Of a stretch of 64,000 bases of DNA, positions 1 to 64,000 are shown piece after piece. The stretch is taken from contig WHUZ01000106.1 of the NCBI GenBank assembly GCA_015179045.1, positions 1-64,000 on the forward strand, given 5' to 3'. The notes beneath the pieces are model-generated. The model saw nothing but the letters and a program-made list of their open reading frames with translations. It was not told the origin of the DNA and searched no databases. The position numbers and the translations under genes were made by a program. This DNA comes from Kalaharituber pfeilii. Taxonomy: Eukaryota > Ascomycota > Pezizomycetes > Pezizales > Pezizaceae. Position 1 is the stretch's first letter. Every line of letters begins with the position of its first letter.

Positions 1-45
1 GAGAAGGGAAAGAAGGGAGAAGCAAGATCGGTAGAGGCAGTAGGA

Positions 46-1948
46 ATGCAGGTGGCAGCAATTCTGGGGACAACGGTTTTTGAGGAAGGTTGGAAAAATC
101 TGAGGAAGAGAGCAGGGGAGAGGAAGAGAGTGACAGAATATAAAAGAGTAATCAGAATGACAGGAGAGGAGGTGAAGAAGTGGAAGGAGGGAGCGAGGGA
201 GGCTTGGAGAGGAAGGAGAAGGGCAAAGGAGACGGAGATGGAAGAGGGAATGGGAGCCCAAGAAGGGATAGTGAGGGAAATACATGTAGCAATGGGTCTC
301 GCATCCGGGAAGGAGAAGGCACTGGAAAGAGAAAAGAAGAAGAGGGAGGAGGAAAAGAGAGAGGAGGAGAAAAAGAGGAAAAGAGAGGCAGAGATCCGAG
401 AAATCCGAAAAATGCAGGAAGAGGGGGAAAGAAAGAGGAAGAGAGAGGAGGAGAAGAGGAAGGAGGCAGAAGAAATAAGTAAAAAGAAGATTACAGAGGA
501 GAGGAAGAAGGCAATGCAGAGGGTGGAGGTTCTAAAGAAGGTAGCAGAGGCAATGGAGACGCCGGGGACCTCACAGGAGGAGGTGGCAGCTTTGGAGGAG
601 AGAGAAAGGAAGCTGAGAGAGGAAGCAGAGAAAGCAGCAGCAGAAGCAGAGAAGAGGATTGAGGGGAGACCTGGACAATTGTGAGGGGAAAGAAGTTGTG
701 GAAGAGAACACTGAGGACGGTACATAAGAAACAGGTACCATATAGAAGGGAGGGGCTTGAGGAGAGGGAAATTTTATTGAAGAGGTGTGAGTCCCTCTGG
801 GAGACATCGGCGAAGGTAGAAGGAGAAAAGGGGTGGAAGGTAGCACAGGTGTCACGGAATCCAGCGGCATCAAAATTTGAGAGGACATGGCTCCTAGTGG
901 ATATCAGGGAGGAGGAGAAGGCGAAGGAGGTCATGGAGAAGTTCGGGGCATGGATGCGTCTAATTTTGGGGAGGATCTCCTAAAGGTGGAGGTCTATAAC
1001 AAGGATGCAGTCCCCCTGGTGATGAAGGGGGCAGACTACAAGGATGGGAGAGGAGACATGGAGGTAATGAAAAAGAAGTTGAAAGAGGAGAACCCAGACA
1101 TTAAGTTTGGATCCAGGCCACCAGTACGTTTTGGAGTGGTGCCACTTATGGGTCCTCCACGGGTATCGCAGTTGAAGTTTGAAGTGGTGAATGCGGAGGA
1201 GGCAGTGAAGGTGCTGAAGAAAGGTTTAATATGGGGAGGAGAGAGGAAGGTGGTAGAGAAATATAAGCCAGGAGCGCACATGCAGGGAGATGTGCGAGTA
1301 AGTTATGCTAATATAGCAGCAGCAGGAGTGGAGCAGCCACAGCAGCAGCAGCAGCAACAAAGAATAGGGGGAGGAGTAATAAACGTACCCCCGGCATATT
1401 TCCAAGGGGGGCAACAGGCGCAAGTAGCAGGTACGCAGGAAAGCAGCCAGAGGAGTCAGGGGACAGGTTGTTTCAAGTGCGGGAAGAAAGGACATCTGGC
1501 GAGGGAGTGCAGGTTTCAGAGGGGCCAGATGGCATGTTATGCGTGTGGCAAGTGGGGCCATATTGCTAGAATCTGTCCAGAGAGACCTAAGCCGGTAGTT
1601 CCAAACCAGAGTCAGAAGAGAGAAAGAGTAGAGGAGACACCAATGAAGAAGATGCAGGAGGAGGGAAGTAAGGCAGCAAAGGTAGTGGATAAGGGGAAGG
1701 GGAAGGAAGTAGAAAAGGAGACCGGAGTCAGGTTCTCATTAGAAAACTGGGATGAGGAGGCGGCAAGGCTAGGGTTGGGGGGTTTTTTGAGAGAGAGAAA
1801 GGGGGGAGAGAGAATGGAGATTGACTCAAGAAGTGATATGGAGGGATCAATACATCGACCCACCATCAAGCTGGGAGACCTGTTTGGGAGAGCGCCTCAG
1901 GATGGGTGGGAGGCTGAGAGCAGTGGAGTACCAGACGCATTATGGTGA
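46..1948 (+). pseudogene. LINE ORF1 (gag-like, coiled coil + two CCHC zinc knuckles), frameshifted
   Basis: The reading frame runs 46-684 (frame 1), about 681-983 (frame 3) and 887-1948 (frame 2), so two frameshifts are needed to join one protein of about 630 aa. The first third is a charged E/K/R-rich stretch with strong coiled-coil character (about residues 80-200). The last third holds two C-X2-C-X4-H-X4-C knuckles: CFKCGKKGHLAREC at about 1468-1510 and CYACGKWGHIARIC at about 1534-1575. Between them and the coiled coil is a region compatible with an RRM-like fold (weak). A Q-rich run lies at 1339-1362. The expected role is RNA binding and RNP formation for retrotransposition. The stop overlaps the presumed ORF2 start (1942) by a few bases. 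The open frame may begin upstream of the window. Confidence 0.85.
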
Positions 1949-4900
1949 AGGTAAGATACCTGAACGTAGGAGGGGGTAGTGTGGTAGGCCATGTATGGAG
2001 GGAGAATATTTTCAAGGAAGGGTGGGACTTGGGTTTTGAGGTAGAAGTTTGGAAGAGGAAGGAGGAGTCAGGGTGGAAGACAGGAACTCACCCAGGGCTG
2101 AAGAGAAGAGGGGAAGTAGGGCGGGGACTAGGGTAGTAGGATGGGAAAGAGGAGGGAGAAGGTATGGGGAGGGGAGAAGGGGGGGGACAATGTTGTGTGG
2201 GATAGAGTGGGTGATGTGGTAGTGGGGGGGGTATATGTAGATGGGAATTGGCGGGGAGAGGAGTTTGAAGGGTGGCTAGAGAGGGTGCTGGAAGTGGAAG
2301 GAGACTGTGTGATACTAGGGGACTGGAATGCACATAGTGAGATGTGGAGCTTGGAGGGGACAAGAGAGAATAGCAGAGGAAAGATCTTGAGGGACAAAAT
2401 GGAGGGGGCGGGATTTAGCCTGGCTGGGGAGAGAGTAGGAACATGGAGGAGAGAGGTAGAAGGGCGACTGAAAGAATCAAGGATTGATCTGGTTTGGTAC
2501 CGAGGGGTGAGGGGGGTAGAGGTGGAGTGTCTAGATTTAGGTTCGGACCATTCAGCACTGGTAGTGGAGTTCGAGGAGAAGAAAGAGAGGGAGAGGAAGA
2601 AGAGGTAAGGGTACGTATAGACTGGGAGCGGATGGAGAAAGAGATTGAGGGGTTGAATGGAGAGTGGGGAGAGCAGGAGAGAAAAGAGTGGGTGGAGAGA
2701 ATAGGTGAGGGGGATGCATACCAGAAACTCAAGAGGTGGAAGAGATCACTTGAGAAGAAGGTCAGAGTGAGCGGAAAAAGCAAGAAGTGGTGGAGCGAGG
2801 AGATTGAGGAGCTGAGAAAGGAGGTAAACAGGCTTGCAAGAGGAGGCGTGGGAGCTCGTGCGAGACTGGCAAATGAGGAAAGAGTGAGGGGTTGGAAGGC
2901 AGCGGTACAGAAAATGAAGTGGAAGATCCGGGAGGAGAAAAGAAGGTGTTGGAGAGAGTTCATAGAAGAGGAGGGAGTCAGTGATCCATGGAGGTTAGTG
3001 AGGGTGGCGAAGAACCCCTTTGGGAGAGGAGAAAAGATGGGGACTCTCATGGATGAAGAGGGGAGGGAGCTGGAAGGGGATGTAGAAAAGGCGGAAGCTC
3101 TGGTGAAGAGGAACTTCGCCTTCAAAGAGGAAGAGGAGGAGACTCAGGAGAGCGGAGAGGTAGAGGGAGGGAGAGAGGATAGAGACAGACAATGGAGGGG
3201 CGTGGAGGAAAGAAGAAGAGTAGAGGAGGAGGTGAAAGCGGCCCTAAGAAGCACAAAAAACACATCAGCGCCAGGTCCAGATGGAATTGGATATCGCCTT
3301 ATCAAAGCGGCATTGAAGACACCATTCGGAGACCAGCTGGTGAACGAGGTTGCAGAGAAGTGGATGCAGAACCAGATTCCCAAGGAGTGGAAGGAAATGA
3401 AGGTTGTTATGATACCGAAATCAGGCAAGGATATTAGAACAACGAAGGCCTGGAGACCGATCAACCTGATAAACTGTATAGGCAAGATCGGAGAGAAGGT
3501 AATGGCGAACTGGCTCCAGAGGGAAACAGGACTCTTCCATAAACTGCAGCTGGGTGCGAGGAAGGGCAGAAATGCAGTGCAAGCAATGGCGAGGGCGGTG
3601 ACAAAGGCACAGAGGTGCCTGCACAGAGGGGGGAGGGCAGCATGGGTCACAGCAGATGTAAAGGGGGGGTTCAACATTGTTAGAAAGGAGGTGGTATTGA
3701 GAAGGATAGAGGAGAAGGGGAGCGTGGAGGTAAGAAAGAAGAGGTGGTGGCTGGAGAACTTCATGGGGATGAGAGAATTCGGTGTGGAGTGGGATGGAAG
3801 AGTGAGAGGAAGAGGGAAGGCAAATGTAGGGGTCCCACAGGGGTCCCCACTGTCACCAGTTCTCTTCTTGATTTTTATGGCACCAACAATGGAGAAGATT
3901 GAGAAGAGAGTAAGGGGGGTAGCGACAGGAGTGGAGGTTGAGGCGCCTTCGTATGTGGACGATATAGCAGTGACGGTCCTAGACTGGCATGGCTATTGGG
4001 ATATGGGGAGGCTGCGAGAGAAGATAAAGAAGGAGGTGAAGGAGGTGGTAGAGGAGGATCAGATCCCACTGGAAGAGTCGAAGTGGGAGATGATAACGTT
4101 TGGCGTAGGAAAGAGGCAGAAGAAGGAGGGGGAGTTTCTGAAGTGGCTGGGGGTCATCTTTGATGAAAATTTGACCTTCACGGCACACTGGAAAAACAGA
4201 GTCAGCAGAGCAAGAAGGTTGACCGGAGCACTAGCGGGGTTGGGAAATAGGGATTGGGGAATAAGCCCGAGGAGCTGGAGACAGATTTATACGGGCATGA
4301 TTAGAGCGGTGGCCATGTGGGGTAGTGAGATAGGTTGGAGAGGACAGAAGGAATGGAGAAGAGAAATGGAGAGAGTACAGCTGCAAGCATTAAAGAAGGC
4401 AGCTGGAGGGGCGAGAGGCACAGGGGTAGAGGGGGTGAACGCAGTGTACGGAGTGGAGGGGGCGGAGGTGATCCTGGACGCAGCACAGGCAAGAGCGATG
4501 GTTCGGGAAGTGGAGGTACCATCGGAGCTTGCAGAACTATGCACAGGAGATTTCAGGAGAGGGAATGAGGAGAAGGAGGAGGGGACGAGGAACTGGAAGG
4601 ACTGGGGGGTGCAGTGGGCCCTGGAAGAGGGGGATGGATATGAAAGCGTTTTGGACCGCTGGCAGGGGCAGTGGTCAAGGTTCTCGGAGGAGGGCGAGGA
4701 GATGTCATGGGGAGGAGAGTGTGAGAAGGTGAAAGTGGAGTGCGCAGAGAGGCTAGGTAGGAGAAGAGAGAAGTGGAGGGCTTTGGAGGAGGAAAGGTCA
4801 TGGAGTGGAGTAGGATGGCGACATCAAACTTCACTGTATTGCGACTGGAGCGAGGAAGGTGTGCTAGGTGGTTGAAGAAGCGGAATCGGATAGGTGCAGG

Positions 4901-5071
4901 TGTGGGGAGGTGCAAACGGGGGAGCATCTCGCTTTCCGATGCAGAAGTCAGGAGAACCGCCCAGAAGGTTTTGAGAGGTGGAGCGACATGGGAAAGGAGT
5001 GGAAAAGAAAGGCGGAGAATGGGGAGGAGTATGACGTTTTAGAGAATTTCTTCGCTGGGGTCAAGTTCTAG
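1942..5071 (+). pseudogene. LINE ORF2: APE endonuclease, reverse transcriptase, C-terminal zinc finger; frameshifted
   Basis: The APE-type endonuclease is seen in 2141-2608 from GDWNAHSEMW (near 2320), SRIDLVW (near 2480) and the terminal SDHSALVVEF (near 2550). The reverse transcriptase lies in 2494-4875 with ARKGRNAVQAM (near 3555), GVPQGSPLSP (near 3830) and the catalytic YVDDIAV (near 3953). The final frame (4868-5071) supplies CRCG-X7-H-X4-C, the zinc-finger-like motif common at LINE ORF2 C-termini. I see no RNase H motif, although the 39-kb LINE in this window has one. Expected activity is target nicking followed by target-primed reverse transcription. Three frame changes make it inactive as read, unless one represents programmed frameshifting near 2140. 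Confidence 0.88.
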
Positions 5072-5226
5072 AAGGTAGGAGAGCGCGGGGTCAAGTTCTA
5101 GAAGCTAGGAGATCGGGGGCGACGGCGCGTGGGGCCCATGTACGTAGAGAGTTAGTTTAGCCTGTCACCGGGCTATGAGGGCTTGCCCAGGGACCCTGCC
5201 ATGGCCAAGTGCTACAAGGGGGGTTA

Positions 5227-5229
<3 letters not shown>

Positions 5230-5260
<31 letters not shown>
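5230..5260 (+). other. Poly-A tail of the 5' LINE
   Basis: Uninterrupted run of 31 A directly after the LINE 3' UTR, marking its downstream boundary. The long pure tract suggests a fairly recent insertion despite the frameshifts. Confidence 0.9.
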
Positions 5261-5263
<3 letters not shown>

Positions 5264-5479
5264 GGCCAGCTACTACAGCCGCTGGTTGTTACTCACATAG
5301 GTCAGCTGGCAACCCAATGTAGGATGATAGGCTGTTGATCAGTACACTTCCAGGTTGGCGGGTTGATATTGCCAGGATTATCTCCACCCTGACATCATAA
5401 CTAGGCTACTGGCAGACATGTACAATATGCTAATGCATAGAGATTGTATTTGTTGACACGAATATGCAGCATATTTTAT
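5261..5479. other. Intergenic, nothing recognised
   Basis: Right flank of the LINE. No coding potential, RNA gene or repeat with a clear partner was seen before the satellite-like sequence begins. Confidence 0.5.
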
Positions 5480-6740
5480 AGGTATGGCGGGCTCTCTTAA
5501 ACAGCATGAAATATAGCAGAATGAGCTGAATCTAACAAGTATAACGTGTTCTACCTGACGGTATGAAATATGGCAACATGAGCTTAATCTGGCAGGATTG
5601 CATGCCTTGACAGCATAAGATATAGCAACATAAGCTTAACTCAATAGGTATGCTAGGTCCCACTCAACCACGCGAAATATACCAACATGAGCTCAACATA
5701 ACAAGTATGCTAGGTCCCACTCAACCACGCGAGATATAGCAACAACAAATTCACACACGAATTGCATCTTGTGTGGGTAGGAATCAAAGCACAAGCAATC
5801 CACTCCTTTTGCTGCTGCTAACCAGCTCAACTTAATAGGTATGCTAGGTTCACTCAACTACGCGAAACATGGCAACAACAGCTCAACTTAATAGGTATGC
5901 TAGATCCACTCAGCTATGCGAGATATGGCAACAATAGCTCAACTTAATAGGTATGCTAAGTCCTCCTCAACTATGTGAGATATAGCAACAACAGCTTAAT
6001 CTGATAGGATGGCAGCCTTCAACAATGTAGAATATTGTAATATGAGCTAAATTTTACAGGTATGGTAGACCCTTCATGAAGGTGGGAGATATAGTAGTAT
6101 AAGCTCTATTGACAAAGTATGATAGGCCCTTTCGATAGTGAGAGATGAGACATAATAAGCTAAATTTGACAGGTATTGTAGACCCCTCTTTTTTTTTTTT
6201 TTTTTTTATACCATTAATCACTTGCCGCCTTATGGACTATAGCGATATCCTAGATATATAATAACATGACTAAGATAGCTCTCCCCTTGTCATCCCCTCT
6301 ACTACATGAAAGGAAAAATTCTCCACGTTCTGGACTCACTCCCCCAACATGTCTATCATCGCCCTCAGCGGGTCCCCCTCCCCCTCCTTTCCCCGTGGTG
6401 GTCTCCTTATATGCTCCTCCCCTCCTGGCCACCACCGTCTCCATACCCTACACCCCCCTAGCAAATGTCTCATCGTTTCTTTCTCTGTAGACCCCTCTCA
6501 ACAGTGTAAGATGAGGCAGAATGAGCTGAATCTGATAGGTATGACAGATCTCCATCGATGGCTAGATATGGGCTCAATCTACAAGGAGAGCAGTACCATT
6601 TCCACCTCGTAAGATAAGGCAGGATGAACTTAATTAACAGGTATAATAAATCTCTCTTGACAGCACAAGAATAAGCTGAATTTGACAGGTATAACTCATT
6701 TCTCTCTATGGTACAAGATGCAGCAGATTAAGCTAAATCT
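5480..6740 (+). repeat. Degenerate ~56-bp satellite array (block 1)
   Basis: Imperfect repeats of about 55-60 bp built around gcagaatgagctgaatctga, then caggtatg-aggtctctc and a variable linker ending in gcgagat. Early units are more diverged (ggtatgctaggtcc / caaccacgcgaaatat). The array is interrupted at 6190-6485 by a LINE with a 13-bp target duplication. The same unit makes up 38.65-39.15 and 40.38-41.79 kb and occurs inverted at 56.83-57.12 kb. There is no consistent open frame across units, so it is unlikely to be coding. Confidence 0.8.
6190..6485 (-). mobile_element. 5'-truncated LINE 3' end with 13-bp TSD
   Basis: On the minus strand this 296-bp insert ends in the shared LINE tail hairpin (atagtcc...ggcggcaag, 6210-6245) and poly-A (read as T at 6190-6207). 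It is flanked by perfect 13-bp duplications, tgtagacccctct, at 6177-6189 and 6486-6498. It interrupts a satellite unit. The remaining body is G-rich 3' UTR or ORF2 end without a recognisable domain. Confidence 0.85.
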
Positions 6741-7264
6741 AATAGGTTATGGCAAGATAATAAGTAAGAGCCGTCATGCTTTTTTCCTCCTCTTAGTTTT
6801 TTTTTTTACTATATCATATAACTACGCTTGCAGCTGTTGGGCATGGCAGAGCTCTTCTATATACTTTTATTTTTAGTGGAAGTTTTGGTTATTTTGTTGT
6901 ATATGCTAGAATTAGTTTACGGAAAGCAAATTTCTTAAGAGAATAATAGATTAAATAAATGAAGTTACCTCGCATTATGAATTCCAATGTAACAGGTACC
7001 AGCCAGCTATCATAATTAGTAAGCTTTGCTCTAGAGATTATAGGATAAAACGGGCCTTCAAGAGAATATAGTATCTCTTAAGAAGGTATAGTATATTTGA
7101 TTGATTCTTTTAGGTATCGCTGGATGCAGGCACCCTATCTAGGAGAGTATAAGTTAAAAGCAAATGAATCTGTGAGGTCTTTATTCCTGACTGGACAGGT
7201 CAGGGAGTTGGTTAGCAGTGCGAGTGAACTCCTAGAGCAAGTCATATCAGCCTGCTGAATCACT
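6741..7264. other. AT-rich intergenic, nothing recognised
   Basis: Falls outside the satellite, with no ORF of substance and no RNA gene. It grades into the dispersed repeat that begins near 7265. Confidence 0.4.
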
Positions 7265-7558
7265 GGTGCAAAGGCCACTTGGCTGTGCATTGTGGGGACT
7301 GCTTGCAAGGCTGGATCTTCCAGACTTGGCAGATACATTCACTGATTTCCGGGACCTCTCGGGGCAGACCAGACTGGCCTGCCCGGATGCAGGAGTATCG
7401 ACAGGGGACTGTAGACTAGCCTGCCAAGTTGTAGATGTATCCACAAGGGATGGTACAGGTCTTCAGATCACATGCCACACTTATGCATATACGTGAGAGG
7501 AGAGGTATGTAGACATTCCTATTGGTTTTATAGACATACATACATCTTGAGTCTAGTA
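7265..7558 (-). repeat. Dispersed repeat R, left half of a copy interrupted by element T
   Basis: Matches the reverse complement of 43266-43500, including tggcctgcccgg, the gtatcgacaggggactgtag segment and the ggtcttcagatc hairpin arm. The match stops at ctagTA (7557-7558) and resumes, in register with the paralogue, at TAtgtgatctgaag from 36939. It is therefore the left half of one repeat split by the insertion of element T. Confidence 0.85.
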
Positions 7559-7614
7559 CCGTATTAACTCACTTAAGAGGCAAAACCCAAACATGCGCTA
7601 GAGTGGTCTTGGCA
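7559..7614. repeat. Left terminal inverted repeat of element T
   Basis: The first 22 bp are identical to the reverse complement of the right end, and the next 34 bp are related (shared end gtggtcttggca). Preceded by TA at 7557-7558. Confidence 0.85.
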
Positions 7615-7655
7615 GAACTTCAGATACTATTTGATCGTGCTAGCGCGTGCTTGGG

Positions 7656-8956
7656 TACAATATTGGGTGCCTTCCGCTAAGGATTTATATGAAATTCAAA
7701 CCAAATTTTACCAGGGTATATTTCCACTGCAAGCAGGGGGGAGTTTCTCTAAGCACTTGGACGTGAGTAAAATAATAAATCTAGAAAACTTTTTGTTATG
7801 CAGATATTTATACCTTAAATAAGCCAGTAAATAAGCTGTCAATCTACTACAAAAGACAGCATGAGCTCTCAAGCTTCAAGAGAGAGGACTACGTCTTAAG
7901 AAACAGCAGTCAAGTACTAATGTATCTAAAAAGAGAAAGAGTAGGAGGCTGAACTCTTAGTAAAAATTTTCCGCTGGAGGATAAGAATGCATTACTGGAT
8001 ATTACATATGTAAGCAGGACTAGGTACAAATGATGCAAATGTGAATTTAAATATCCTCTATATGGTATAGTTATTATAAACTATACTACTTCAGCAGTAG
8101 TGTACTCTAACTAACTGCTTTTGAAATTTATTGTTTATTGTTTATTCAAGTGAGTATTTTGAAAAGGGGGGGGTACCCCTCTTTCAAAAAATTGTTTCGA
8201 ACGCTCTACCAAACAATAAAACAGAGATACGGACCCTGGTTTTATTTCAAAGCAGGGGTTTGAATTTCGAGAAAACTTTTTTTTCCCCCTGTTTTCATGA
8301 CGCCACTGAGATTTTTCCCCTGTTCAGGTTTCGGATGATCAACTAATACTATATTATTTAGTCTATTCATAATATTACATAGCATTGTACGCCAATGCAA
8401 TAAATCCTTAATTCTACTCATATATAGTGAAATATGCAACCATTGAACCTTCAATATAATTGCATATTCAATATATAATTTCTAGTCAAATATTTTTTTC
8501 AAGTTCGCAATAAAATATGCTATCAGAATATTATATTGAACTTTAATAATATAATAAGAACTTTATTTAATCTATTTTAATATTGTGGTTCTATGTAATA
8601 TTCTCGTATTATGAACTTGAAATAAAATATGCAACTAGAATGTAAAATATATAACCAGAATATATATACAATATGCAACTAGATATATATAATATATGCG
8701 ACAAGATATATTGTATTATATGTCAATATGCGACTACATTGAAGTTCAATAGTCACATATTTTACTAGAATCAATGCCTTATTGCATTAAGATATCATGA
8801 TATGTAATATTATGAATAGACTAAATAATATAGTATTAGTTGATCATCCAAAACTTGAACACGGGAAAAATCTCAGTGGCGTTATGAAAACAGGGGGAAA
8901 AAAAGGTTTTCTGTTTGAATTTCACATAAATCCTTAGCGAACGCACCCATTTACGG
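7656..8956. mobile_element. AT-rich long-inverted-repeat element (MITE/foldback), nested near the left end of element T
   Basis: Near the left end, at 7662, gggtgcctt followed by gctaaggatttat; near the right end the reverse complement occurs (gggtgcgttcgctaaggat, read down from 8946). A second, longer pair of arms lies inside at about 8257-8382 and 8798-8922, sharing the caggggg/ccccctg tract and gatcaactaatactatatta. The centre is extremely AT rich and has no ORF. The left and right element-T ends align if this block is removed. Target duplication is uncertain (gtac or ttac). Confidence 0.6.
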
Positions 8957-9064
8957 CAAGGCATAGGGAGGAAACTGACAAACGACTTTTGGAGGTCTCA
9001 TGCGACATATAACATACGCCATCAGTATATATTATCTTATTATGAAAAAATAAAATTACTTACT

Positions 9065-9230
9065 GAAACCTTAGCGCAATGGTAAAACTATTTTGGCCTA
9101 ATAGTAGAAGCTTGCAATAGGGGCTTGGTTCAATTCCTAGTGGTACCTCTTAAGAGGCTATATACTGATTCTTACCGGCTAAGCTGAAAGTGAGAGTCTC
9201 TTGTATACTTACCTTGTTCTAAAAAAAAAA
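9065..9230 (+). mobile_element. tRNA-derived SINE
   Basis: A tRNA-like head holds a plausible A box (ttagcgcaatggtaa, 9074-9088) and B box (ggttcaattcc, 9128-9138). The region between folds as an anticodon arm (ctatt/aatag, loop with GGC, alanine-like). A short unrelated body follows, with cttaccttgttct and an A-run at about 9221-9231. A second cttgttctt plus A-run occurs near 9285. The acceptor stem is poor, so this is a SINE head rather than a functional tRNA gene. Confidence 0.55.
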
Positions 9231-9379
9231 ATTGTGTATTTAACTTCAGTCTGAAAATTCCCCCGTGCTTACCTATCTTGTTCTTAAAAAAAATCTGAAA
9301 ATGTGTATATTTAACTTTAAATCTACTGGGAACTCAAGTAATCGGTCAGCTTTTTGCTTTTCTAAATAATTAATTTATA

Positions 9380-9632
9380 ATGTAGTTGCTGCTGTAGTTG
9401 CCGCTGTAGTTGCTACTGTAGTTGCTGCTGTCCTCTACAACTACCTCAATCTTCTCAACTACCTCATCTTCTTCTCAGAACTACTTTCCGCCCTAGAACT
9501 ACTTTCCGCCCTAGAACCACTCCGCCCTAGAACCACTCCGCCCTAGAACTGCTCTGCCCTACCCGCTCTACCTTCTTTCCAGAACACCCCCACCTTCTCC
9601 CTAAAACTACCCCACCTTCAACACTTCATTGC
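9380..9632 (+). repeat. Short tandem repeats (12-bp and ~16-bp)
   Basis: Four 12-bp units of gtagttgctgct occur at about 9384-9432, followed by repeats of ccgccctagaactac. The motif (tagaactgc) recurs directly after Gypsy B1 at 31085-31110, as expected if B1 split one low-complexity region upstream of the dioxygenase-like gene. Confidence 0.6.
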
Positions 9633-10371
9633 TGTTATGGGCATGAGGTGCTCGGCTCCGGTGGGCGCTGGAAGGGACCGGATGTTACGGCTACGGTGGA
9701 GAAAATGGCGGTACCGGTGTCGTCCTGGAAGTGTGAATACGGTGGGTCGGAATGGCTATGGAGGTGTATACGGCGGACCGGAAGGGCAGCTACTCGGTAG
9801 GGAGCACGCAGCGGAGCGGACTGATTCACGGGCGTATTGAGGGAACGATAGGTTCAGAGTTATAGAGAAACTTAGGACACCACTTGTGTCTTGATTCTTC
9901 TAACTATGCTGTCGCCAGCCGGCGCTTATATAGACTTCAGCGCAGCCATACATGAGGAGTCAATAAATGAATAATTGGCTGGCCTTGCGGCGATTCCTTA
10001 TCAATGCCAATACCCGTGGTAATAGGCACACGTAACGAAAACATGCAAAAATAGTACGGGACAAAGATAATGAATGTACTAATGCATGTGCATATATAAA
10101 TAAAGCTTCTGTAATTCGAGTGTATGCATCAAGCTGCATTCTAGATGACATACTCTTCCGTAGTACTGCCCTATCTAAACAATGCAAGAATCAACAGCTA
10201 AGCCTAACAGGTGATTAGTCCGGTCAATCAGTGTTGGTCTTATGTTCAATTGCAGGGTCAGCGTTTTCCCCTTAGCGGGTAAGTCTTCACCTTTAGCCGT
10301 GGCAGCTAATTAGTAGTGGAACCCTTGCCCCTTGTCACAATGGTAGGCAAGTTTCCACCTTAGCCGTAACA
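9633..10371 (-). repeat. 3' LTR of Gypsy B1
   Basis: 739-bp LTR homologous to those at 23476-25094, 29697-30433 and 30439-31038. In transcription orientation it contains a TATA-like tctatataagcg segment (near 9925-9935). The inner edge is followed (plus reading) by ttactcccccgttt, the polypurine tract read from the other strand. Confidence 0.93.
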
Positions 10372-13300
10372 TTACTCCCCCGTTTAGGGTACTCGTCCCG
10401 AGTAACAATCACCAACAGAAAACTGAACTAATTGGGATTGTGGGTCTCATACTTTGGCTATCGACGTACCTTATACGCGAGGTAACACACAAGCTAAACC
10501 GCAGTTGCCTGTAGCCGATAGTGAGACTGGTGTGTCTTTCACTCATCATCAGTGAGCCGTTAAAAACCTTCTGGAAGACAAAACCTAGTGGGAAAAAGTC
10601 TTCGTAAGGAAAAGGTACTCACGTCAATGAACCATCCGAGTAGCATGGCCACACAGAATTCCCATTTGTACAAGATGCTCTGTCCCATGAGCCATCAATG
10701 CTTTATTGGACCGTAAGGTCCCGAAGGCTTCCTCGGATGTTGATCGTGGAACTCTCTGACAGATTCTAATGATCTACGAAGATTCTCAATCGTTTCCCAA
10801 ATCTTGTCATCTCTGCCATAGTTCAGTCATGGAAGATGTAGAGATACTATTTGGGAGTCTGTATTACACACTCTCTACAATATCAGACATTGCGCATCAG
10901 AGACTCTGTCGGTCTGGGGGTGGTAAGTGGTACAGAGTTGGAGTTCTGTAATGTCTTGTCGAAGGGCTGAGGCGAATTGTGGTCCACGTTCAGAGGTGAT
11001 GTGGCGGGTATTCCAAATTGCCTGAGGACGTCATTGAAGGTGTTGGCGACGTCTCGAGTTGTCCAAGTGTTTTTTACCGGTGTATAGTACAGCGCTGCAT
11101 TTCAGTGAACTGGTTTGTGACAACTGAAATAGCGTTAAAGCCCTTAGTAGTTCTCCAACAAAGTCCATAGCTATCTCCTCAAGGCTTCCTACTAGTAGGC
11201 ATTCGCAAAAGTCTAGTTTGCCTCGTATGTCGGTCGGCTTTGGGCTACAGGTAGGCTGCACAACCAGTGACATAATCGGCTACTCAGCCGTCCCAGTAGA
11301 AGTTCCGAGAGAGGAGTCCGATGCACACCCCAGTGTCGAGCCACGTTACTGTCGCGGCATCATCCTTATCACTTTGAATATAGTTCGTGTACCTAGCCCA
11401 TCATCGTTCCTTACCCATTCGTCACCGTTAACCCCAGGGATATCAGTTCACACGTCTTCCACTTCACCAGTCCAAGAGGAAGCATCCGCTTTGCCGTTAG
11501 GCTGACGTAATCGAATTCGGAGAGTTTCTGGCTCCGGTTGGACTGCTGGTTATTGAGGCATTGTTTGATGGTGAAGTGCGTGGTACATAGTGGACGGTGA
11601 AGACGGTGAACTTAATTCCCAATAGCTCTATCCTCTATTTGTACAATCAAGGATTGCCAAGAGTTCCTTATCGTGGATAGAGGTAGTTTCGTTTGGCAGG
11701 GGTCAGTATTCGGGAGTGGTACTCACAGGGGTGAAGGGTGGTAATGTCATTCTTAAGCTCAAGACACCAGCGAGTGCCTGATCTGAGCAGTCGGTTTTAT
11801 AATCGTCGGCAGGGATCGATCAAACTGTCGCAGTATGGGGGCACTGATGAACTTGTCTTGGAGTTCCGTAAAAGCAGCTTGCTGCTCTGCCCCCCCTAAA
11901 TAAAGGGTATGTCTCCGGTCAAGGCTTGTAAGTGGTCGGGTTGTAGTGGAGTAAATTAAATCAGCGGTAGTAGTTGAGGACGAATTGGCGGCAGCAGTTT
12001 GCAAAGCCTAGAAAGGCTTGCACCTTCTTTATCGGCTGTGGCCAGTCACGAATAGTAGAGAGTTTGACCGGTGCATCTTAATCTCGAGGCCATCAATAAA
12101 ATGACCAAGGAACATGGTTTCGTGCACATGGAACTCGCACTTTGGCGCGAGCCCATGTTTGCTCAATCTTGGTAAGCACTTTTCCACTATCCTTTTATAG
12201 TCTCGTTCGGACTTGCCTTCATAGATTAAGAGTCTAGGTACCAAACAACTCTACCGATGCAAGTGGAGATCTCATCCATTATCTCCTCGAAGGAGGCAGG
12301 TATGTTGATGAGTCCGAGAGGTATGACTGGGTACTTCGAATAAGCCTTTGGATGTGTCTGACAGCCGCCATTCGTCGTCTGACTTAATTCACATGAGGTT
12401 GTTGCCGTTATTGAGATCAAGTTTGGTAACCCATTTACCGCTTTGGGTCTTTCTGAGTAGTTCCGACGTTAATGGCAAAGGGTGTTTGTTCGGAGTGGTG
12501 AGTTCGTTTAGTGCTCTTATAATCAATGCACGGTCGGAGGGACCCATCTATCTTCCGAAAAAAATCGGTGAAGCTGCTTTTGACCTTGACCTTCGTATCT
12601 TTCCTGCTGGTAGGTGTTCGACGATATACCTCTAAAGAGCCTCATCTTCTTTCCAGGTACACTGGACCATGGGGAGGCTTCGCGTTTGGATTCTCGAAAG
12701 GGATTTCATGATCCCAGCTTTGGTGAGGAGGTAAGCGGCATATCTGTTCCTCAGAAAAAACATTAACGTATCGCGAGTACTAGTGCTCGCTTGCATCAAT
12801 CAATGGAGTATCACCCTCTTCAAGGGGATCATCAGAAAGAACCGAAAGCAACTCAACGCGAGTGCAAGGACCATCAAACGTGTAATGATGCATTCGCCGA
12901 TATCCATAACTTCGGCGTCAAAATCAAAGATAAATTCCTTACTCCCTTGATGGGAGTTCAAACAAAAGACGAAACAAAGTCAACAGAGACTTATCAGACT
13001 TTCCCGGAACGCCATTGACTTAGATACAATCAATGATGCATCCGCCGATATCCATAACTTCGGCGTCAAAATCAAAAACAAATTCCTTAATCATCTGGCG
13101 GGAGTTCAGAACAGAAGGTGAAATAAAATCAACGAATGCCTTATCAGATTTTCCCGGAATGCCAATAGAAGGTACATAATCCCAAGCGAAGGAAACAGAA
13201 TCGGGAACCAGGACGCCAGAAAAAGAAAGTGAAAACAAAAATAAAAACAAAAACGAAAGATTCACAAGAATCTTGATCATCACAGGTCTTACTTCGTGAC

Positions 13301-14269
13301 CTCATCTTCAACTCCTTACTCAGTCTGCCAAGGAAACAATCGGCACAGGGGCTGCACGGTCCACAATAGCCCTAACGGTCTTCCCAGTTTTGAATTTTAC
13401 CTCGCAACTGAGGAGGTCGCTATGACGGGGAGTCCTACACGCTGAGTAGGGTCCCCATCCACTCCAGGTTAGACAGGTTAGACAGGTCAGTAATCCTCTC
13501 GGATCCGTCGATGGCCTATGAGGTGGCCAGAGTCTGTCTTTGTCTTCTTGGGCTGTGACATCGTGATTTGAGAGAGCAGATTCATGACTACAGGGTGTTT
13601 TACTTCCCCTTTGTCTTTCTTCTTTGGCTTCGGTTTGGGTTTCTACCACTTCTTTCGCAGCATAACGTGATCTTGTACCTGATACATCGATTGCCTTTTC
13701 TCTGAGTCAGTTCTTCAGGTATGTTATTGCTCTTCTTGTTCTTCGGAGGTGGAGGTAGCTATATCGTAGAGCTGCTGCTGACAGAGGTGATGTTTGTTAT
13801 GGTGGTGGAGGGAGTGAAGCGCTTATCCCCAAGCTTTCCCAGGATGTCGGCAATGGAAACTTCCATTAGTTCTAGTTGCTTCGATACTCAAAATAACCCA
13901 CTAGAAGGTTCCAGACATCTTCCGAATGCTGGCGGAGACGTCGGAAATGAGGACAGGGTCGGGGGTCTTTGCCACGTCATTGAACTCATCGATCTCAATT
14001 AAGAAATCATGCATCCTACCCTACTGCTTGCGTCCGAATGTTTCGAGCAGCCTCAGCAATGGCTGAGGAGTCATGGAATGTCGTATGCAGCAGGGTGAGA
14101 GCTGTGGCATATAACACTGAGGGGTTCCGACGGAAAAGGTGAGGGCAGGGCCCTTCAAGCGAGAGGTTTCGTCGTCGGCAGTGATTCGCGAACTCCTGTT
14201 CCATCGTTGGACTAGGAAGAAAATTATCAAGCTCTTTTTCATCCCCATCAAACTTTTCTAGAGGGGGGA
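10372..14269 (-). pseudogene. Gypsy B1 gag-pol remnant (major part)
   Basis: Recognisable pieces from 3' to 5' of the element: an integrase fragment around 10960-11010 (RGPQFAS-like); RNase H at 11759-12004 (FTELQDKFISAPILRQFD); RT at 12029-12244 (CEFHVHETMFLGHFIDGLEI) and 12226-12420 (YPVIPLGLINIPASFEEIM then VVWYLD, the catalytic YxDD decayed); protease at 13320-13420 (VKFKTGKTVRAIVDRAAPVP, where DRAA replaces the usual D-S/T-G-A); gag C-terminal region at 14016-14269. Stops and frameshifts occur throughout, so no protein is made. A ~148-bp tandem duplication lies at about 12884-13179. The frame continues beyond the Gypsy A insertion at 22657. Confidence 0.85.
12884..13179. repeat. 148-bp tandem duplication inside B1
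   Basis: The segment beginning aatgatgcattcgccgat at 12884 recurs at 13032 with few differences. B2 has the same arrangement (starts 27632 and 27782), so the duplication predates their divergence. It covers the region just downstream of the protease motif. Confidence 0.8.
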
Positions 14270-14908
14270 TGTTACAGGCATAACTATTCTCATGCTATAA
14301 CACCGTCTTGTTTAAGTGTCGTCAAAAGGTACTACCAACTATAAAGCCTACCAGTCGGAAGTTTAGCTAACCCAATACTAGTCAGGTTCATGGTAGTGGA
14401 ACTTCTTCGGTTAAGAAGTAAGTAACTACTAAGATTAGCAATCTTGGTTACTAACTCTTCCGCCAGCTCCTGTTGTACTATTTATTGTACAATAACCTTT
14501 TCTTATCTTTTCTTTACTATTGGTCTTTGCATAGCAATTGGAGTTATGATAGTATTTTTAGATAGAGGCTTGCATTAGAGGTTTGAAGTTCTCGTATTTG
14601 TTGTCTTAGAATTCATTATAAGAGTTGGTCAAAAAGAAAGGCTGTAACTTGGCATTTTTCAGGGTCCGGCTTGATCCCCGGAATCCTTTCAAGCTGAATT
14701 TGTTAACAGCTTTGAAGAACTATATTTTGTATAAATAGAAGCCTGACCCACTGGAGTTAGAAGGGCAAGGACCCGGAACTCAACCCTAACAAATATAAAG
14801 CTTTCTTACTACCTTAACTACCTTATTTTCCGTGACATATATTTAATTATATTTCGCGGCGCACTTAGTTATTTAGTAAACGGCTTACCCTCAACGTACC
14901 CCATAACA
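14270..14908 (+). repeat. 5' LTR of Gypsy A
   Basis: Holds a TATA-like tataaata at 14730-14737 and cctaacaaatata at 14785-14797, which is complementary to the putative primer site just outside the LTR. Pairs with 22014-22651. Confidence 0.95.
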
Positions 14909-14909
14909 C

Positions 14910-14922
14910 TATATTTGTTAGG
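14910..14922 (+). promoter_or_regulatory. Putative self-priming primer-binding site of Gypsy A
   Basis: Thirteen bases (tatatttgttagg) starting one base after the 5' LTR are the exact reverse complement of LTR positions 14785-14797; the match ends on both sides. In Tf1/sushi elements the 5' end of the transcript folds back on such a site to prime cDNA synthesis. This needs a transcript start near 14785, about 55 nt after the TATA-like box. No tRNA-complementary site is evident. Confidence 0.65.
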
Positions 14923-14956
14923 TCTTGTTTCGCCACAACCTCACAAATAACCAACA

Positions 14957-17068
14957 ATGGCATCCCACGACTTCCCTGAACTCCCAAAACTCTTGACCGC
15001 TGGGAATGAACTGATCTTATGGAGATCCAAAGATGAAGTGGACTCCTCACTCAGCGCTGAAGCCGCGCAGTCAGCTCTCACCACCACACCGAGGCCAGGA
15101 CTCCGACCGCGGACTAAATCCTATATGCACCAAATGTGCATTAAGGATGCCAGAGAACTAGATTGGATTGAAGTCCAACAAAAGCGATTAGACCTACTAG
15201 TTCTTCAAAGACAAGAGAAGATCACTCTCCTACTCCCCATCCTACAGGCAGTAGACCCGGGCCATGTTAATGCGCTAATCTCCCAGTTTAACACATGGGC
15301 TTGAAATATAAGTTCACAGCTTAGGGAAACCATAGCCGAAGAAATCGAGAAAGCTCGAACAGAGATAGCTCGTCCTGTCCCGGAATCATTACCAGTGGAA
15401 ATGGACATAGACCGAAAAGAGGAACTAGAAGTTGAATTCGTCAAACAGCAATTCATCGACCTTCAGAATCAACTCAGGGCCGACGCTAACAAGTACAAGC
15501 AACGCTATGAAGCACAAATCCAAGCTGACGCCCAAGCTTGGGAAACCAAGCTTCGAGAACAGTTAACCAAGGAAAAAGCTGAATACGAGGCAACAGTCCT
15601 AGCAGCAGCGGAAAATTACCAGCTCGAAATGGAGGCTGCTAAACTTAAGTAGGAAGCGGAAACAAAGGAGAAGATTCAGAACCTAGAAAGGGAGTATACC
15701 AAGGATGCGAATGCTACTATTATCAAGTCCCTAGACGAGAAAAGATTAATGGTCGCAGCCTTGGAGTCTCAATTACAGGACACTAAAATTCTCCTTGACA
15801 AAGAAAAGACTGAGAAAAGAGGGCTGGAAGAAAAAATCACAGCCCAAGAAGGCGTTATTAGAGCCGGTCAAGGACAGATAACAGTCTTGGAAGCAGAAAT
15901 CACCTCCCTCAAGAACCAAAACAAGGAACTGCAAGATAAAGTAGTAGCCTTTGAGGTCGCACTCCCCCCATCTTAACCGCCAACTAGAACACCATCTCCG
16001 GCACGAACCGTAACCACCATCCTCTCTATCCGACTAGCACCATCTCCTCCTCCAAGAAAGAAAGCCAGGCACGAAACCAGACAATGGGATTTACCTGAAC
16101 CCGAACCCACTGGCCAGTACATCCCATTCGCCCGCCTCCCGACTCTAAGAACTTCGGATGGCAACCTGGACGGACTACAAGTATGGAAGTCCGAAGTAAT
16201 GGACTTAGTATACCTCCGAGAGCACCGCCGAACCTTTGCTGAAGAAGATACCAAAATTCTGTATGCATCCCGATCTCTAACCAAGGAGGCGGCAGAATGG
16301 CATAGCCAAAACAAACATATGTACATGGGTCCGGGGGCTCGGAGAGATACCACATTGGAGAAATGGATGGACGACTTGGCAGAGGGAATGGGAATACACA
16401 TGCAAGAGCAGCAAATGCGAGATAAACTCGACACCTATACGCAGAAGGGCAAAATCATGGACTATATCAACGCCATGAAGAAAATGAACCACCTCGCCAA
16501 TTACGACGATAAAATGTTCAAGGACAAGGTGGTCAAAGGGTTAAAAAGAAACATTGCCCAATTCTTCCTCATGCAGCAAGGAGTACCCAATGAATCGCTT
16601 GATGACTGGTGCAAACGCGTAGTAGCGGTTGGCATGCGAGACGAGCGAACAACGCAAGTTGTGGGTCACAGTGGTGATAACAAACCTAGTGGCCATTCAA
16701 AGGGGAAATAATCTTCAGAGAAGAAGAAGGACAGTGTGGAAACTACAACCTCTAAGCCCAGCCCATACCTCCCCGGCTCCTCCAAGGAACTCAGCGCCAA
16801 ATGGAAGGCTGATGGGAAATGCTCTCGCTGTAGAAGAAAAGGCCACACTTTCAGCAAATGCGTGGCTATGGAAATCATGAAGGAGTGGAAGATGACCCAG
16901 CCAACTAATCAGTCGGGTAATAAGAGGAAGAGAGATGATGACAAGAAGGAGGACAAGAAGGAGGTAAGGAAGATTAAACAAGAAAACAAAGGAGACTCGG
17001 CTGGGATACAGGCTCGCAGCCTAGCGTCACGCATCACCACCCTCGATGAATCCGAGTCGGAAAACTAG
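14957..17068 (+). pseudogene. Gypsy A gag, in one frame with four internal stops
   Basis: Frame 2 is readable throughout from ATG 14957 (after attaccaacaATGGC) to the stop at 17066, about 703 codons, with stops at 15302 (TGA), 15650 (TAG), 15974 (TAA) and 16709 (TAA). The middle is an extended coiled coil (15390-15960, heptad-rich E/K/Q). It is followed by a retrotransposon gag domain (16100-16700, with W/Y-rich helices such as LDDWCKRVVAVGM) and one zinc knuckle, CSRCRRKGHTFSKC, at about 16820-16861. The stops fit single transitions in CAA, CAG or CGA codons. The protein would form the particle and bind RNA. Length is large for a Tf1-type gag because of the coiled-coil arm. Confidence 0.85.
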
Positions 17069-18302
17069 AAAGGCAGATCTTAGCCAACGAAGTGTCTGCC
17101 CCTCCTCCTCCTCCAGTTGGCCTCACTCCTCCTCCAATCCTCGAAGGACCTCCAGCAAAGAAATCAATCATTCGCAAAGCCGAGCTAAAATGGAAGGAAA
17201 ACAGTATCTCAAAATCAGTAATGATTAGAGTATGTATCGACCCAGGAGCAGAAACGTCAATACTCTCCAACAAAGTACCAATCCCACGCATCAAAAGAAA
17301 ATTCCCCATCAAGTTCAGAGGAGCCGGCGGTGTGCTCTTACCAAACACTGGGACAGAGTATACCCCAAAGCTCCAAATGACCCTTATCGACGATACCGGT
17401 AAAGTTCATAAAGAACTCATCGACTTCGACATGGGTGATGGAGGAAAGGACTATGATGTACTCTTGTCAATGACGTGGATGGCTAGTCACCAGCCATACA
17501 TTGATTGGGACTTGGACTATGTTGAACTAAATCACGCTAAATACTCGGAACACATCAAGGCTAGGTGCTTTGAACTTTGTGAAGCGGACGAACTTTACAT
17601 GACTGAAGAATGGCAAGCAGGGCAAGTGTTTTTTGGTGGGTATATGCGTATTGTGGGACAAAAAACATCTCAAGTGCACATTTACCAAACGGAAGCTGGT
17701 GAGCAGATGACCTTTGACCTAGCAGCATGGAAGAAAAAATTCCCGAAGGTTTTTGACCCCGAGACCGCAGCAAAACTACCCCCGCATCGATCTTATAACC
17801 ACCACATACCTCTACAAGAAGGACAACAACCTCCATGGGGACCTATCTATCGACTAAGTGAGAAAGAGTTGGAGACACTTAAAGAATACATCGAACAGAT
17901 GTTAAAAGAAGGAAAGATCCGACCCTCACTATTCTCGGCAGGTGCACCCATCCTATTCGTCCCAAACAAGAATGGCAAACTCCGCATGTGTGTCGACTAT
18001 AGAGGCCTAAACCGAATCACCATTAAGAACTGCTACCCCCTCCCACTAATGGCAGAACTCCGAGACCGACTTCGCAAGGGCAAATACTTCACCGCCCTTA
18101 ACTTAAAGAACGGATACAACTTGGTATGAATTGCCAAAGGGGATAAGTGGAAGACAGCCTTTAGGACTCGGTACGGCCACTACGAATACACAGTTATGCC
18201 ATTCGAACTCTGCAATGCACCAGCAACCTTCCAGAAGTTCATGAATGAAATCTTCAAAGATATAATCGATCAGGGTTTACTGGCATACATTGACGATCTA
18301 CT

Positions 18303-19180
18303 TGTTACGGGTTCACCGCGACCGTAGTGTGGGCGGCCGGTGGAGTGCGTGAAAGCGAAAAATGCAAGCGCATACGAAATGCGCATATGCGACGTAAGCG
18401 ACATGCGACAGCCGGAAAGGCGCCGCAGTCGCATAATGAGTACTATATGAGCTACGCAGAGGACTAGCGAGTATCGCTAGTCAAGTGTCTTTTAGTCCTG
18501 GCGGACGGTAACTTTCTGCGTTTACCACCTCCGTAACAGTTGACTAGCGATAAACCGGTCACCGGTTCGATGCTTAACTTATCTCGCCAATTCCCTGAGT
18601 ATTAAGTATTAAAGCCGCAGAAAGTAAGACCTTACCTGAGCCAAGAGCCAAAGAGCGAGAGCCACGAGCCAGAGCCAGAGCCAAGAGCAATATGGAAGGC
18701 CATGTAAGACGGCAAAATATTGATATTAGGCGACGCTGTGTAATCCCGGCATGCCAAGTGATGGGTGGCGCTTGCGCAATGCGTCTGAGGCAGCAGCAAG
18801 GATAAAGTGACGTATCGGATCCCTGGCTGACATCCTGGTTGGAAGGGTCATGTAGCACAGCGCATGGGATAATCCACGACGGCCAGGGTGGGGGCAGACT
18901 CATATAGCAGCAACCCGGAGAAGTTGCCCTAAGAGAGGGGGTACTGTTACGGGTTCACCGCGACCGTAGTGTGGGCGGCCGGTGGAGCGCGTGAAAGCGA
19001 AAAATGCAAGCGCATACGAAATGCGCATATGCGACGTAAGCGACATGCGACAGCCGGAAAGGCGCCGCAGTCGCATAATGAGTACTATATGAGCTACGCA
19101 GAGGACTAGCGAGTATCGCTAGTCAAGTGTCTTTTAGTCCTGGCGGACGGTAACTTTCTGCGTTTACCACCTCCGTAACA
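18303..19180 (+). mobile_element. TRIM copy 1 (terminal-repeat retrotransposon in miniature), in Gypsy A RT
   Basis: Two 236-bp LTRs (18303-18538; 18945-19180) with TGTTACGGG and CGTAACA ends flank a 406-bp non-coding centre. The 5-bp duplication ctact is at 18298-18302 and 19181-19185. The polypurine tract aagagagggggtac precedes the 3' LTR. The centre has a gagcca-rich stretch (18635-18690). A minus-strand ORF of 109 codons (18574-18903) is partly conserved in copy 2 but resembles nothing and is probably chance. The element must use proteins in trans. Confidence 0.95.
18540..18552 (+). promoter_or_regulatory. Putative self-priming primer-binding site of TRIM copy 1
   Basis: ttgactagcgata begins one base after the LTR and is the exact reverse complement of LTR positions 18472-18484. 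A TATA-like tatatga (18444-18450) lies about 28 nt upstream of 18472, the right distance for a transcript starting at the primer sequence. The architecture is the same as in Gypsy A, although the LTR sequences are unrelated. Confidence 0.7.
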
Positions 19181-22013
19181 CTACTAATATATGCCGAAAC
19201 CCTAGAAGAACATAATACAACCCTGGAAGAGGTGTTGCGCAGGCTACAGGAAAATGGTTTGGCTATACAAGAGGAAAAATGTGAATGGTGCGTGGAGGAA
19301 GTTGAATTTTTGGGTTATCACATCTCGGGGAAAGGAATCTCGATGTCCACTGACAAAATCCAGGCAATCCTTGATTGGAAGACCCCTGGTACCAATGAAC
19401 ACTCTAATCTGAAGACAGATATACAATCCTTCCTAGGGTTTGCTAACTTCTACCGATGCTTCATTAAGGACTACAGTAAGATATGCTTACCTCTAACTTG
19501 ACTACTCAATAAAGAGGCAAAGCTAGTCTGAGGACCTCCGCAAGAGGAAGCTTTTCAGCAACTCAAAGAAGCTTTCACAACTGCTCCAATTCTAGCACAC
19601 TACCACCCAGAACACGAAATCATACTAGAAACGGATGCAAGCGACTTCGCACTTGGAGGGATCCTAAGTCAGAAGCAAGAAGATGGCAAACTACACCCAG
19701 TTGCGTTCCATTCCCGGAAGTTCACCCCAGCCGAAATTAACTACGACATCTTCGACAAGGAGATGCTGGCTGTGGTGGAATGTATGACAGATACCTAGAG
19801 AGAATACTGTGAAGGTGCTAAGCATAGCATCAAAGTTTACACAGACCATGACAACCTCCGGATCTTCAATACGATTAAGAAGCTATCTCGCCGTCAAGCA
19901 CGATGGGCAGAAAAACTCGCCCCATTTGACTATACAATCATCTACCGAAAAGGAAAACCGAATACCAAAGCAGATGCTTTATCCAGACGTGGTGACCACG
20001 CCCTTAAGAAGGGGAGTGGACAGCGAGATCAGCAAGAAACTAAGTTCTGGGAAGAAGGAACATGGCAGGAAGAGGAAGAAATTTTGACTGCAAGAACGAT
20101 AAAAGCTCTGAAAGTGGTAGCACTAACTGACGAATGGAGGAGCAAGCTAATCGAAGAAGGGAAAAAGGACAAATGGTATACTCAACTTAAGGAACGTATC
20201 CAGCAGAAGAACAATAACGTTGACAAATGATTCAGTATCCGTGATAAACTAGTCCTACACAACAACTGGTTTGTGATACCAATGGCCCTTAGACAAGAAA
20301 TACTTTAAGGAAAACATGATCATCCCCTCGCTGGCCACCTCGGAATCGAAAAAACCACAGAACTTATCGGCAGGGACTTCTATTGGCCTAATGCTCATAA
20401 CGACATCACGGAATACATCGGCGCATGCTTGGAATGCTAAAGTAACAAGGCACGAAGACACAAGAAATACGGCCTCCTTCACCCACATGAGATACCATAC
20501 CAACCATGGTCCTCTATCAGTATGGACTTCATTACCGAACTCCCTCCTTCAGACGGCTTTACACAAATATGAGTAGTAGTGGATAGGTTTACTAAGATGG
20601 CTCACTTTATCCCTCTAGCAGAACAATCCGCAGAACAATTAGCAACTACCTTCCTTCGAGAAATATGGCGACTCCACGGCTTACCGAAAACCATCATATC
20701 GGACCGAGATCCGAAGTTTACTTCGAACTTCTGGCAGGAACTCATGAAGAAACTCAAAGTCAACTTAAACATGAGTACAACTGCACACTCGGAAACCGAT
20801 AGACAAACTGAAAGAGTCAACCAAACCCTCGAAGGGTACCTCCGTAACTATGTCACCTACCACCAGGACAATTGGAACCAACTCTTACCCCTCGCAGAGT
20901 TCGCATACAATAACGCACAACATAGCTTCACCAAGACCTCACCTTTCTTCGCCAACTACGGCTTTCACCCCCTTGTTGATACCATCAATGAGGAAGAGGC
21001 TCTCAACGTACTCTCGGGAGAACTCACAGAAGAATGGGAATGCATTCGTAAGGAACTGAACAAATCAATTGAATGAGCAGCTAAGTGGTACGACCAACAT
21101 CACACTCGACAACCCGATTTCAAGGAAGGAGACAAAGTCATGCTCAACGCCAAAAATATCTCAACAAAAAGAAACTTGACGCTAAGTTGATCGGACCCTT
21201 CACTATCGAGAAAGCAATAGGCAAACATTCTTTCAAGCTTAAGTTACCATACAACTTGAAGATACACCCTGTCTTTCATATTTCACTGCTCGAACCGTTC
21301 AAAACATCCGCTCTCAACCCTCTACCCGACCAACCATCCCTACTAATGCAAGAAGGCGAGGAAGAATACTTCATAGCCTCCATCACCGACGTACAATACA
21401 ACGGTACCAAGAAGACACTAGAGTACCTTGTACAGTGGGAAGGTTATGGGCCCGAGAAGGCAACATGGGAAAGCCTAGGCGAACTATTAATGGATGATGG
21501 ATCACCGGTGGATGCACTTAAAGAATTCTACGAACGATACCCTGATAAAGAAAAACAAGCCGAATCAGGGCAACGAGGAACAAAGAGAAAGAGAAGTTAG
21601 AAATGCAGTCAAGTTACCGACCTAGAGTGCAGATATATCTGTCATAAAGGTACGGCATGGACCTAACCTACGAACTTAAGTTCGTAAAGTGTTAACACTT
21701 ATTCTAGATACACGCTAAGGTGTCAAACGGAAAAGTGTTCAAGGAGTCAAGACACTACGAATATAGTAGTACGTCTTATGATAAATAGGTAAAGCTCTTA
21801 CCAACTACCTTCAACGTCAAAGACTAATTAGAGGCGTAGCCTATAGTCAGGACATTACAGAATATTACCTTGAGTACGATCACGGCAAAATAAGTTGCTA
21901 AGGTCAAGGTAAGAGATCCACCGACGCTAAGCTGTATGGCTTATATTCTTTTAAGAAATTAAAGAATAATAGCTAACAGGCACTCGGGACGTGTGCTCTA
22001 AGAAGGGGAGTAC

Positions 22014-22651
22014 TGTTACAGGCATAACTATTCTCATGCTATAACACCGTCTTGTTTAAGTGTCGTCAAAAGGTACTACCAACTATAAAGCCTACCAGTC
22101 GGAAGTTTAGCTAACCCAATACTAGTTAGGTTCGTGGTAGTGGAACTTCTTCGGTTAAGAAGTAAGTAACTACTAAGATTAGCAATCTTGGTTACTAACT
22201 CTTCCGCGAGCTCCTGTTGTACTATTTGTTATACAATAACCTTTTCTTATCTTTTCTTTACTATTGGTCTTTGCATAGCACTCGGAGTTATGATAGTATT
22301 TTTAGATAGAGGCTTGCATTAGAGGTTTGAAGTTCTCATATTTGTTGTCTTAGAATTCATTGTAAGGGTTGGTCAAAAAGAAAGGCTGTAACTTAGCATT
22401 TTTCAGGGTCCGGCTTGATCCCCGGAATCCTTTCAAGCTGAATTTGTTAACAGCTTTGAAGAACTATATTTTGTATAAATAGAAGCCTGACCCACTGGAG
22501 TTAGAAGGGCAAGGACCCGGAACTCAACCCTAACAAATATAAAGCTTTCTTACTACCTTAACTACTTATTTTCCGTGACATATATTTAATTATATTTCGC
22601 GGCGCACTTAGTTATTTAGTAAACGGCTTACCCTCAACATACCCCGTAACA
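22014..22651 (+). repeat. 3' LTR of Gypsy A
   Basis: 638 bp, preceded by the polypurine tract aagaaggggagtac. Differs from the 5' LTR by a small number of substitutions and one indel. Followed by the duplicated gggga. Confidence 0.95.
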
Positions 22652-22656
22652 GGGGA

Positions 22657-23336
22657 ATTTTCGCAGGAGACGTAGGAGGCGGGAAAGGCCCCTCGGCATC
22701 AACTGACTGAGGAGGAGGAGGAGACATCGAATCTCGGGCTCGGCGGAAGTCGCGAAGAGAGATATGAGGAGGAGGAAGGCCCCAAGGCAATAACTGACTC
22801 ATGGGGAAAAATGAAGAGGAGTAAGGTCTCGTACTCGATGAGAACCGCAAGGCAGGACACGAGGGGGAGGAGTACCCGCACTATCAATACCCGGCGGAGA
22901 AGATCCTCCGGGATCAGGTTTTAGTGCGCCGTGCGATTTGCCGACTCAGGTCGGGGAAAATTGCAGGTTCCGGAGGAAACCGCACCATCAGTACCCGGCG
23001 GAGGGAATGCTTCGGAGAAGAGCCTTTCAAACCTGGGTAGGTCAAGGAGGGTACGCTGGCTGTCGTCGTTGCGGAGTCAGTACTGACTGGAATGCTAGCT
23101 GCTGTAATACTTGATCACGGATATTTGCCGGTAGCTCGGCAACGTGGGTTATCGTATTTTGCAGTTCTTGCTAGCTCTGAAAGAAAGGGGTGGATATATT
23201 ACCTTGAGATGCTTGCTCGTCACGGAGGTTGGCAATATCTTCGGGGAGAGGTCCTTGAGGAAGAGGAGGCAGCGGATGAGCCTTCCGGTACTGACATTGT
23301 GGAGGCGGAGTGGTAGGTGAAAGAGGAGCGGTGTAA
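22657..23336 (-). pseudogene. Gypsy B1 gag remnant and leader (continuation)
   Basis: Continues B1 past Gypsy A; collinear with B2 29016-29696. Contains degenerate repeats of ggcggaggagg type (glutamate/proline-coded on one strand or the other) and no intact frame. On the minus strand, just inside the 5' LTR, lies ttacaccgctcctc, whose ACACCGCT is complementary to agcggtgt in the LTR. That is a weak 8-nt version of the self-priming arrangement. Confidence 0.7.
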
Positions 23337-23475
23337 TGTTACAGGCGTGAGGTGCTCGGCTCCGGTGGGCGCTGGAAGGGACCGGATGTTACGGCTACGG
23401 TGGGGAAAATGGCGGTGCCGGCGTCATCCCAGAAGTCTGAATACTGTGGGTCGGAATGGCTACGGAGGTGTATAC
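23337..23475 (-). repeat. B1 5' LTR, first fragment
   Basis: 139 bp starting TGTTACAGGCGTGAGG. It ends at the tatac target duplication of B2 (23471-23475) and continues at 30439. Confidence 0.93.
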
Positions 23476-23746
23476 TGTTACGGGCGTGAGGTGCTCGGCT
23501 CCGGTGGGCGCTGGAAGGGACCAGATGTTACAGCTACGGTGGGAAAAACGGCGGTGCCGGTGTCGTCCCGGAAGTGTGAATACGGCGGGTCGGAATGGCT
23601 ACGGAGGTGTATACGGCGGACCGGAAGGGTAGCTACTCGGCGGGGGCATGCAGCAGAGCAGGGCGATTTACGAGCGTAATGGTGGAACGATAGGTTCAGA
23701 GTTATAGAGGACTTAGGACACCGCTTGTATCTTGATTCTTCTAACT

Positions 23747-24623
23747 TGTTACGGGTTCACCGCGACCGTAGTGTGGGCGGCCGGTGAAGCGCGTGAAAAG
23801 CGAAAAATACAAGCGCATACGAAATGCGCATATGCGACGTGAGCAACATGCGACAGCCGGAAAGGCGCCGCAGTTGCATAATGAATACTATATGAACTAC
23901 GCAGAGGACTAGCGAGTATCGCTAGTTAAGTGTCTTTTTGACCTGGCGGACGGTAACTTTCTGCATTTAGCACCTCCGTAATAGTTGACTAGCCATAAAC
24001 CGGTCACCAGTTCGATGCTCAACTTATCTCGCCAATTTCCTAAGCATTAAGTATTAAAGCCGCAGAAAGTAAGATCTTACCTGAGCCAAGAGCCAAAGAG
24101 CGAGAGCTACGAGCCAGAGCCAGAGCCAAGAGCAATATGGAAGGCCATGTAAGATGGTGAAATATTGATATTAGGCGACACTGTGTAATCCCGGCATGCC
24201 AAGTGATGGGTGGTGCTTGCGCAATGCGTCTGAGGCAGCAGCAAGGATAAAGTGACGTATCGGATCCCTGGCTGACATCCTGGTCGGAAGAGTCATGTAG
24301 CACAGCGCATGGAATAATCCACGATGGCCAGGGTAGGGGCAGACTCATATAGCAACCCGGAGAAGTTGCCCTAAGAGGGGGGGTACTGTTACGGGTTCAC
24401 CGCGACTGTAGTGTGGGCGGCCGGTGGAGCGCGTGAAAAGCGAAAAATGCAAGCGCATACGAAATGCGCATATGCGACGTGAGCCACATGCGACAGCCGG
24501 AAAGGCGCCGCAGTTGCATAATGAGTACTATATGAGCTACGCAGAGGACTAGCGAGTATCGCTAGTCAAGTGTCTTTTTGACCTGGTGGACGGTAACTTT
24601 CTGCGTTTACCACCTCCGTAACA
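23747..24623 (+). mobile_element. TRIM copy 2, in the B2 LTR
   Basis: LTRs of 237 bp (23747-23983; 24387-24623), target duplication taact at 23742-23746 and 24624-24628; the unoccupied site is seen at about 29966 (cttctaactatgc). More decayed than copy 1: the first LTR ends in CGTAATA and both priming tracts carry one change. Confidence 0.95.
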
Positions 24624-25094
24624 TAACTATGCTATCGCCAGCCGGCGCTTATATAGACTTCAGCGCAGCCATACATGAGGAGTCAACAAAAGAATAATTG
24701 GCTGGCAATGTGGCGATTCCTTATCAATGCCAATACCGGTGGTAATAGGCACATGTAACGAAAACATGCAAAAATAGTACGGGACAAAGATAACGAATGT
24801 ACTAATGTATGTGCGTATATAAATAAAGCTTCCGTAACTCGAGTATATGCATCAAGCTGCATTCCGGATGATACACCCTTCCGTAGTACTGCCCTATCTA
24901 AATGATGCGAGAATCAACAGCCAAGCCTAATGGGTGATCAGTCTGGTCAATCAGCATTGGTCTTATGTTCGATTATAGGGTCAGCGTTTTCCCCTTAGTG
25001 GGTAAGTCTTCACCTTTAGCTGTGGCAGCTAATTAGTAGTGGAACTCTTGCCCCTTGCCACAGTAGTAGGCAAGTTTCCACCTTAGCCATAACA

Positions 25095-28000
25095 TTACCC
25101 CCCCGTTTAGGGTACTCGTCCCGAGTAACAATCACTAACAGAAAACCGAACTAATTGGGATTGTGAGTCTCATACTTTGGCTATCGGCATACCTTATACG
25201 CGAGGTAACACACGAGCTGAACCACAGTTGCCCGTGGCCGATGGTGAGACTGGTGTGTCTTTCACTCATTATCAGTGTGCCGTTAAAAACCTTCTCCAAG
25301 ACAAAACCTAGTGGGAAAAAGTCTTCGAAAGGAAAAGGTACTCACGTCAACGAACCATCCGAGTAGCATGGCAGCACAGAATTCCCATTTGTGCGATGTG
25401 CTCTGTCCTATGAGCCATCAACGCATTATTGGACCGTAGGGTCCCGAAGGCTTCCTCGGATGTTGATCGTGGAACTCTCTGACAGATTCCAACGATCTAC
25501 GAAGATTCTCAACCATTTCCCAAGTCTCGTCATCTCTGCCATAGTTCGGTCATGGAAGATGTCAAGATACTGTTTGGGAGTCTGTATTACACACTCTCTG
25601 CAATACCAGACGTTGTGTGTCAGAGACTCTGTCGGTCTGGAGGTGGTAAGTGGTACAGAGTTGGAGTTCTGTAATGTCTTTTCGAAGGGCTGAGGCGAAT
25701 TGTGGTCCACATTTAGAGGTGACGTGGCGAGGTAGACCAAATTGCCTGAGGGCGTCATTGAAGGCGTTGGCGACGTCGCGAGTTGTCCAAGTGTTTTTTA
25801 CCGGTGTATAGTGCAGCGCTGCATTTCGGTGAACCAGTTTGTGACAACTGAAATAGCATTAAAGCCCTTGGTAGTTCTCCAACAAAGTCCATAGCTATCT
25901 CCTTCTAAGGCTTCGTACCAGTAGGCATTGGCATAAGTCTAGTTTGCCTCAGATGTCGGTTGGCTTTGGCCTTCAAGCAGGCTGCACAACCGATAACATA
26001 ATCGGCTACTTGGTCTTTCCAGCCATCCCAGTAGAAGTTCCGAGAGAGGAGTCCGATGCATACCCCAGTATCGAGCCACGTTACTCTCGTGGCATCATCA
26101 CTATCACTTCCAGTAAATACTGGTTCGGGTACCTAGGACCCGTCATCGTTCCTCACCCATTTGTCACTGTTGACCCCAGGGATATTAGTTCACACGTCTT
26201 TCCACTTTACTAGTTCGAGAGGGAGCATCTATTTTGCCGTTAGGCTTTCGTAATCGAATTCGGAAAGTCGGCTCCCGTTGGCTTGTCGGCTGTTAAGGCG
26301 TTGTTTGGTGGTGAAGTGCGTGGTGGTTAGTGAAGACGGTGAACTTAATTCCAAATAGCTCTATCCTCTATTTGTACAATCAAGGATTGCCAAGAGTTCG
26401 TTATCGTGGATAGAGGTAGTTTCGTTCGGCAGGGGTCAGTATTCGGGAGTAGTACTCGCAAGGGTGACGGGTGGTAACGTCATTCTTAAGCTCAAGACGC
26501 CAGCGAGTGCCTGGTCTGAGCGGTCGGTTTCATAATCGTCGGCAGAGATCGATCGAACTGTCGCAGTATAGGGGCACTGATAAACTTGTCTTGGAGTTCC
26601 GTAAAAGCAGCTTGCTGCTCTGCGCTCCCCAAAGAAAGGGTATGTCTCCGGTCAAGGCTTGTAAGTGGTCGGGTTGTAGTGGAGTAAATTAAGTCGGTGG
26701 TAGTAGTTGAGGATGAATCGGCGGCAGCAGTTTGTAAAGCCTAGAAAGGCTTGCACCTTCTTTTATCGGCTGTGGCCAGTCGCGAATGGTAGAGAGTTTG
26801 AACGGGTGCATCTTAATCTCGAGGCCAATAATAAAATGACCAAGGAACATGGTTTCGTGCACATGGAACTCGCACCGCGAGCCCATGTTTGCTCAATCCT
26901 GGCAAGCACTTTTCCATTATCCTTTTATGGTCTCATTCGGGCTTGCCTTCATTGATTAAGAGTCCAGGTACCGAACAACTGTACCGATACAAGTGGGGAT
27001 CTTATCCATCATCTCTTCGAAGGAAGCAGGTGTGATGAGTCCGAGAGGTATGACTGGGTACTTCGAATAAGCCGTTGGCTGTGTTTGACAGCCGCCATTC
27101 ATCGCCTGACTTAATTCACATGGGGTTGTTGCCGTTATCGAGATTGAGTTTGGTAACCCATTTACCGCTTTGGGTCTTTTTGAGGAGTTCCGACGTTAAG
27201 GGTAGAGGGTGTTTGTTCGGAGTGGTGAGTTCGTTTAGTGCCCTTATAATCAACGCACGGTCGGAGGGACCCATCTATCTTCCGAAAAAATCGGTGAAGC
27301 TGCTTTTGACCTTGACCTTTATATCTTCCCTGCTGGTAGGTGTTCGACGATATACCTCTAAGGAGCCTCATCTTCTTTCCAGGTACACTGGACCATGGGG
27401 AGGCTTCGCATCAAAATTCTCGAAAGGGATTTCATGATCCCAGCTTTGGTGAGGAGGTAAGCGGCATACCTGTTCCTCAGAAAAAATATTAACATATCAC
27501 GAGTGCTAGTGCTCGCGTGCATCAATCAATGAAATATCACCCTCTTCAAGAGTATCATCAGAAAAACAGAAAGCAACTCAACACGAGTGCAACAAACATG
27601 CTATGCTTCAGGACGCCATTGACTCGGACACAATGATGCATCCGCCGATATCCATAATTTCGGTGTCAAGATCGAAGACAAATTCCTTACCCATCTGGCG
27701 GGAGTTCAGAACAAAAGACGAAACAAAGTCAATAGAGACTTATCAGACTTTCCCGAAACGTCGTTGACTTCGGACACAATTAATGATGCATCCGCCGATA
27801 TCCATAACTTTGGCGTCAAAATCGAAAACAAATTCCTTAACCGTCTGGCGGGAGTTCAAAATAGAAGGCAACATAAAAATAACGAATACCTTATCAGATT
27901 TTCCCGGAATGCCAATAGAAGGCACATAATCCCAAGCGGAGGAAACAGAATCGGGAACCGGGATACCAGAAAACGAAAACGAAAGCAAAAACGAAAACGA

Positions 28001-29696
28001 AAACGAAAACGAAGGATTCTCAAGAATCTTGATCATCGCGGGTCTTGCTTGTGACCTCATCTTCAACTCCTTATCCAGTCTGCCAAGGAAACAATCGGCG
28101 CAGGGGCCGCACGGTCCATAATAGCCCTAACGGTCTTCCCAGTTTTGAATTTTACCTCGCAACTGAGGAGGTCGCTGTGACGAGGAGTTCTACACGCTGA
28201 GCAGGGTCTCCATCTACTCCAAGTTAGACAGTTCAGTGATCCTCTCAGATCCGTCAACGGCCTATGAGGTGGCCAGAATCTGTCTTCGTCTTCTTTGGGC
28301 TAGTCGAGAGAGTGGATTCGTGACTCTGAGGCATTTTACTTCCCCTTTGTCTTCCTTCCTTAGCTTCGGTTGGGTTTCTACCACTTCTTTTCGCAGCATG
28401 ACGTCATCTTGTACCTGATGCATCGGTTGCCTTTCTTCTGAATCAGTTCTTCAGGTATGTCATAGCTCTTCTTGTTCTTCGGAGGTAGAGGTGGCTATAT
28501 TGTAGAGCTGCTGCTGACGGAGGTGATGTTTGTCTTAGTGGTGGAGGGAGTGAAGCGCTTATCCCCAGGCTTTCCTAGGGTGTCGGCAATGGAAACTTCC
28601 ATTGGTTCTAATAACTTCGATACTCAAAATGCCCCACTAGAAGGTTCCGGACATCTTCCGAATGCTGGCGGAGACGTCGGAAATGAGGACAGGGTCGGAA
28701 GTCTTTGCCACATCATTGTACTAATACTTCATCGATTTCAGTTGAGAAATCCTGCATTCTACCCTACTGCTTGCGTCCGAATGTTTCGAGCAGCCTCAGC
28801 AATGGCTAAGGAGTCCTGGAAGGTCATACGCAGTAGGGTGAGAGCTGTGGCATATAACGCTGAGGGGTTCCGACGGAAAAGGTGAGAGCATGGCCCTTCG
28901 AGCGAGAGGTTTCGTCATCGGCAGTGATTCGCGAACTCCTGATCCATCGTTGAACCAGGAAGAAAATTGTTAAGCTCTTTTTCATCCCCATCAAACTTTT
29001 CTAGAGGGGGGAATTTTCGCAGGAGGCGGAGGAGGCGAGAAAGGCCCCTCGGCATCAACTGACTCATGGGGGTAATGAGGAGGCATCGAATCTCGGGCTC
29101 GGCGGGAGCCGCGAAGAGAGAAACGAGGAGGAAGAAGGCCCCACGGCAATACCTGAGACTCATGGGGATAACGAGAAGGCAAAGGGTCTCGTACTCGACG
29201 AGAACCGCGAGGTGAGGCACGAGGAGGAGGAGTACCCGCACCATCAATACCCGGTGGAGGAGGTCCTTCAGGATCAGGTTTTGGTGCGCCGTGCGATTTG
29301 CCGACTCGAGTCGGGGAAATTTGCAGGTTGTAGAGGAAACCGCACCATCAGTACCCAGCAGAGGAGACACTTCGGAGGAAAGCCTTTCGAACCTAGGTAG
29401 GCCAAGGAGACTGCGCTTGCTGTCATCGTTGCGGAGTCGGTACTGGCTGGAATGCTAGCTGCTGCAATATTTGATCACGCATACTTGCCGGTAGCTCGGC
29501 AACGTGTGTTATCGTGTTTTGCAGTTCTTGCTGCCTGTGAAAGAGAGGGGTGGATACATTACCTTGAAACGCTTGCTCGTTACAGAGGTTGGTGACATCT
29601 TCGGGGAGAGGTCCTCGAGGAAGAGTAGGCAGCGGATGAGCCTTCCGATACCGACATTGTGGAGGCGGGGTGGTAGGTGAAAGAGGAGCGGTGTAA
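25095..29696 (-). pseudogene. Gypsy B2 gag-pol remnant
   Basis: Minus-strand pieces: integrase-region fragment 25426-25758; RT at 26689-26886 (CEFHVHETMFLGHF then IRDWPQP) and 27162-27371 (FFRKIDGSLRPCVDYKGTKR); protease near 28063-28257 (TGKTVRAIMDRAAPAPIVSL); gag at 28915-29370 (EKFDGDEKELNNFLPG then MDQEFANHCR). Many stops and shifts. A hexanucleotide gaaaac run lies at 27970-28015 and a 150-bp duplication at 27632-27930. Shares the odd DRAA protease motif with B1. Confidence 0.85.
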
Positions 29697-30433
29697 TATT
29701 ACGGGCGTGAAGTGCTTAGCTCCGGTGGGCGCTGGAAGGGACCGGATATTACGGCTACGGTGGGGAAAACGGCGGTGCCGGCGTCGTCCCGGAAGTGTGA
29801 ATACGGCAGGTCGGAATGGCTACGGAGGTATATACGGCAGACTGGAAGAGCAGCTACTCGGCGGGGGCACGCAGCGGAGCGGAGCGATTCACGGGCGTAA
29901 TGGTGGAACGATAGGTTCAGAGTTATAGAGGACTTAGGACACCGCTTGTGTCTTGATTCTTCTAACTATGCTATCGCTAGCCGGCGCTTATATAGACTTC
30001 AGCGCAGCCATACATAAGGAGTCAACAAAAGAATAATTGGCTGGCAATGCGACGATTCCTTATCAATGCCAATACCGGTGGTAATAGGCACACGTAACGA
30101 AAACATGCAAAAATAGTACGGGACAAAGATAACGAATGTACTAATGCATGTGCGTATATAAATAAAGCTTCCATAACTCGAGTGTATGCATCAAGCTGCA
30201 TTCCGGATGACACACCCTTCCATAGTACTGCCCTATCTAAATGATGCGAGAATCAACAGCCAAGCCTAACGGGTGATCAGTTCGGTCAATCAGCATTGGT
30301 CTTATGTTCGATTACAGGGTTAGCGTTTTCCCCTTGGCGGGTAAGTCTTCACCTTTAGCCGTGGCAGCTAATTAGTAGTAGAACCCTTGCCCCTTGCCAC
30401 AGTGGTAGGTAAGTTTCCACCTTAGCCGTAACA
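29697..30433 (-). repeat. 5' LTR of Gypsy B2
   Basis: 737 bp, paired with 23476-25094. Followed by the duplicated tatac, after which the B1 LTR resumes. Confidence 0.93.
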
Positions 30434-30438
30434 TATAC

Positions 30439-31038
30439 GGCGGACCGGAAGGGCAGCTACTCGGCGGGGAGCACGCAGCGGAGCGGAGCGATTCACGGAC
30501 GTATTGAGGGAATGATAGGTTCAGAGTTATAGAGAAACTTAGGACACCGCTTGTGTCTTGATTCTTCTAACTATGCTATCGCCAGCCGGTGCTTATATAG
30601 ACTTCAGTGTAGCCATACATGAGGAGTCAACAAATGAATAATTGGCTGGCCCTGCGGCGATTCCTTATCAATGCCAATACCCATGGTAATAGGCACACGT
30701 AACGAAAACATGCAAAAATAGTACGGGACAAAGATAACGAATGTACTAATGCATGTGCATATATAAATAAAGCTTCCGTAATTCGAGTGTATGCATCAAG
30801 CTGCATTCTGGATGACACACCCTTCCGTAGTACTGCCCTATCTAAACAATGCGAGAATCAACAGCCAAGCCTAACGGGTGATCAGTCCGGTCAATCAGCG
30901 TTGGTCTTATGTTCGATTGCAGAGTCAGTGTTTTCCCCTTGGCGGGTAAGTCTTCACCTTTAGCCGTGGCAGCTAATTAGTAGTGGAACCCTTGCCCCTT
31001 GCCACAATGGTAGGCAAGTTTCCACCTTAGCCGTAACA
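30439..31038 (-). repeat. B1 5' LTR, second fragment
   Basis: 600 bp completing the LTR begun at 23337. It ends CCGTAACA at 31038 and is followed by the duplicated attgc (31039-31043). Confidence 0.93.
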
Positions 31039-31130
31039 ATTGCCCGAAACTGTCCTGCCTTCTGGAACTGCCCTTCCTTCTGTCTTCAACAATTCATTCT
31101 CTAGAACTGCAAACTACTCAAATACTATCA

Positions 31131-32142
31131 TGACTTCAACTCCAATAACTTCAACTCCTATGACTACTGCACAATTCAATCACAAATTGGATCATCTTAT
31201 TACTACTGGAGCATTTAGTGAGGATAAGGAGCATTTAGTAAGGATAAAAAGATGGCAAAGGGGTTACGACAACATATTAAGCATTTATTGTGGTGTTGGG
31301 AGCAAGAAAGAAAAGACCATCAATTCTATCAATCTCCAGCAACGATAGTATATCTAAAGTTTACACTTAAACAAGGCGATTAATATAAACTTCCTATCAT
31401 GAATCATCTTGATCTCAAAAACTTTCAACCGTTTGAAAGTGCCTCTCAACATTTAGAAGTACGAGACTCTGATAAGCTTACAGATTTCAAATTCCTGAGC
31501 ATTTTGTTACTACATTAACTGAAACCGATAACTTATTACCTTTAACAGCTACTCATCATTAAAGAAAGGTAAGTACTAACTTTATACATATATATACTAA
31601 TTGTTACTAATTTTTATTACTTTTTAGCTCGATCCTTGGGGGAAATTTGCTATTCGACATTATGCTACTTAGGCAGATTATAGTACTAAAATCTTCTACA
31701 GTAATGACTATACAAAGGATTTGCCAATATCTCAACAATGGGTGAAAAAAAATCAGCCTCTTTTTCAACACTTAGGAGATGGTTTGAAGCTCATTTGGCC
31801 TGAAGCTTATAATAAGCTTACCAATATTCAACTTCCAGAAGGTTTAGAGCTTTTAGTATATCCATGGGCTGGTATTGCTATCAATCAGGAAATGATACCT
31901 CAAGCATTCTAGAACATCATCAAGATTGGTGAAATATACGATCAGCTCCTAATACTATTATACCTTATGGAAATTATACTGAAGGTGACTTAATTCTTTG
32001 GCAGTGCCGTTATATTGTTAAATTAAGACCTGGAGATGCTTTGCTTTTTATGGGTTCTTTAATTTGTCATAGAAATGTTAATATTACTACCGGTATTAGA
32101 AATAGTATAAATTTATTTATATATAAAAGTAATATTGATTAG
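31131..32142 (+). pseudogene. 2OG-Fe(II) dioxygenase-like gene of element T, decayed
   Basis: ATG at 31131, a probable 59-bp intron at 31569-31627 (GTAAGT ... TTTTAG, with a CTAAC branch), and a second exon with LDPWGKFAIRHYAT. The C-terminal half reads EHHQDW at 31912-31929 then YGNYTEGDLILWQ and KLRPGDALLF, and ends with CHRNVN and TGIRNSINLFIY. The pattern fits the double-stranded beta-helix dioxygenase fold: HxD (His 31918, Asp 31924), distal His (32068) and Arg (32098). Lesions: stop TAG at 31670, a frame change near 31910, TGA at 31930, and further stops in exon 1. Similar oxygenase-like proteins are amplified in fungal genomes, and TET/JBP-type members travel with KDZ transposons. Membership of that subfamily is not shown here. 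Confidence 0.6.
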
Positions 32143-32159
32143 ATTAAAAGAAATCCAAT

Positions 32160-33320
32160 TAATAGAAGGAAATAGATAGGTTTTTTTTTTTTTAATTATA
32201 TAGTAATAAAATAAATTAAATTAAACTTCGTTAGTATTACCTATACTCCTCTCAACTGTACCTATACCTCTTGAACTCGTATCCATACCTATTACCTGCA
32301 CTTACACCTACTTATACATATACCAATACCTATAATGTACTATATCTGATCTTTTTTCCTTTTTTCCTTATCTGTTATTTACTCTTTCTCTTGTCTTTCG
32401 TTCTTTCTTTCTTACTTTCTCGCTTTCTCTCGCTTTCTTTCACTATCATAAATTACTTAATTTAGTAAGCAATCACTGCTGTTGCCGCGACCCTCCACAC
32501 CAGTCGCGACTCCCCACACTACTTCAATGTGACTCTCCAATCACAACGCGACTCCTCAATCACAACACGACTCCTCAATCACAACCTGACTCCATAACCT
32601 AACTCCACAACCTAACTCTACAATTGCAACAGGACTACTATACGACTCCTATATCCCACGCAACTTCTACTCAACTTCTACTCAACTCTTACTCTACTCC
32701 TACTCAACTCCTACTTGACCACTGACTCCCACTGACTTCCACTGACTTCCACTCGAGTCCTACTTGACTTCCACTCCTCTACTTCTACTCTCAACTTCCT
32801 ACCACTTCTATTCTACTCTTACTCTCAACTTCTCATTCCTGACCCCCTACTTCTCACTCTACTCTCCACTCCTGACTTTCAAGTTCCGACTTCCAAGTTC
32901 CGACTTCAGACTTTCAACTCCTAACTCCCTACTTTCTACTTCTACCCTGTGACTCCCAACTCTTACTCTTGCTTTGCAACTCCCTACTTCTACCTGACTC
33001 CCGACTCCTAACTCCTAACTCCCGGCTCCTGGCTCGCTCCCGGCTCCTGGCTCCCGGCTCCCGGCTCCCGGCTCGCTCTCCCGGCTCGCTCCCAGCTCCC
33101 GGCTCTAGCTCCCCCGACTAACTACTAACTCCTGACTCCTACTGACCTCTCTCCGACTCTACTCTCTCTCCACCAACTCTCTCCGACTCCACTCTCTCTT
33201 CGACTTCTCCAACTCCTCCGACTCCTGACCGACTCTTGATCCTTGCCTCCCGACCTCTGAGCCAGACTCCCAACTTCTAACTCCTGACTCACTTCTAACT
33301 CTCAACTCTTAATTTCTGAT
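32160..33320 (+). repeat. Pyrimidine-rich low-complexity region between the element T genes
   Basis: Runs of gactccnact-type sequence and a ctcccgg heptamer repeat (33018-33110), with poly-T and ctttct tracts at 32350-32450. No credible coding. It separates the dioxygenase-like and Clr5 genes, both on the plus strand. Confidence 0.6.
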
Positions 33321-33325
33321 TCATT

Positions 33326-35099
33326 ATGCCTCGTATATATGAGTGGGATAAATATCAAGAAGAGATATACTAGCTATATATTATAGAGGATAAATCTTTA
33401 TAAGAAGTTCTTCATATTCTCTGTGAAGATTATCAATTTACTCCTAGGTTAGTAAGAATTTATATAATATACATATATATTATCTAACTTAAAATATAGT
33501 GAACATTCTCTTTTATGTAAAACTAAGGAATGGGGTTATATTAAAAATCAATAGGATTTAATTTCAGATGAAAGGCTGATTGCACTTATTCATCAATTTT
33601 GGCTATCTAATTTTTCTCCTAAAGATATATGTTATGCATTACGCAAGCATAATTATAGTCTTACTTCGGAGCAGTTAAAAAGAATTCGTTTACATCCCTC
33701 TATGCAATTACTTACTCGTCGGTCTCCTAAATCAGATGAAGGAGAAACACTAAATCGGTTGACTTCAATACTTCAATACTATTAGAATAATGGTCAAATT
33801 ACTCGTTGGGGTATTTCGTATCTAGCACCTTGAATTCATCAATAAGGCCTTTTTATTTCTAAGTAAGTATTTATTTTTATTCTAATATATTTTTAAAATT
33901 ATACTAATTATTTTATTAGGCATGATTTACAATATCATCTAGCAGCACAGCAACCAGACATAGTGGAGCAACGATGGAGAAGTACATTGAGAAAACGTGG
34001 TCAATTTATGATCAAGGGTCCGAACCATGTATAGTCAATAGATGGCCATGATAAATTATCACGCTTTGGATTTCAAATTTATGCTGCTATTGATGCATAT
34101 TCTAGATTCATATTATGGTGTTATATCGGTCACTCTAATCGTATAGCTATATCTGTCAATAAGCAGTTCTTAAATACAGTTCAAGAATTGAATTGCATTC
34201 CAAAATTAATTCGTTCTGATATGGGTACAGAGACCTTACTTCTCTGTAATTCTCAGTTAGTTTTTAGGCGGAGCTATAAACCTCATCTGGAGTTCCGCAA
34301 AATTTACTCTTATGGTACATCTACTCGAAATCAACGTATTGAATCGTGGTGGAATCTTTTAGCAAATGCACAAACCGATACATGGAGAGCTATTTTTGTT
34401 GGTTATAAAAAAGATAGATATTTTGACGGAGGAGCAATAGATCAGGCCTGTTTTCAGTATATTTATATGGATATGATTTGTGAACATATTCATACTTTTG
34501 TCGAACAACATAATACTCATCGAATTAGACGTCAACGCTCTCGCTCTCATTATCTTCCTACCGGTCGTCCTACTCTTCTTTATTATTATCCTCCAGAAAA
34601 TGTTCGAGACTATAGAACAGCTCCTGATCCCGATACTCTTTCTATGTTACAGAATGAGGTAGATACTTATTCATTAGATGAGTATCTTCCGGCATGTACA
34701 CTTACCCTTTTTGCTCATTTCTTAGAAGCTGGGAGTTTTCCTACTTCATTCTCTTTTGAAGATGACCATTTTGCTGCTTATAAGTTTTTACGAGAAAGAG
34801 TAATATATTATATTAATAAGGAAAATAAACAGCTTATTATATTGCAACGTCCAACAGGTCTGGAAAAATGGTTGGATAAAGATATTCGGAAGGAAATTGA
34901 GCAGGAAAAAAATACATTATATAACCAAAGCTTAGAAATCACAGCCACCGATGATGAAGAAGATATATTATTTGAGCATAATGAAAATAATATTGAAGAT
35001 CTAGATGAACTTAAGTTTGGGCCAGATGAGGGAGAGGGAGACGGAGATGATGATGGCTTAGTGTTAGATGTACTGAGTATAGAGGATCTAATAAAGTAA
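33326..35099 (+). pseudogene. Clr5-domain / DDE integrase-like protein, candidate transposase of element T
   Basis: Exons about 33326-33447, 33500-33862 and 33920-35099, with introns of 52 and 57 bp (GTTAGT...ATAG; GTAAGT...TTAG with TACTAAT). The N-terminus MPRIYEWDKYQEEIY... CEDYQFTP and KTKEWGYIKNQ matches the Clr5 domain seen in fungal proteins. The third exon has an integrase-like core, SIDGHD (Asp 34041), RSDMGTE (Asp 34218) and QRIESWW (Glu 34341), a D-59-D-41-E layout. An acidic C-terminus follows. Stops at about 33371, 33402, 33553, 33782, 33833, 33842 and 34033 all fit C-to-T type changes (for example HV*SIDG for an expected Trp). The last 303 codons (34188-35099) are open. Function in moving element T is inferred from position and the triad. 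Confidence 0.65.
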
Positions 35100-35162
35100 G
35101 TATATATTTGTTAATAATTAGGATAAATTTACCTTATATTATTTCTTCACAATTTCTCCTTC

Positions 35163-36150
35163 TCATGCAATAGATTTTCCATCAGGAGAATACATACTTA
35201 AGTTCCTTTTATGTCGGATATAAGTATTAACAGGAGTAGTAGGACATAATAAGGACTTAATTGGAAGATGTCCAAAATCTTCATGACGAGTCTCTGCTAG
35301 CATAATCTTCTTATTTTCCATCTTTTCATCTTTTTCAGTATCATGGTCGGAAATAATAGGTATGCTAGCATCAAAATTCTCCGGCCACCACCAAGTTTCA
35401 TCTTCAGACTCCATAAGATTATTTTCCAAATCTGTCTTATTTTCCACTTCGTCGCCTTTCATTTTTTTCTCGCTTTTCACATATACCTATTCCAATAAAT
35501 TAATAATTTTTCATATATAAGAATATTTTTCATACCTTTGTATCTCACTGTTCCTGTACTCTTTTTTTTCCTTTTTCCTTTTCTTCTTTCACTTTTTTAT
35601 TACTCTCCAAAGAAACTATAGGAACAACCATTGCTACTGATTTAATTCCTTTCATACCTGAATTAATTTCAGAGAAAGTAAAACTAGCAATTAATTCTCG
35701 TAAAGATCCTCCTCCTTCAATCATAATAAAACCTGGCTCCACCTTCTCACTAGTGATTTCACCTATCATAACTTGAACCCTATCAGATAGATTCAATTGC
35801 CATTCCTTTTCCGAATTGCGTACAAAAAATATCCATGCAGGTTGTTTTGGTAACACCTCTATTATCAAATAATCCTGCCAATCAACAATAACAGTCTCTA
35901 AATCTGGAATCTTCCAAATTCCATGTGCTGTTTGTTTTCGCATATTGGTACCATGCTTTTGAAGATAGAGAATAACCTTGATACAAATAGGTGGTACCGG
36001 CTTAAACAAATAGGCAGAAGAAGATGAATTTCTCGAATTTCCTATATTAATAAATTTTAGTATAATAATTTTTAAAATTATATTAAAATTATACCTTACC
36101 TATCTGCAGAAATTGCTATGATTCCTTTTTATGATTTAGCTCTCTATATA
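35163..36150 (-). pseudogene. Convergent unknown gene of element T, minus strand, multi-exon and decayed
   Basis: Minus-strand pieces: an upstream exon near 36090-36150; intron about 36043-36100 (GTAAGG...ATATAG); a middle exon reading NSRNSSSSAYLFKPVPPICI to KKVKEEKEKGKKRV (about 36040-35545); intron about 35489-35537 (GTATGA...GAATAG); and a last exon with MESEDETWWWPENFDA (35480-35163). Stops at about 36123 and 35545 break it. The middle part has alternating hydrophobic segments and no cysteine pattern. I do not recognise the family. It converges on the Clr5 gene with 60 bp between stop codons. Confidence 0.4.
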
Positions 36151-36679
36151 CCTTGTCGGGCTTCAGAGAGAAATGCGCGAGGAGCTATTGCATGAGGAGG
36201 CTTGTTTGGCATGCGAGTAAGATCTTGAATTATTGCATCGTCAGGGATTGTATTTTTTTTTTTTATTGCCACTATAATGTGCTCCAGGGGGGTGGCCACA
36301 CTCGATATCGCCACATTTTCGACTATTCAAGGTAGAGATAAACTCCTCACATAAGCAATCTCTCGCAACACATGACATAGTGAGAATATGAGAATAGAAT
36401 AGAGAATATGAGATTAGAAGAGGCTAATGATAGAAGAGGCTGATAATGGAAGAGGAAGAGACTGATGATGTTTGATGAATATAAAAATAGGAAAGAATAA
36501 AGCTACGATAAAAATATATTGTATAGAAAAAAAATCTTTTATTCCCCTTTTTTTTCTTTTTGAATTAAGTATAGCTTTATTATATTTTTAAATAATTTTG
36601 TAGGCCTATGCTGCTCTTAATAAATATTTGGCTTAGTAATATATCTTTTAGACTAGATACAAGAATAGGCTCGTGCAAT
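36151..36679. other. AT-rich region inside element T, nothing recognised
   Basis: Contains a T-run with cactataatgtgctcc (36250-36285) that may be a very decayed LINE tail, and an aagaggctgataatg repeat (36415-36470). No gene. Confidence 0.35.
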
Positions 36680-36684
36680 AGCAT

Positions 36685-36938
36685 GTCGCATGTCTATTAT
36701 CAGACCTCCGAAAGTCGTTTGTCAGTTTCCTCCCTATGCCTTGCCGTACCCATTAGTATTTTTTTTTTCCTTTTTTCTTTTTTCCAGAGTCACGTCACTA
36801 TCAGTCTCCATGCTGTTGAGGTTAGCATCACGGTAATTCGGCATGCCCGTGCATAATACACGCGCACTGGCGCTAAGAGGCTTGCCAAGACCACAAAAGC
36901 GCGCGTTTGTATTTTACCTCTTAAGTGAGTTAATACGG
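36685..36938. repeat. Right terminal and subterminal inverted repeat of element T
   Basis: 36880-36938 is the reverse complement of the left terminus (last 22 bp identical). 36685-36760 is the inverted counterpart of 8948-9018 (ctccctatgccttgccgt). TA follows at 36939-36940. Confidence 0.82.
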
Positions 36939-37165
36939 TATGTGATCTGAAGACCTGTGCCGTCCCCTGTACTAGCCGAAAAAATAAGTATCTAGACAGG
37001 GGATAAATGCATATTATGCGTTATGCAGTAGTTGGCATAAACTAGCATATTTTCGTATGCTTAGCTGTGGATGTTTATGAAACCAGTACAAATTTCGTGG
37101 AAGTGTCCAATTTTATTATGTTAGAAGTATCCAGACAGCTGACGTAATGAATTTGTGACTTGCAA
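36939..37165 (-). repeat. Dispersed repeat R, right half
   Basis: Completes the copy interrupted at 7558. Matches the inverted 43083-43267 (gacctgtgccgtcccctgt, then aataagtatc, ggataa...gcatattatgc, attttattatgtta, agacagctgacgt). Part of the same repeat is inverted at 59228-59345. Confidence 0.8.
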
Positions 37166-37319
37166 CACTAACAGTCCTCCTATGTATCAGGACAAGGAAA
37201 ATAGATATAAGTCCTCTATTAGGAATATAAAAATGGCACTGCAGGCAACCATGATAAGTACAGGTTCAGGCATTATAATGATCAAAAGTTATTATTCTAA
37301 TAGATTCTAAGATTTCGAA
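37166..37319. other. Spacer, nothing recognised
   Basis: Short AT-rich gap between repeat R and the 12-bp repeats. Confidence 0.4.
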
Positions 37320-37610
37320 AGTGCTCTTCAGGACCTTTCTAGAAGCTTTTACAAGGCTATTCCAAGAGCTGTTCTAGAGGCAGTTCCAGAGGCCTTTGAA
37401 ATACTGTTCGAGAGGCTGTTCGAGCTCAAACAGTCTTCAAAACTGTCTCCAAAACAGCCTCCGAAACAACCTCCAAAACGGCCTCCAAATCGGCTTCCGA
37501 AACGGCCTCCGAAGTAGCCTCCGAAACAACCTCCGGAACGACCTCCAGAACAGCCTCAGAACAGCCTCCGCAAAAGCTTCCGGAAAAGCCTCTGGAGTAG
37601 GCTACAGAAG
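37320..37610 (+). repeat. 12-bp tandem repeats
   Basis: About 14 units of cctccgaaacaa type at 37433-37600, preceded by units of the complementary type (ttccagaggcag, 37340-37430). Together they could fold as a long imperfect hairpin. Being a multiple of three, they give a spurious ORF on each strand. Confidence 0.7.
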
Positions 37611-37960
37611 AGTACTGCAATAGCAGTGAAAACAAGCAGTAGTGACCTACCTCCGGTGGCAGTACTCTCATCTGCACTTTATTACAACTTCAAGATTTGT
37701 AGCTGATGTATATGAAGCTCTCAAAACTGTATTCTCAATGATGTCAGTGTATGTTGATTTCAGTATCTTTATTATTGTAGATATTGTTTTATTGATAAAA
37801 GCTTGCTTGGGCTATTTGGTATACGAATACCTCAATATAGACCACAATGGCTGCTCTTTTCTGGGGGGTTATTTCAGCACCTATGAGAATATTATTATGT
37901 TATTAAGAATAATACTTGAGTTGTTACCTGGTCTTTTTTTTGCCTACCATTCTTGTATAT
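37611..37960. other. Spacer with no recognised gene
   Basis: Plus-strand frame 37642-37977 could encode a short hydrophobic peptide, but it runs into the LTR and has no other support. Confidence 0.4.
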
Positions 37961-38242
37961 TGTTACGGCTAAGGTAGAAACTTACCCACTACTGTGGCAA
38001 GGGGCAAGGGTTCCACTACTATTAGCTGTCACAGCTAAGGTGAAGACTTACCCGCCAAGGGGATAATACTTACCCTGAATTCGAATATAAGACCAATGCT
38101 GACTGACCGGACTAATCACCTGTTAGGCTTAACTGTTGATTCTCGCACTCTTTAGATAGGGTAGTACTACGGAAGGATGTGTCATTCGAAATGTAGCTTG
38201 ATGCATATACTTTATTTACGGAAGCTTTATTAATATACGCAT

Positions 38243-38418
38243 ATCTTATATAGTACTGAGTTACATCCCTCTTGGCGTACATCGAACCCCTGTCAAAAAA
38301 GACCTTGGCAACAACCACGAATGCCATCTTTCTTATATAGTACTAAGTTACATCCCTCTTGGCGTACACCGAACCCCTGTCAAAAAAGACCTTGGCGACA
38401 ACCGCGAATGCCATATCA
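38243..38418 (+). repeat. 88-bp tandem duplication
   Basis: Two copies starting tcttatatagtact at 38243 and 38331, with four or so differences. Lies at the left edge of the block that splits the solo LTR. Confidence 0.85.
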
Positions 38419-38649
38419 ATGTACCGAGTAAAATGTTCACATACTCCTGAACCTTAACATACCCTTGAACCTTCATCATAAGGCATATATTAATGTAGAA
38501 TATGCCAAACGCTCAACAATACCTATATCAAGAGTTTCCATCATATTTCGTATGGAATTAACCTTCACGGAAATGGACACCACGACAATGAGGAGTTGCA
38601 ATTGGCCGTATCTATCACTGCAACCCCTTTATGTGAAATGTTCACATTC

Positions 38650-39152
38650 TCCTGAACCTCAACATACTCGGCATAAGATACAGAAGAATGAGCCAAATTT
38701 TATAGGTATGGTATATCTCTCTCACTATCAGGAGATGAAGCATAACGAGTTCAATTTGAGAGGTACAGCAGCAGCTTTCCATAGCACAATAGTAACAAAG
38801 TGAGTCAAATTTAACAGGTATAAGAGTACAATTTGACTGGTATTCGATGGCACTAGATGCAGCTGAACAAGTCAAATTTGACAGGTATGGCAGGTCCATT
38901 TTACCTCGCAAGATGCAGCAAAATGAGCTGAATTTGATAGGCACTTTGACAGGCACGACAGCTCCTCAATGGTGTGAGGTGCAGCAGAACGAGTCAAATT
39001 TGACAGGTATGGTAGGTCCATTTCACCCCGCGAGATGCAGCAAAATGAACCGAATTTGACAGGCACTTTGACAGGCACGACAGCTCCTCAATTTAACAGG
39101 CATGATAGCTCCTCAATTTAACAGGCACGACAGCTCCTCAATGGTGCGAGAT
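38650..39152 (+). repeat. ~56-bp satellite array (block 2a)
   Basis: Units of gagctgaatttgacaggta with linkers ending gcgagatgcagc. Some adjacent units form longer higher-order copies: agctcctcaatggtgcgag recurs at 38970, 39082 and 39130. Broken at 39152 by a LINE and continued at 40378. Confidence 0.85.
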
Positions 39153-40377
39153 ACTCAAGACAGTCTCCACCAGCAACAAAGATCAAAGACATAGAAAAAT
39201 GGCAATACACAGTAGCACAGAAGATTACTGCAGCCCCGTGGGGTACCAGGCGAGACGTAGTCGAAGGAATAGCCAACCTAGAATCAGCCCAAACATTCCT
39301 AGAAGGAGAACGCCAGAGGGTAGAAGCCAGGGCCCTACGGTTCCACGATGAGATAATCCAAAACAGGGATAATGAGTGCAGGTACCTACGGGGGTCTCTC
39401 TCACACAACCCCCTACCACTAGCCATCCTACCAGCACTACCTGCGGACGCAGACAAGCTCGAGTTCGAGAATGCCATAGCCAATGCCGAGGACGAGGGGT
39501 GGAACTCCGTCTACACTGACGGGAGCAGGATAGATTACAAGACAGGCCTAGGCACCTACGCAAAAGACACCTCTACTTCCACATACGTAGGGGAACAGAC
39601 TACTGTCAATGATGCAGAACTCATTGCCATGAGCGAAGCATTACGCAATCAAGCTGGGGAACTCCTGATCATAACCGACTCTAAGGTATCGATATCCAAG
39701 CTCCTAAAGATCGCCCAGGGAGAGCCCACCCACAAAGGGCCGGCAAAACTGGTTAGAGACGCCTGGAAAGCGAGAACAGACCGAGGTGACTGGGACGTTG
39801 CAGTGATGTGGGTCAAGTCCCATATAGGAGTCAAAGGGAACACCGAGGCAGACACAGCTGCGAAAATAGGCACATGCCTCCCCTACCAAGATGAAACCAT
39901 AACAGAAGATGGGATACGACAAACCTCGAGACATCAGCGCGCCACAGAGAGAAACCGGCTAGGGCTCAGCTACCGTCCCTTGACAAGACTTGGAAGTCGA
40001 CACATAGCCACACTAGCAGGAATGCTGGGCGGCAAGTTACTACGGAAATGGCAGTACGAAATCGGGAAAGCAGACAGCCCAGAATGTCGATGGTGTGGGG
40101 AGGAGGAGGAGACTACTGAACATGTGCTCACTAGGTGCAGGACATGGAAACGAAAGTGGCCAGGAGGCATGCAAGACTTGGTCACTCCTCCGAAGAGCAA
40201 GGACACAGACCCACTTAGAGACATCTTGGAGTGGGCAGGGGCATAGGAGACACACAGGATCTTTTCTTATTCCTTTTCTTCTACCTTCATATGTATCTAA
40301 TCTCATGTAACTAATCTCGCCATAGCCCCCAGGGCGGCACGCGAGTAATGATATAAAAAAAAAAAAAAAAAAAAAAA
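39153..40377 (+). mobile_element. 5'-truncated LINE with RNase H, in satellite
   Basis: Carries an ORF2 C-terminal region, a 3' UTR with the tail hairpin (ctcgccatagcccccagggc, 40316-40335, then ggcacgcgag), atgatat and poly-A to about 40377. The interrupted satellite unit resumes with gatgcagcag; left and right share only agat, so the target duplication is very short. It is nearly identical over its last 340 bp to the copy at 43618-43959. Confidence 0.9.
39155..40246 (+). CDS. LINE ORF2 C-terminal part: RNase H + zinc finger (5'-truncated, open)
   Basis: An open frame of 363 codons enters from the truncation and ends at TAG 40244-40246. RNase H catalytic residues are all present: Asp122 (YTDGS), Glu155 (NDAELIAMSEAL), Asp175 (ITDSK) and Asp233 (GNTEADTAA). 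A zinc finger-like CRWCGEEEETTEHVLTRC follows (Cys311, Cys314, His323, Cys328). The upstream part (residues 1-115) is the linker or thumb beyond RT. It cannot retrotranspose alone, since endonuclease and RT are missing, but the lack of any lesion argues for recent insertion. There is no native start codon; the first internal ATG is at 39629. Confidence 0.88.
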   Translation, partial: SRQSPPATKIKDIEKWQYTVAQKITAAPWGTRRDVVEGIANLESAQTFLEGERQRVEARALRFHDEIIQNRDNECRYLRGSLSHNPLPLAILPALPADADKLEFENAIANAEDEGWNSVYTDGSRIDYKTGLGTYAKDTSTSTYVGEQTTVNDAELIAMSEALRNQAGELLIITDSKVSISKLLKIAQGEPTHKGPAKLVRDAWKARTDRGDWDVAVMWVKSHIGVKGNTEADTAAKIGTCLPYQDETITEDGIRQTSRHQRATERNRLGLSYRPLTRLGSRHIATLAGMLGGKLLRKWQYEIGKADSPECRWCGEEEETTEHVLTRCRTWKRKWPGGMQDLVTPPKSKDTDPLRDILEWAGA

Positions 40378-41800
40378 GATGCAGCAGAACGAGTCAAATG
40401 TGATAGGTATGGTAGGTCTATTTCACCTCACGAGATGCAGCAAAATGAGCCGAATTTGACAGGCACTTTGACAGGCATGATAGCTCCTTAATGGTGTGAG
40501 ATGCAGCAGAATGAGCTGAATTTAATAGGTATAACAGTCTCCCTCAATGGCGCAAGATGAGGATGGATGTGGTTAAGTTGACAGATATGACCTTGACAGG
40601 CAAAAATGAGGCAGAATAAGCTCAATTTAACAGGTATGACAGCTTTCTCTCAATGGCGCGAGATGTGGCCGAATGAGCTCAAGTTGACAAGTATTACAGG
40701 ACTCTTTCCATAGCGTAAGAGCAGCAGAAGAGCTGAATTTGACAGGTATAGTAGGTCTCTCTCCCTTCCATGGCGAACAGCTGCAAGCGGAGTTAGGTGA
40801 AATCAAAAAAAAAAAAAAAAAAAAAAAGAGTAGGTCTCTCTTAATAGCACAAGATGCAGCAAAATGAACTCAATTGGACCGGTGTGTAGGTCTCCCTTGA
40901 CAATACAAGATACAGTAGAATAAACTAACTTTAACAAGTATATAGGTATGGCAAGACTCTTCTACGGCACGAGATACAAAAGAATGAGCCAAATTTCCCT
41001 CTCTTACCAGCGTGAGATGTAGTAAAACGGAACTCAATTTGATAGGTATAGTAGCACCTTTCCACAGGAGAGTAGCAGAGTGAGCCAAATTTAACAGGTA
41101 TAATAGGACTCTTTTCGCATTATGAGATATAGTAGAATGAGCACAATTTGATAGTTATTCGATAGCACAAGATGCAGCAGAACGAGAGTCGAATTTGACA
41201 GGTATGGCAGGTCTATTTCAGCCTGGGAGATGCAGCAGAATAAGCCGAATTTGACAGGCATTGGTAGATCTCTCTTGCCAACATGAGATACAGCAGGGCG
41301 AGTAGAATTTGACAGGCATGACAGCTCCTCAATAATGTGAGATGAAGCAGAATGAGCCGAATTCAATAGGAATGGCAGTCTCTCTCGATGGTGTGAGATG
41401 AGGCAGAATGAGCTCAATTTCAATTTAACAGGGTATGACAGCTTCCTTTCGATGGCGTGAGATGAGGCAGAATGAGCTCAAGTTGACAAGTATCACCGGA
41501 CTCTTTCCACAATGTGAGAACAGCAGAATGAGCCAAATTTGACAGGTACGGCAGGACCCACCTGGCAGCGTGGAACATGGTAAAATGAGCTCAATTCACA
41601 GTTAAGGCTGGCCCCTTTCTATGGTGCAAAGTGAGGCGGTATGGCTTAATTTGACAGATACAACAAGACCTGCTTTGATGGTACGAGATATGCCAAAATG
41701 CGCTCAATTTACAATTTTACAGGTATGGCAGATTACTCTCGATGGTGTGAGATGGGGCAAAATGAGAATGCGCTGGACTGGTACAGTATGGCGGGGTGAT
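40378..41800 (+). repeat. ~56-bp satellite array (block 2b)
   Basis: About 24 imperfect units, best seen at 41220-41520 where gatg(a/c)ggcagaatgagc recurs every 55-64 bp. An A-run at 40804-40826 after ggtgaaatc may be another tail insertion. Ends at a LINE stub at 41802. Confidence 0.85.
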
Positions 41801-41801
41801 A

Positions 41802-41839
41802 TTTTTTTTTTTTTTTTTAATTTCATTACTCGCGTGCCG
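41802..41839 (-). mobile_element. 38-bp LINE stub with 13-bp TSD
   Basis: Consists only of the 3' half of the tail hairpin (minus reading cggcacgcgagtaatgaaat) and poly-A. Flanked by perfect duplications tggcggggtgata at 41789-41801 and 41840-41852. Confidence 0.88.
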
Positions 41840-41852
41840 TGGCGGGGTGATA

Positions 41853-42071
41853 AAGGGGCACCTGCTAAAGGTTACAATCATCGGCTACTACAGTACCTAC
41901 TGACTCCGGCTCCATTCCCCACCCTTTCTGTTTTTTAAATCGCAAGCACTCTATAGATAGCGATAGCTATGTCTACTCTTCATCATCACCCTCAGCCTTC
42001 AATTCTTCCACTTTCTTATATACTCTTGCCATCATTCCAGCTGTATTAATTATATCCTTTTGTAACTTCTT
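41853..42071. other. Spacer, no gene recognised
   Basis: Unique-looking AT-rich sequence between two LINE stubs. No coding or RNA signal. Confidence 0.4.
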
Positions 42072-42085
42072 AATCACCTTATACC

Positions 42086-42133
42086 AGGGCGGTAAGCGAT
42101 TAATGATATAAAAAAAATAAAAAAAAAATAAAA
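42086..42133 (+). mobile_element. 48-bp LINE stub with 14-bp TSD
   Basis: agggcggtaagcgattaatg followed by atat and an A-rich tail. Flanked by perfect duplications aatcaccttatacc at 42072-42085 and 42134-42147. Truncated inside the hairpin loop. Confidence 0.9.
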
Positions 42134-42293
42134 AATCACCTTATACCTGTTAGTATCCTCACTTGCATAGCATTTATACGTGGGTCTATAGGGCGGATAA
42201 TAAAGCTGGGTACACCTAAAAGGGCATATGCTGGACATCTGAGCAATATCATTGTGGGTAGATATTAACCGGAATTTAGGTAGAGTTTATGGG

Positions 42294-42555
42294 CTGTAAC
42301 GAGGGTTTCGCTATCCATAAGTTCTACAAAACCTTCTGACGCTACATTTGGTACCAGAGCTCCCTAGATGCAGGAGTGGGATTACGTGATATTATAAATA
42401 ACAATGAGAATATACTGACATGAATAAATGCAGAGAAACGAGATTGTACGGTCATGGAACTGGTAAAGAGTGTACAGTCACTTGACGCCGACTTTACGGG
42501 TCCCTTATCCACTACCGCTACACCTACACTCACCCTCGCGGTCGCGAGGTGGCCA
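42294..42555 (+). mobile_element. LTR-retrotransposon 5' fragment with tRNA-Met-type primer site
   Basis: tggtaccagagc at 42350-42361 matches, with one change, the primer site complementary to initiator tRNA-Met (tggtatcagagc) used by many Copia elements. It directly follows acgctaca, a plausible LTR 3' end. An ATG at 42453 opens a short frame that runs into the split B LTR. Only this 5' stub is present. Confidence 0.45.
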
Positions 42556-43043
42556 CATGCTAGTGCATTAGTACATTCGTTATCTTTGTCCCGTACTATT
42601 TTTGCATGTTTTCGTTACGTGTGCCTATTACCACAGGTATTGGCATTGATAAGGAATCGCCGCGTTTCCAGTCATTGATTCATTTGTTAACTAGTTATGT
42701 ATGACTGCGCTGAAGTCTATATAAGCGCCGGCTGGCGATAGCATAGTTAGAAGAATCAAGACACTAGCGGTGTTCTCTAAGTTCTCTATAACTCTGAACC
42801 TATCGTTCCCTCATTACGCCCGTGAATCGCTCCACACCGAGTAGCTGCCCTTCCGGTCCGCCGTATATACGCCCCCGTAGCCATTCCGACCCGCCGTATA
42901 CACTCTTCCGTGGCGACTCCGGCACCGCCGTATACAAACCTCCGTGGCGACCCCGACCCGCCGTATTCACTCCACCGTAGCCGTAACATCCGGTGCCTTC
43001 CAGCGCCCACCGGAGCCGAGCCCCTCACGCCCGTAACATATAT

Positions 43044-43500
43044 ACTACCTTGTTCTTTTGTTATGTGTTTATTCTGCTGCTGTATGATAGGCCCAAATTC
43101 ATATGTCAGCTGTCCGGATATTTCTGACATAATAAAATTCGATCCTCTACGAATTGGACTAGTCTCATGGTTAGTTTACACCAAATGCATAACATGCAAT
43201 TATCCCCTGCCCGGATACTTATTTTTTCGGCTAGTACAGGGGACGGCACAGGTCTTCAGATCGCATACTAGACTCAAGGTGTATGTATGTTGTCTATAAA
43301 ACCAATAGGAATGTCTACATACCTCTCCTCTCACGCATATGCATAAGCGTGGCATGCGATCTGAAGACCTGTGCCGTCCCCTGTGGATACATCTGCAACT
43401 TGGCAGGGAAGTCTACAGTCCCCTGTCGATACCCCTGCATCCGGGCAGGCCAGACTGGCCTGCCCGGAGAGGCCCCGCCGATTTCTCAGGGCGATCCATG
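43044..43500 (-). repeat. Dispersed repeat R, uninterrupted paralogue
   Basis: Inverted relative to 7265-7558 plus 36941-37165 and continuous across the position where element T inserted there (TA at 43266-43267). Includes a near-perfect palindrome centred at about 43455 (gggcaggccag / ctggcctgccc). Confidence 0.85.
43243..43385. mobile_element. 143-bp hairpin MITE within repeat R
   Basis: Arms of about 31 bp: acaggggacggcacaggtct at the left, and its reverse complement (gacctgtgccgtcccctgt) at the right, around an 80-bp centre (gtctataaaaccaatagg). The left and right halves of the same unit flank element T. No coding. Target duplication not clear. Confidence 0.6.
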
Positions 43501-43610
43501 TATGGTAGGATGCAACATGGCGCACGCGGCGGGACCGCGTTGCAACATGTTCCCCAGTTCTTGCCCTGTGCGCCCTATGCTCCAGGCGCATGGGGCGATT
43601 TTTTCGTTGT
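43493..43610 (+). repeat. Dispersed GC-rich foldback repeat Q
   Basis: Shares gcaacatggcgcac, acatgttccccagt and gtgcgccctatgctcc with 54062-54168 in the same orientation. Contains short self-complementary arms (ggcgc/gcgcc). Function unknown. Confidence 0.65.
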
Positions 43611-43617
43611 TGCTGAT

Positions 43618-43959
43618 GTACTACGGAAATGGCAGTACGAAATCGGGAAAGCAGACAGCCCAGAATGTCGATGGTGTGGGGAGGAGGAGGAGACTACTGA
43701 ACATGTGCTCACTAGGTGCAGGACATGGAAACGAAAGTGGCCAGGAGGCATGCAAGACTTGGTCACTCCTCCGAAGAGCAAGGACACAGACCCACTAAGA
43801 GACATCTTGGAGTGGGCAGGGGCATAGGAGACACACAGGATCTTTTCTTATTCCTTTTCTTCTACCTTCATATGTATCTAATCTCATGTAACTAATCTCG
43901 CCATAGCCCCCAGGGCGGCACGCGAGTAATGATATAAAAAAAAAAAAAAAAAAAAAAAA
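43618..43959 (+). mobile_element. Second, shorter copy of the RNase H LINE 3' end
   Basis: From ctacggaaatgg to poly-A (about 43936-43959) it is nearly identical to 40036-40377 (one visible substitution, cccactaagag for cccacttagag). It encodes the C-terminal zinc finger only. The frame is open upstream into repeat DNA as far as 43339, producing a chance fused ORF of 162 codons. No clear target duplication. Confidence 0.9.
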
Positions 43960-44224
43960 TCACCAATGTTTGAGCCGAGCTGGAGGGTGAGCTCGAGCTG
44001 GCCTGGCATGAGCTCGAGCCTGGATTGATTATATGCATAATATTGACAAGCTAAACTAAACTAAGCTAAATTTCCAAACTACTATCAGCTAAATTGTGCA
44101 TTTCGAAGTTGTTGGTAGGTCAGAATGAGCTCCAAGTCTCTAATTATTACTATATTAGGTATTTACAGGATCGAGCCAGAGCTCAGCTCGTGCCGCTCAC
44201 TACTCACCACCTACCCCTGATGCC

Positions 44225-44727
44225 AGCACTACGACAAAAACCGGCATCATTGTATATGGAATAGCTCTGAGAAAGGACTTAGGGTTCTATTACTCTCTCA
44301 TCTTAGTATTACAAGAAGATACCAGTCCTAGCCGCCTTGTCTACTTCTTCATCGTCCCTTATACTATATAGTAGTATGATCTTTCTCACCATAGCCTCTA
44401 GGATGCCTTGGCGAACAGGAGGTATGAGAGGGGGGGGACAGAGATGTAGCCGTGATGTAGGTGAAAAGTCATAGAGGCATACCAGGGAGTGACAGACGGC
44501 GAGGATAGGCACGGCCCTAGAAAGAGAAGAGGAAATAGTCACGGAGGCGAGAGTAAGACAAGACGTGAGGCGAGAGAGGGCCGCACAGCGAAACCGGCTG
44601 GAGCCGTTTCATTAATCTTACCTTTATCCATTCTTTCTCATCTTATTTATTTATCTTCATTTATGTACTTAAGACATCGCCATAGCTCGTAGGGCGGCCA
44701 GCGATTGATGATATAAAAAAAAAAAAA
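44225..44727 (+). mobile_element. Decayed LINE with ORF1 fragment and hairpin tail
   Basis: 44229-44302 reads TTGIIVYGIALRKDLG, matching the ORF1 piece at 57984-58490. The rest is degenerate. The 3' end holds the tail hairpin with ATCG/CGAT outer stem (catcgccatagctcgtaggg, 44682-44701) and poly-A 44714-44728. An internal deletion has joined ORF1 to near the 3' UTR. Confidence 0.65.
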
Positions 44728-44729
44728 AA

Positions 44730-44765
44730 GGACGACATACGAGCAACAATATGAAAAAAAAATAG
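44730..44765 (+). mobile_element. Very decayed LINE stub
   Basis: gacgacatacgagcaacaat then an A-run resembles the 3' half of the tail hairpin with several changes. It is tandem to the preceding tail. Confidence 0.4.
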
Positions 44766-45079
44766 TATGTTCTTTGACCCATATCATGGCCACATCCAAC
44801 TTACGGGACAGCTAAATCTAAGTTGGCTAAAATTTGTTCAGAACTCAGGCGAAGAGGCCAAGGCGTGCATTGGTAATTTTCTATGTAAATTTAGTGCTTC
44901 CTATCTCTTGGAAGCATGAAACAGTGACAAATTGGCCGCCGTATGTGCCAGAATGCAAGAATTCAAACTGCTTCTGGCCTGAGCGGTACTGGTATTGAGT
45001 TTAACTTCGCTCAGTCTGTCCCATTCAGCCATCCAATATAATGGTATCTACACTCTCAGACATTAAAATGGCTAGATCT
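44766..45079. other. Spacer, no gene recognised
   Basis: No ORF, RNA gene or repeat partner noticed. Confidence 0.4.
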
Positions 45080-45081
45080 TA

Positions 45082-45602
45082 TCTCTTGGGTGGGCAAAAC
45101 TTCGCTAAATTCGATGCACTAGTTTCACTGTGTGGCGTCCAGGCAAGAGGGTCTGTGTACTATCAAATTCCTGACCTCAAGCAATGGCCAGTACATATAT
45201 CTTAGGCACGGGAACAGCGCATATCTATTCAATGTCTTTATATCTACTAGAACGTTCTCGAAGTTATTTATTACAGTACTTGAAAGGAGGGTCAAAGCAC
45301 TTGTAGTGAGATTTTAAATACTATTATAAATTTGTGCAATATGTCGTGTATCGCTTTGTCAGAACCAGTATTGTTTTTACTATTTCCACAGAATGGCAAC
45401 AGCATAACTATTAGATCATGTAGTTAGTCCTAGCAGTCAATATAATATGGGCTTATACAGTCTCATCAGCCTCATAGTAGGCGAGTGCAATCCTACAAGT
45501 AAATGTGTTGTTGCAAATTTGATATGATTGATTGGCATGACAAGGACCAAAAGTAGTGAAACTAGTGCATCGAATTTAGCGAAGTTTTGCCCACCCAAGA
45601 GA
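45082..45602. mobile_element. TA-flanked MITE with 48-bp perfect inverted repeats (copy 1)
   Basis: Arms 45082-45129 and 45555-45602 begin tctcttgggtgggcaaaact and are exact reverse complements. TA lies on each side (45080-45081; 45603-45604). 521 bp, no transposase. The second copy, inverted and with similar interior (ggtctgtgtactatcaaatt), is at 58507-59035. TA target and size fit a Tc1/mariner-like non-autonomous element. Ends 163 bp upstream of the start codon of the large gene. Confidence 0.88.
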
Positions 45603-45766
45603 TAAGCCAGAGGTAGAAAGTCACCTAACCCATTGAATCTCAATCAGTAAACTTGCTGATATTGGCAGAGGAAAATTGTATTTAATCTCTTCAACCAGGA
45701 GATCTTTGTGTAAACTTTAGTATCCCTATAAGCGATCTTTCCTACTTATTGTCTGAATAACTTACT

Positions 45767-48700
45767 ATGGCCTCCTCCTCTTCCGCTAACAAGCGGCTAC
45801 GATTTACAATATTAACTACCGACTCCGAGTCTGACAGCCGCATGAGGTTCGGAAGACCAGTAAAATACAGCACAGATGAGGAAAAAAGGTCAGCGAAGCG
45901 CAGTCGTGATTTAAAGTATCGTCATAAAAAGAGACAAATTCAAGAGCTACAAGTATGTCAAACTCCCTTTTGTTATACACATATAAGAAATTAATATCTA
46001 GTAGCTCCAAGAGGAAGACAGCGACGCACAAAGTGGCACTGATAATGCTATACAAGTACCTGTTATTGATCCTAATCCAACAAACCCAACGAACCCGCAG
46101 CTACAATTAAGTCCATACGTTGGGCCTCTTGCTACCTTTGATGATTCTGATCTATTCAATGACAATAATGAACTCTCAGATGGTATATTTAATATTACTA
46201 ATAAATATCACTATGTTGAATCATGCTAAAACATATTAGTCACAGATTTGAATTCTCCGCCTCTTGCCAGCCAGGATTCTCTTGCGAGCCAGGATTCTGA
46301 CACAGATCTGCTACTCCATTTAGATGATGGCTCTGAGTTCAACTATGCACAGACCACAAGCCAGCCTATCAATTCCTTAGCACATTCACTCGTGCAACCA
46401 TCCCAGCCGGCAACGTCCAATGCTTCACCTGCCCAATCCTCACGGCCGGCAGCCTCAATGCCTGCTACAAACTCTCAGCAGGCACTGGTGGACTTCTTAA
46501 TTGAGCAACTTTTTGGAACAGAAACTTGCTGCCCTGTTGCGCACGAGGAGGATATGGATAGCAAAAGTATTTCAGAGTTAACTGCCACTATTTCCGAGTC
46601 ATTAAATGGTCTTGACCTATTGGAAGACGTTCACTTATTGAGTAGTGAAAATGTACCTGATATGGACACAGAGACTATGCGGCATTTGTTTGAGGGTGTT
46701 CAAGCAGAATCTCCTGGTAGTTCTGGTGCTTTTGACAACCCAATTGTTATCTCGGACTCGGACACGGACTTACCGTCAGACTCAACCTTAAGCTCACGCG
46801 GACGACACAGACCACAACCGCATAATGAGTCGCAAGGGAACGTGCCCAGCTATTCCGCATTTGCAAGTAGTAATGCCACATCTGCGCTGGTTGGACAATC
46901 ACTTGTTACAGTGGATATTGACAGCTTTTTGGCACTGCCACATACGCTTGGATTTGCAAAATCAGGACTTAATGTGAGTACTACTTTATAAGGAAATTTT
47001 TATTCATTTGCTTATAATATTTAGCTTTGCTTCTATCCATCTCGCGCCGCCAATTTAAGTAGCAATATTCACTTGTGGTGTAAAATTGCTCCATCGGAGG
47101 AACATAACAGACCACGATCCAAGCTGGTGCCTTATAATAAAGTTCCAAATACTTATTTAGGTCGGGTTTCAAGCTTTCCCGAATGTGAGCTTTACGTTGT
47201 ATTTCCACATCTGTATTATGACGAGAGGCCCACCAACTACTTGACCGATGATCAATTGGAACGCTTCATGGCAGTCATGCTCAAGGCACTCGCCGACACA
47301 GGTTTCTACAACTCTGGGTTTCTCCAGCACCTGCCTGGGTCTGCGGCGCATGCTAGACTTGCCGCCTTTGCCAAGGCAAGAGAAACTGGAGTCAGTTTAA
47401 CGCAAGCAGTTGCCAGACAACAGGCGTTACATTATTATATTCCTCCTGGCGGATTAGCAGGGGTATGGGATTATGTTGTTCAAAATCTCCGTGCTCCTGA
47501 GCTTTTTGATTTGGCCGATCCAGTACTGCTCATAAACGCAAAAAACATGAAGACTATGTTTCGAGAGGATACGCCGCAGAAGCTCATACAAAGCTTTTAC
47601 GCTCGATGGGAATCTAGTTTTGACTCCACTGCGTTTCACCCTGGCAGCACATGGATTGACATCGGCAAAGAGACAGTTTTCCCGAACCGTTCCAGCGAAG
47701 GCACAGCCTCAACTCCCCATGTCTACTTGTGGCGACAAAAATGTCTAGAGCATATTCAATCAAAGTTCAAGATGGATGTTCCCCGAGACGGCATGAAAGT
47801 CAGTCCATATCCTTGGGCGCTTTTGAATGATGTTGGAAGCATGACATTGGAGCCGGGCAAGCGACATCCATTACGTTTCGCAGGACTTGTTTACTCCCAG
47901 TTTTACTCCTCCACCAAAGAAATCTTTGACGCAGCAAAGACCTATCCATTTGCCGATCAAAGTCTTGAGGGCCTCGCTGTAGATCCCAGCCTGCATAAAG
48001 AATGGCAAAGGGAAGCTAAGCATTTTGGATGCAAATGGAGTGCACAAAAAGCTCGTCAGACTTATGGATCTGGTAAGTTACGAGTGGCAGAAGGGCTAAC
48101 GTCTGCCCTGTCAAAATCCTTTGGTGTTAGGGAGGAGCATCGCATGACCATAGACCTACTGCTTCAAATAGGTAAGCGTATGGACGCCCGTGGTTTAATC
48201 AACCAGCCTCTCGCCTGTCCCACATTCCAGACATCGCCGCACCGACACCCACCATTTCTTGCCATACCAACCCATATTGCCATTGAGTATCTCCGAGCAA
48301 ATGTTAATAAGTTTGCATTCGGATTTGAATATTCCCTGGTTAAAGATGGAGGAAAGACAATTTCGCCTGCGGCAGGCCAAATGGCATTGATGTTTCTCCA
48401 GTTTTTGCGAGCGTCCTACGAGGGATTTCCTGTGAGGCGTACTCCTGGAATGTGGATTGACATTCGCCAACCTGACAACGAGCCTCCGAGACACGGCATG
48501 GGCCTACAGTATACGCTTGCCCATCGTGGATATGGCTTCTTGCAACAACACAAAATTGCTTGGGACACATGGCAATTTACGCCAGATGTGAGAGATCATA
48601 TCTTTTTCAGTGTTGCACGATTCGCCAAGTCATATTCTGGGGCATATAAGAAGGTTACTCATGCGATGGAGTTTGATGCGCATTGTCACGAGCTATGTGC

Positions 48701-49559
48701 CTGGCTAGCAAGCGAGTTGGCCAAGTATTCAATGACAAAAAAGCTCTATCGGGCGCTTCAAATCATCTGGAAGTGGATGTGCGAGCATTTTGTGTGGGAA
48801 TTCCAAAAACAGATTTTGGAAGGATGCAAAGATGACATGGATCCAACCCGCATTCCGGAAGGTGGCTGGCAGCCCAACAGTCTTCTCTTTGACGTCGCTG
48901 GCTTGGATGCTCTAATGCGTCACCCGTTGGAGCTTGTGAGGGTTGTCTCGAATGGAAAAAGCCGAGTAAAGACACCAATAAGGCGTCTTGAACATTTGTG
49001 GGGTCAGGACAAGACCAACCCAGAAATGGCTCGCGCGTCATGGGACAACAAAGGCTACCGTTTGCGCTACCAAACTGGCACACAAATTTGGAATGAGAAA
49101 CTCTCGGCACACGGATGGAAATGGTGTGACGAAGAATTTTATAAATTCCTTATCCGTCGATGCTATGTTTGGCCAAATGCGACCACGGGGAAATGGTTTC
49201 CACGAAAAACTGTTCCCGACGCAAGTCAGACTAACGGCCTAGCGAGGTCATATGTTTGGCATGCCGTGGCAAAAAGAGGCCTGAAGTCAGAGACACCCGA
49301 AGACTGGGAGACGTGGGAGCCTGGGAACACAAGCGCACCACTGCCGGAAAATCCTTTGCAGGTCTCGCCAATGTGGATAGGAAAAGGCGCCGAAGTCGTT
49401 GCAGACTATGTGAAGCAATGTGAGGCGGGGGCAAAATGGCGAGATTTGGGGAGGGTATATCGATGGCAGTGGGGGGAGTCTTCACAGCTCCCCGATTGTT
49501 CTGTGCAGCGAAAAGGTAGGACCGGGAATGAGTTTCATGAGCCTGTGTGGATGCCGTGA
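45767..49559 (+). CDS. Intact four-exon gene, ~1208 aa protein of unknown function
   Basis: Exons 45767-45952, 46005-46182, 46246-46973 and 47025-49559. Introns are 52, 63 and 51 bp (GTATGT...TAG, GTATAT...CAG, GTGAGT...TAG), all with plausible branch sites, and the joined frame has no stop. The N-terminus MASSSSANKRLRFTI is followed by a basic stretch (GRPVKYSTDEEKRSAKRSRD... KYRHKKRQIQELQ) resembling an AT-hook plus bZIP-like basic region. Exons 2-3 are a low-complexity acidic/Ser/Gln linker (IVISDSDTD, SUMO-interaction-like). Exon 4 is a large globular domain rich in Trp and aromatic residues (WWxxF-type; HRGYGFLQQHK, WKWMCEHFVWEFQ). I recognise no family. Nuclear, DNA-associated function is only suggested by the N-terminus. 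A domesticated or still mobile element protein is possible given the neighbourhood. Confidence 0.82.
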
Positions 49560-49756
49560 TGTATATATTTTTCTATGTGTTATGGAGTTGGGCTGCTGGC
49601 GGCTTTGATAATGTTTTTCTTTTTGTTTTCATGATTTCTTTGTGTTACAGGGGTAACCTGTCATGGTATTCATTGTCTTTTGCATAGGCGCCGGAGTCAT
49701 GATTGTTGGAGATCTGCATAGGCACCGGAGTTATGATTATTATTAGCATGAGATCT
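49560..49756. other. 3' flank of the large gene
   Basis: T-rich stretch with no canonical aataaa noticed close to the stop. A short gcataggc(g/a)ccggagt(c/t)atgatt duplication lies at 49684-49740. Confidence 0.4.
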
Positions 49757-49904
49757 GCATCAAGGCGTTTCGGATTTCTTATCAATGTCGCATTGTTTTC
49801 ATGTGCATCAAGGCGTTTCGGATTTCTTATCAATTTCGCATTGTTTTCATGTGCATCAAGGCGTTTCGGATTTCTTATCAATTTCGCATTGTTTTCATGT
49901 ATGG
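49757..49904 (+). repeat. 48-bp tandem repeat, three copies
   Basis: Units start gcatcaaggcgtttcggatt at 49757, 49805 and 49853. The unit length is a multiple of three, so both strands show short spurious ORFs. Confidence 0.92.
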
Positions 49905-49914
49905 GTTGATCAAC

Positions 49915-50171
49915 TGTTAAGGCTGTTTCCACTTGGCATTTTCAGGGCCTGGCTTGATCCCCAGGTACCGTTTGAACTGGACTAACTATACTGTCCTGAA
50001 AGAATTACTTCTATATAAATGAGAAGCCGGACCCACTGGAGTTAGAGGGGCAAGAACCCGGAACTCGACCCTAACAAATATAACGCTTATTTACTTCTTA
50101 ACTACCTCGTTTCTATAGCGACTCTTTACTTAGTTAATTAGTAGACGGCCTACCTTACGTACCCCGTAACA
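49915..50171 (+). mobile_element. LTR fragment related to Gypsy A
   Basis: Similar to the last ~260 bp of the Gypsy A LTR (cttggcattttcagggcctg, ggacccactggagttag), ending CCCGTAACA. It preserves cctaacaaatata at 50070-50082, the tract complementary to the putative primer site. No target duplication seen and no internal region. Confidence 0.75.
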
Positions 50172-51580
50172 CTTTGTAGTCTTTTTCGCATTGCGCAGCC
50201 CGTACAGTAGCAATAGTCTCATGGGCATGGAGAAGAGATATTGACCTTTGGTTTGATTTGCAATCATGTTACTATGTGTGAGAAAACACGGTGCGAGACG
50301 ACGGAGGCAACGCCGGCTGGAGAGGAAAGGCGCTGACTTTCCGCCATTGCCACCAAACTAACATTCCGCGTCGCCGTGGAAAGTTCAAAATGGGAAAAAA
50401 TCGAATGACAAAACGGCAATATTCAGCGCGGTCTCGGCTTGCGCAGTCTCGGCTTGCATAGGGAACTGGCAGCCGCGCCGGCTTGGCGTGGCACCGTTGG
50501 AACGATGACTAATTTTTCCAAGCCAAGATGCGCATCTCAACTTTTTGTTTCGTTTTGCGGCCGTCCCACCCAAGGGATGCTGCCGACTTTGATACGAGTC
50601 TGAACATGTTTGAGCTCGCTTCCGCCCTGTATGTACGTTACTTTTATTCCATCTTTAGCCCCTTCTGGAAACAATGACGCAAAATCTAAATCAATTCTTT
50701 ATATATAGAGCCGGTTGATAAGAATGCTATTTGACGCTCACACTCACTCCACTGCTCTCATGCGTAGATGTCCGCATCCCCTATTGTCTTCCCTTCCTCC
50801 GCAGTTATACTAATACCAAAGCTTTCAGTCCATGAGTGCAAAAGAGTATTCAATGTGCATTCTCCAGAGTGGAGCGCACACCTCTCTCCCCCCCCCCCCC
50901 CCCGTGGCCTTCAGAAATAGGCTTATGAGGGGACTTCAGACCATGCGCACGTTTGCCATAATGCGTCACAATCATCTCGTCAACTGAGACTTGCGCATCG
51001 AAGGACGAGAGCATTTTTGAGCGTGACTTGGAAGTCTGAGGCTAATGGCTCCACTTTACTGTGCCATTGAGATGTGTTAGCATTTGTATCCGAGATATAA
51101 AAATAGCGTTTTGTCTGCTCATGTCGACGAAGACTTATATGAGATGGGATTAATGAGTGGTCCGCACCTTGACTGGAAGCAATCTGCTGGTAGTCTTTTA
51201 TGGTAAGGAGTTTGAAGAATTATTTCTTCTTACTCTTACTGTTGGCGGCATTGCCGCTGGGCAACTTTTGGCACTTTTTGCAGGTTGCTCATTGGCACCT
51301 AGGCACGTCGGTACGGTACCTTAACAGCACCGGAGGATTTCCAGGGTAAGGCATTTTACCCACGTGGATAACCTCATCGCAGCGAAATATATCAATGAGC
51401 AAGGTCAGGCTGGCCATTTCTAGCCGGAGGAGCATTAAAATTAGAGTCTTGGAAAAACTTAAGATTTAAGCCGCACTTACATGATCCTTGGTAGTTGTCA
51501 AAAGAAGAATAGAATCTGAACGTGATGGCTGACTCGTGATGGTACAGTGGGCGTTCGACGAGTGTTTGGTAGAGAAGAAA
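50172..51580. other. Non-repetitive stretch without a recognised gene
   Basis: Small ORFs only; none has family features. Contains a C-run of about 17 at 50887-50903. Possibly single-copy intergenic DNA. Confidence 0.4.
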
Positions 51581-51582
51581 AA

Positions 51583-51702
51583 ATCAGAAGGTGAAATTAA
51601 TTAAAGGAATTCCTTGTTCCGATCAGGAGTATAGGTTAAGTTATAAAAAAAAAATAAACAAGGTGAAATTAATTGAAGGAATTCCTTGTTCCGATCAGGA
51701 CT
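51583..51702 (+). repeat. Direct repeat of ~41 bp around an A-rich spacer
   Basis: aaggtgaaattaattaaagg ... gatcagga occurs at about 51585-51626 and again at about 51661-51701 with one difference, separated by gtataggttaagttat plus an A-run. Could be a local duplication or a tiny poly-A insertion with an unusually long target duplication. Confidence 0.6.
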
Positions 51703-51795
51703 GGCTCTGAGTTGTCTATCGTCTTGGCCTGCATGCGGACCCTGGACTCCATCTCCGCTATCCGGCAGACAGCTTGAAGTGGGTTATCCTGGTGC

Positions 51796-51860
51796 TGAGT
51801 CATACGTGAACTGCTGAGTCATACGTGAACTGCTGAGTCATACATGAACTGAGTCATCCC
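51796..51860 (+). repeat. 19-bp tandem repeat
   Basis: Three copies of ctgagtcatacgtgaactg plus a partial fourth. Confidence 0.85.
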
Positions 51861-52506
51861 CGTCCTAGAGTTTGCTTCGCTTTCTCCTCTCTCATCTCCT
51901 TACCCCTTAGAAAACAACGCAGCAGCCCCATCACGATAGCAGCCCCCTCCGCTTTCTATTCCGGCGAAACACACCTTGCAAACCCGCAAACACGCAGCAT
52001 CTCGCCTTCACAGCATTCCCCCTTCGCAGCAACTGCCTTCCCCTCCTAGCTCTCAGCAGCTCCTCAGGTACGCCACGCAATACCCCCCCCCCGCAGCAAG
52101 AGCATCTCACTCAAACTTTTTTACAGAACTCCTCGTCGCGCACTGAATTTACGCGCACTGAATTTACGCGTGGTGAGTTCACGCGCTGAACTCACGCGCC
52201 GCCTAACTCACACGCCGCCGAACTCATACGCTGCCGAACTCATACAACGCAGAAGAACTCATACGCCGCAGAACTCGCGCTGATTTTACGCGTGCTGAAT
52301 TCCTGAGGTGTACTCACGCCTAACTCACCTACTGGACTCTCCAGCCTAATGCCTTCAAATTGTCACTGGCTTGTTGCTTTTTCACTTCTCCTTTCACTTT
52401 TTGCTAGACTATTCACTGTGTAAAACATTCTGTGCGTAGTGCCTGAATTTTTACAAAGTTAGCACTTTAATTATTTGTGCGTAACGCCTAATAATTTTGG
52501 TGGAAA

Positions 52507-52836
52507 ATGTCGGAAGCGGAAGGAAAAAGGAGATTTGAGAGAGTTCGAGAGGTGAATGCTGAGGTGGAGGCAACAATGCCAATTAGGAAGCCCGGGGAGT
52601 ATGCTGAAGTCTTCCATAGGCATATCCGGAGCTTGGTGAATTCGTTTAATAAGCTTCCAATTATTTCAACCACCGTTTCCTTTCAAGCCTTAATGGCTGA
52701 TTAAAACAAAAAAATTAACCGCTCTGATGTCGAGCATGATCAACTTTTTGAACAGGCCACGTTAACGGAAGTGAGTGGAAGGTGGATCTCTTCGGAAGGT
52801 AGTGAATTACTGGTTTTTTGGAAGGGGGGATTAAAT
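52507..52836 (+). pseudogene. Left convergent gene, first exon
   Basis: ATG 52507 encodes MSEAEGKRRFERVREVNAEV then EVFHRHIRSLVNSFNKLP. A TAA at 52702 interrupts the frame, which continues NKKINRSDVEHDQLFEQATL to the donor GTAAGT at 52837. The intron ends at CAG 52878, and the next exon enters the 43-bp minisatellite. The first 18 residues match the minus-strand gene at 54529. Family unknown. Confidence 0.5.
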
Positions 52837-52908
52837 GTAAGTATGCGTTTTTTTTGTTTTTTTTGGGTTATATAACAGGCTATGACCCTATGGCAAAAAT
52901 CTACATAC

Positions 52909-53400
52909 CTGATCCGGCTGCCCTCCACGTCCTCCTGCTTTCACTCCGGTTACCCGCCGGCTGCTCTCCACGTCCTCCTACTTTCACTCCGGTTACCCTC
53001 CGGCTACCCTCCACGTCCTCCTGCTTTCACTCCGGTTACCCTCCGGCTACCCTCCACGTCCTCCTACTTTCACTTCGGTTGCCCTCCGCGTCCTCCTACT
53101 TTCACTCCGGTTACCCGCCGGCTGCCCTCCACGTCCTCCTGCTTTCACCCCAGTTACCCTCCGGCTACCCTCCACGTCCTCCTGCTTTCACTCCGGTTAC
53201 CCGCCGGCTGCCCTCCACGTCCTCCTACTTTCACTCCGATTACCCTCCGGCTACCCTCCACGTCCTCCTACTTTCACTCCGGCTACCCTCCACGTCCTCT
53301 TACTTTCACTCTGGTTACCCTCCGGTTACCCTCCACGTCCTCCTACTCCCCCGGAGGGTACCGGCTACCCTCCGGTCACCCTCTACGTCCTCCTACTCCC
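52909..53400 (+). repeat. 43-bp minisatellite, about 11 units
   Basis: Units begin ctccacgtcctcctactttc with period 43 (for example 52923, 52966). Since 43 is not a multiple of three, successive units shift frame, and three units make a 43-residue peptide repeat. All plus frames are nearly stop-free, so the two long ORFs here are a property of the repeat rather than evidence of a protein. Confidence 0.9.
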
Positions 53401-53455
53401 ACTCCTCGTTTTATTTTATTTGCTGTTGCGTATATATACTAACTTAAAAAATATA

Positions 53456-53846
53456 GTATCCTATTGGAAAATCGGCAGGTATTCAAATGCAAAAAGATAC
53501 CCTTACAGCCATTGATTCCTTAGAAGAGGAATATTCACCACCTCCTTCAGGGAAAGAGGATTGCCGTTACTCTAAAGTGGCTTTACTTTGTCAAAGACAC
53601 TCTACTTTTGGAGTATGTCACTTGGCATATTGGATGCAGAAAGGACATACTTTTACCCCACCTACTTTGTCCAGGGATATTGGATCTGCCGGCTACAAGC
53701 AGCGGGCTGTAGGTGCCTTCTTTAATAATATTTCTCAATTAATTGCCGGAAGAGAGTCTCCGCTATGGTGTGTAGAATGGACATTTTTACCAATATTCCG
53801 TCGCAACAGGTTGGCCATCTGGCCCGTTTCACTTTCTCCGCTCTAG
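53456..53846 (+). pseudogene. Possible 3' exon of the left convergent gene
   Basis: After an acceptor-like aaaaatatag (53446-53455, with ACTAAC branch at about 53438) a frame reads YPIGKSAGIQMQKDTL, IDSLEEEYSPPPSGKEDC and later GHTFTPPTLSRDIG, GAFFNNISQLIAGRESPLWC to the stop at 53844. Composition is protein-like. I do not recognise it. Confidence 0.4.
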
Positions 53847-54061
53847 TCTACAACATAAAGTGTACAGCACACAGTTGATTGCGCCCTTCATTCGCTTCCT
53901 TATTTCCTTTTATCTTCAATGTCATGACCTACCTTTCTCTGGAATTGGCGTGACGGCTATCGATATCCTGATCGTCAAAATTTTTGGGGGCTTTGGTTTC
54001 TGATGTCCATCTTCAATTTATCTATTATAGTTTCCTCATCCCCATCCACCATTTTTGTCCA

Positions 54062-54168
54062 CGAGCGACAGGGTGCAACATGGCGCACACGACAGGGATG
54101 CGTTGTGACATGTTCCCCAGTTTTTTTCCTGTGCGCCCTATGCTCCGGGCGCATATGGCGATTTTTTC
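54062..54168 (+). repeat. Dispersed foldback repeat Q, second copy
   Basis: Counterpart of 43493-43610: gcaacatggcgcac, acatgttccccagt and gtgcgccctatgctcc are shared. Confidence 0.65.
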
Positions 54169-54179
54169 CTTAATCGAGA

Positions 54180-54529
54180 TGTCTCAACGCTTGGAGGTAA
54201 GCATATGTATGCAGAACACACTAAAATACTACAACAGAAGCAGGCGCTGGAGGCGGAAGGGGTGTAAGTGGTGGCATGAATTCTACTGGCATTCTCCTGA
54301 TCAGGGCCTCCTCCTTCCTCTCAAAGCGGGATTTAGCAAACGGATCCACATAGGGAATAGGCATAAAATGGTCTATTTTCTACGAGCGCGACGAGAGCAT
54401 TGGCAATGTATTTACGATGGGCACAATGGTCTCCATTGGCGAGGTAGTTATAATTGGTATTGTTTTCTCAATCTCAGTATTTACTACTCGAACTCTCTCA
54501 AACCTCTCTTTTCCTTTTGCGTCAGACAT
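54180..54529 (-). pseudogene. Right convergent gene, minus strand
   Basis: Starts MSDAKGKERFERVRVVNTE, the counterpart of the left gene. After a stop at about 54373 the frame continues with MPIPYVDPFAKSRFER and a proline-rich segment. The downstream part is replaced by repeat Q (54062-54168). Non-functional as read. Confidence 0.45.
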
Positions 54530-54850
54530 ATTCCACCAGATCTATTAGGCACTGCGCACAAATAATTAAGGTGCTAACAATGTAAATATTCAGGCACTAC
54601 GCACAGAATATTTATAAAGTGAATAGTCTGGCAACAAGTAAAAAGGAGAGTGAACAAGTAGCAAGTAAGTGAAACTGTGAAGATGAGGTGTTCTGAGGAC
54701 AAGTTTGGTGGGTGAGTTCGGCAGGCAAGTTCAGTGCGTGTGTTCGGTGAGTTGGGTGCGCGAGTTCAGGACAGCGAGAGGGCGAACCCTAAGTGAGAAA
54801 GGAGAAGCCTGTGCCACGGTCTTGGCATGAGACTAGCATATGCCTGCTGT

Positions 54851-55045
54851 AAAGGTGCGCTGCGAATATATGCTGCCATTGACCTGCAAAGATGTGCTAC
54901 TGTACCATTACGCTGCAAAAGTGCGCTGCCATTGCGCTGCTGCCATTGTGCCGCTGCAAAGGTGCGCTGCGAATGTATGCTGCCATTGCAGTGCGAAGCT
55001 GCGCTGCCATTGTGCTGCGAAGGTGCGCTGCCATTGCGCTGCACA
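54851..55045 (+). repeat. GC-rich minisatellite (gtgcgctgccattgc type)
   Basis: Irregular units of aaggtgcgctgcgaat, gctgccattgcgctg and gctgccattgtgctg. All frames are open or cysteine/alanine-rich. Not coding by other criteria. Confidence 0.8.
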
Positions 55046-55394
55046 TCAGTTCAACAGGTCAAGTGCTATGCTAAGGATCGAACTGACCTGTCGCCTTGGC
55101 TGAAGTGGAAAGCTGTGGTCTCCAGCGATGGAGGTAACCAAAAGCGCCATGGAGAGGGATAGAATTGAGGGCCCCGGTTCAACTCTCGAGTTGAGCAGGG
55201 GAAGAGGGTTGTCCGGCATCTCCCTGGGATGGATTGTAATGCCCCGGTTCCATATGACTAAACTCTAGTGGAACCGGAGCAATCTGTTTTGATTTTTTGT
55301 GATTTTTTTTGTGGCTTAATGTAATAACTGTAGAACATTTATGTCAGGCGCGACGGCGGGTGGCGGCGGGTGCTGCCTGTCACGGATCACGATC
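55046..55394. other. Spacer, no gene recognised
   Basis: Contains a ccccggttc pair (55172, 55244) but no complete RNA-polymerase-III box set. No coding signal. Confidence 0.35.
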
Positions 55395-56077
55395 GGTTAC
55401 CCTGAACTGTTTTAAGATCCACCGGGTTCTTTTTTTTTTTTTTTTTTTTAATATCAATTATCGCAGGCCACCCTAAGGGCTATGGCGATGTTATGCTAGA
55501 TAAAAAAAGAGAAAGGTTAAAAACCACGACAGAAACATTCCCGCCTAAAAACACCAATCCTGAACCCGGCCTAAATACATGTGTTACCCGCGGATCCCTC
55601 CGTGTTGCGGGTGTCGCCCAGTCCACCGGGTTCAAGGAATCTCATTACTTGCCCACTAGCACAGTTTTGGATAATGACAAGTATACTTTTGGATAAGCAG
55701 CGCTTAAGGGTTATGATTACACTGTTTGGATAACAATAATTACTGAAGGCACGGCACTTAAGGAATTGCGCTTTTTGGATAACATCGATCATGCTGAAGA
55801 CACGGAGCTTAAGGAAGCCTTTCTACATCTCTCTGTTTCTGTGTTGCCCTCTCCTGTATATAAAGACTCCTTTTCCACCCCGTACTCTAGACCCCTCAAG
55901 CAATAAATATATACTCTCCTGGCTATACTTTTTCCTCTATAACTATAAGCAGCGTTCTGCTTAAACCTGTGAGCATTGCGTGGCCCGCCTGACTCGATCT
56001 GCGACTCCGTCCTGGCTATTAGCTCCCTGAGGCCGGTCTGTTACACTGCTAAGGGATACGGCTGATTCAGGGTAACA
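55395..56077. mobile_element. Probable solo LTR, interrupted by a LINE
   Basis: Short inverted ends gttaccctgaa (55396-55406) and ttcagggtaac (56066-56076). After removing the LINE and its duplication it is about 475 bp. On the plus strand a TATA-like tgtatataaag (about 55855) and caataaata (about 55900) are spaced like promoter and polyadenylation signals. No matching target duplication was seen. Confidence 0.5.
55430..55621 (-). mobile_element. 5'-truncated LINE, 192 bp, with 12-bp TSD
   Basis: T-run (55430-55449) then the tail hairpin (minus reading catcgccatagcccttaggg, outer stem ATCG/CGAT) and about 110 bp of 3' UTR. Target duplication tccaccgggttc at 55418-55429 and 55622-55633. Confidence 0.87.
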
Positions 56078-56219
56078 GTAGTTTCGCAAGCGCTGAATGG
56101 AAGAGGCTTGACATAAGAGGCTTGCAGGAGCTCAACGGTTCCAGTTCAGCGGCAATGGCAGGTTATGGTGAAAGGCAGAGAAGATCAAGTACTGAATTAG
56201 ATTCATAACCTATTTACTA

Positions 56220-56760
56220 TATACAATGCCTTAGAGTTAGGGGCAATGCACTTCTGAACCTATATCTCTATATCGTTCCATGCGCAACGGTTTCCACCAA
56301 TGCCTATACCTCTATATCATTCTGTACGGAACAGTTTCCTACCTATGCCTATGCCTCTATATCGTTCCGTGTAGAACTGTTTCCTACCTATAGCTATACC
56401 TCTATATCAGTCCGTGCGGAACAGTTTCCCACCTATACTTCTATATCATTCCGTATAGACTAGGAATGGTTTCCCACCTATGCCTATGCCTCTATAACGT
56501 TCCGTGCGGAACGGATGGGCCTTGAGCTTAGGCTCAAGGCCTTTGGGTCAGAACAGGCTCAAGGCCTTCCACCAGGAAGCAATGCTCCTATGGTTCCACC
56601 TATACCTATACCTCTATATCGTTCCATGCAGAATGGATAGGCTCGAGGCCTTCCAGCCAGACGAGGCTCAAGTCCTTCTGCCCCGAAGCAATACCCCCCA
56701 TGGTCCTATCTATACCTATACCTTTATAGCATTTCGTGTGGAACAGATGGGTTGATTACA
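56220..56760 (+). repeat. Degenerate minisatellite (cctctatatcgttccgtgcg)
   Basis: At least seven units of about 50-60 bp with ttccgtgcggaacgg, itself partly palindromic (ttccg/cggaa), and acctatgcctatgcc. Some units carry ctcaaggccttc. Confidence 0.75.
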
Positions 56761-56829
56761 AGCGACACAAGGTTTTTCTTCACAATTAGGAAAAAAATGC
56801 AAAGACCCGCCGGCTGTCTACCAAGTTCA

Positions 56830-57125
56830 GCTCATTCTAGCTCATCTCATGGTGTCAGATCGGAGCTGTCGTAGGTATGAAATGCAGTTCATTCCACCTG
56901 ATCTCACGCCAGTGGGTCGGGGCTGCCACATCTATCAAATTCAGCTCATTCTGCATTATCTCGTGGCGTCGAATCGGGCTGGCCGTACATGTCAAATTCA
57001 CCTCATCTCTGGCCGTCAGGCCATACCTGCTCTACCAGTCAAATTCTCAGCTCATTGCAGCTCATTTCGTGCCCTTGGGTCGGAACTGCCATACATATCT
57101 CATGCCGAAATGGCTACTGAGTTCG
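56830..57125 (-). repeat. ~56-bp satellite, inverted block 3
   Basis: Reverse complement of the satellite in blocks 1 and 2 (tcaaattcagctcattctgc, ctcacgcca). About five units, diverged. Confidence 0.8.
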
Positions 57126-57189
57126 CTGCCACAATAGCTGCGTACTGAAATGGCTGTTGAAAATGGCCGCTGAAAAGTCCATATTTCGT

Positions 57190-57280
57190 AATAGGGTGCC
57201 CAAATTCATTATGTAAGAAAGTATTTGGACAGCTGACGTGATGAAATTTGGACAGCTGACATAATGAATTTGGACTTTCA
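57190..57280. repeat. Fragment of repeat R type (gacagctgacataatg)
   Basis: Two copies of tttggacagctgac in 91 bp, related to 37110-37160 and inverted 43085-43135. Confidence 0.6.
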
Positions 57281-57814
57281 CACCTACAGTCAGACCTTGC
57301 TATAACGAACACGTAAAATTTGACCCTTTCTTCTCGTTATAGCAAGGTTTTCGTTACAGAAAATTGTGACAAATTAGTCATGCAACCTTGGCAGCTGAGT
57401 TCAGACTCCTCAACAGCTATTGCAGCACATTTCGTATTGACTTACTAGCATAGTAAATAACCAAATCAAGAAATATTCGAGACTATAAAATAAAGCATAA
57501 GTGAATCTTGAACTAATAGAAATCTGTAACGGACTGCCTTCAGTCCCGACAAGCACTCAGTAATGAGAACAGTCAAGATGTCAACAACTACTAACAAGCA
57601 GTGAGCAGCAAGTAAATTTGAGAAGCATCAGATTATCTATGCAAGAAAGATATGAGCTGAAACATCTAAAAGAGACCTTGAATGAGTTTCATAGGCATTT
57701 TATGAATGTCGTTGTCTTAATGTATAAAATTCTTATAAACATTTAGGCTTTGCTATTCGTCACAGGCAAGGACATAAGAGTAGCTTAGTGGATCGCCAGG
57801 GAGGGTTCTATATA

Positions 57815-58490
57815 TTTTTTTTTTTTTTTTTTTATGTCATCACTCGCATGCCGCCCAATGGGCTATGATATGGCGGGGGTTTATTAAAAGAAAGAAACAA
57901 ACGTAACTACTCGTCTAGGTACATGTGGGTCCCACGGACTTCTCTGGTGTTGTGGGTGGGTCGATGCGGGGGACGTCTTTCCTTCACCTGTCCCACTCGT
58001 ATCGGCAAGCCCTCAGCCATCTTCCTCCGAGTCTCACCCTGTCCATTTCAAGGATGTCTTCCTCCAGGTAGAGCACCACCGAGCTTGTCTTTTTGCCCTC
58101 CTCTTGCAAAGTCTCCTTATTCCTTAGCCATCTTATCCCTGCTGTCTTTCCCATGTCTTTGTTGTCTTCTTCCAACCATCTCCGAACCTTCCCTAGATCC
58201 TTTCTCAGGGCTATTCCGTGTATTACGATGCCCTGTCTGGAGGTGGCGGCATCGCGGATGGATGGTCGGGCTGGGGATTTGGCGTTTTGGGGTCGAGGGG
58301 GCGGAGTTGGTTTCCGGGGTGGGTCTGGGATGGGGAGTGGGCGTGGAGGCTGATGCCGATGCTGTTGGTGTGTACGATGACGGGGCGCGATCTTCCTGGC
58401 CTCCGTATCGTCAAGTCTCTTCTTCAAGGCGTACGGCTGTGTCGATGCCGCTTTGCCTTTCCTTTTCTTGGGGGTTTCTATAGATTTCAT
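57815..58490 (-). mobile_element. LINE reduced to ORF1 plus 3' tail
   Basis: T-run 57815-57833, then tail hairpin (minus reading catagcccattgggcggc) and short 3' UTR, directly next to ORF1. ORF2 is absent, so this is an internally deleted or template-switched copy. The 5' edge is near 58480; ggttctata (57804) resembles ggtttctata (58474), a possible imperfect target duplication. Confidence 0.7.
57984..58490 (-). CDS. LINE ORF1 fragment (RRM-like), 168 codons, open
   Basis: Minus-strand frame: a basic N-terminus (KKRKGKAASTQPYALKKR), a Pro/His-rich linker, then GIVIHGIALRKDLGKVRRWL ... TSSVVLYLEEDILEMDRVRL and GGRWLRACRYEWDR. The beta-alpha-beta pattern is that of the RRM found in ORF1 proteins of Tad1-type LINEs. 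The usual zinc knuckles after YEWDR are missing; a stop and the 3' UTR follow. The same RRM start is at 44229. The ATG may lie in flanking DNA. Confidence 0.65.
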   Translation of the reverse strand: MKSIETPKKRKGKAASTQPYALKKRLDDTEARKIAPRHRTHQQHRHQPPRPLPIPDPPRKPTPPPRPQNAKSPARPSIRDAATSRQGIVIHGIALRKDLGKVRRWLEEDNKDMGKTAGIRWLRNKETLQEEGKKTSSVVLYLEEDILEMDRVRLGGRWLRACRYEWDR

Positions 58491-58506
58491 TTGCCCATTT
58501 TCGTTA

Positions 58507-59035
58507 TCTCTTGGGCGGGTGAAACTTCGCTAAATTCGATGCACTAGTTTCACTACTTTTGGTCCTTGTCATGCTGATCAATCATATCAAATGCAACGTA
58601 CACATTTACTTGTGGCATTGCACTCGCCTACTACGAGACTAATGAGACTGTATAAGTCCATATTATTGACTGCTAGTACTAACTACATGATCTAATAGTT
58701 ATGCTATTGTTATTCTATGGTAGTACTTTATAGCTTGCTGCTCGAGTATGCTTTAGCTATGTCTACAATACCAGCGGCTGCATAAATTCATGATAGTATT
58801 TAGTATCTCGCTACAAGTGCATTGACCTTCCTTTCAAGTACTTTAATAAATAACTTCGAGAGCGTTCTAGTAGATACAAGGACATTGAATAGATGTGCGC
58901 TGTTCCCGTGCCTGAGATATATGCACTGGCCATTGCTTGAGGTCAGGAATTTGATAGTACACAGACCCTCTTGGCTGGACGCCATACAGTGAAACTAGTG
59001 CATCGAATTTAGCGAAGTTTCACCCGCCCAAGAGA
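58507..59035. mobile_element. TA-flanked MITE, copy 2 (inverted interior)
   Basis: Arms tctcttgggcgggtgaaact ... of about 48 bp, TA at 58505-58506 and 59036-59037, 529 bp. The interior matches copy 1 (45082-45602) in opposite orientation. Nested in the pogo-like element next to the LINE. Confidence 0.88.
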
Positions 59036-59227
59036 TAGCAAGAACAATTTGTATGTGGACAGAAATAACTTCCCCTAAATTTTTTTTCCGTTTCTTTATT
59101 TGGTGGGATTTCGTTATAGCAAGGGCAGAATAGGTGGAGAGGGAGATCGCCGAGGGCAGTGCGTTCGTAATAGCAAGGTTTTCGCTATAGCTGGGTTCGT
59201 TATAGCAAGGTCTGACTGTATTCTTTC

Positions 59228-59345
59228 TTGCCAAGCATACGAAAACATGCTAGTTTCCGCCAAATACCGCATAGCGCATAATATGCATTATCCCCTGTCC
59301 AAATACTTATTTTTCTGTCTAGTAGAGGTCCGTCCGATGGCTGTC
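59228..59345 (-). repeat. Partial copy of repeat R
   Basis: aagcatacgaaaacatgcta, ataatatgcattatcccctg and aatacttatttttc match 36985-37065 inverted. Confidence 0.7.
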
Positions 59346-59503
59346 GCTACGCTCTGACCATGCCGACATTCCTTGTGATACACATCCGTGCCCAACCCAT
59401 GTTTCACTGTAGCTATCGGTTGATCAGACCGAATTGTCACTCGCAGCCAGTGCGGGTGGATATCCCCTTCACGAGTGGACCCTGACAGTAGGTTTCAACT
59501 CTG
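59346..59503. other. Spacer, nothing recognised
   Basis: Short unique sequence before the Copia remnant. Confidence 0.4.
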
Positions 59504-59785
59504 TTAGTACTGTAGTAGCAGCTTCCCGCTAATTAAATTGCTGAATTCCTGGTGGTACAGCACGTCTTTCAGTTCGATTCGTTGGTTTTTGTGAGTGAAT
59601 ATGATGTCTCCTTTTACATAGCACACTATGCTACGCCCGTCATGGCTTTTGGTGGCTATTTCGGTAGATGTAATATTTGACATCCATTCCTTGTGCATTG
59701 TGGTGTGCGCATCTGATGTTGTCTCGTATTCGAACCACTCTCGATCGACGTTAGCCGAGTTGATTCTTACTGCACGGGAACGCAT
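59504..59785 (-). pseudogene. Copia gag-pol fragment (protease to pre-integrase)
   Basis: Minus frame of 93 codons: WFEYETTSDAHTTMHKEWM occupies the protease position (the D-S/T-G motif is lost), followed by DGRSIVCYVKGDIIFTHKNQ and IELKDVLYHQEFSNLISGKL, the conserved segment after Copia protease. Flanks contain no LTR. Non-functional fragment. Confidence 0.7.
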
Positions 59786-60874
59786 CTGATGCTGTGTTGT
59801 ATTCCACTCTCTATCGGCCGACGGATGTTTAATGCTGTGGGATTCTTAACGATTCTTAACTTTGTTTATATCTTTTTCTGTGAATTGAATGGGTCCCTTA
59901 TATAGATGCACTTCACCATATCACTCCTGAGGTTTCTAAAATTTCCAACTGGATAAATTATACATATGCCTATGGAGAAATTGAGCGAGCATTGCACACT
60001 GTATGAAGTGGATCATCCATCCCATCCCTGCTGTTACATGTATATAATGTCCAAATTATACTGTGGTTATCACTCGAAGGAGCTCTATGAATTATACCAG
60101 GAGCACACAGACCACTTTCGAACCAGACCACTTTGGAACTGCTACTTATCACCTGCTAATAGGATTTGCTTATCTCCGGTAGTCATTTTGTGCCGGGTGG
60201 CGCTAAGACGGCCCCTACAGGGAAATGCAACCAGACATGTATTCCGGCAGAGGACACAGACCTCTTTTGAATCGAGGTTTGCGAGTGCAATCCATGTAGT
60301 GCATCGACCCAAAAAGATAATGTAGAGTCCAGATTGCTATTACCTAATTTTATTGCTGCATATCAAAATTTCCCCTAACACCAAAAATATTATCTAAACC
60401 CGTTCAGAACAACGTTCAGAGCATCATCCCCTAAACCAAACTGTCACAGCCCACCTACGCATGCATCGATATCATCCTTTTCCGCAGCCGACAAGTCAAG
60501 CCGAGCCGACGTGCCAAGCCGGAAGGTGAGACATTACTAATAGCCCACTCGGAAAGGCTTGACAAGCCGTCCCGGTCCGGTTGATTAGCCCTCTGACAGC
60601 TCATTGATATGCCTTCCAATATTAGCATCACTATTGCCGCTCTTGCATTCCGGATACTCTTTCTCATATCGTTATAGTCCTGTATTCCCTTTCTATGTCA
60701 ATTCCCCAGCATATAAGGGCCCCAAGCCCGCCTCTGTAGATAGCTCTTCTTCTCCTTGTCCGTTGTCTTGTTGATTAATAGACCCGCCTGGTTTAGTCCT
60801 CGACCCATAGCCGCCAAACCGCCGCCGATACCGTACCCCTTGGCAGCCACCGACGTTACACAAACCTTCTCATC
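59786..60874. other. No gene recognised; 5' flank of the 239-aa gene
   Basis: Only short unconvincing ORFs (for example 59966-60325). A TATA-like catataaggg at about 60710-60719 lies some 160 bp before the start codon at 60875 and may be its promoter. Confidence 0.4.
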
Positions 60875-61825
60875 ATGGTCCACGCAAAAAAACAATCACT
60901 CTCACCCACTCACGGGCCGTCAAAATACGACTTGACATATTTTGATAATACTAACTATGAATCCTGGAATCATGGGAATTTCTCAAAGCATTGGAAAACA
61001 CGTCCAGGAAGAGGTACCAGGAAAATCACTACAAGAGCCTCCAAGAAATTATGCAACGAAGCATGGTACAAGTGCTTGCAACATGTTCGCACTACCGCGA
61101 GTGACGCACAGAAGGCCACCATTGATACCCTCTTGAACTGTGCTGCTAAGGTAAGCGACATCATCAATACGGTTGCATCATTTGGTCGATTCCTCCATCA
61201 TTCCTTGGCACTATATGCGGTGCCCTGGTTTGCCTGCATAGACTCCCACTGTAGCTTTTTCTGCACTTTGGGGAAACAGTCTTTGTAGGGTTGATGCCGT
61301 CCCTGTGCTAATATTGCCTTGGGCACGCTTACTAGGATACACCTGCTCTAACCACTAATAATGCATCGATTACTGGGCCCACCACGGGCTCAATTCTGCA
61401 ACTCACTACCGTTCACAATTCGCTACATGGTTCTCCAACAAGCCCTCGGCACCATTCTCCGATACGCATTCCATGTGGTTCCCCAGTAAGCACTCGAGTC
61501 CTCAGTCCTACTCCTTCTGATTGTTACAAGGAGGCCTATGGCTCAGCAAGAGGTATGATTTTATCCACAGTTCCTCTTGTCCATGCTAATTAATATAGAG
61601 TATGATGCTTCTCGCCTTGAAGAAATGGCAGCTGCCAACTTCCAGTACTCACTGCAAATTCAAATGTTGCAAGCGGAAGTAGAAGCGCTCCGGCAGCAGC
61701 AGGAGCGGGATGCGCAGACATTGTGCATATTACAGAAGCAAAGCGTGCAGGACAGGGAGCGATTGTGCAGGCTGGAGAAAGCTCTTCTCTCTGTTGGGGA
61801 CATCTGTACAGGATTGCACCTGTAA
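60875..61825 (+). CDS. Intact three-exon gene, ~239 aa, C-terminal coiled coil
   Basis: Exons 60875-61150, 61336-61552 and 61599-61825. Introns: 185 bp (GTAAGC...CTAG) and 46 bp (GTATGA...ATAG with a TGCTAAT branch). Joined phase is consistent (GAG codon across intron 2) and no stops occur. N-terminal part: MVHAKKQSLSPTHG, then aromatic/basic KYDLTYFDNTNYESWNHGNF and GRGTRKITTRASKKLCNEAW. Middle: Ser/Thr/Pro-rich, probably disordered. C-terminal about 70 residues (LEEMAAANFQYSLQIQMLQ, VEALRQQQERDAQ, RERLCRLEKALL) form a heptad-like coiled coil. No family recognised. A homodimeric or scaffold role is only suggested by the coiled coil. The start has catcATGG context. Not overlapped by repeats. 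Confidence 0.75.
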
Positions 61826-62097
61826 CGGGACATTCATCAGGAAAGAGAAAAGTGCTCCTTTCCCGGACCCGGATAGTCTTAGGTGGTATCCAGAGGGGAT
61901 TTTTGTTTTTGATTTAACTTTTTTCTCTTTGTTTCCTCATTTTTTCTTGGTCTCCGGTTGCTTGTATTTATATGGCTTGTTAGTATTGCTTTTGTCTCTT
62001 TTCATACACGGTCCGCCTTTAGAGTGTCTTTTTTCCCTCCGTTTCTTTCTCTTTATTTCTTTTCCTGTGAGTTTCATTTTAGTATGGCTTGTTTGTC
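61826..62097. other. T-rich 3' flank of the 239-aa gene
   Basis: Pyrimidine-rich sequence with no credible gene. The ORFs here are low complexity. Confidence 0.4.
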
Positions 62098-62108
62098 TCT
62101 ATCTCTTT

Positions 62109-62164
62109 TTTATTTTATATTTTATGTCAATACTCGCATGCTACCCTAAGGGCTATGGCGAGGT
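62109..62164 (-). mobile_element. 56-bp LINE stub with 11-bp TSD
   Basis: Minus reading: cctcgccatagcccttaggg, then tagcatgcgagtattgacat and an A-rich tail, that is, the whole hairpin and little else. Target duplication tctatctcttt at 62098-62108 and 62165-62175. Confidence 0.88.
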
Positions 62165-62289
62165 TCTATCTCTTTCATTCCATTGATATTGTGGGTTCTA
62201 TGACGTTCAGCTGAAGATTTTGACGGGATCTATTGGATTTTTTTATTTTTTATTTTATTTATTTTTCTTTTTAAACTGAATGTTTTATT

Positions 62290-62385
62290 ATTTTTTTTTT
62301 TTTTATAAATTTTTTTTCTCTTTTTTCTATTTTAGATATCATAACTCGTGTGCTGCCCTGTTGGCTATGATGGGAATTAGATGGT
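62290..62385 (-). mobile_element. LINE stub, decayed
   Basis: Minus reading catcatagccaacagggcagc then acacgagttatgatat and an A/T-rich tail (T-runs 62290-62330). Hairpin partly preserved. Target duplication not evident. Confidence 0.55.
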
Positions 62386-62766
62386 TGAATAATGTGTTTT
62401 TGTGCTGTGTTACTCGGTATATCTATTATCAGTTCAGTATTTTTTGCGTTTTTTCTTTTTTTTTTTTTTTATTTTATTTAATATATATATGTTAAGATGG
62501 GTCTAATACAATATGAAGGCTTGAAATGTGAACCCGGACGTTCAGAGGCAGAAAGGTGCGTTGTAATAAGAACGTTGCAGATATATGTGGGGAAGATGCA
62601 GTTAAAAGAAGAGTTCCAGACGTCAGTCACTAGGCCGAGGTTCATGATTTAAAAGAATGGATGTTTTGCACCCCGGGTGGCAAGTCTGCGTCAGAGGCGC
62701 TAGTGGCGTCTGACGCACAGGACGCAAAAATTTTCCGTTCCTGATGTTGTATAGCGAGCCGGGTAA
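62386..62766. other. AT-rich spacer
   Basis: No gene. A 9-bp inverted repeat, tgcgtcaga / tctgacgca, lies at about 62689-62720. Confidence 0.4.
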
Positions 62767-62856
62767 ATAGCTTCATGCTAAAAGATGACCTCTGACAAGC
62801 ATTTTAGGATGATAGCTTCACGCTAAAAGATGACCTCTGACAAGCATTTCAGGATG
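62767..62856 (+). repeat. 45-bp direct repeat, two copies
   Basis: atagcttcatgctaaaagat at 62767 and atagcttcacgctaaaagat at 62812, two differences in 45 bp. Confidence 0.92.
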
Positions 62857-63029
62857 TCGGTACAATATATATGGGTAAAAGGGATGTGACCTGAGTGCGT
62901 ATTGCAGTCTCGAAAGTGTATATAAGTGGTGTTCATGGCTGTGTGTTCTCCTTTCCTTTTTCTCTTTACGCAACCTCTTGTATTTAGTTTCTACTAAGTA
63001 GAGTGGTTACCTGCTGTGCCGATCCGCTG
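62857..63029 (+). promoter_or_regulatory. Possible TATA-type promoter region
   Basis: gtgtatataagtgg at about 62918-62931 is followed by a ctttcctttttctctt pyrimidine tract and gcaacc, a promoter-like arrangement. No gene follows before the LINE stub; it may belong to an unrecognised LTR. Confidence 0.3.
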
Positions 63030-63041
63030 AACTGCTGTACC

Positions 63042-63092
63042 TTTTTTTTTTTTATTTTTTATGTCATTACTCGCATGCCGCCTTGTAGGCTA
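63042..63092 (-). mobile_element. 51-bp LINE stub with 12-bp TSD
   Basis: Minus reading: agcctacaaggcggcatgcg, agtaatgacat, then A-rich tail. Target duplication aactgctgtacc at 63030-63041 and 63093-63104. Confidence 0.9.
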
Positions 63093-63104
63093 AACTGCTG
63101 TACC

Positions 63105-64000
63105 GCTGTGAACCGTTGAACCGCCTTGCTGCCGCGAACTGCTGAACTGCCGCCTGCCGCCTCCTGCCTGCGCTCCGTAGATCGCCGTCATCCATGGGCC
63201 CCAGACCACATCCGCCGTTACAGCACCTCGACCAAGAAAATGAGGCAATTGCCCCTTGAAAAGGCTTTTTTCCTTTGTCGTTCTATAATAATTGATCCAT
63301 TATCTTTAATATTTCTAAATTCTATAACAATATTTTCTTAATCTTTGGTCCAGAGGTGTTTGCGATGCATAACTCTATCTTGACTCTACTCGAACTTTGC
63401 CTAGCAAGTCACTTTAGGTGACCAGTATGTATTGTGCCGTGTAATTGAAAGTCTAGTATTACTAAGGCAAAAGATTATATAAGGTGTCCTATCTTCATGT
63501 AAAACACATCTAGCATGCTCACTCCAGTTTTCCAGCCACGATGGCCTGCTATTTTTGTTCTCGCAATCATCGGTCATGTGGATCTGACATCCCTACTTTC
63601 CAATGTTTCGCAAACGCATGTCTTCGTTATTGCAAAGATCTTGATTATGTGGGCCAGTGGGCACAACCAGACATATTTGCTTTCATGCACTTCAACGTGG
63701 AAAGCTTACAACCATTTCAGATACACTCCTGTCAACCATCCTATCAACCCTCGCCTATTCTGAGCAATCTATTTATGAGGTTGCTCTTTTTGTTACAGGC
63801 CATCATTCTCTTGAGTGAATCTTGCCTTTGGTCGTTCGGGGGTTATTGCGCATACCATGACCGGGAAATAATTTTATGGGCCATTTTCACCCGATGTGCA
63901 TGTCAAAACGCGTGGAAAATCGAAATGTGCTACTTTCCTCCTCCTTTCAGCAAGGAAAGTTATCATACCTTCATTGGCTGTCCACATTACACCGAAGAAG
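63105..64000. other. No gene recognised
   Basis: Short Pro/Cys-type repeats (gaactgctgaactgccg) at 63115-63175, then apparently unique DNA. The frame at 63515-63763 (82 codons) has no supporting signal. The window may end inside a gene not visible here. Confidence 0.4.

Follow-up and report, generated by a model that had tools for sequence, protein, structure and literature searches.

The 64,000 nucleotides analysed here very probably hold a nest of four layers, in which a MITE contains a terminal inverted repeat (TIR) element, then an IS3EU-type DNA transposon, then LTR retrotransposons. The nest is well delimited and all of its layers are of known kinds; what remains new is a variant of the TET-carrying IS3EU elements, known from a single broken copy. 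The DNA comprises positions 1-64,000 of the forward strand of Kalaharituber pfeilii contig WHUZ01000106.1 (GCA_015179045.1), hereafter the window, and copies were sought in the 78-Mb host genome. The nearest named relatives, in Peziza, Terfezia, Tuber and Choiromyces, suggest a host within the Pezizales. A preliminary description had placed three genes in one TA-flanked transposon, with termini fixed by its own empty site, and had proposed a distinct element class. We found that the outer termini are not the ends of the three-gene element, which is delimited by an inner pair of inverted repeats and by CCCATT (Table 1).

Table 1. Features of the nested locus, in window coordinates
Feature	Position	Strand	Remarks
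Left half of repeat R, MITE target	7351-7556		joined flanks match 43184-43476
TA target duplication of outer MITE	7557-7558 and 36939-36940
Outer MITE, left part	7559-7664	+	terminal inverted repeat 7559-7614; 7662-7664 (ATT) is the duplication of the next element
Second nested TIR element	7665-8948	+	ends GGGTGC..GCACCC; ATT duplication at 7662-7664 and 8949-8951
IS3EU target duplication CCCATT	8946-8951 (left), 36749-36754 (right)
IS3EU-type DNA transposon	8952-36748	+	27,797 bp with LTR nest, 6,386 bp without
IS3EU left terminal inverted repeat	8952-9001	+	TACGGCAAGGCATAGGGAGG..; 48/50 identical to 36699-36748
LTR retrotransposon nest in IS3EU element	9633-31038		ATTGC at 9628-9632 and 31039-31043
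Broken TET/JBP-type 2OG-Fe(II) oxygenase gene, core	31673-32142	+	H-Q-D, distal H and R kept; stop and frame change
Clr5 domain of transposase gene	33327-33449	+	PF14420, E 1.5e-10; in-frame stops
Transposase gene, remainder	33555-35099	+	integrase core 34035-35099
Third gene, convergent	35163-36378	-	several frames; N-terminal Cys/His cluster; start set by eye
IS3EU right terminal inverted repeat	36699-36748	-	pairs with 8952-9001
Outer MITE, right part	36752-36938	+	terminal inverted repeat 36883-36938
Right half of repeat R, to end of match	36939-37022		starts with second TA
Uninterrupted repeat R paralogue	43184-43476	-	empty site for MITE only

The order of the layers was fixed from their target duplications: TA, then ATT, then CCCATT, then ATTGC. 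A pogo-like MITE would have entered a TA of repeat R, and a small TIR element would then have entered the MITE with duplication of ATT. The IS3EU-type transposon would have followed into the junction of MITE and TIR element, duplicating CCCATT, and LTR retrotransposons would finally have inserted into the IS3EU-type element with duplication of ATTGC.

The outer MITE and its empty site

The TA at both sides of the outer inverted repeats was confirmed, and these repeats are identical at 50/58 positions with the TA included. The flanking halves also join into repeat R as had been described for the paralogue at 43083-43500; joined at one TA, they matched 43184-43476 with 91.5% identity over 293 columns, and the sole gap (3 bases) lay away from the join. 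As aligned, the empty site (~43266) proves the insertion of the MITE only.

The right-end DNA of the MITE (36752-36938) is dispersed through the genome, and a 24-base outer-end pattern, allowing up to three mismatches, occurred 368 times (185 + 183) compared with 0 for the control. Each of the fetched loci with right-end DNA (L024-L042; 19/19) held a short element whose other side carries an inverted copy of that repeat, and the three genes were absent from all of them. We aligned 15 of these loci, omitting L036-L039, which matched partially or over a shorter stretch. In 15/15 aligned copies, small indels aside, the MITE sequence up to ~7664 continues directly into that from 36752; therefore, 7665-36751 is an insertion within a MITE of ~288 bp.

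Five longer copies of the outer ends were fetched (L094-L098), and pogo-like transposase parts were found in two of them. L097 matched HTH_Tnp_Tc5 (PF03221) at E 7.6e-6, over the cut-off, and DDE_1 (PF03184) at E 0.0037, under the cut-off; L095 matched PF03221 at E 2.7e-4, just under the cut-off. When compared by eye, L098 resembles L095 and L094 has only an N-terminal stretch in common with the L095 frame, and L096 carries a different frame without a Pfam match. The ends of L095 agree with the outer ends in the window over the outer 24 bases only. The extended end sequence of L097 is nearly the same as the outer end in the window, but its second end is a direct, not an inverted, copy. The outer layer has the features of a pogo-like MITE, namely the TA duplication and ends common to copies with a pogo/Tc5-type transposase. 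Pogo-like Tc1/mariner elements and MITEs share with it the TA duplication, long inverted repeats and longer copies with HTH_Tnp_Tc5/DDE_1 parts; the likeness is confined to 7559-7664 and 36752-36938, and the three genes lie outside it.

The TIR element of the second layer has relatives in which 3-bp duplications are legible by eye (7/7 shown). These duplications are of ANT type (ATT, AAT, AGT) in all seven. The window copy is about twice the size of its relatives and contains an internal inverted repeat (8270-8479 / 8715-8912).

The IS3EU-type element, its transposase and the third gene

The ends, duplications, gene content and decay of the IS3EU-type element were observed directly. Its ends read TACGGC..GCCGTA, and CCCATT is made up of CCC, the end of the 7665-8948 element, and ATT, the target duplication of the same element. 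The right-end DNA recurs at further places in the genome, and a 20-base end pattern with up to three mismatches gave 75 genomic matches compared with 2 for the reversed control. From these 75 matches, 13 end pairs were picked, the window included. The 6-bp duplication was exact in 5/13 pairs (window, C325, C294 and two on C112), five of its six bases were found at C35, and the pair on C309 had an 8-bp repeat; six pairs (C295, C328, C334, C304, C316 and C24) were without a duplication. The 8-bp direct repeat that stands in place of the 6-bp one in the C309 copy (C309:10778-11798, L044) reads GGAACCAG.

Third-gene DNA lies inside the C35 and C325 copies, which have both ends, and inside the C303 copy, in which the left end alone is intact. 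The C24 and C112 copies (4.6 and 5.5 kb; L080, L081) were checked for the three genes, and the sole match was one of 36 aa to the third gene, in C24. The interior of the C295 and C309 copies is deleted with a common break, the left part reaching to ~31093 and the right part starting from ~36237; because the break is shared, these copies look like one non-autonomous subfamily. Alignments of L044 and L049 run through the LTR insertion site ungapped, those of L046 and L047 span it at greater length with gaps, and three of the seven copies tried stop short of it.

The gene with a Clr5 domain and an integrase-type DDE core, named in the preliminary description, was recovered. The Clr5 match was obtained with X substituted at two stops, and the integrase core matched PF24764 (rva_4) at E 5.1e-22. 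The catalytic residues are D 34041, D 34218 and E 34341; the earlier D-59-D-41-E holds as differences in position (59 and 41), the residues in between numbering 58 and 40. In Peziza echinospora, Clr5 and integrase core lie within one 546-aa gene model (P0011), and transposase homologues were also found in Zymoseptoria and Hydractinia. The PF24764 profile matched the host genome four times at E 0.1, two of the matches being fragments, and the integrase homologue P0005, compared with the PDB, had a best E of 0.47. Our literature search returned no paper joining Clr5, integrase core, transposition and fungi, and the sole match to the accession PF24764 concerns Micrococcus in its available text. 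By analogy with integrase-type transposases, the enzyme would bind the inverted repeats, excise the element and insert it into target DNA through cuts staggered by 6 bp.

The third gene is present on the opposite strand, as had been noted, and had no match in Pfam. One homologue was found, P0053 of Peziza echinospora, which lies, like the integrase homologue P0007, on a contig of length 720,197. Because the two contigs agree in length, the third gene and the integrase appear to travel together as a pair in this species. The family (window and P0053) has a Cys/His cluster of the form C..C-x-C..CGD..CGHP-x-G-x-H and a conserved core, MRK..IWKI.D..DW..Y. We rejected alpha-kinase as its identity, given no Pfam match and the lone homologue P0053; a genome search with PF02816 (alpha-kinase) gave 0 matches, and it says little because control genomes also gave 0.

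A sister element on C339 (L019:774-4992) has the left end, a Clr5 part and a 422-aa open integrase frame, 61% identical over the core. Its third gene occupies the same convergent place as a 363-aa frame (39% identical), a single frame over most of its extent. There is no oxygenase between its left end and Clr5, and no right end was found for it. Retroelement-like sequence comes after this element. The copy in the window is dead, and all three genes are broken: the oxygenase and the Clr5 part contain stops or frame changes, a stop lies ahead of the integrase core, the third gene is split among several frames, and the LTR nest parts the left end from the genes.

The oxygenase remnant

The dioxygenase-like gene of the preliminary description proved to be a Tet_JBP remnant. 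Its upstream homology starts near 31449 by eye, and the remnant, when read through, matched PF12851 at E 4.7e-5 with 23.1 bits, below the Pfam cut-off of 34.9. Seven homologues were found at 55-64% identity, one of them from Terfezia boudieri; six of the seven match Tet_JBP with E no higher than 0.01, and H-Q-D is present in 8/8 aligned rows (window remnant and homologues). A profile of this family, compared with the PDB, matched Naegleria TET (E 6e-5), and the alignment paired the H-x-D, the distal H and the R; the family has the TET/JBP 2OG-Fe(II) core motif (H-x-D/E ... H ... R). The H-x-E hallmark of the PE type, as taken from its description, was absent, with H-x-D in the window remnant and 7/7 homologues. 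Close copies of the remnant were not found elsewhere in the genome. The assignment of the oxygenase to the element rests on its place between left end and transposase, since no other IS3EU copy compared carries one. A literature search for TET JBP in Terfezia found no paper with the term in its available text. KDZ transposons with TET/JBP genes were reportedly described by Iyer et al. in 2014; there, too, the oxygenase lies inside a transposon, whereas the window transposase is integrase-like (PF24764). An intact oxygenase would oxidise 5-methylcytosine in the DNA of the element and so counter silencing, a role proposed in PMC12730594.

The host genome contains a second TET/JBP family (L065-L079), with 30 PF12851 matches at E 0.1, of which 17 are above the Pfam cut-off. 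In the 15 loci read, the family lies within a dispersed repeat with apparent tandem repeats upstream, judged from the self-BLAST pattern. Their metal-binding motif is H-K-N, not H-K-D, in 13/15, and 14/15 have an open frame of 220-229 aa; the family is apparently an inactivated oxygenase that went on multiplying.

Relation to known elements and alternative readings

Judged by its sequence, the three-gene element fits IS3EU in its 6-bp duplications, its TAYGG..CCRTA ends and its Clr5 plus integrase-type transposase. Ends of the form TA..TA and duplications that are usually of 6 bp are described for IS3EU elements (PMC10045372, available sections). TET/JBP-carrying IS3EU elements have been published for seven species of rust fungi and for a truffle, Tuber indicum, and those of the rusts have 6-bp duplications, TAYGG..CCRTA ends and inverted repeats >30 bp (Kojima 2025, PMC12730594, as excerpted). 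The window element agrees with the rust families in each of these, having CCCATT, TACGGC..GCCGTA and inverted repeats of 48/50 bp, and it likewise combines a transposase, a TET/JBP gene and a further gene opposite to the transposase. The element is therefore not a new class, as had been proposed, because TET/JBP-carrying IS3EU elements are already published. In the elements of the excerpted account, the TET gene lies between the transposase and alpha-kinase genes, whereas here the order is oxygenase, transposase and third gene, and the third gene is without an alpha-kinase match. The Tuber indicum element is counted there as PE (Pezizomycete) type with the hallmark H-x-E, in contrast to H-x-D in the window, the two being compared by description. 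PMC12730594 was the only paper found on IS3EU in Pezizomycetes. Styx, which is IS3EU-related and was followed in Zymoseptoria tritici with 1A5 as a parent strain, also has an integrase, 6-bp duplications and further genes of unknown role; it differs in accessory genes with GATA and CCHC motifs and DUF3577, and no TET is named in the available sections (PMC10853768).

We weighed other readings against the four-layer nest. The three genes do lie in one transposon, between one pair of ends, but these are not the TA-flanked pair. A single TA-flanked transposon of a distinct class, carrying the genes between the outer 56-bp ends, would account for the outer inverted repeats, the TA and the empty site, all of which are real; however, the outer ends bound short MITEs at 19/19 loci and accompany Tc5/pogo-like transposase parts in 2/5 longer copies (L095, L097), the inner end set is complete with a 6-bp duplication, and the MITE is unbroken across the join in the aligned copies, which makes this reading extremely improbable. 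Among the copies seen, outer termini without the three genes, some of them with parts of another transposase, are the observation that the preliminary description had itself named as refuting. We also consider it very unlikely that the transposase should be assigned to GingerRoot, or to a different integrase-like superfamily, instead of IS3EU. IS3EU and GingerRoot, which share 6-bp duplications and in most cases TA..TA ends, are placed in a single lineage (PMC10045372, available sections), but the TACGG..CCGTA ends fit the description of fungal TET-carrying IS3EU elements in the excerpts of PMC12730594. In addition, the homologue P0043 comes from Zymoseptoria tritici ST99CH_1A5, 1A5 being a parent strain in the Styx work, and may be the Styx transposase.

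Less remote, although still unlikely, is that the oxygenase is the remnant of a further small insertion between the IS3EU left end and the transposase and not cargo. The C339 sister without an oxygenase at this place and the absence of the gene from every other copy compared speak for such an insertion. However, no credible inverted repeats frame the gene (the best of three pairs had 18 nt at 83% and was A/T-rich), it points the same way as the transposase, and PMC12730594, as excerpted, describes IS3EU elements with TET/JBP genes inside. The points that count against the four-layer nest as a whole are the single close copy of the oxygenase, the 6/13 end pairs without a duplication, and the C339 sister without an oxygenase or a found right end.

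The locus shows that, where insertions are nested, an exact empty site can still be credited to the wrong element. It is quite possible, although we hold slightly more doubt than confidence, that a Pezizomycete IS3EU lineage acquired an H-x-D TET/JBP gene, placed upstream of the transposase, in a capture separate from those of the Tuber indicum (PE type, H-x-E) and rust elements; this would add another TET type and gene arrangement. The TET/JBP gene of the published elements is hypothesized to remove or mark 5-methylcytosine (PMC12730594, as excerpted). If the oxygenase in the window is cargo, the element would represent a second Pezizomycete TET/JBP IS3EU family beside the one named in that excerpted account, with another catalytic motif and position, and it would bear on how frequently transposons capture DNA-demethylating enzymes to escape silencing.
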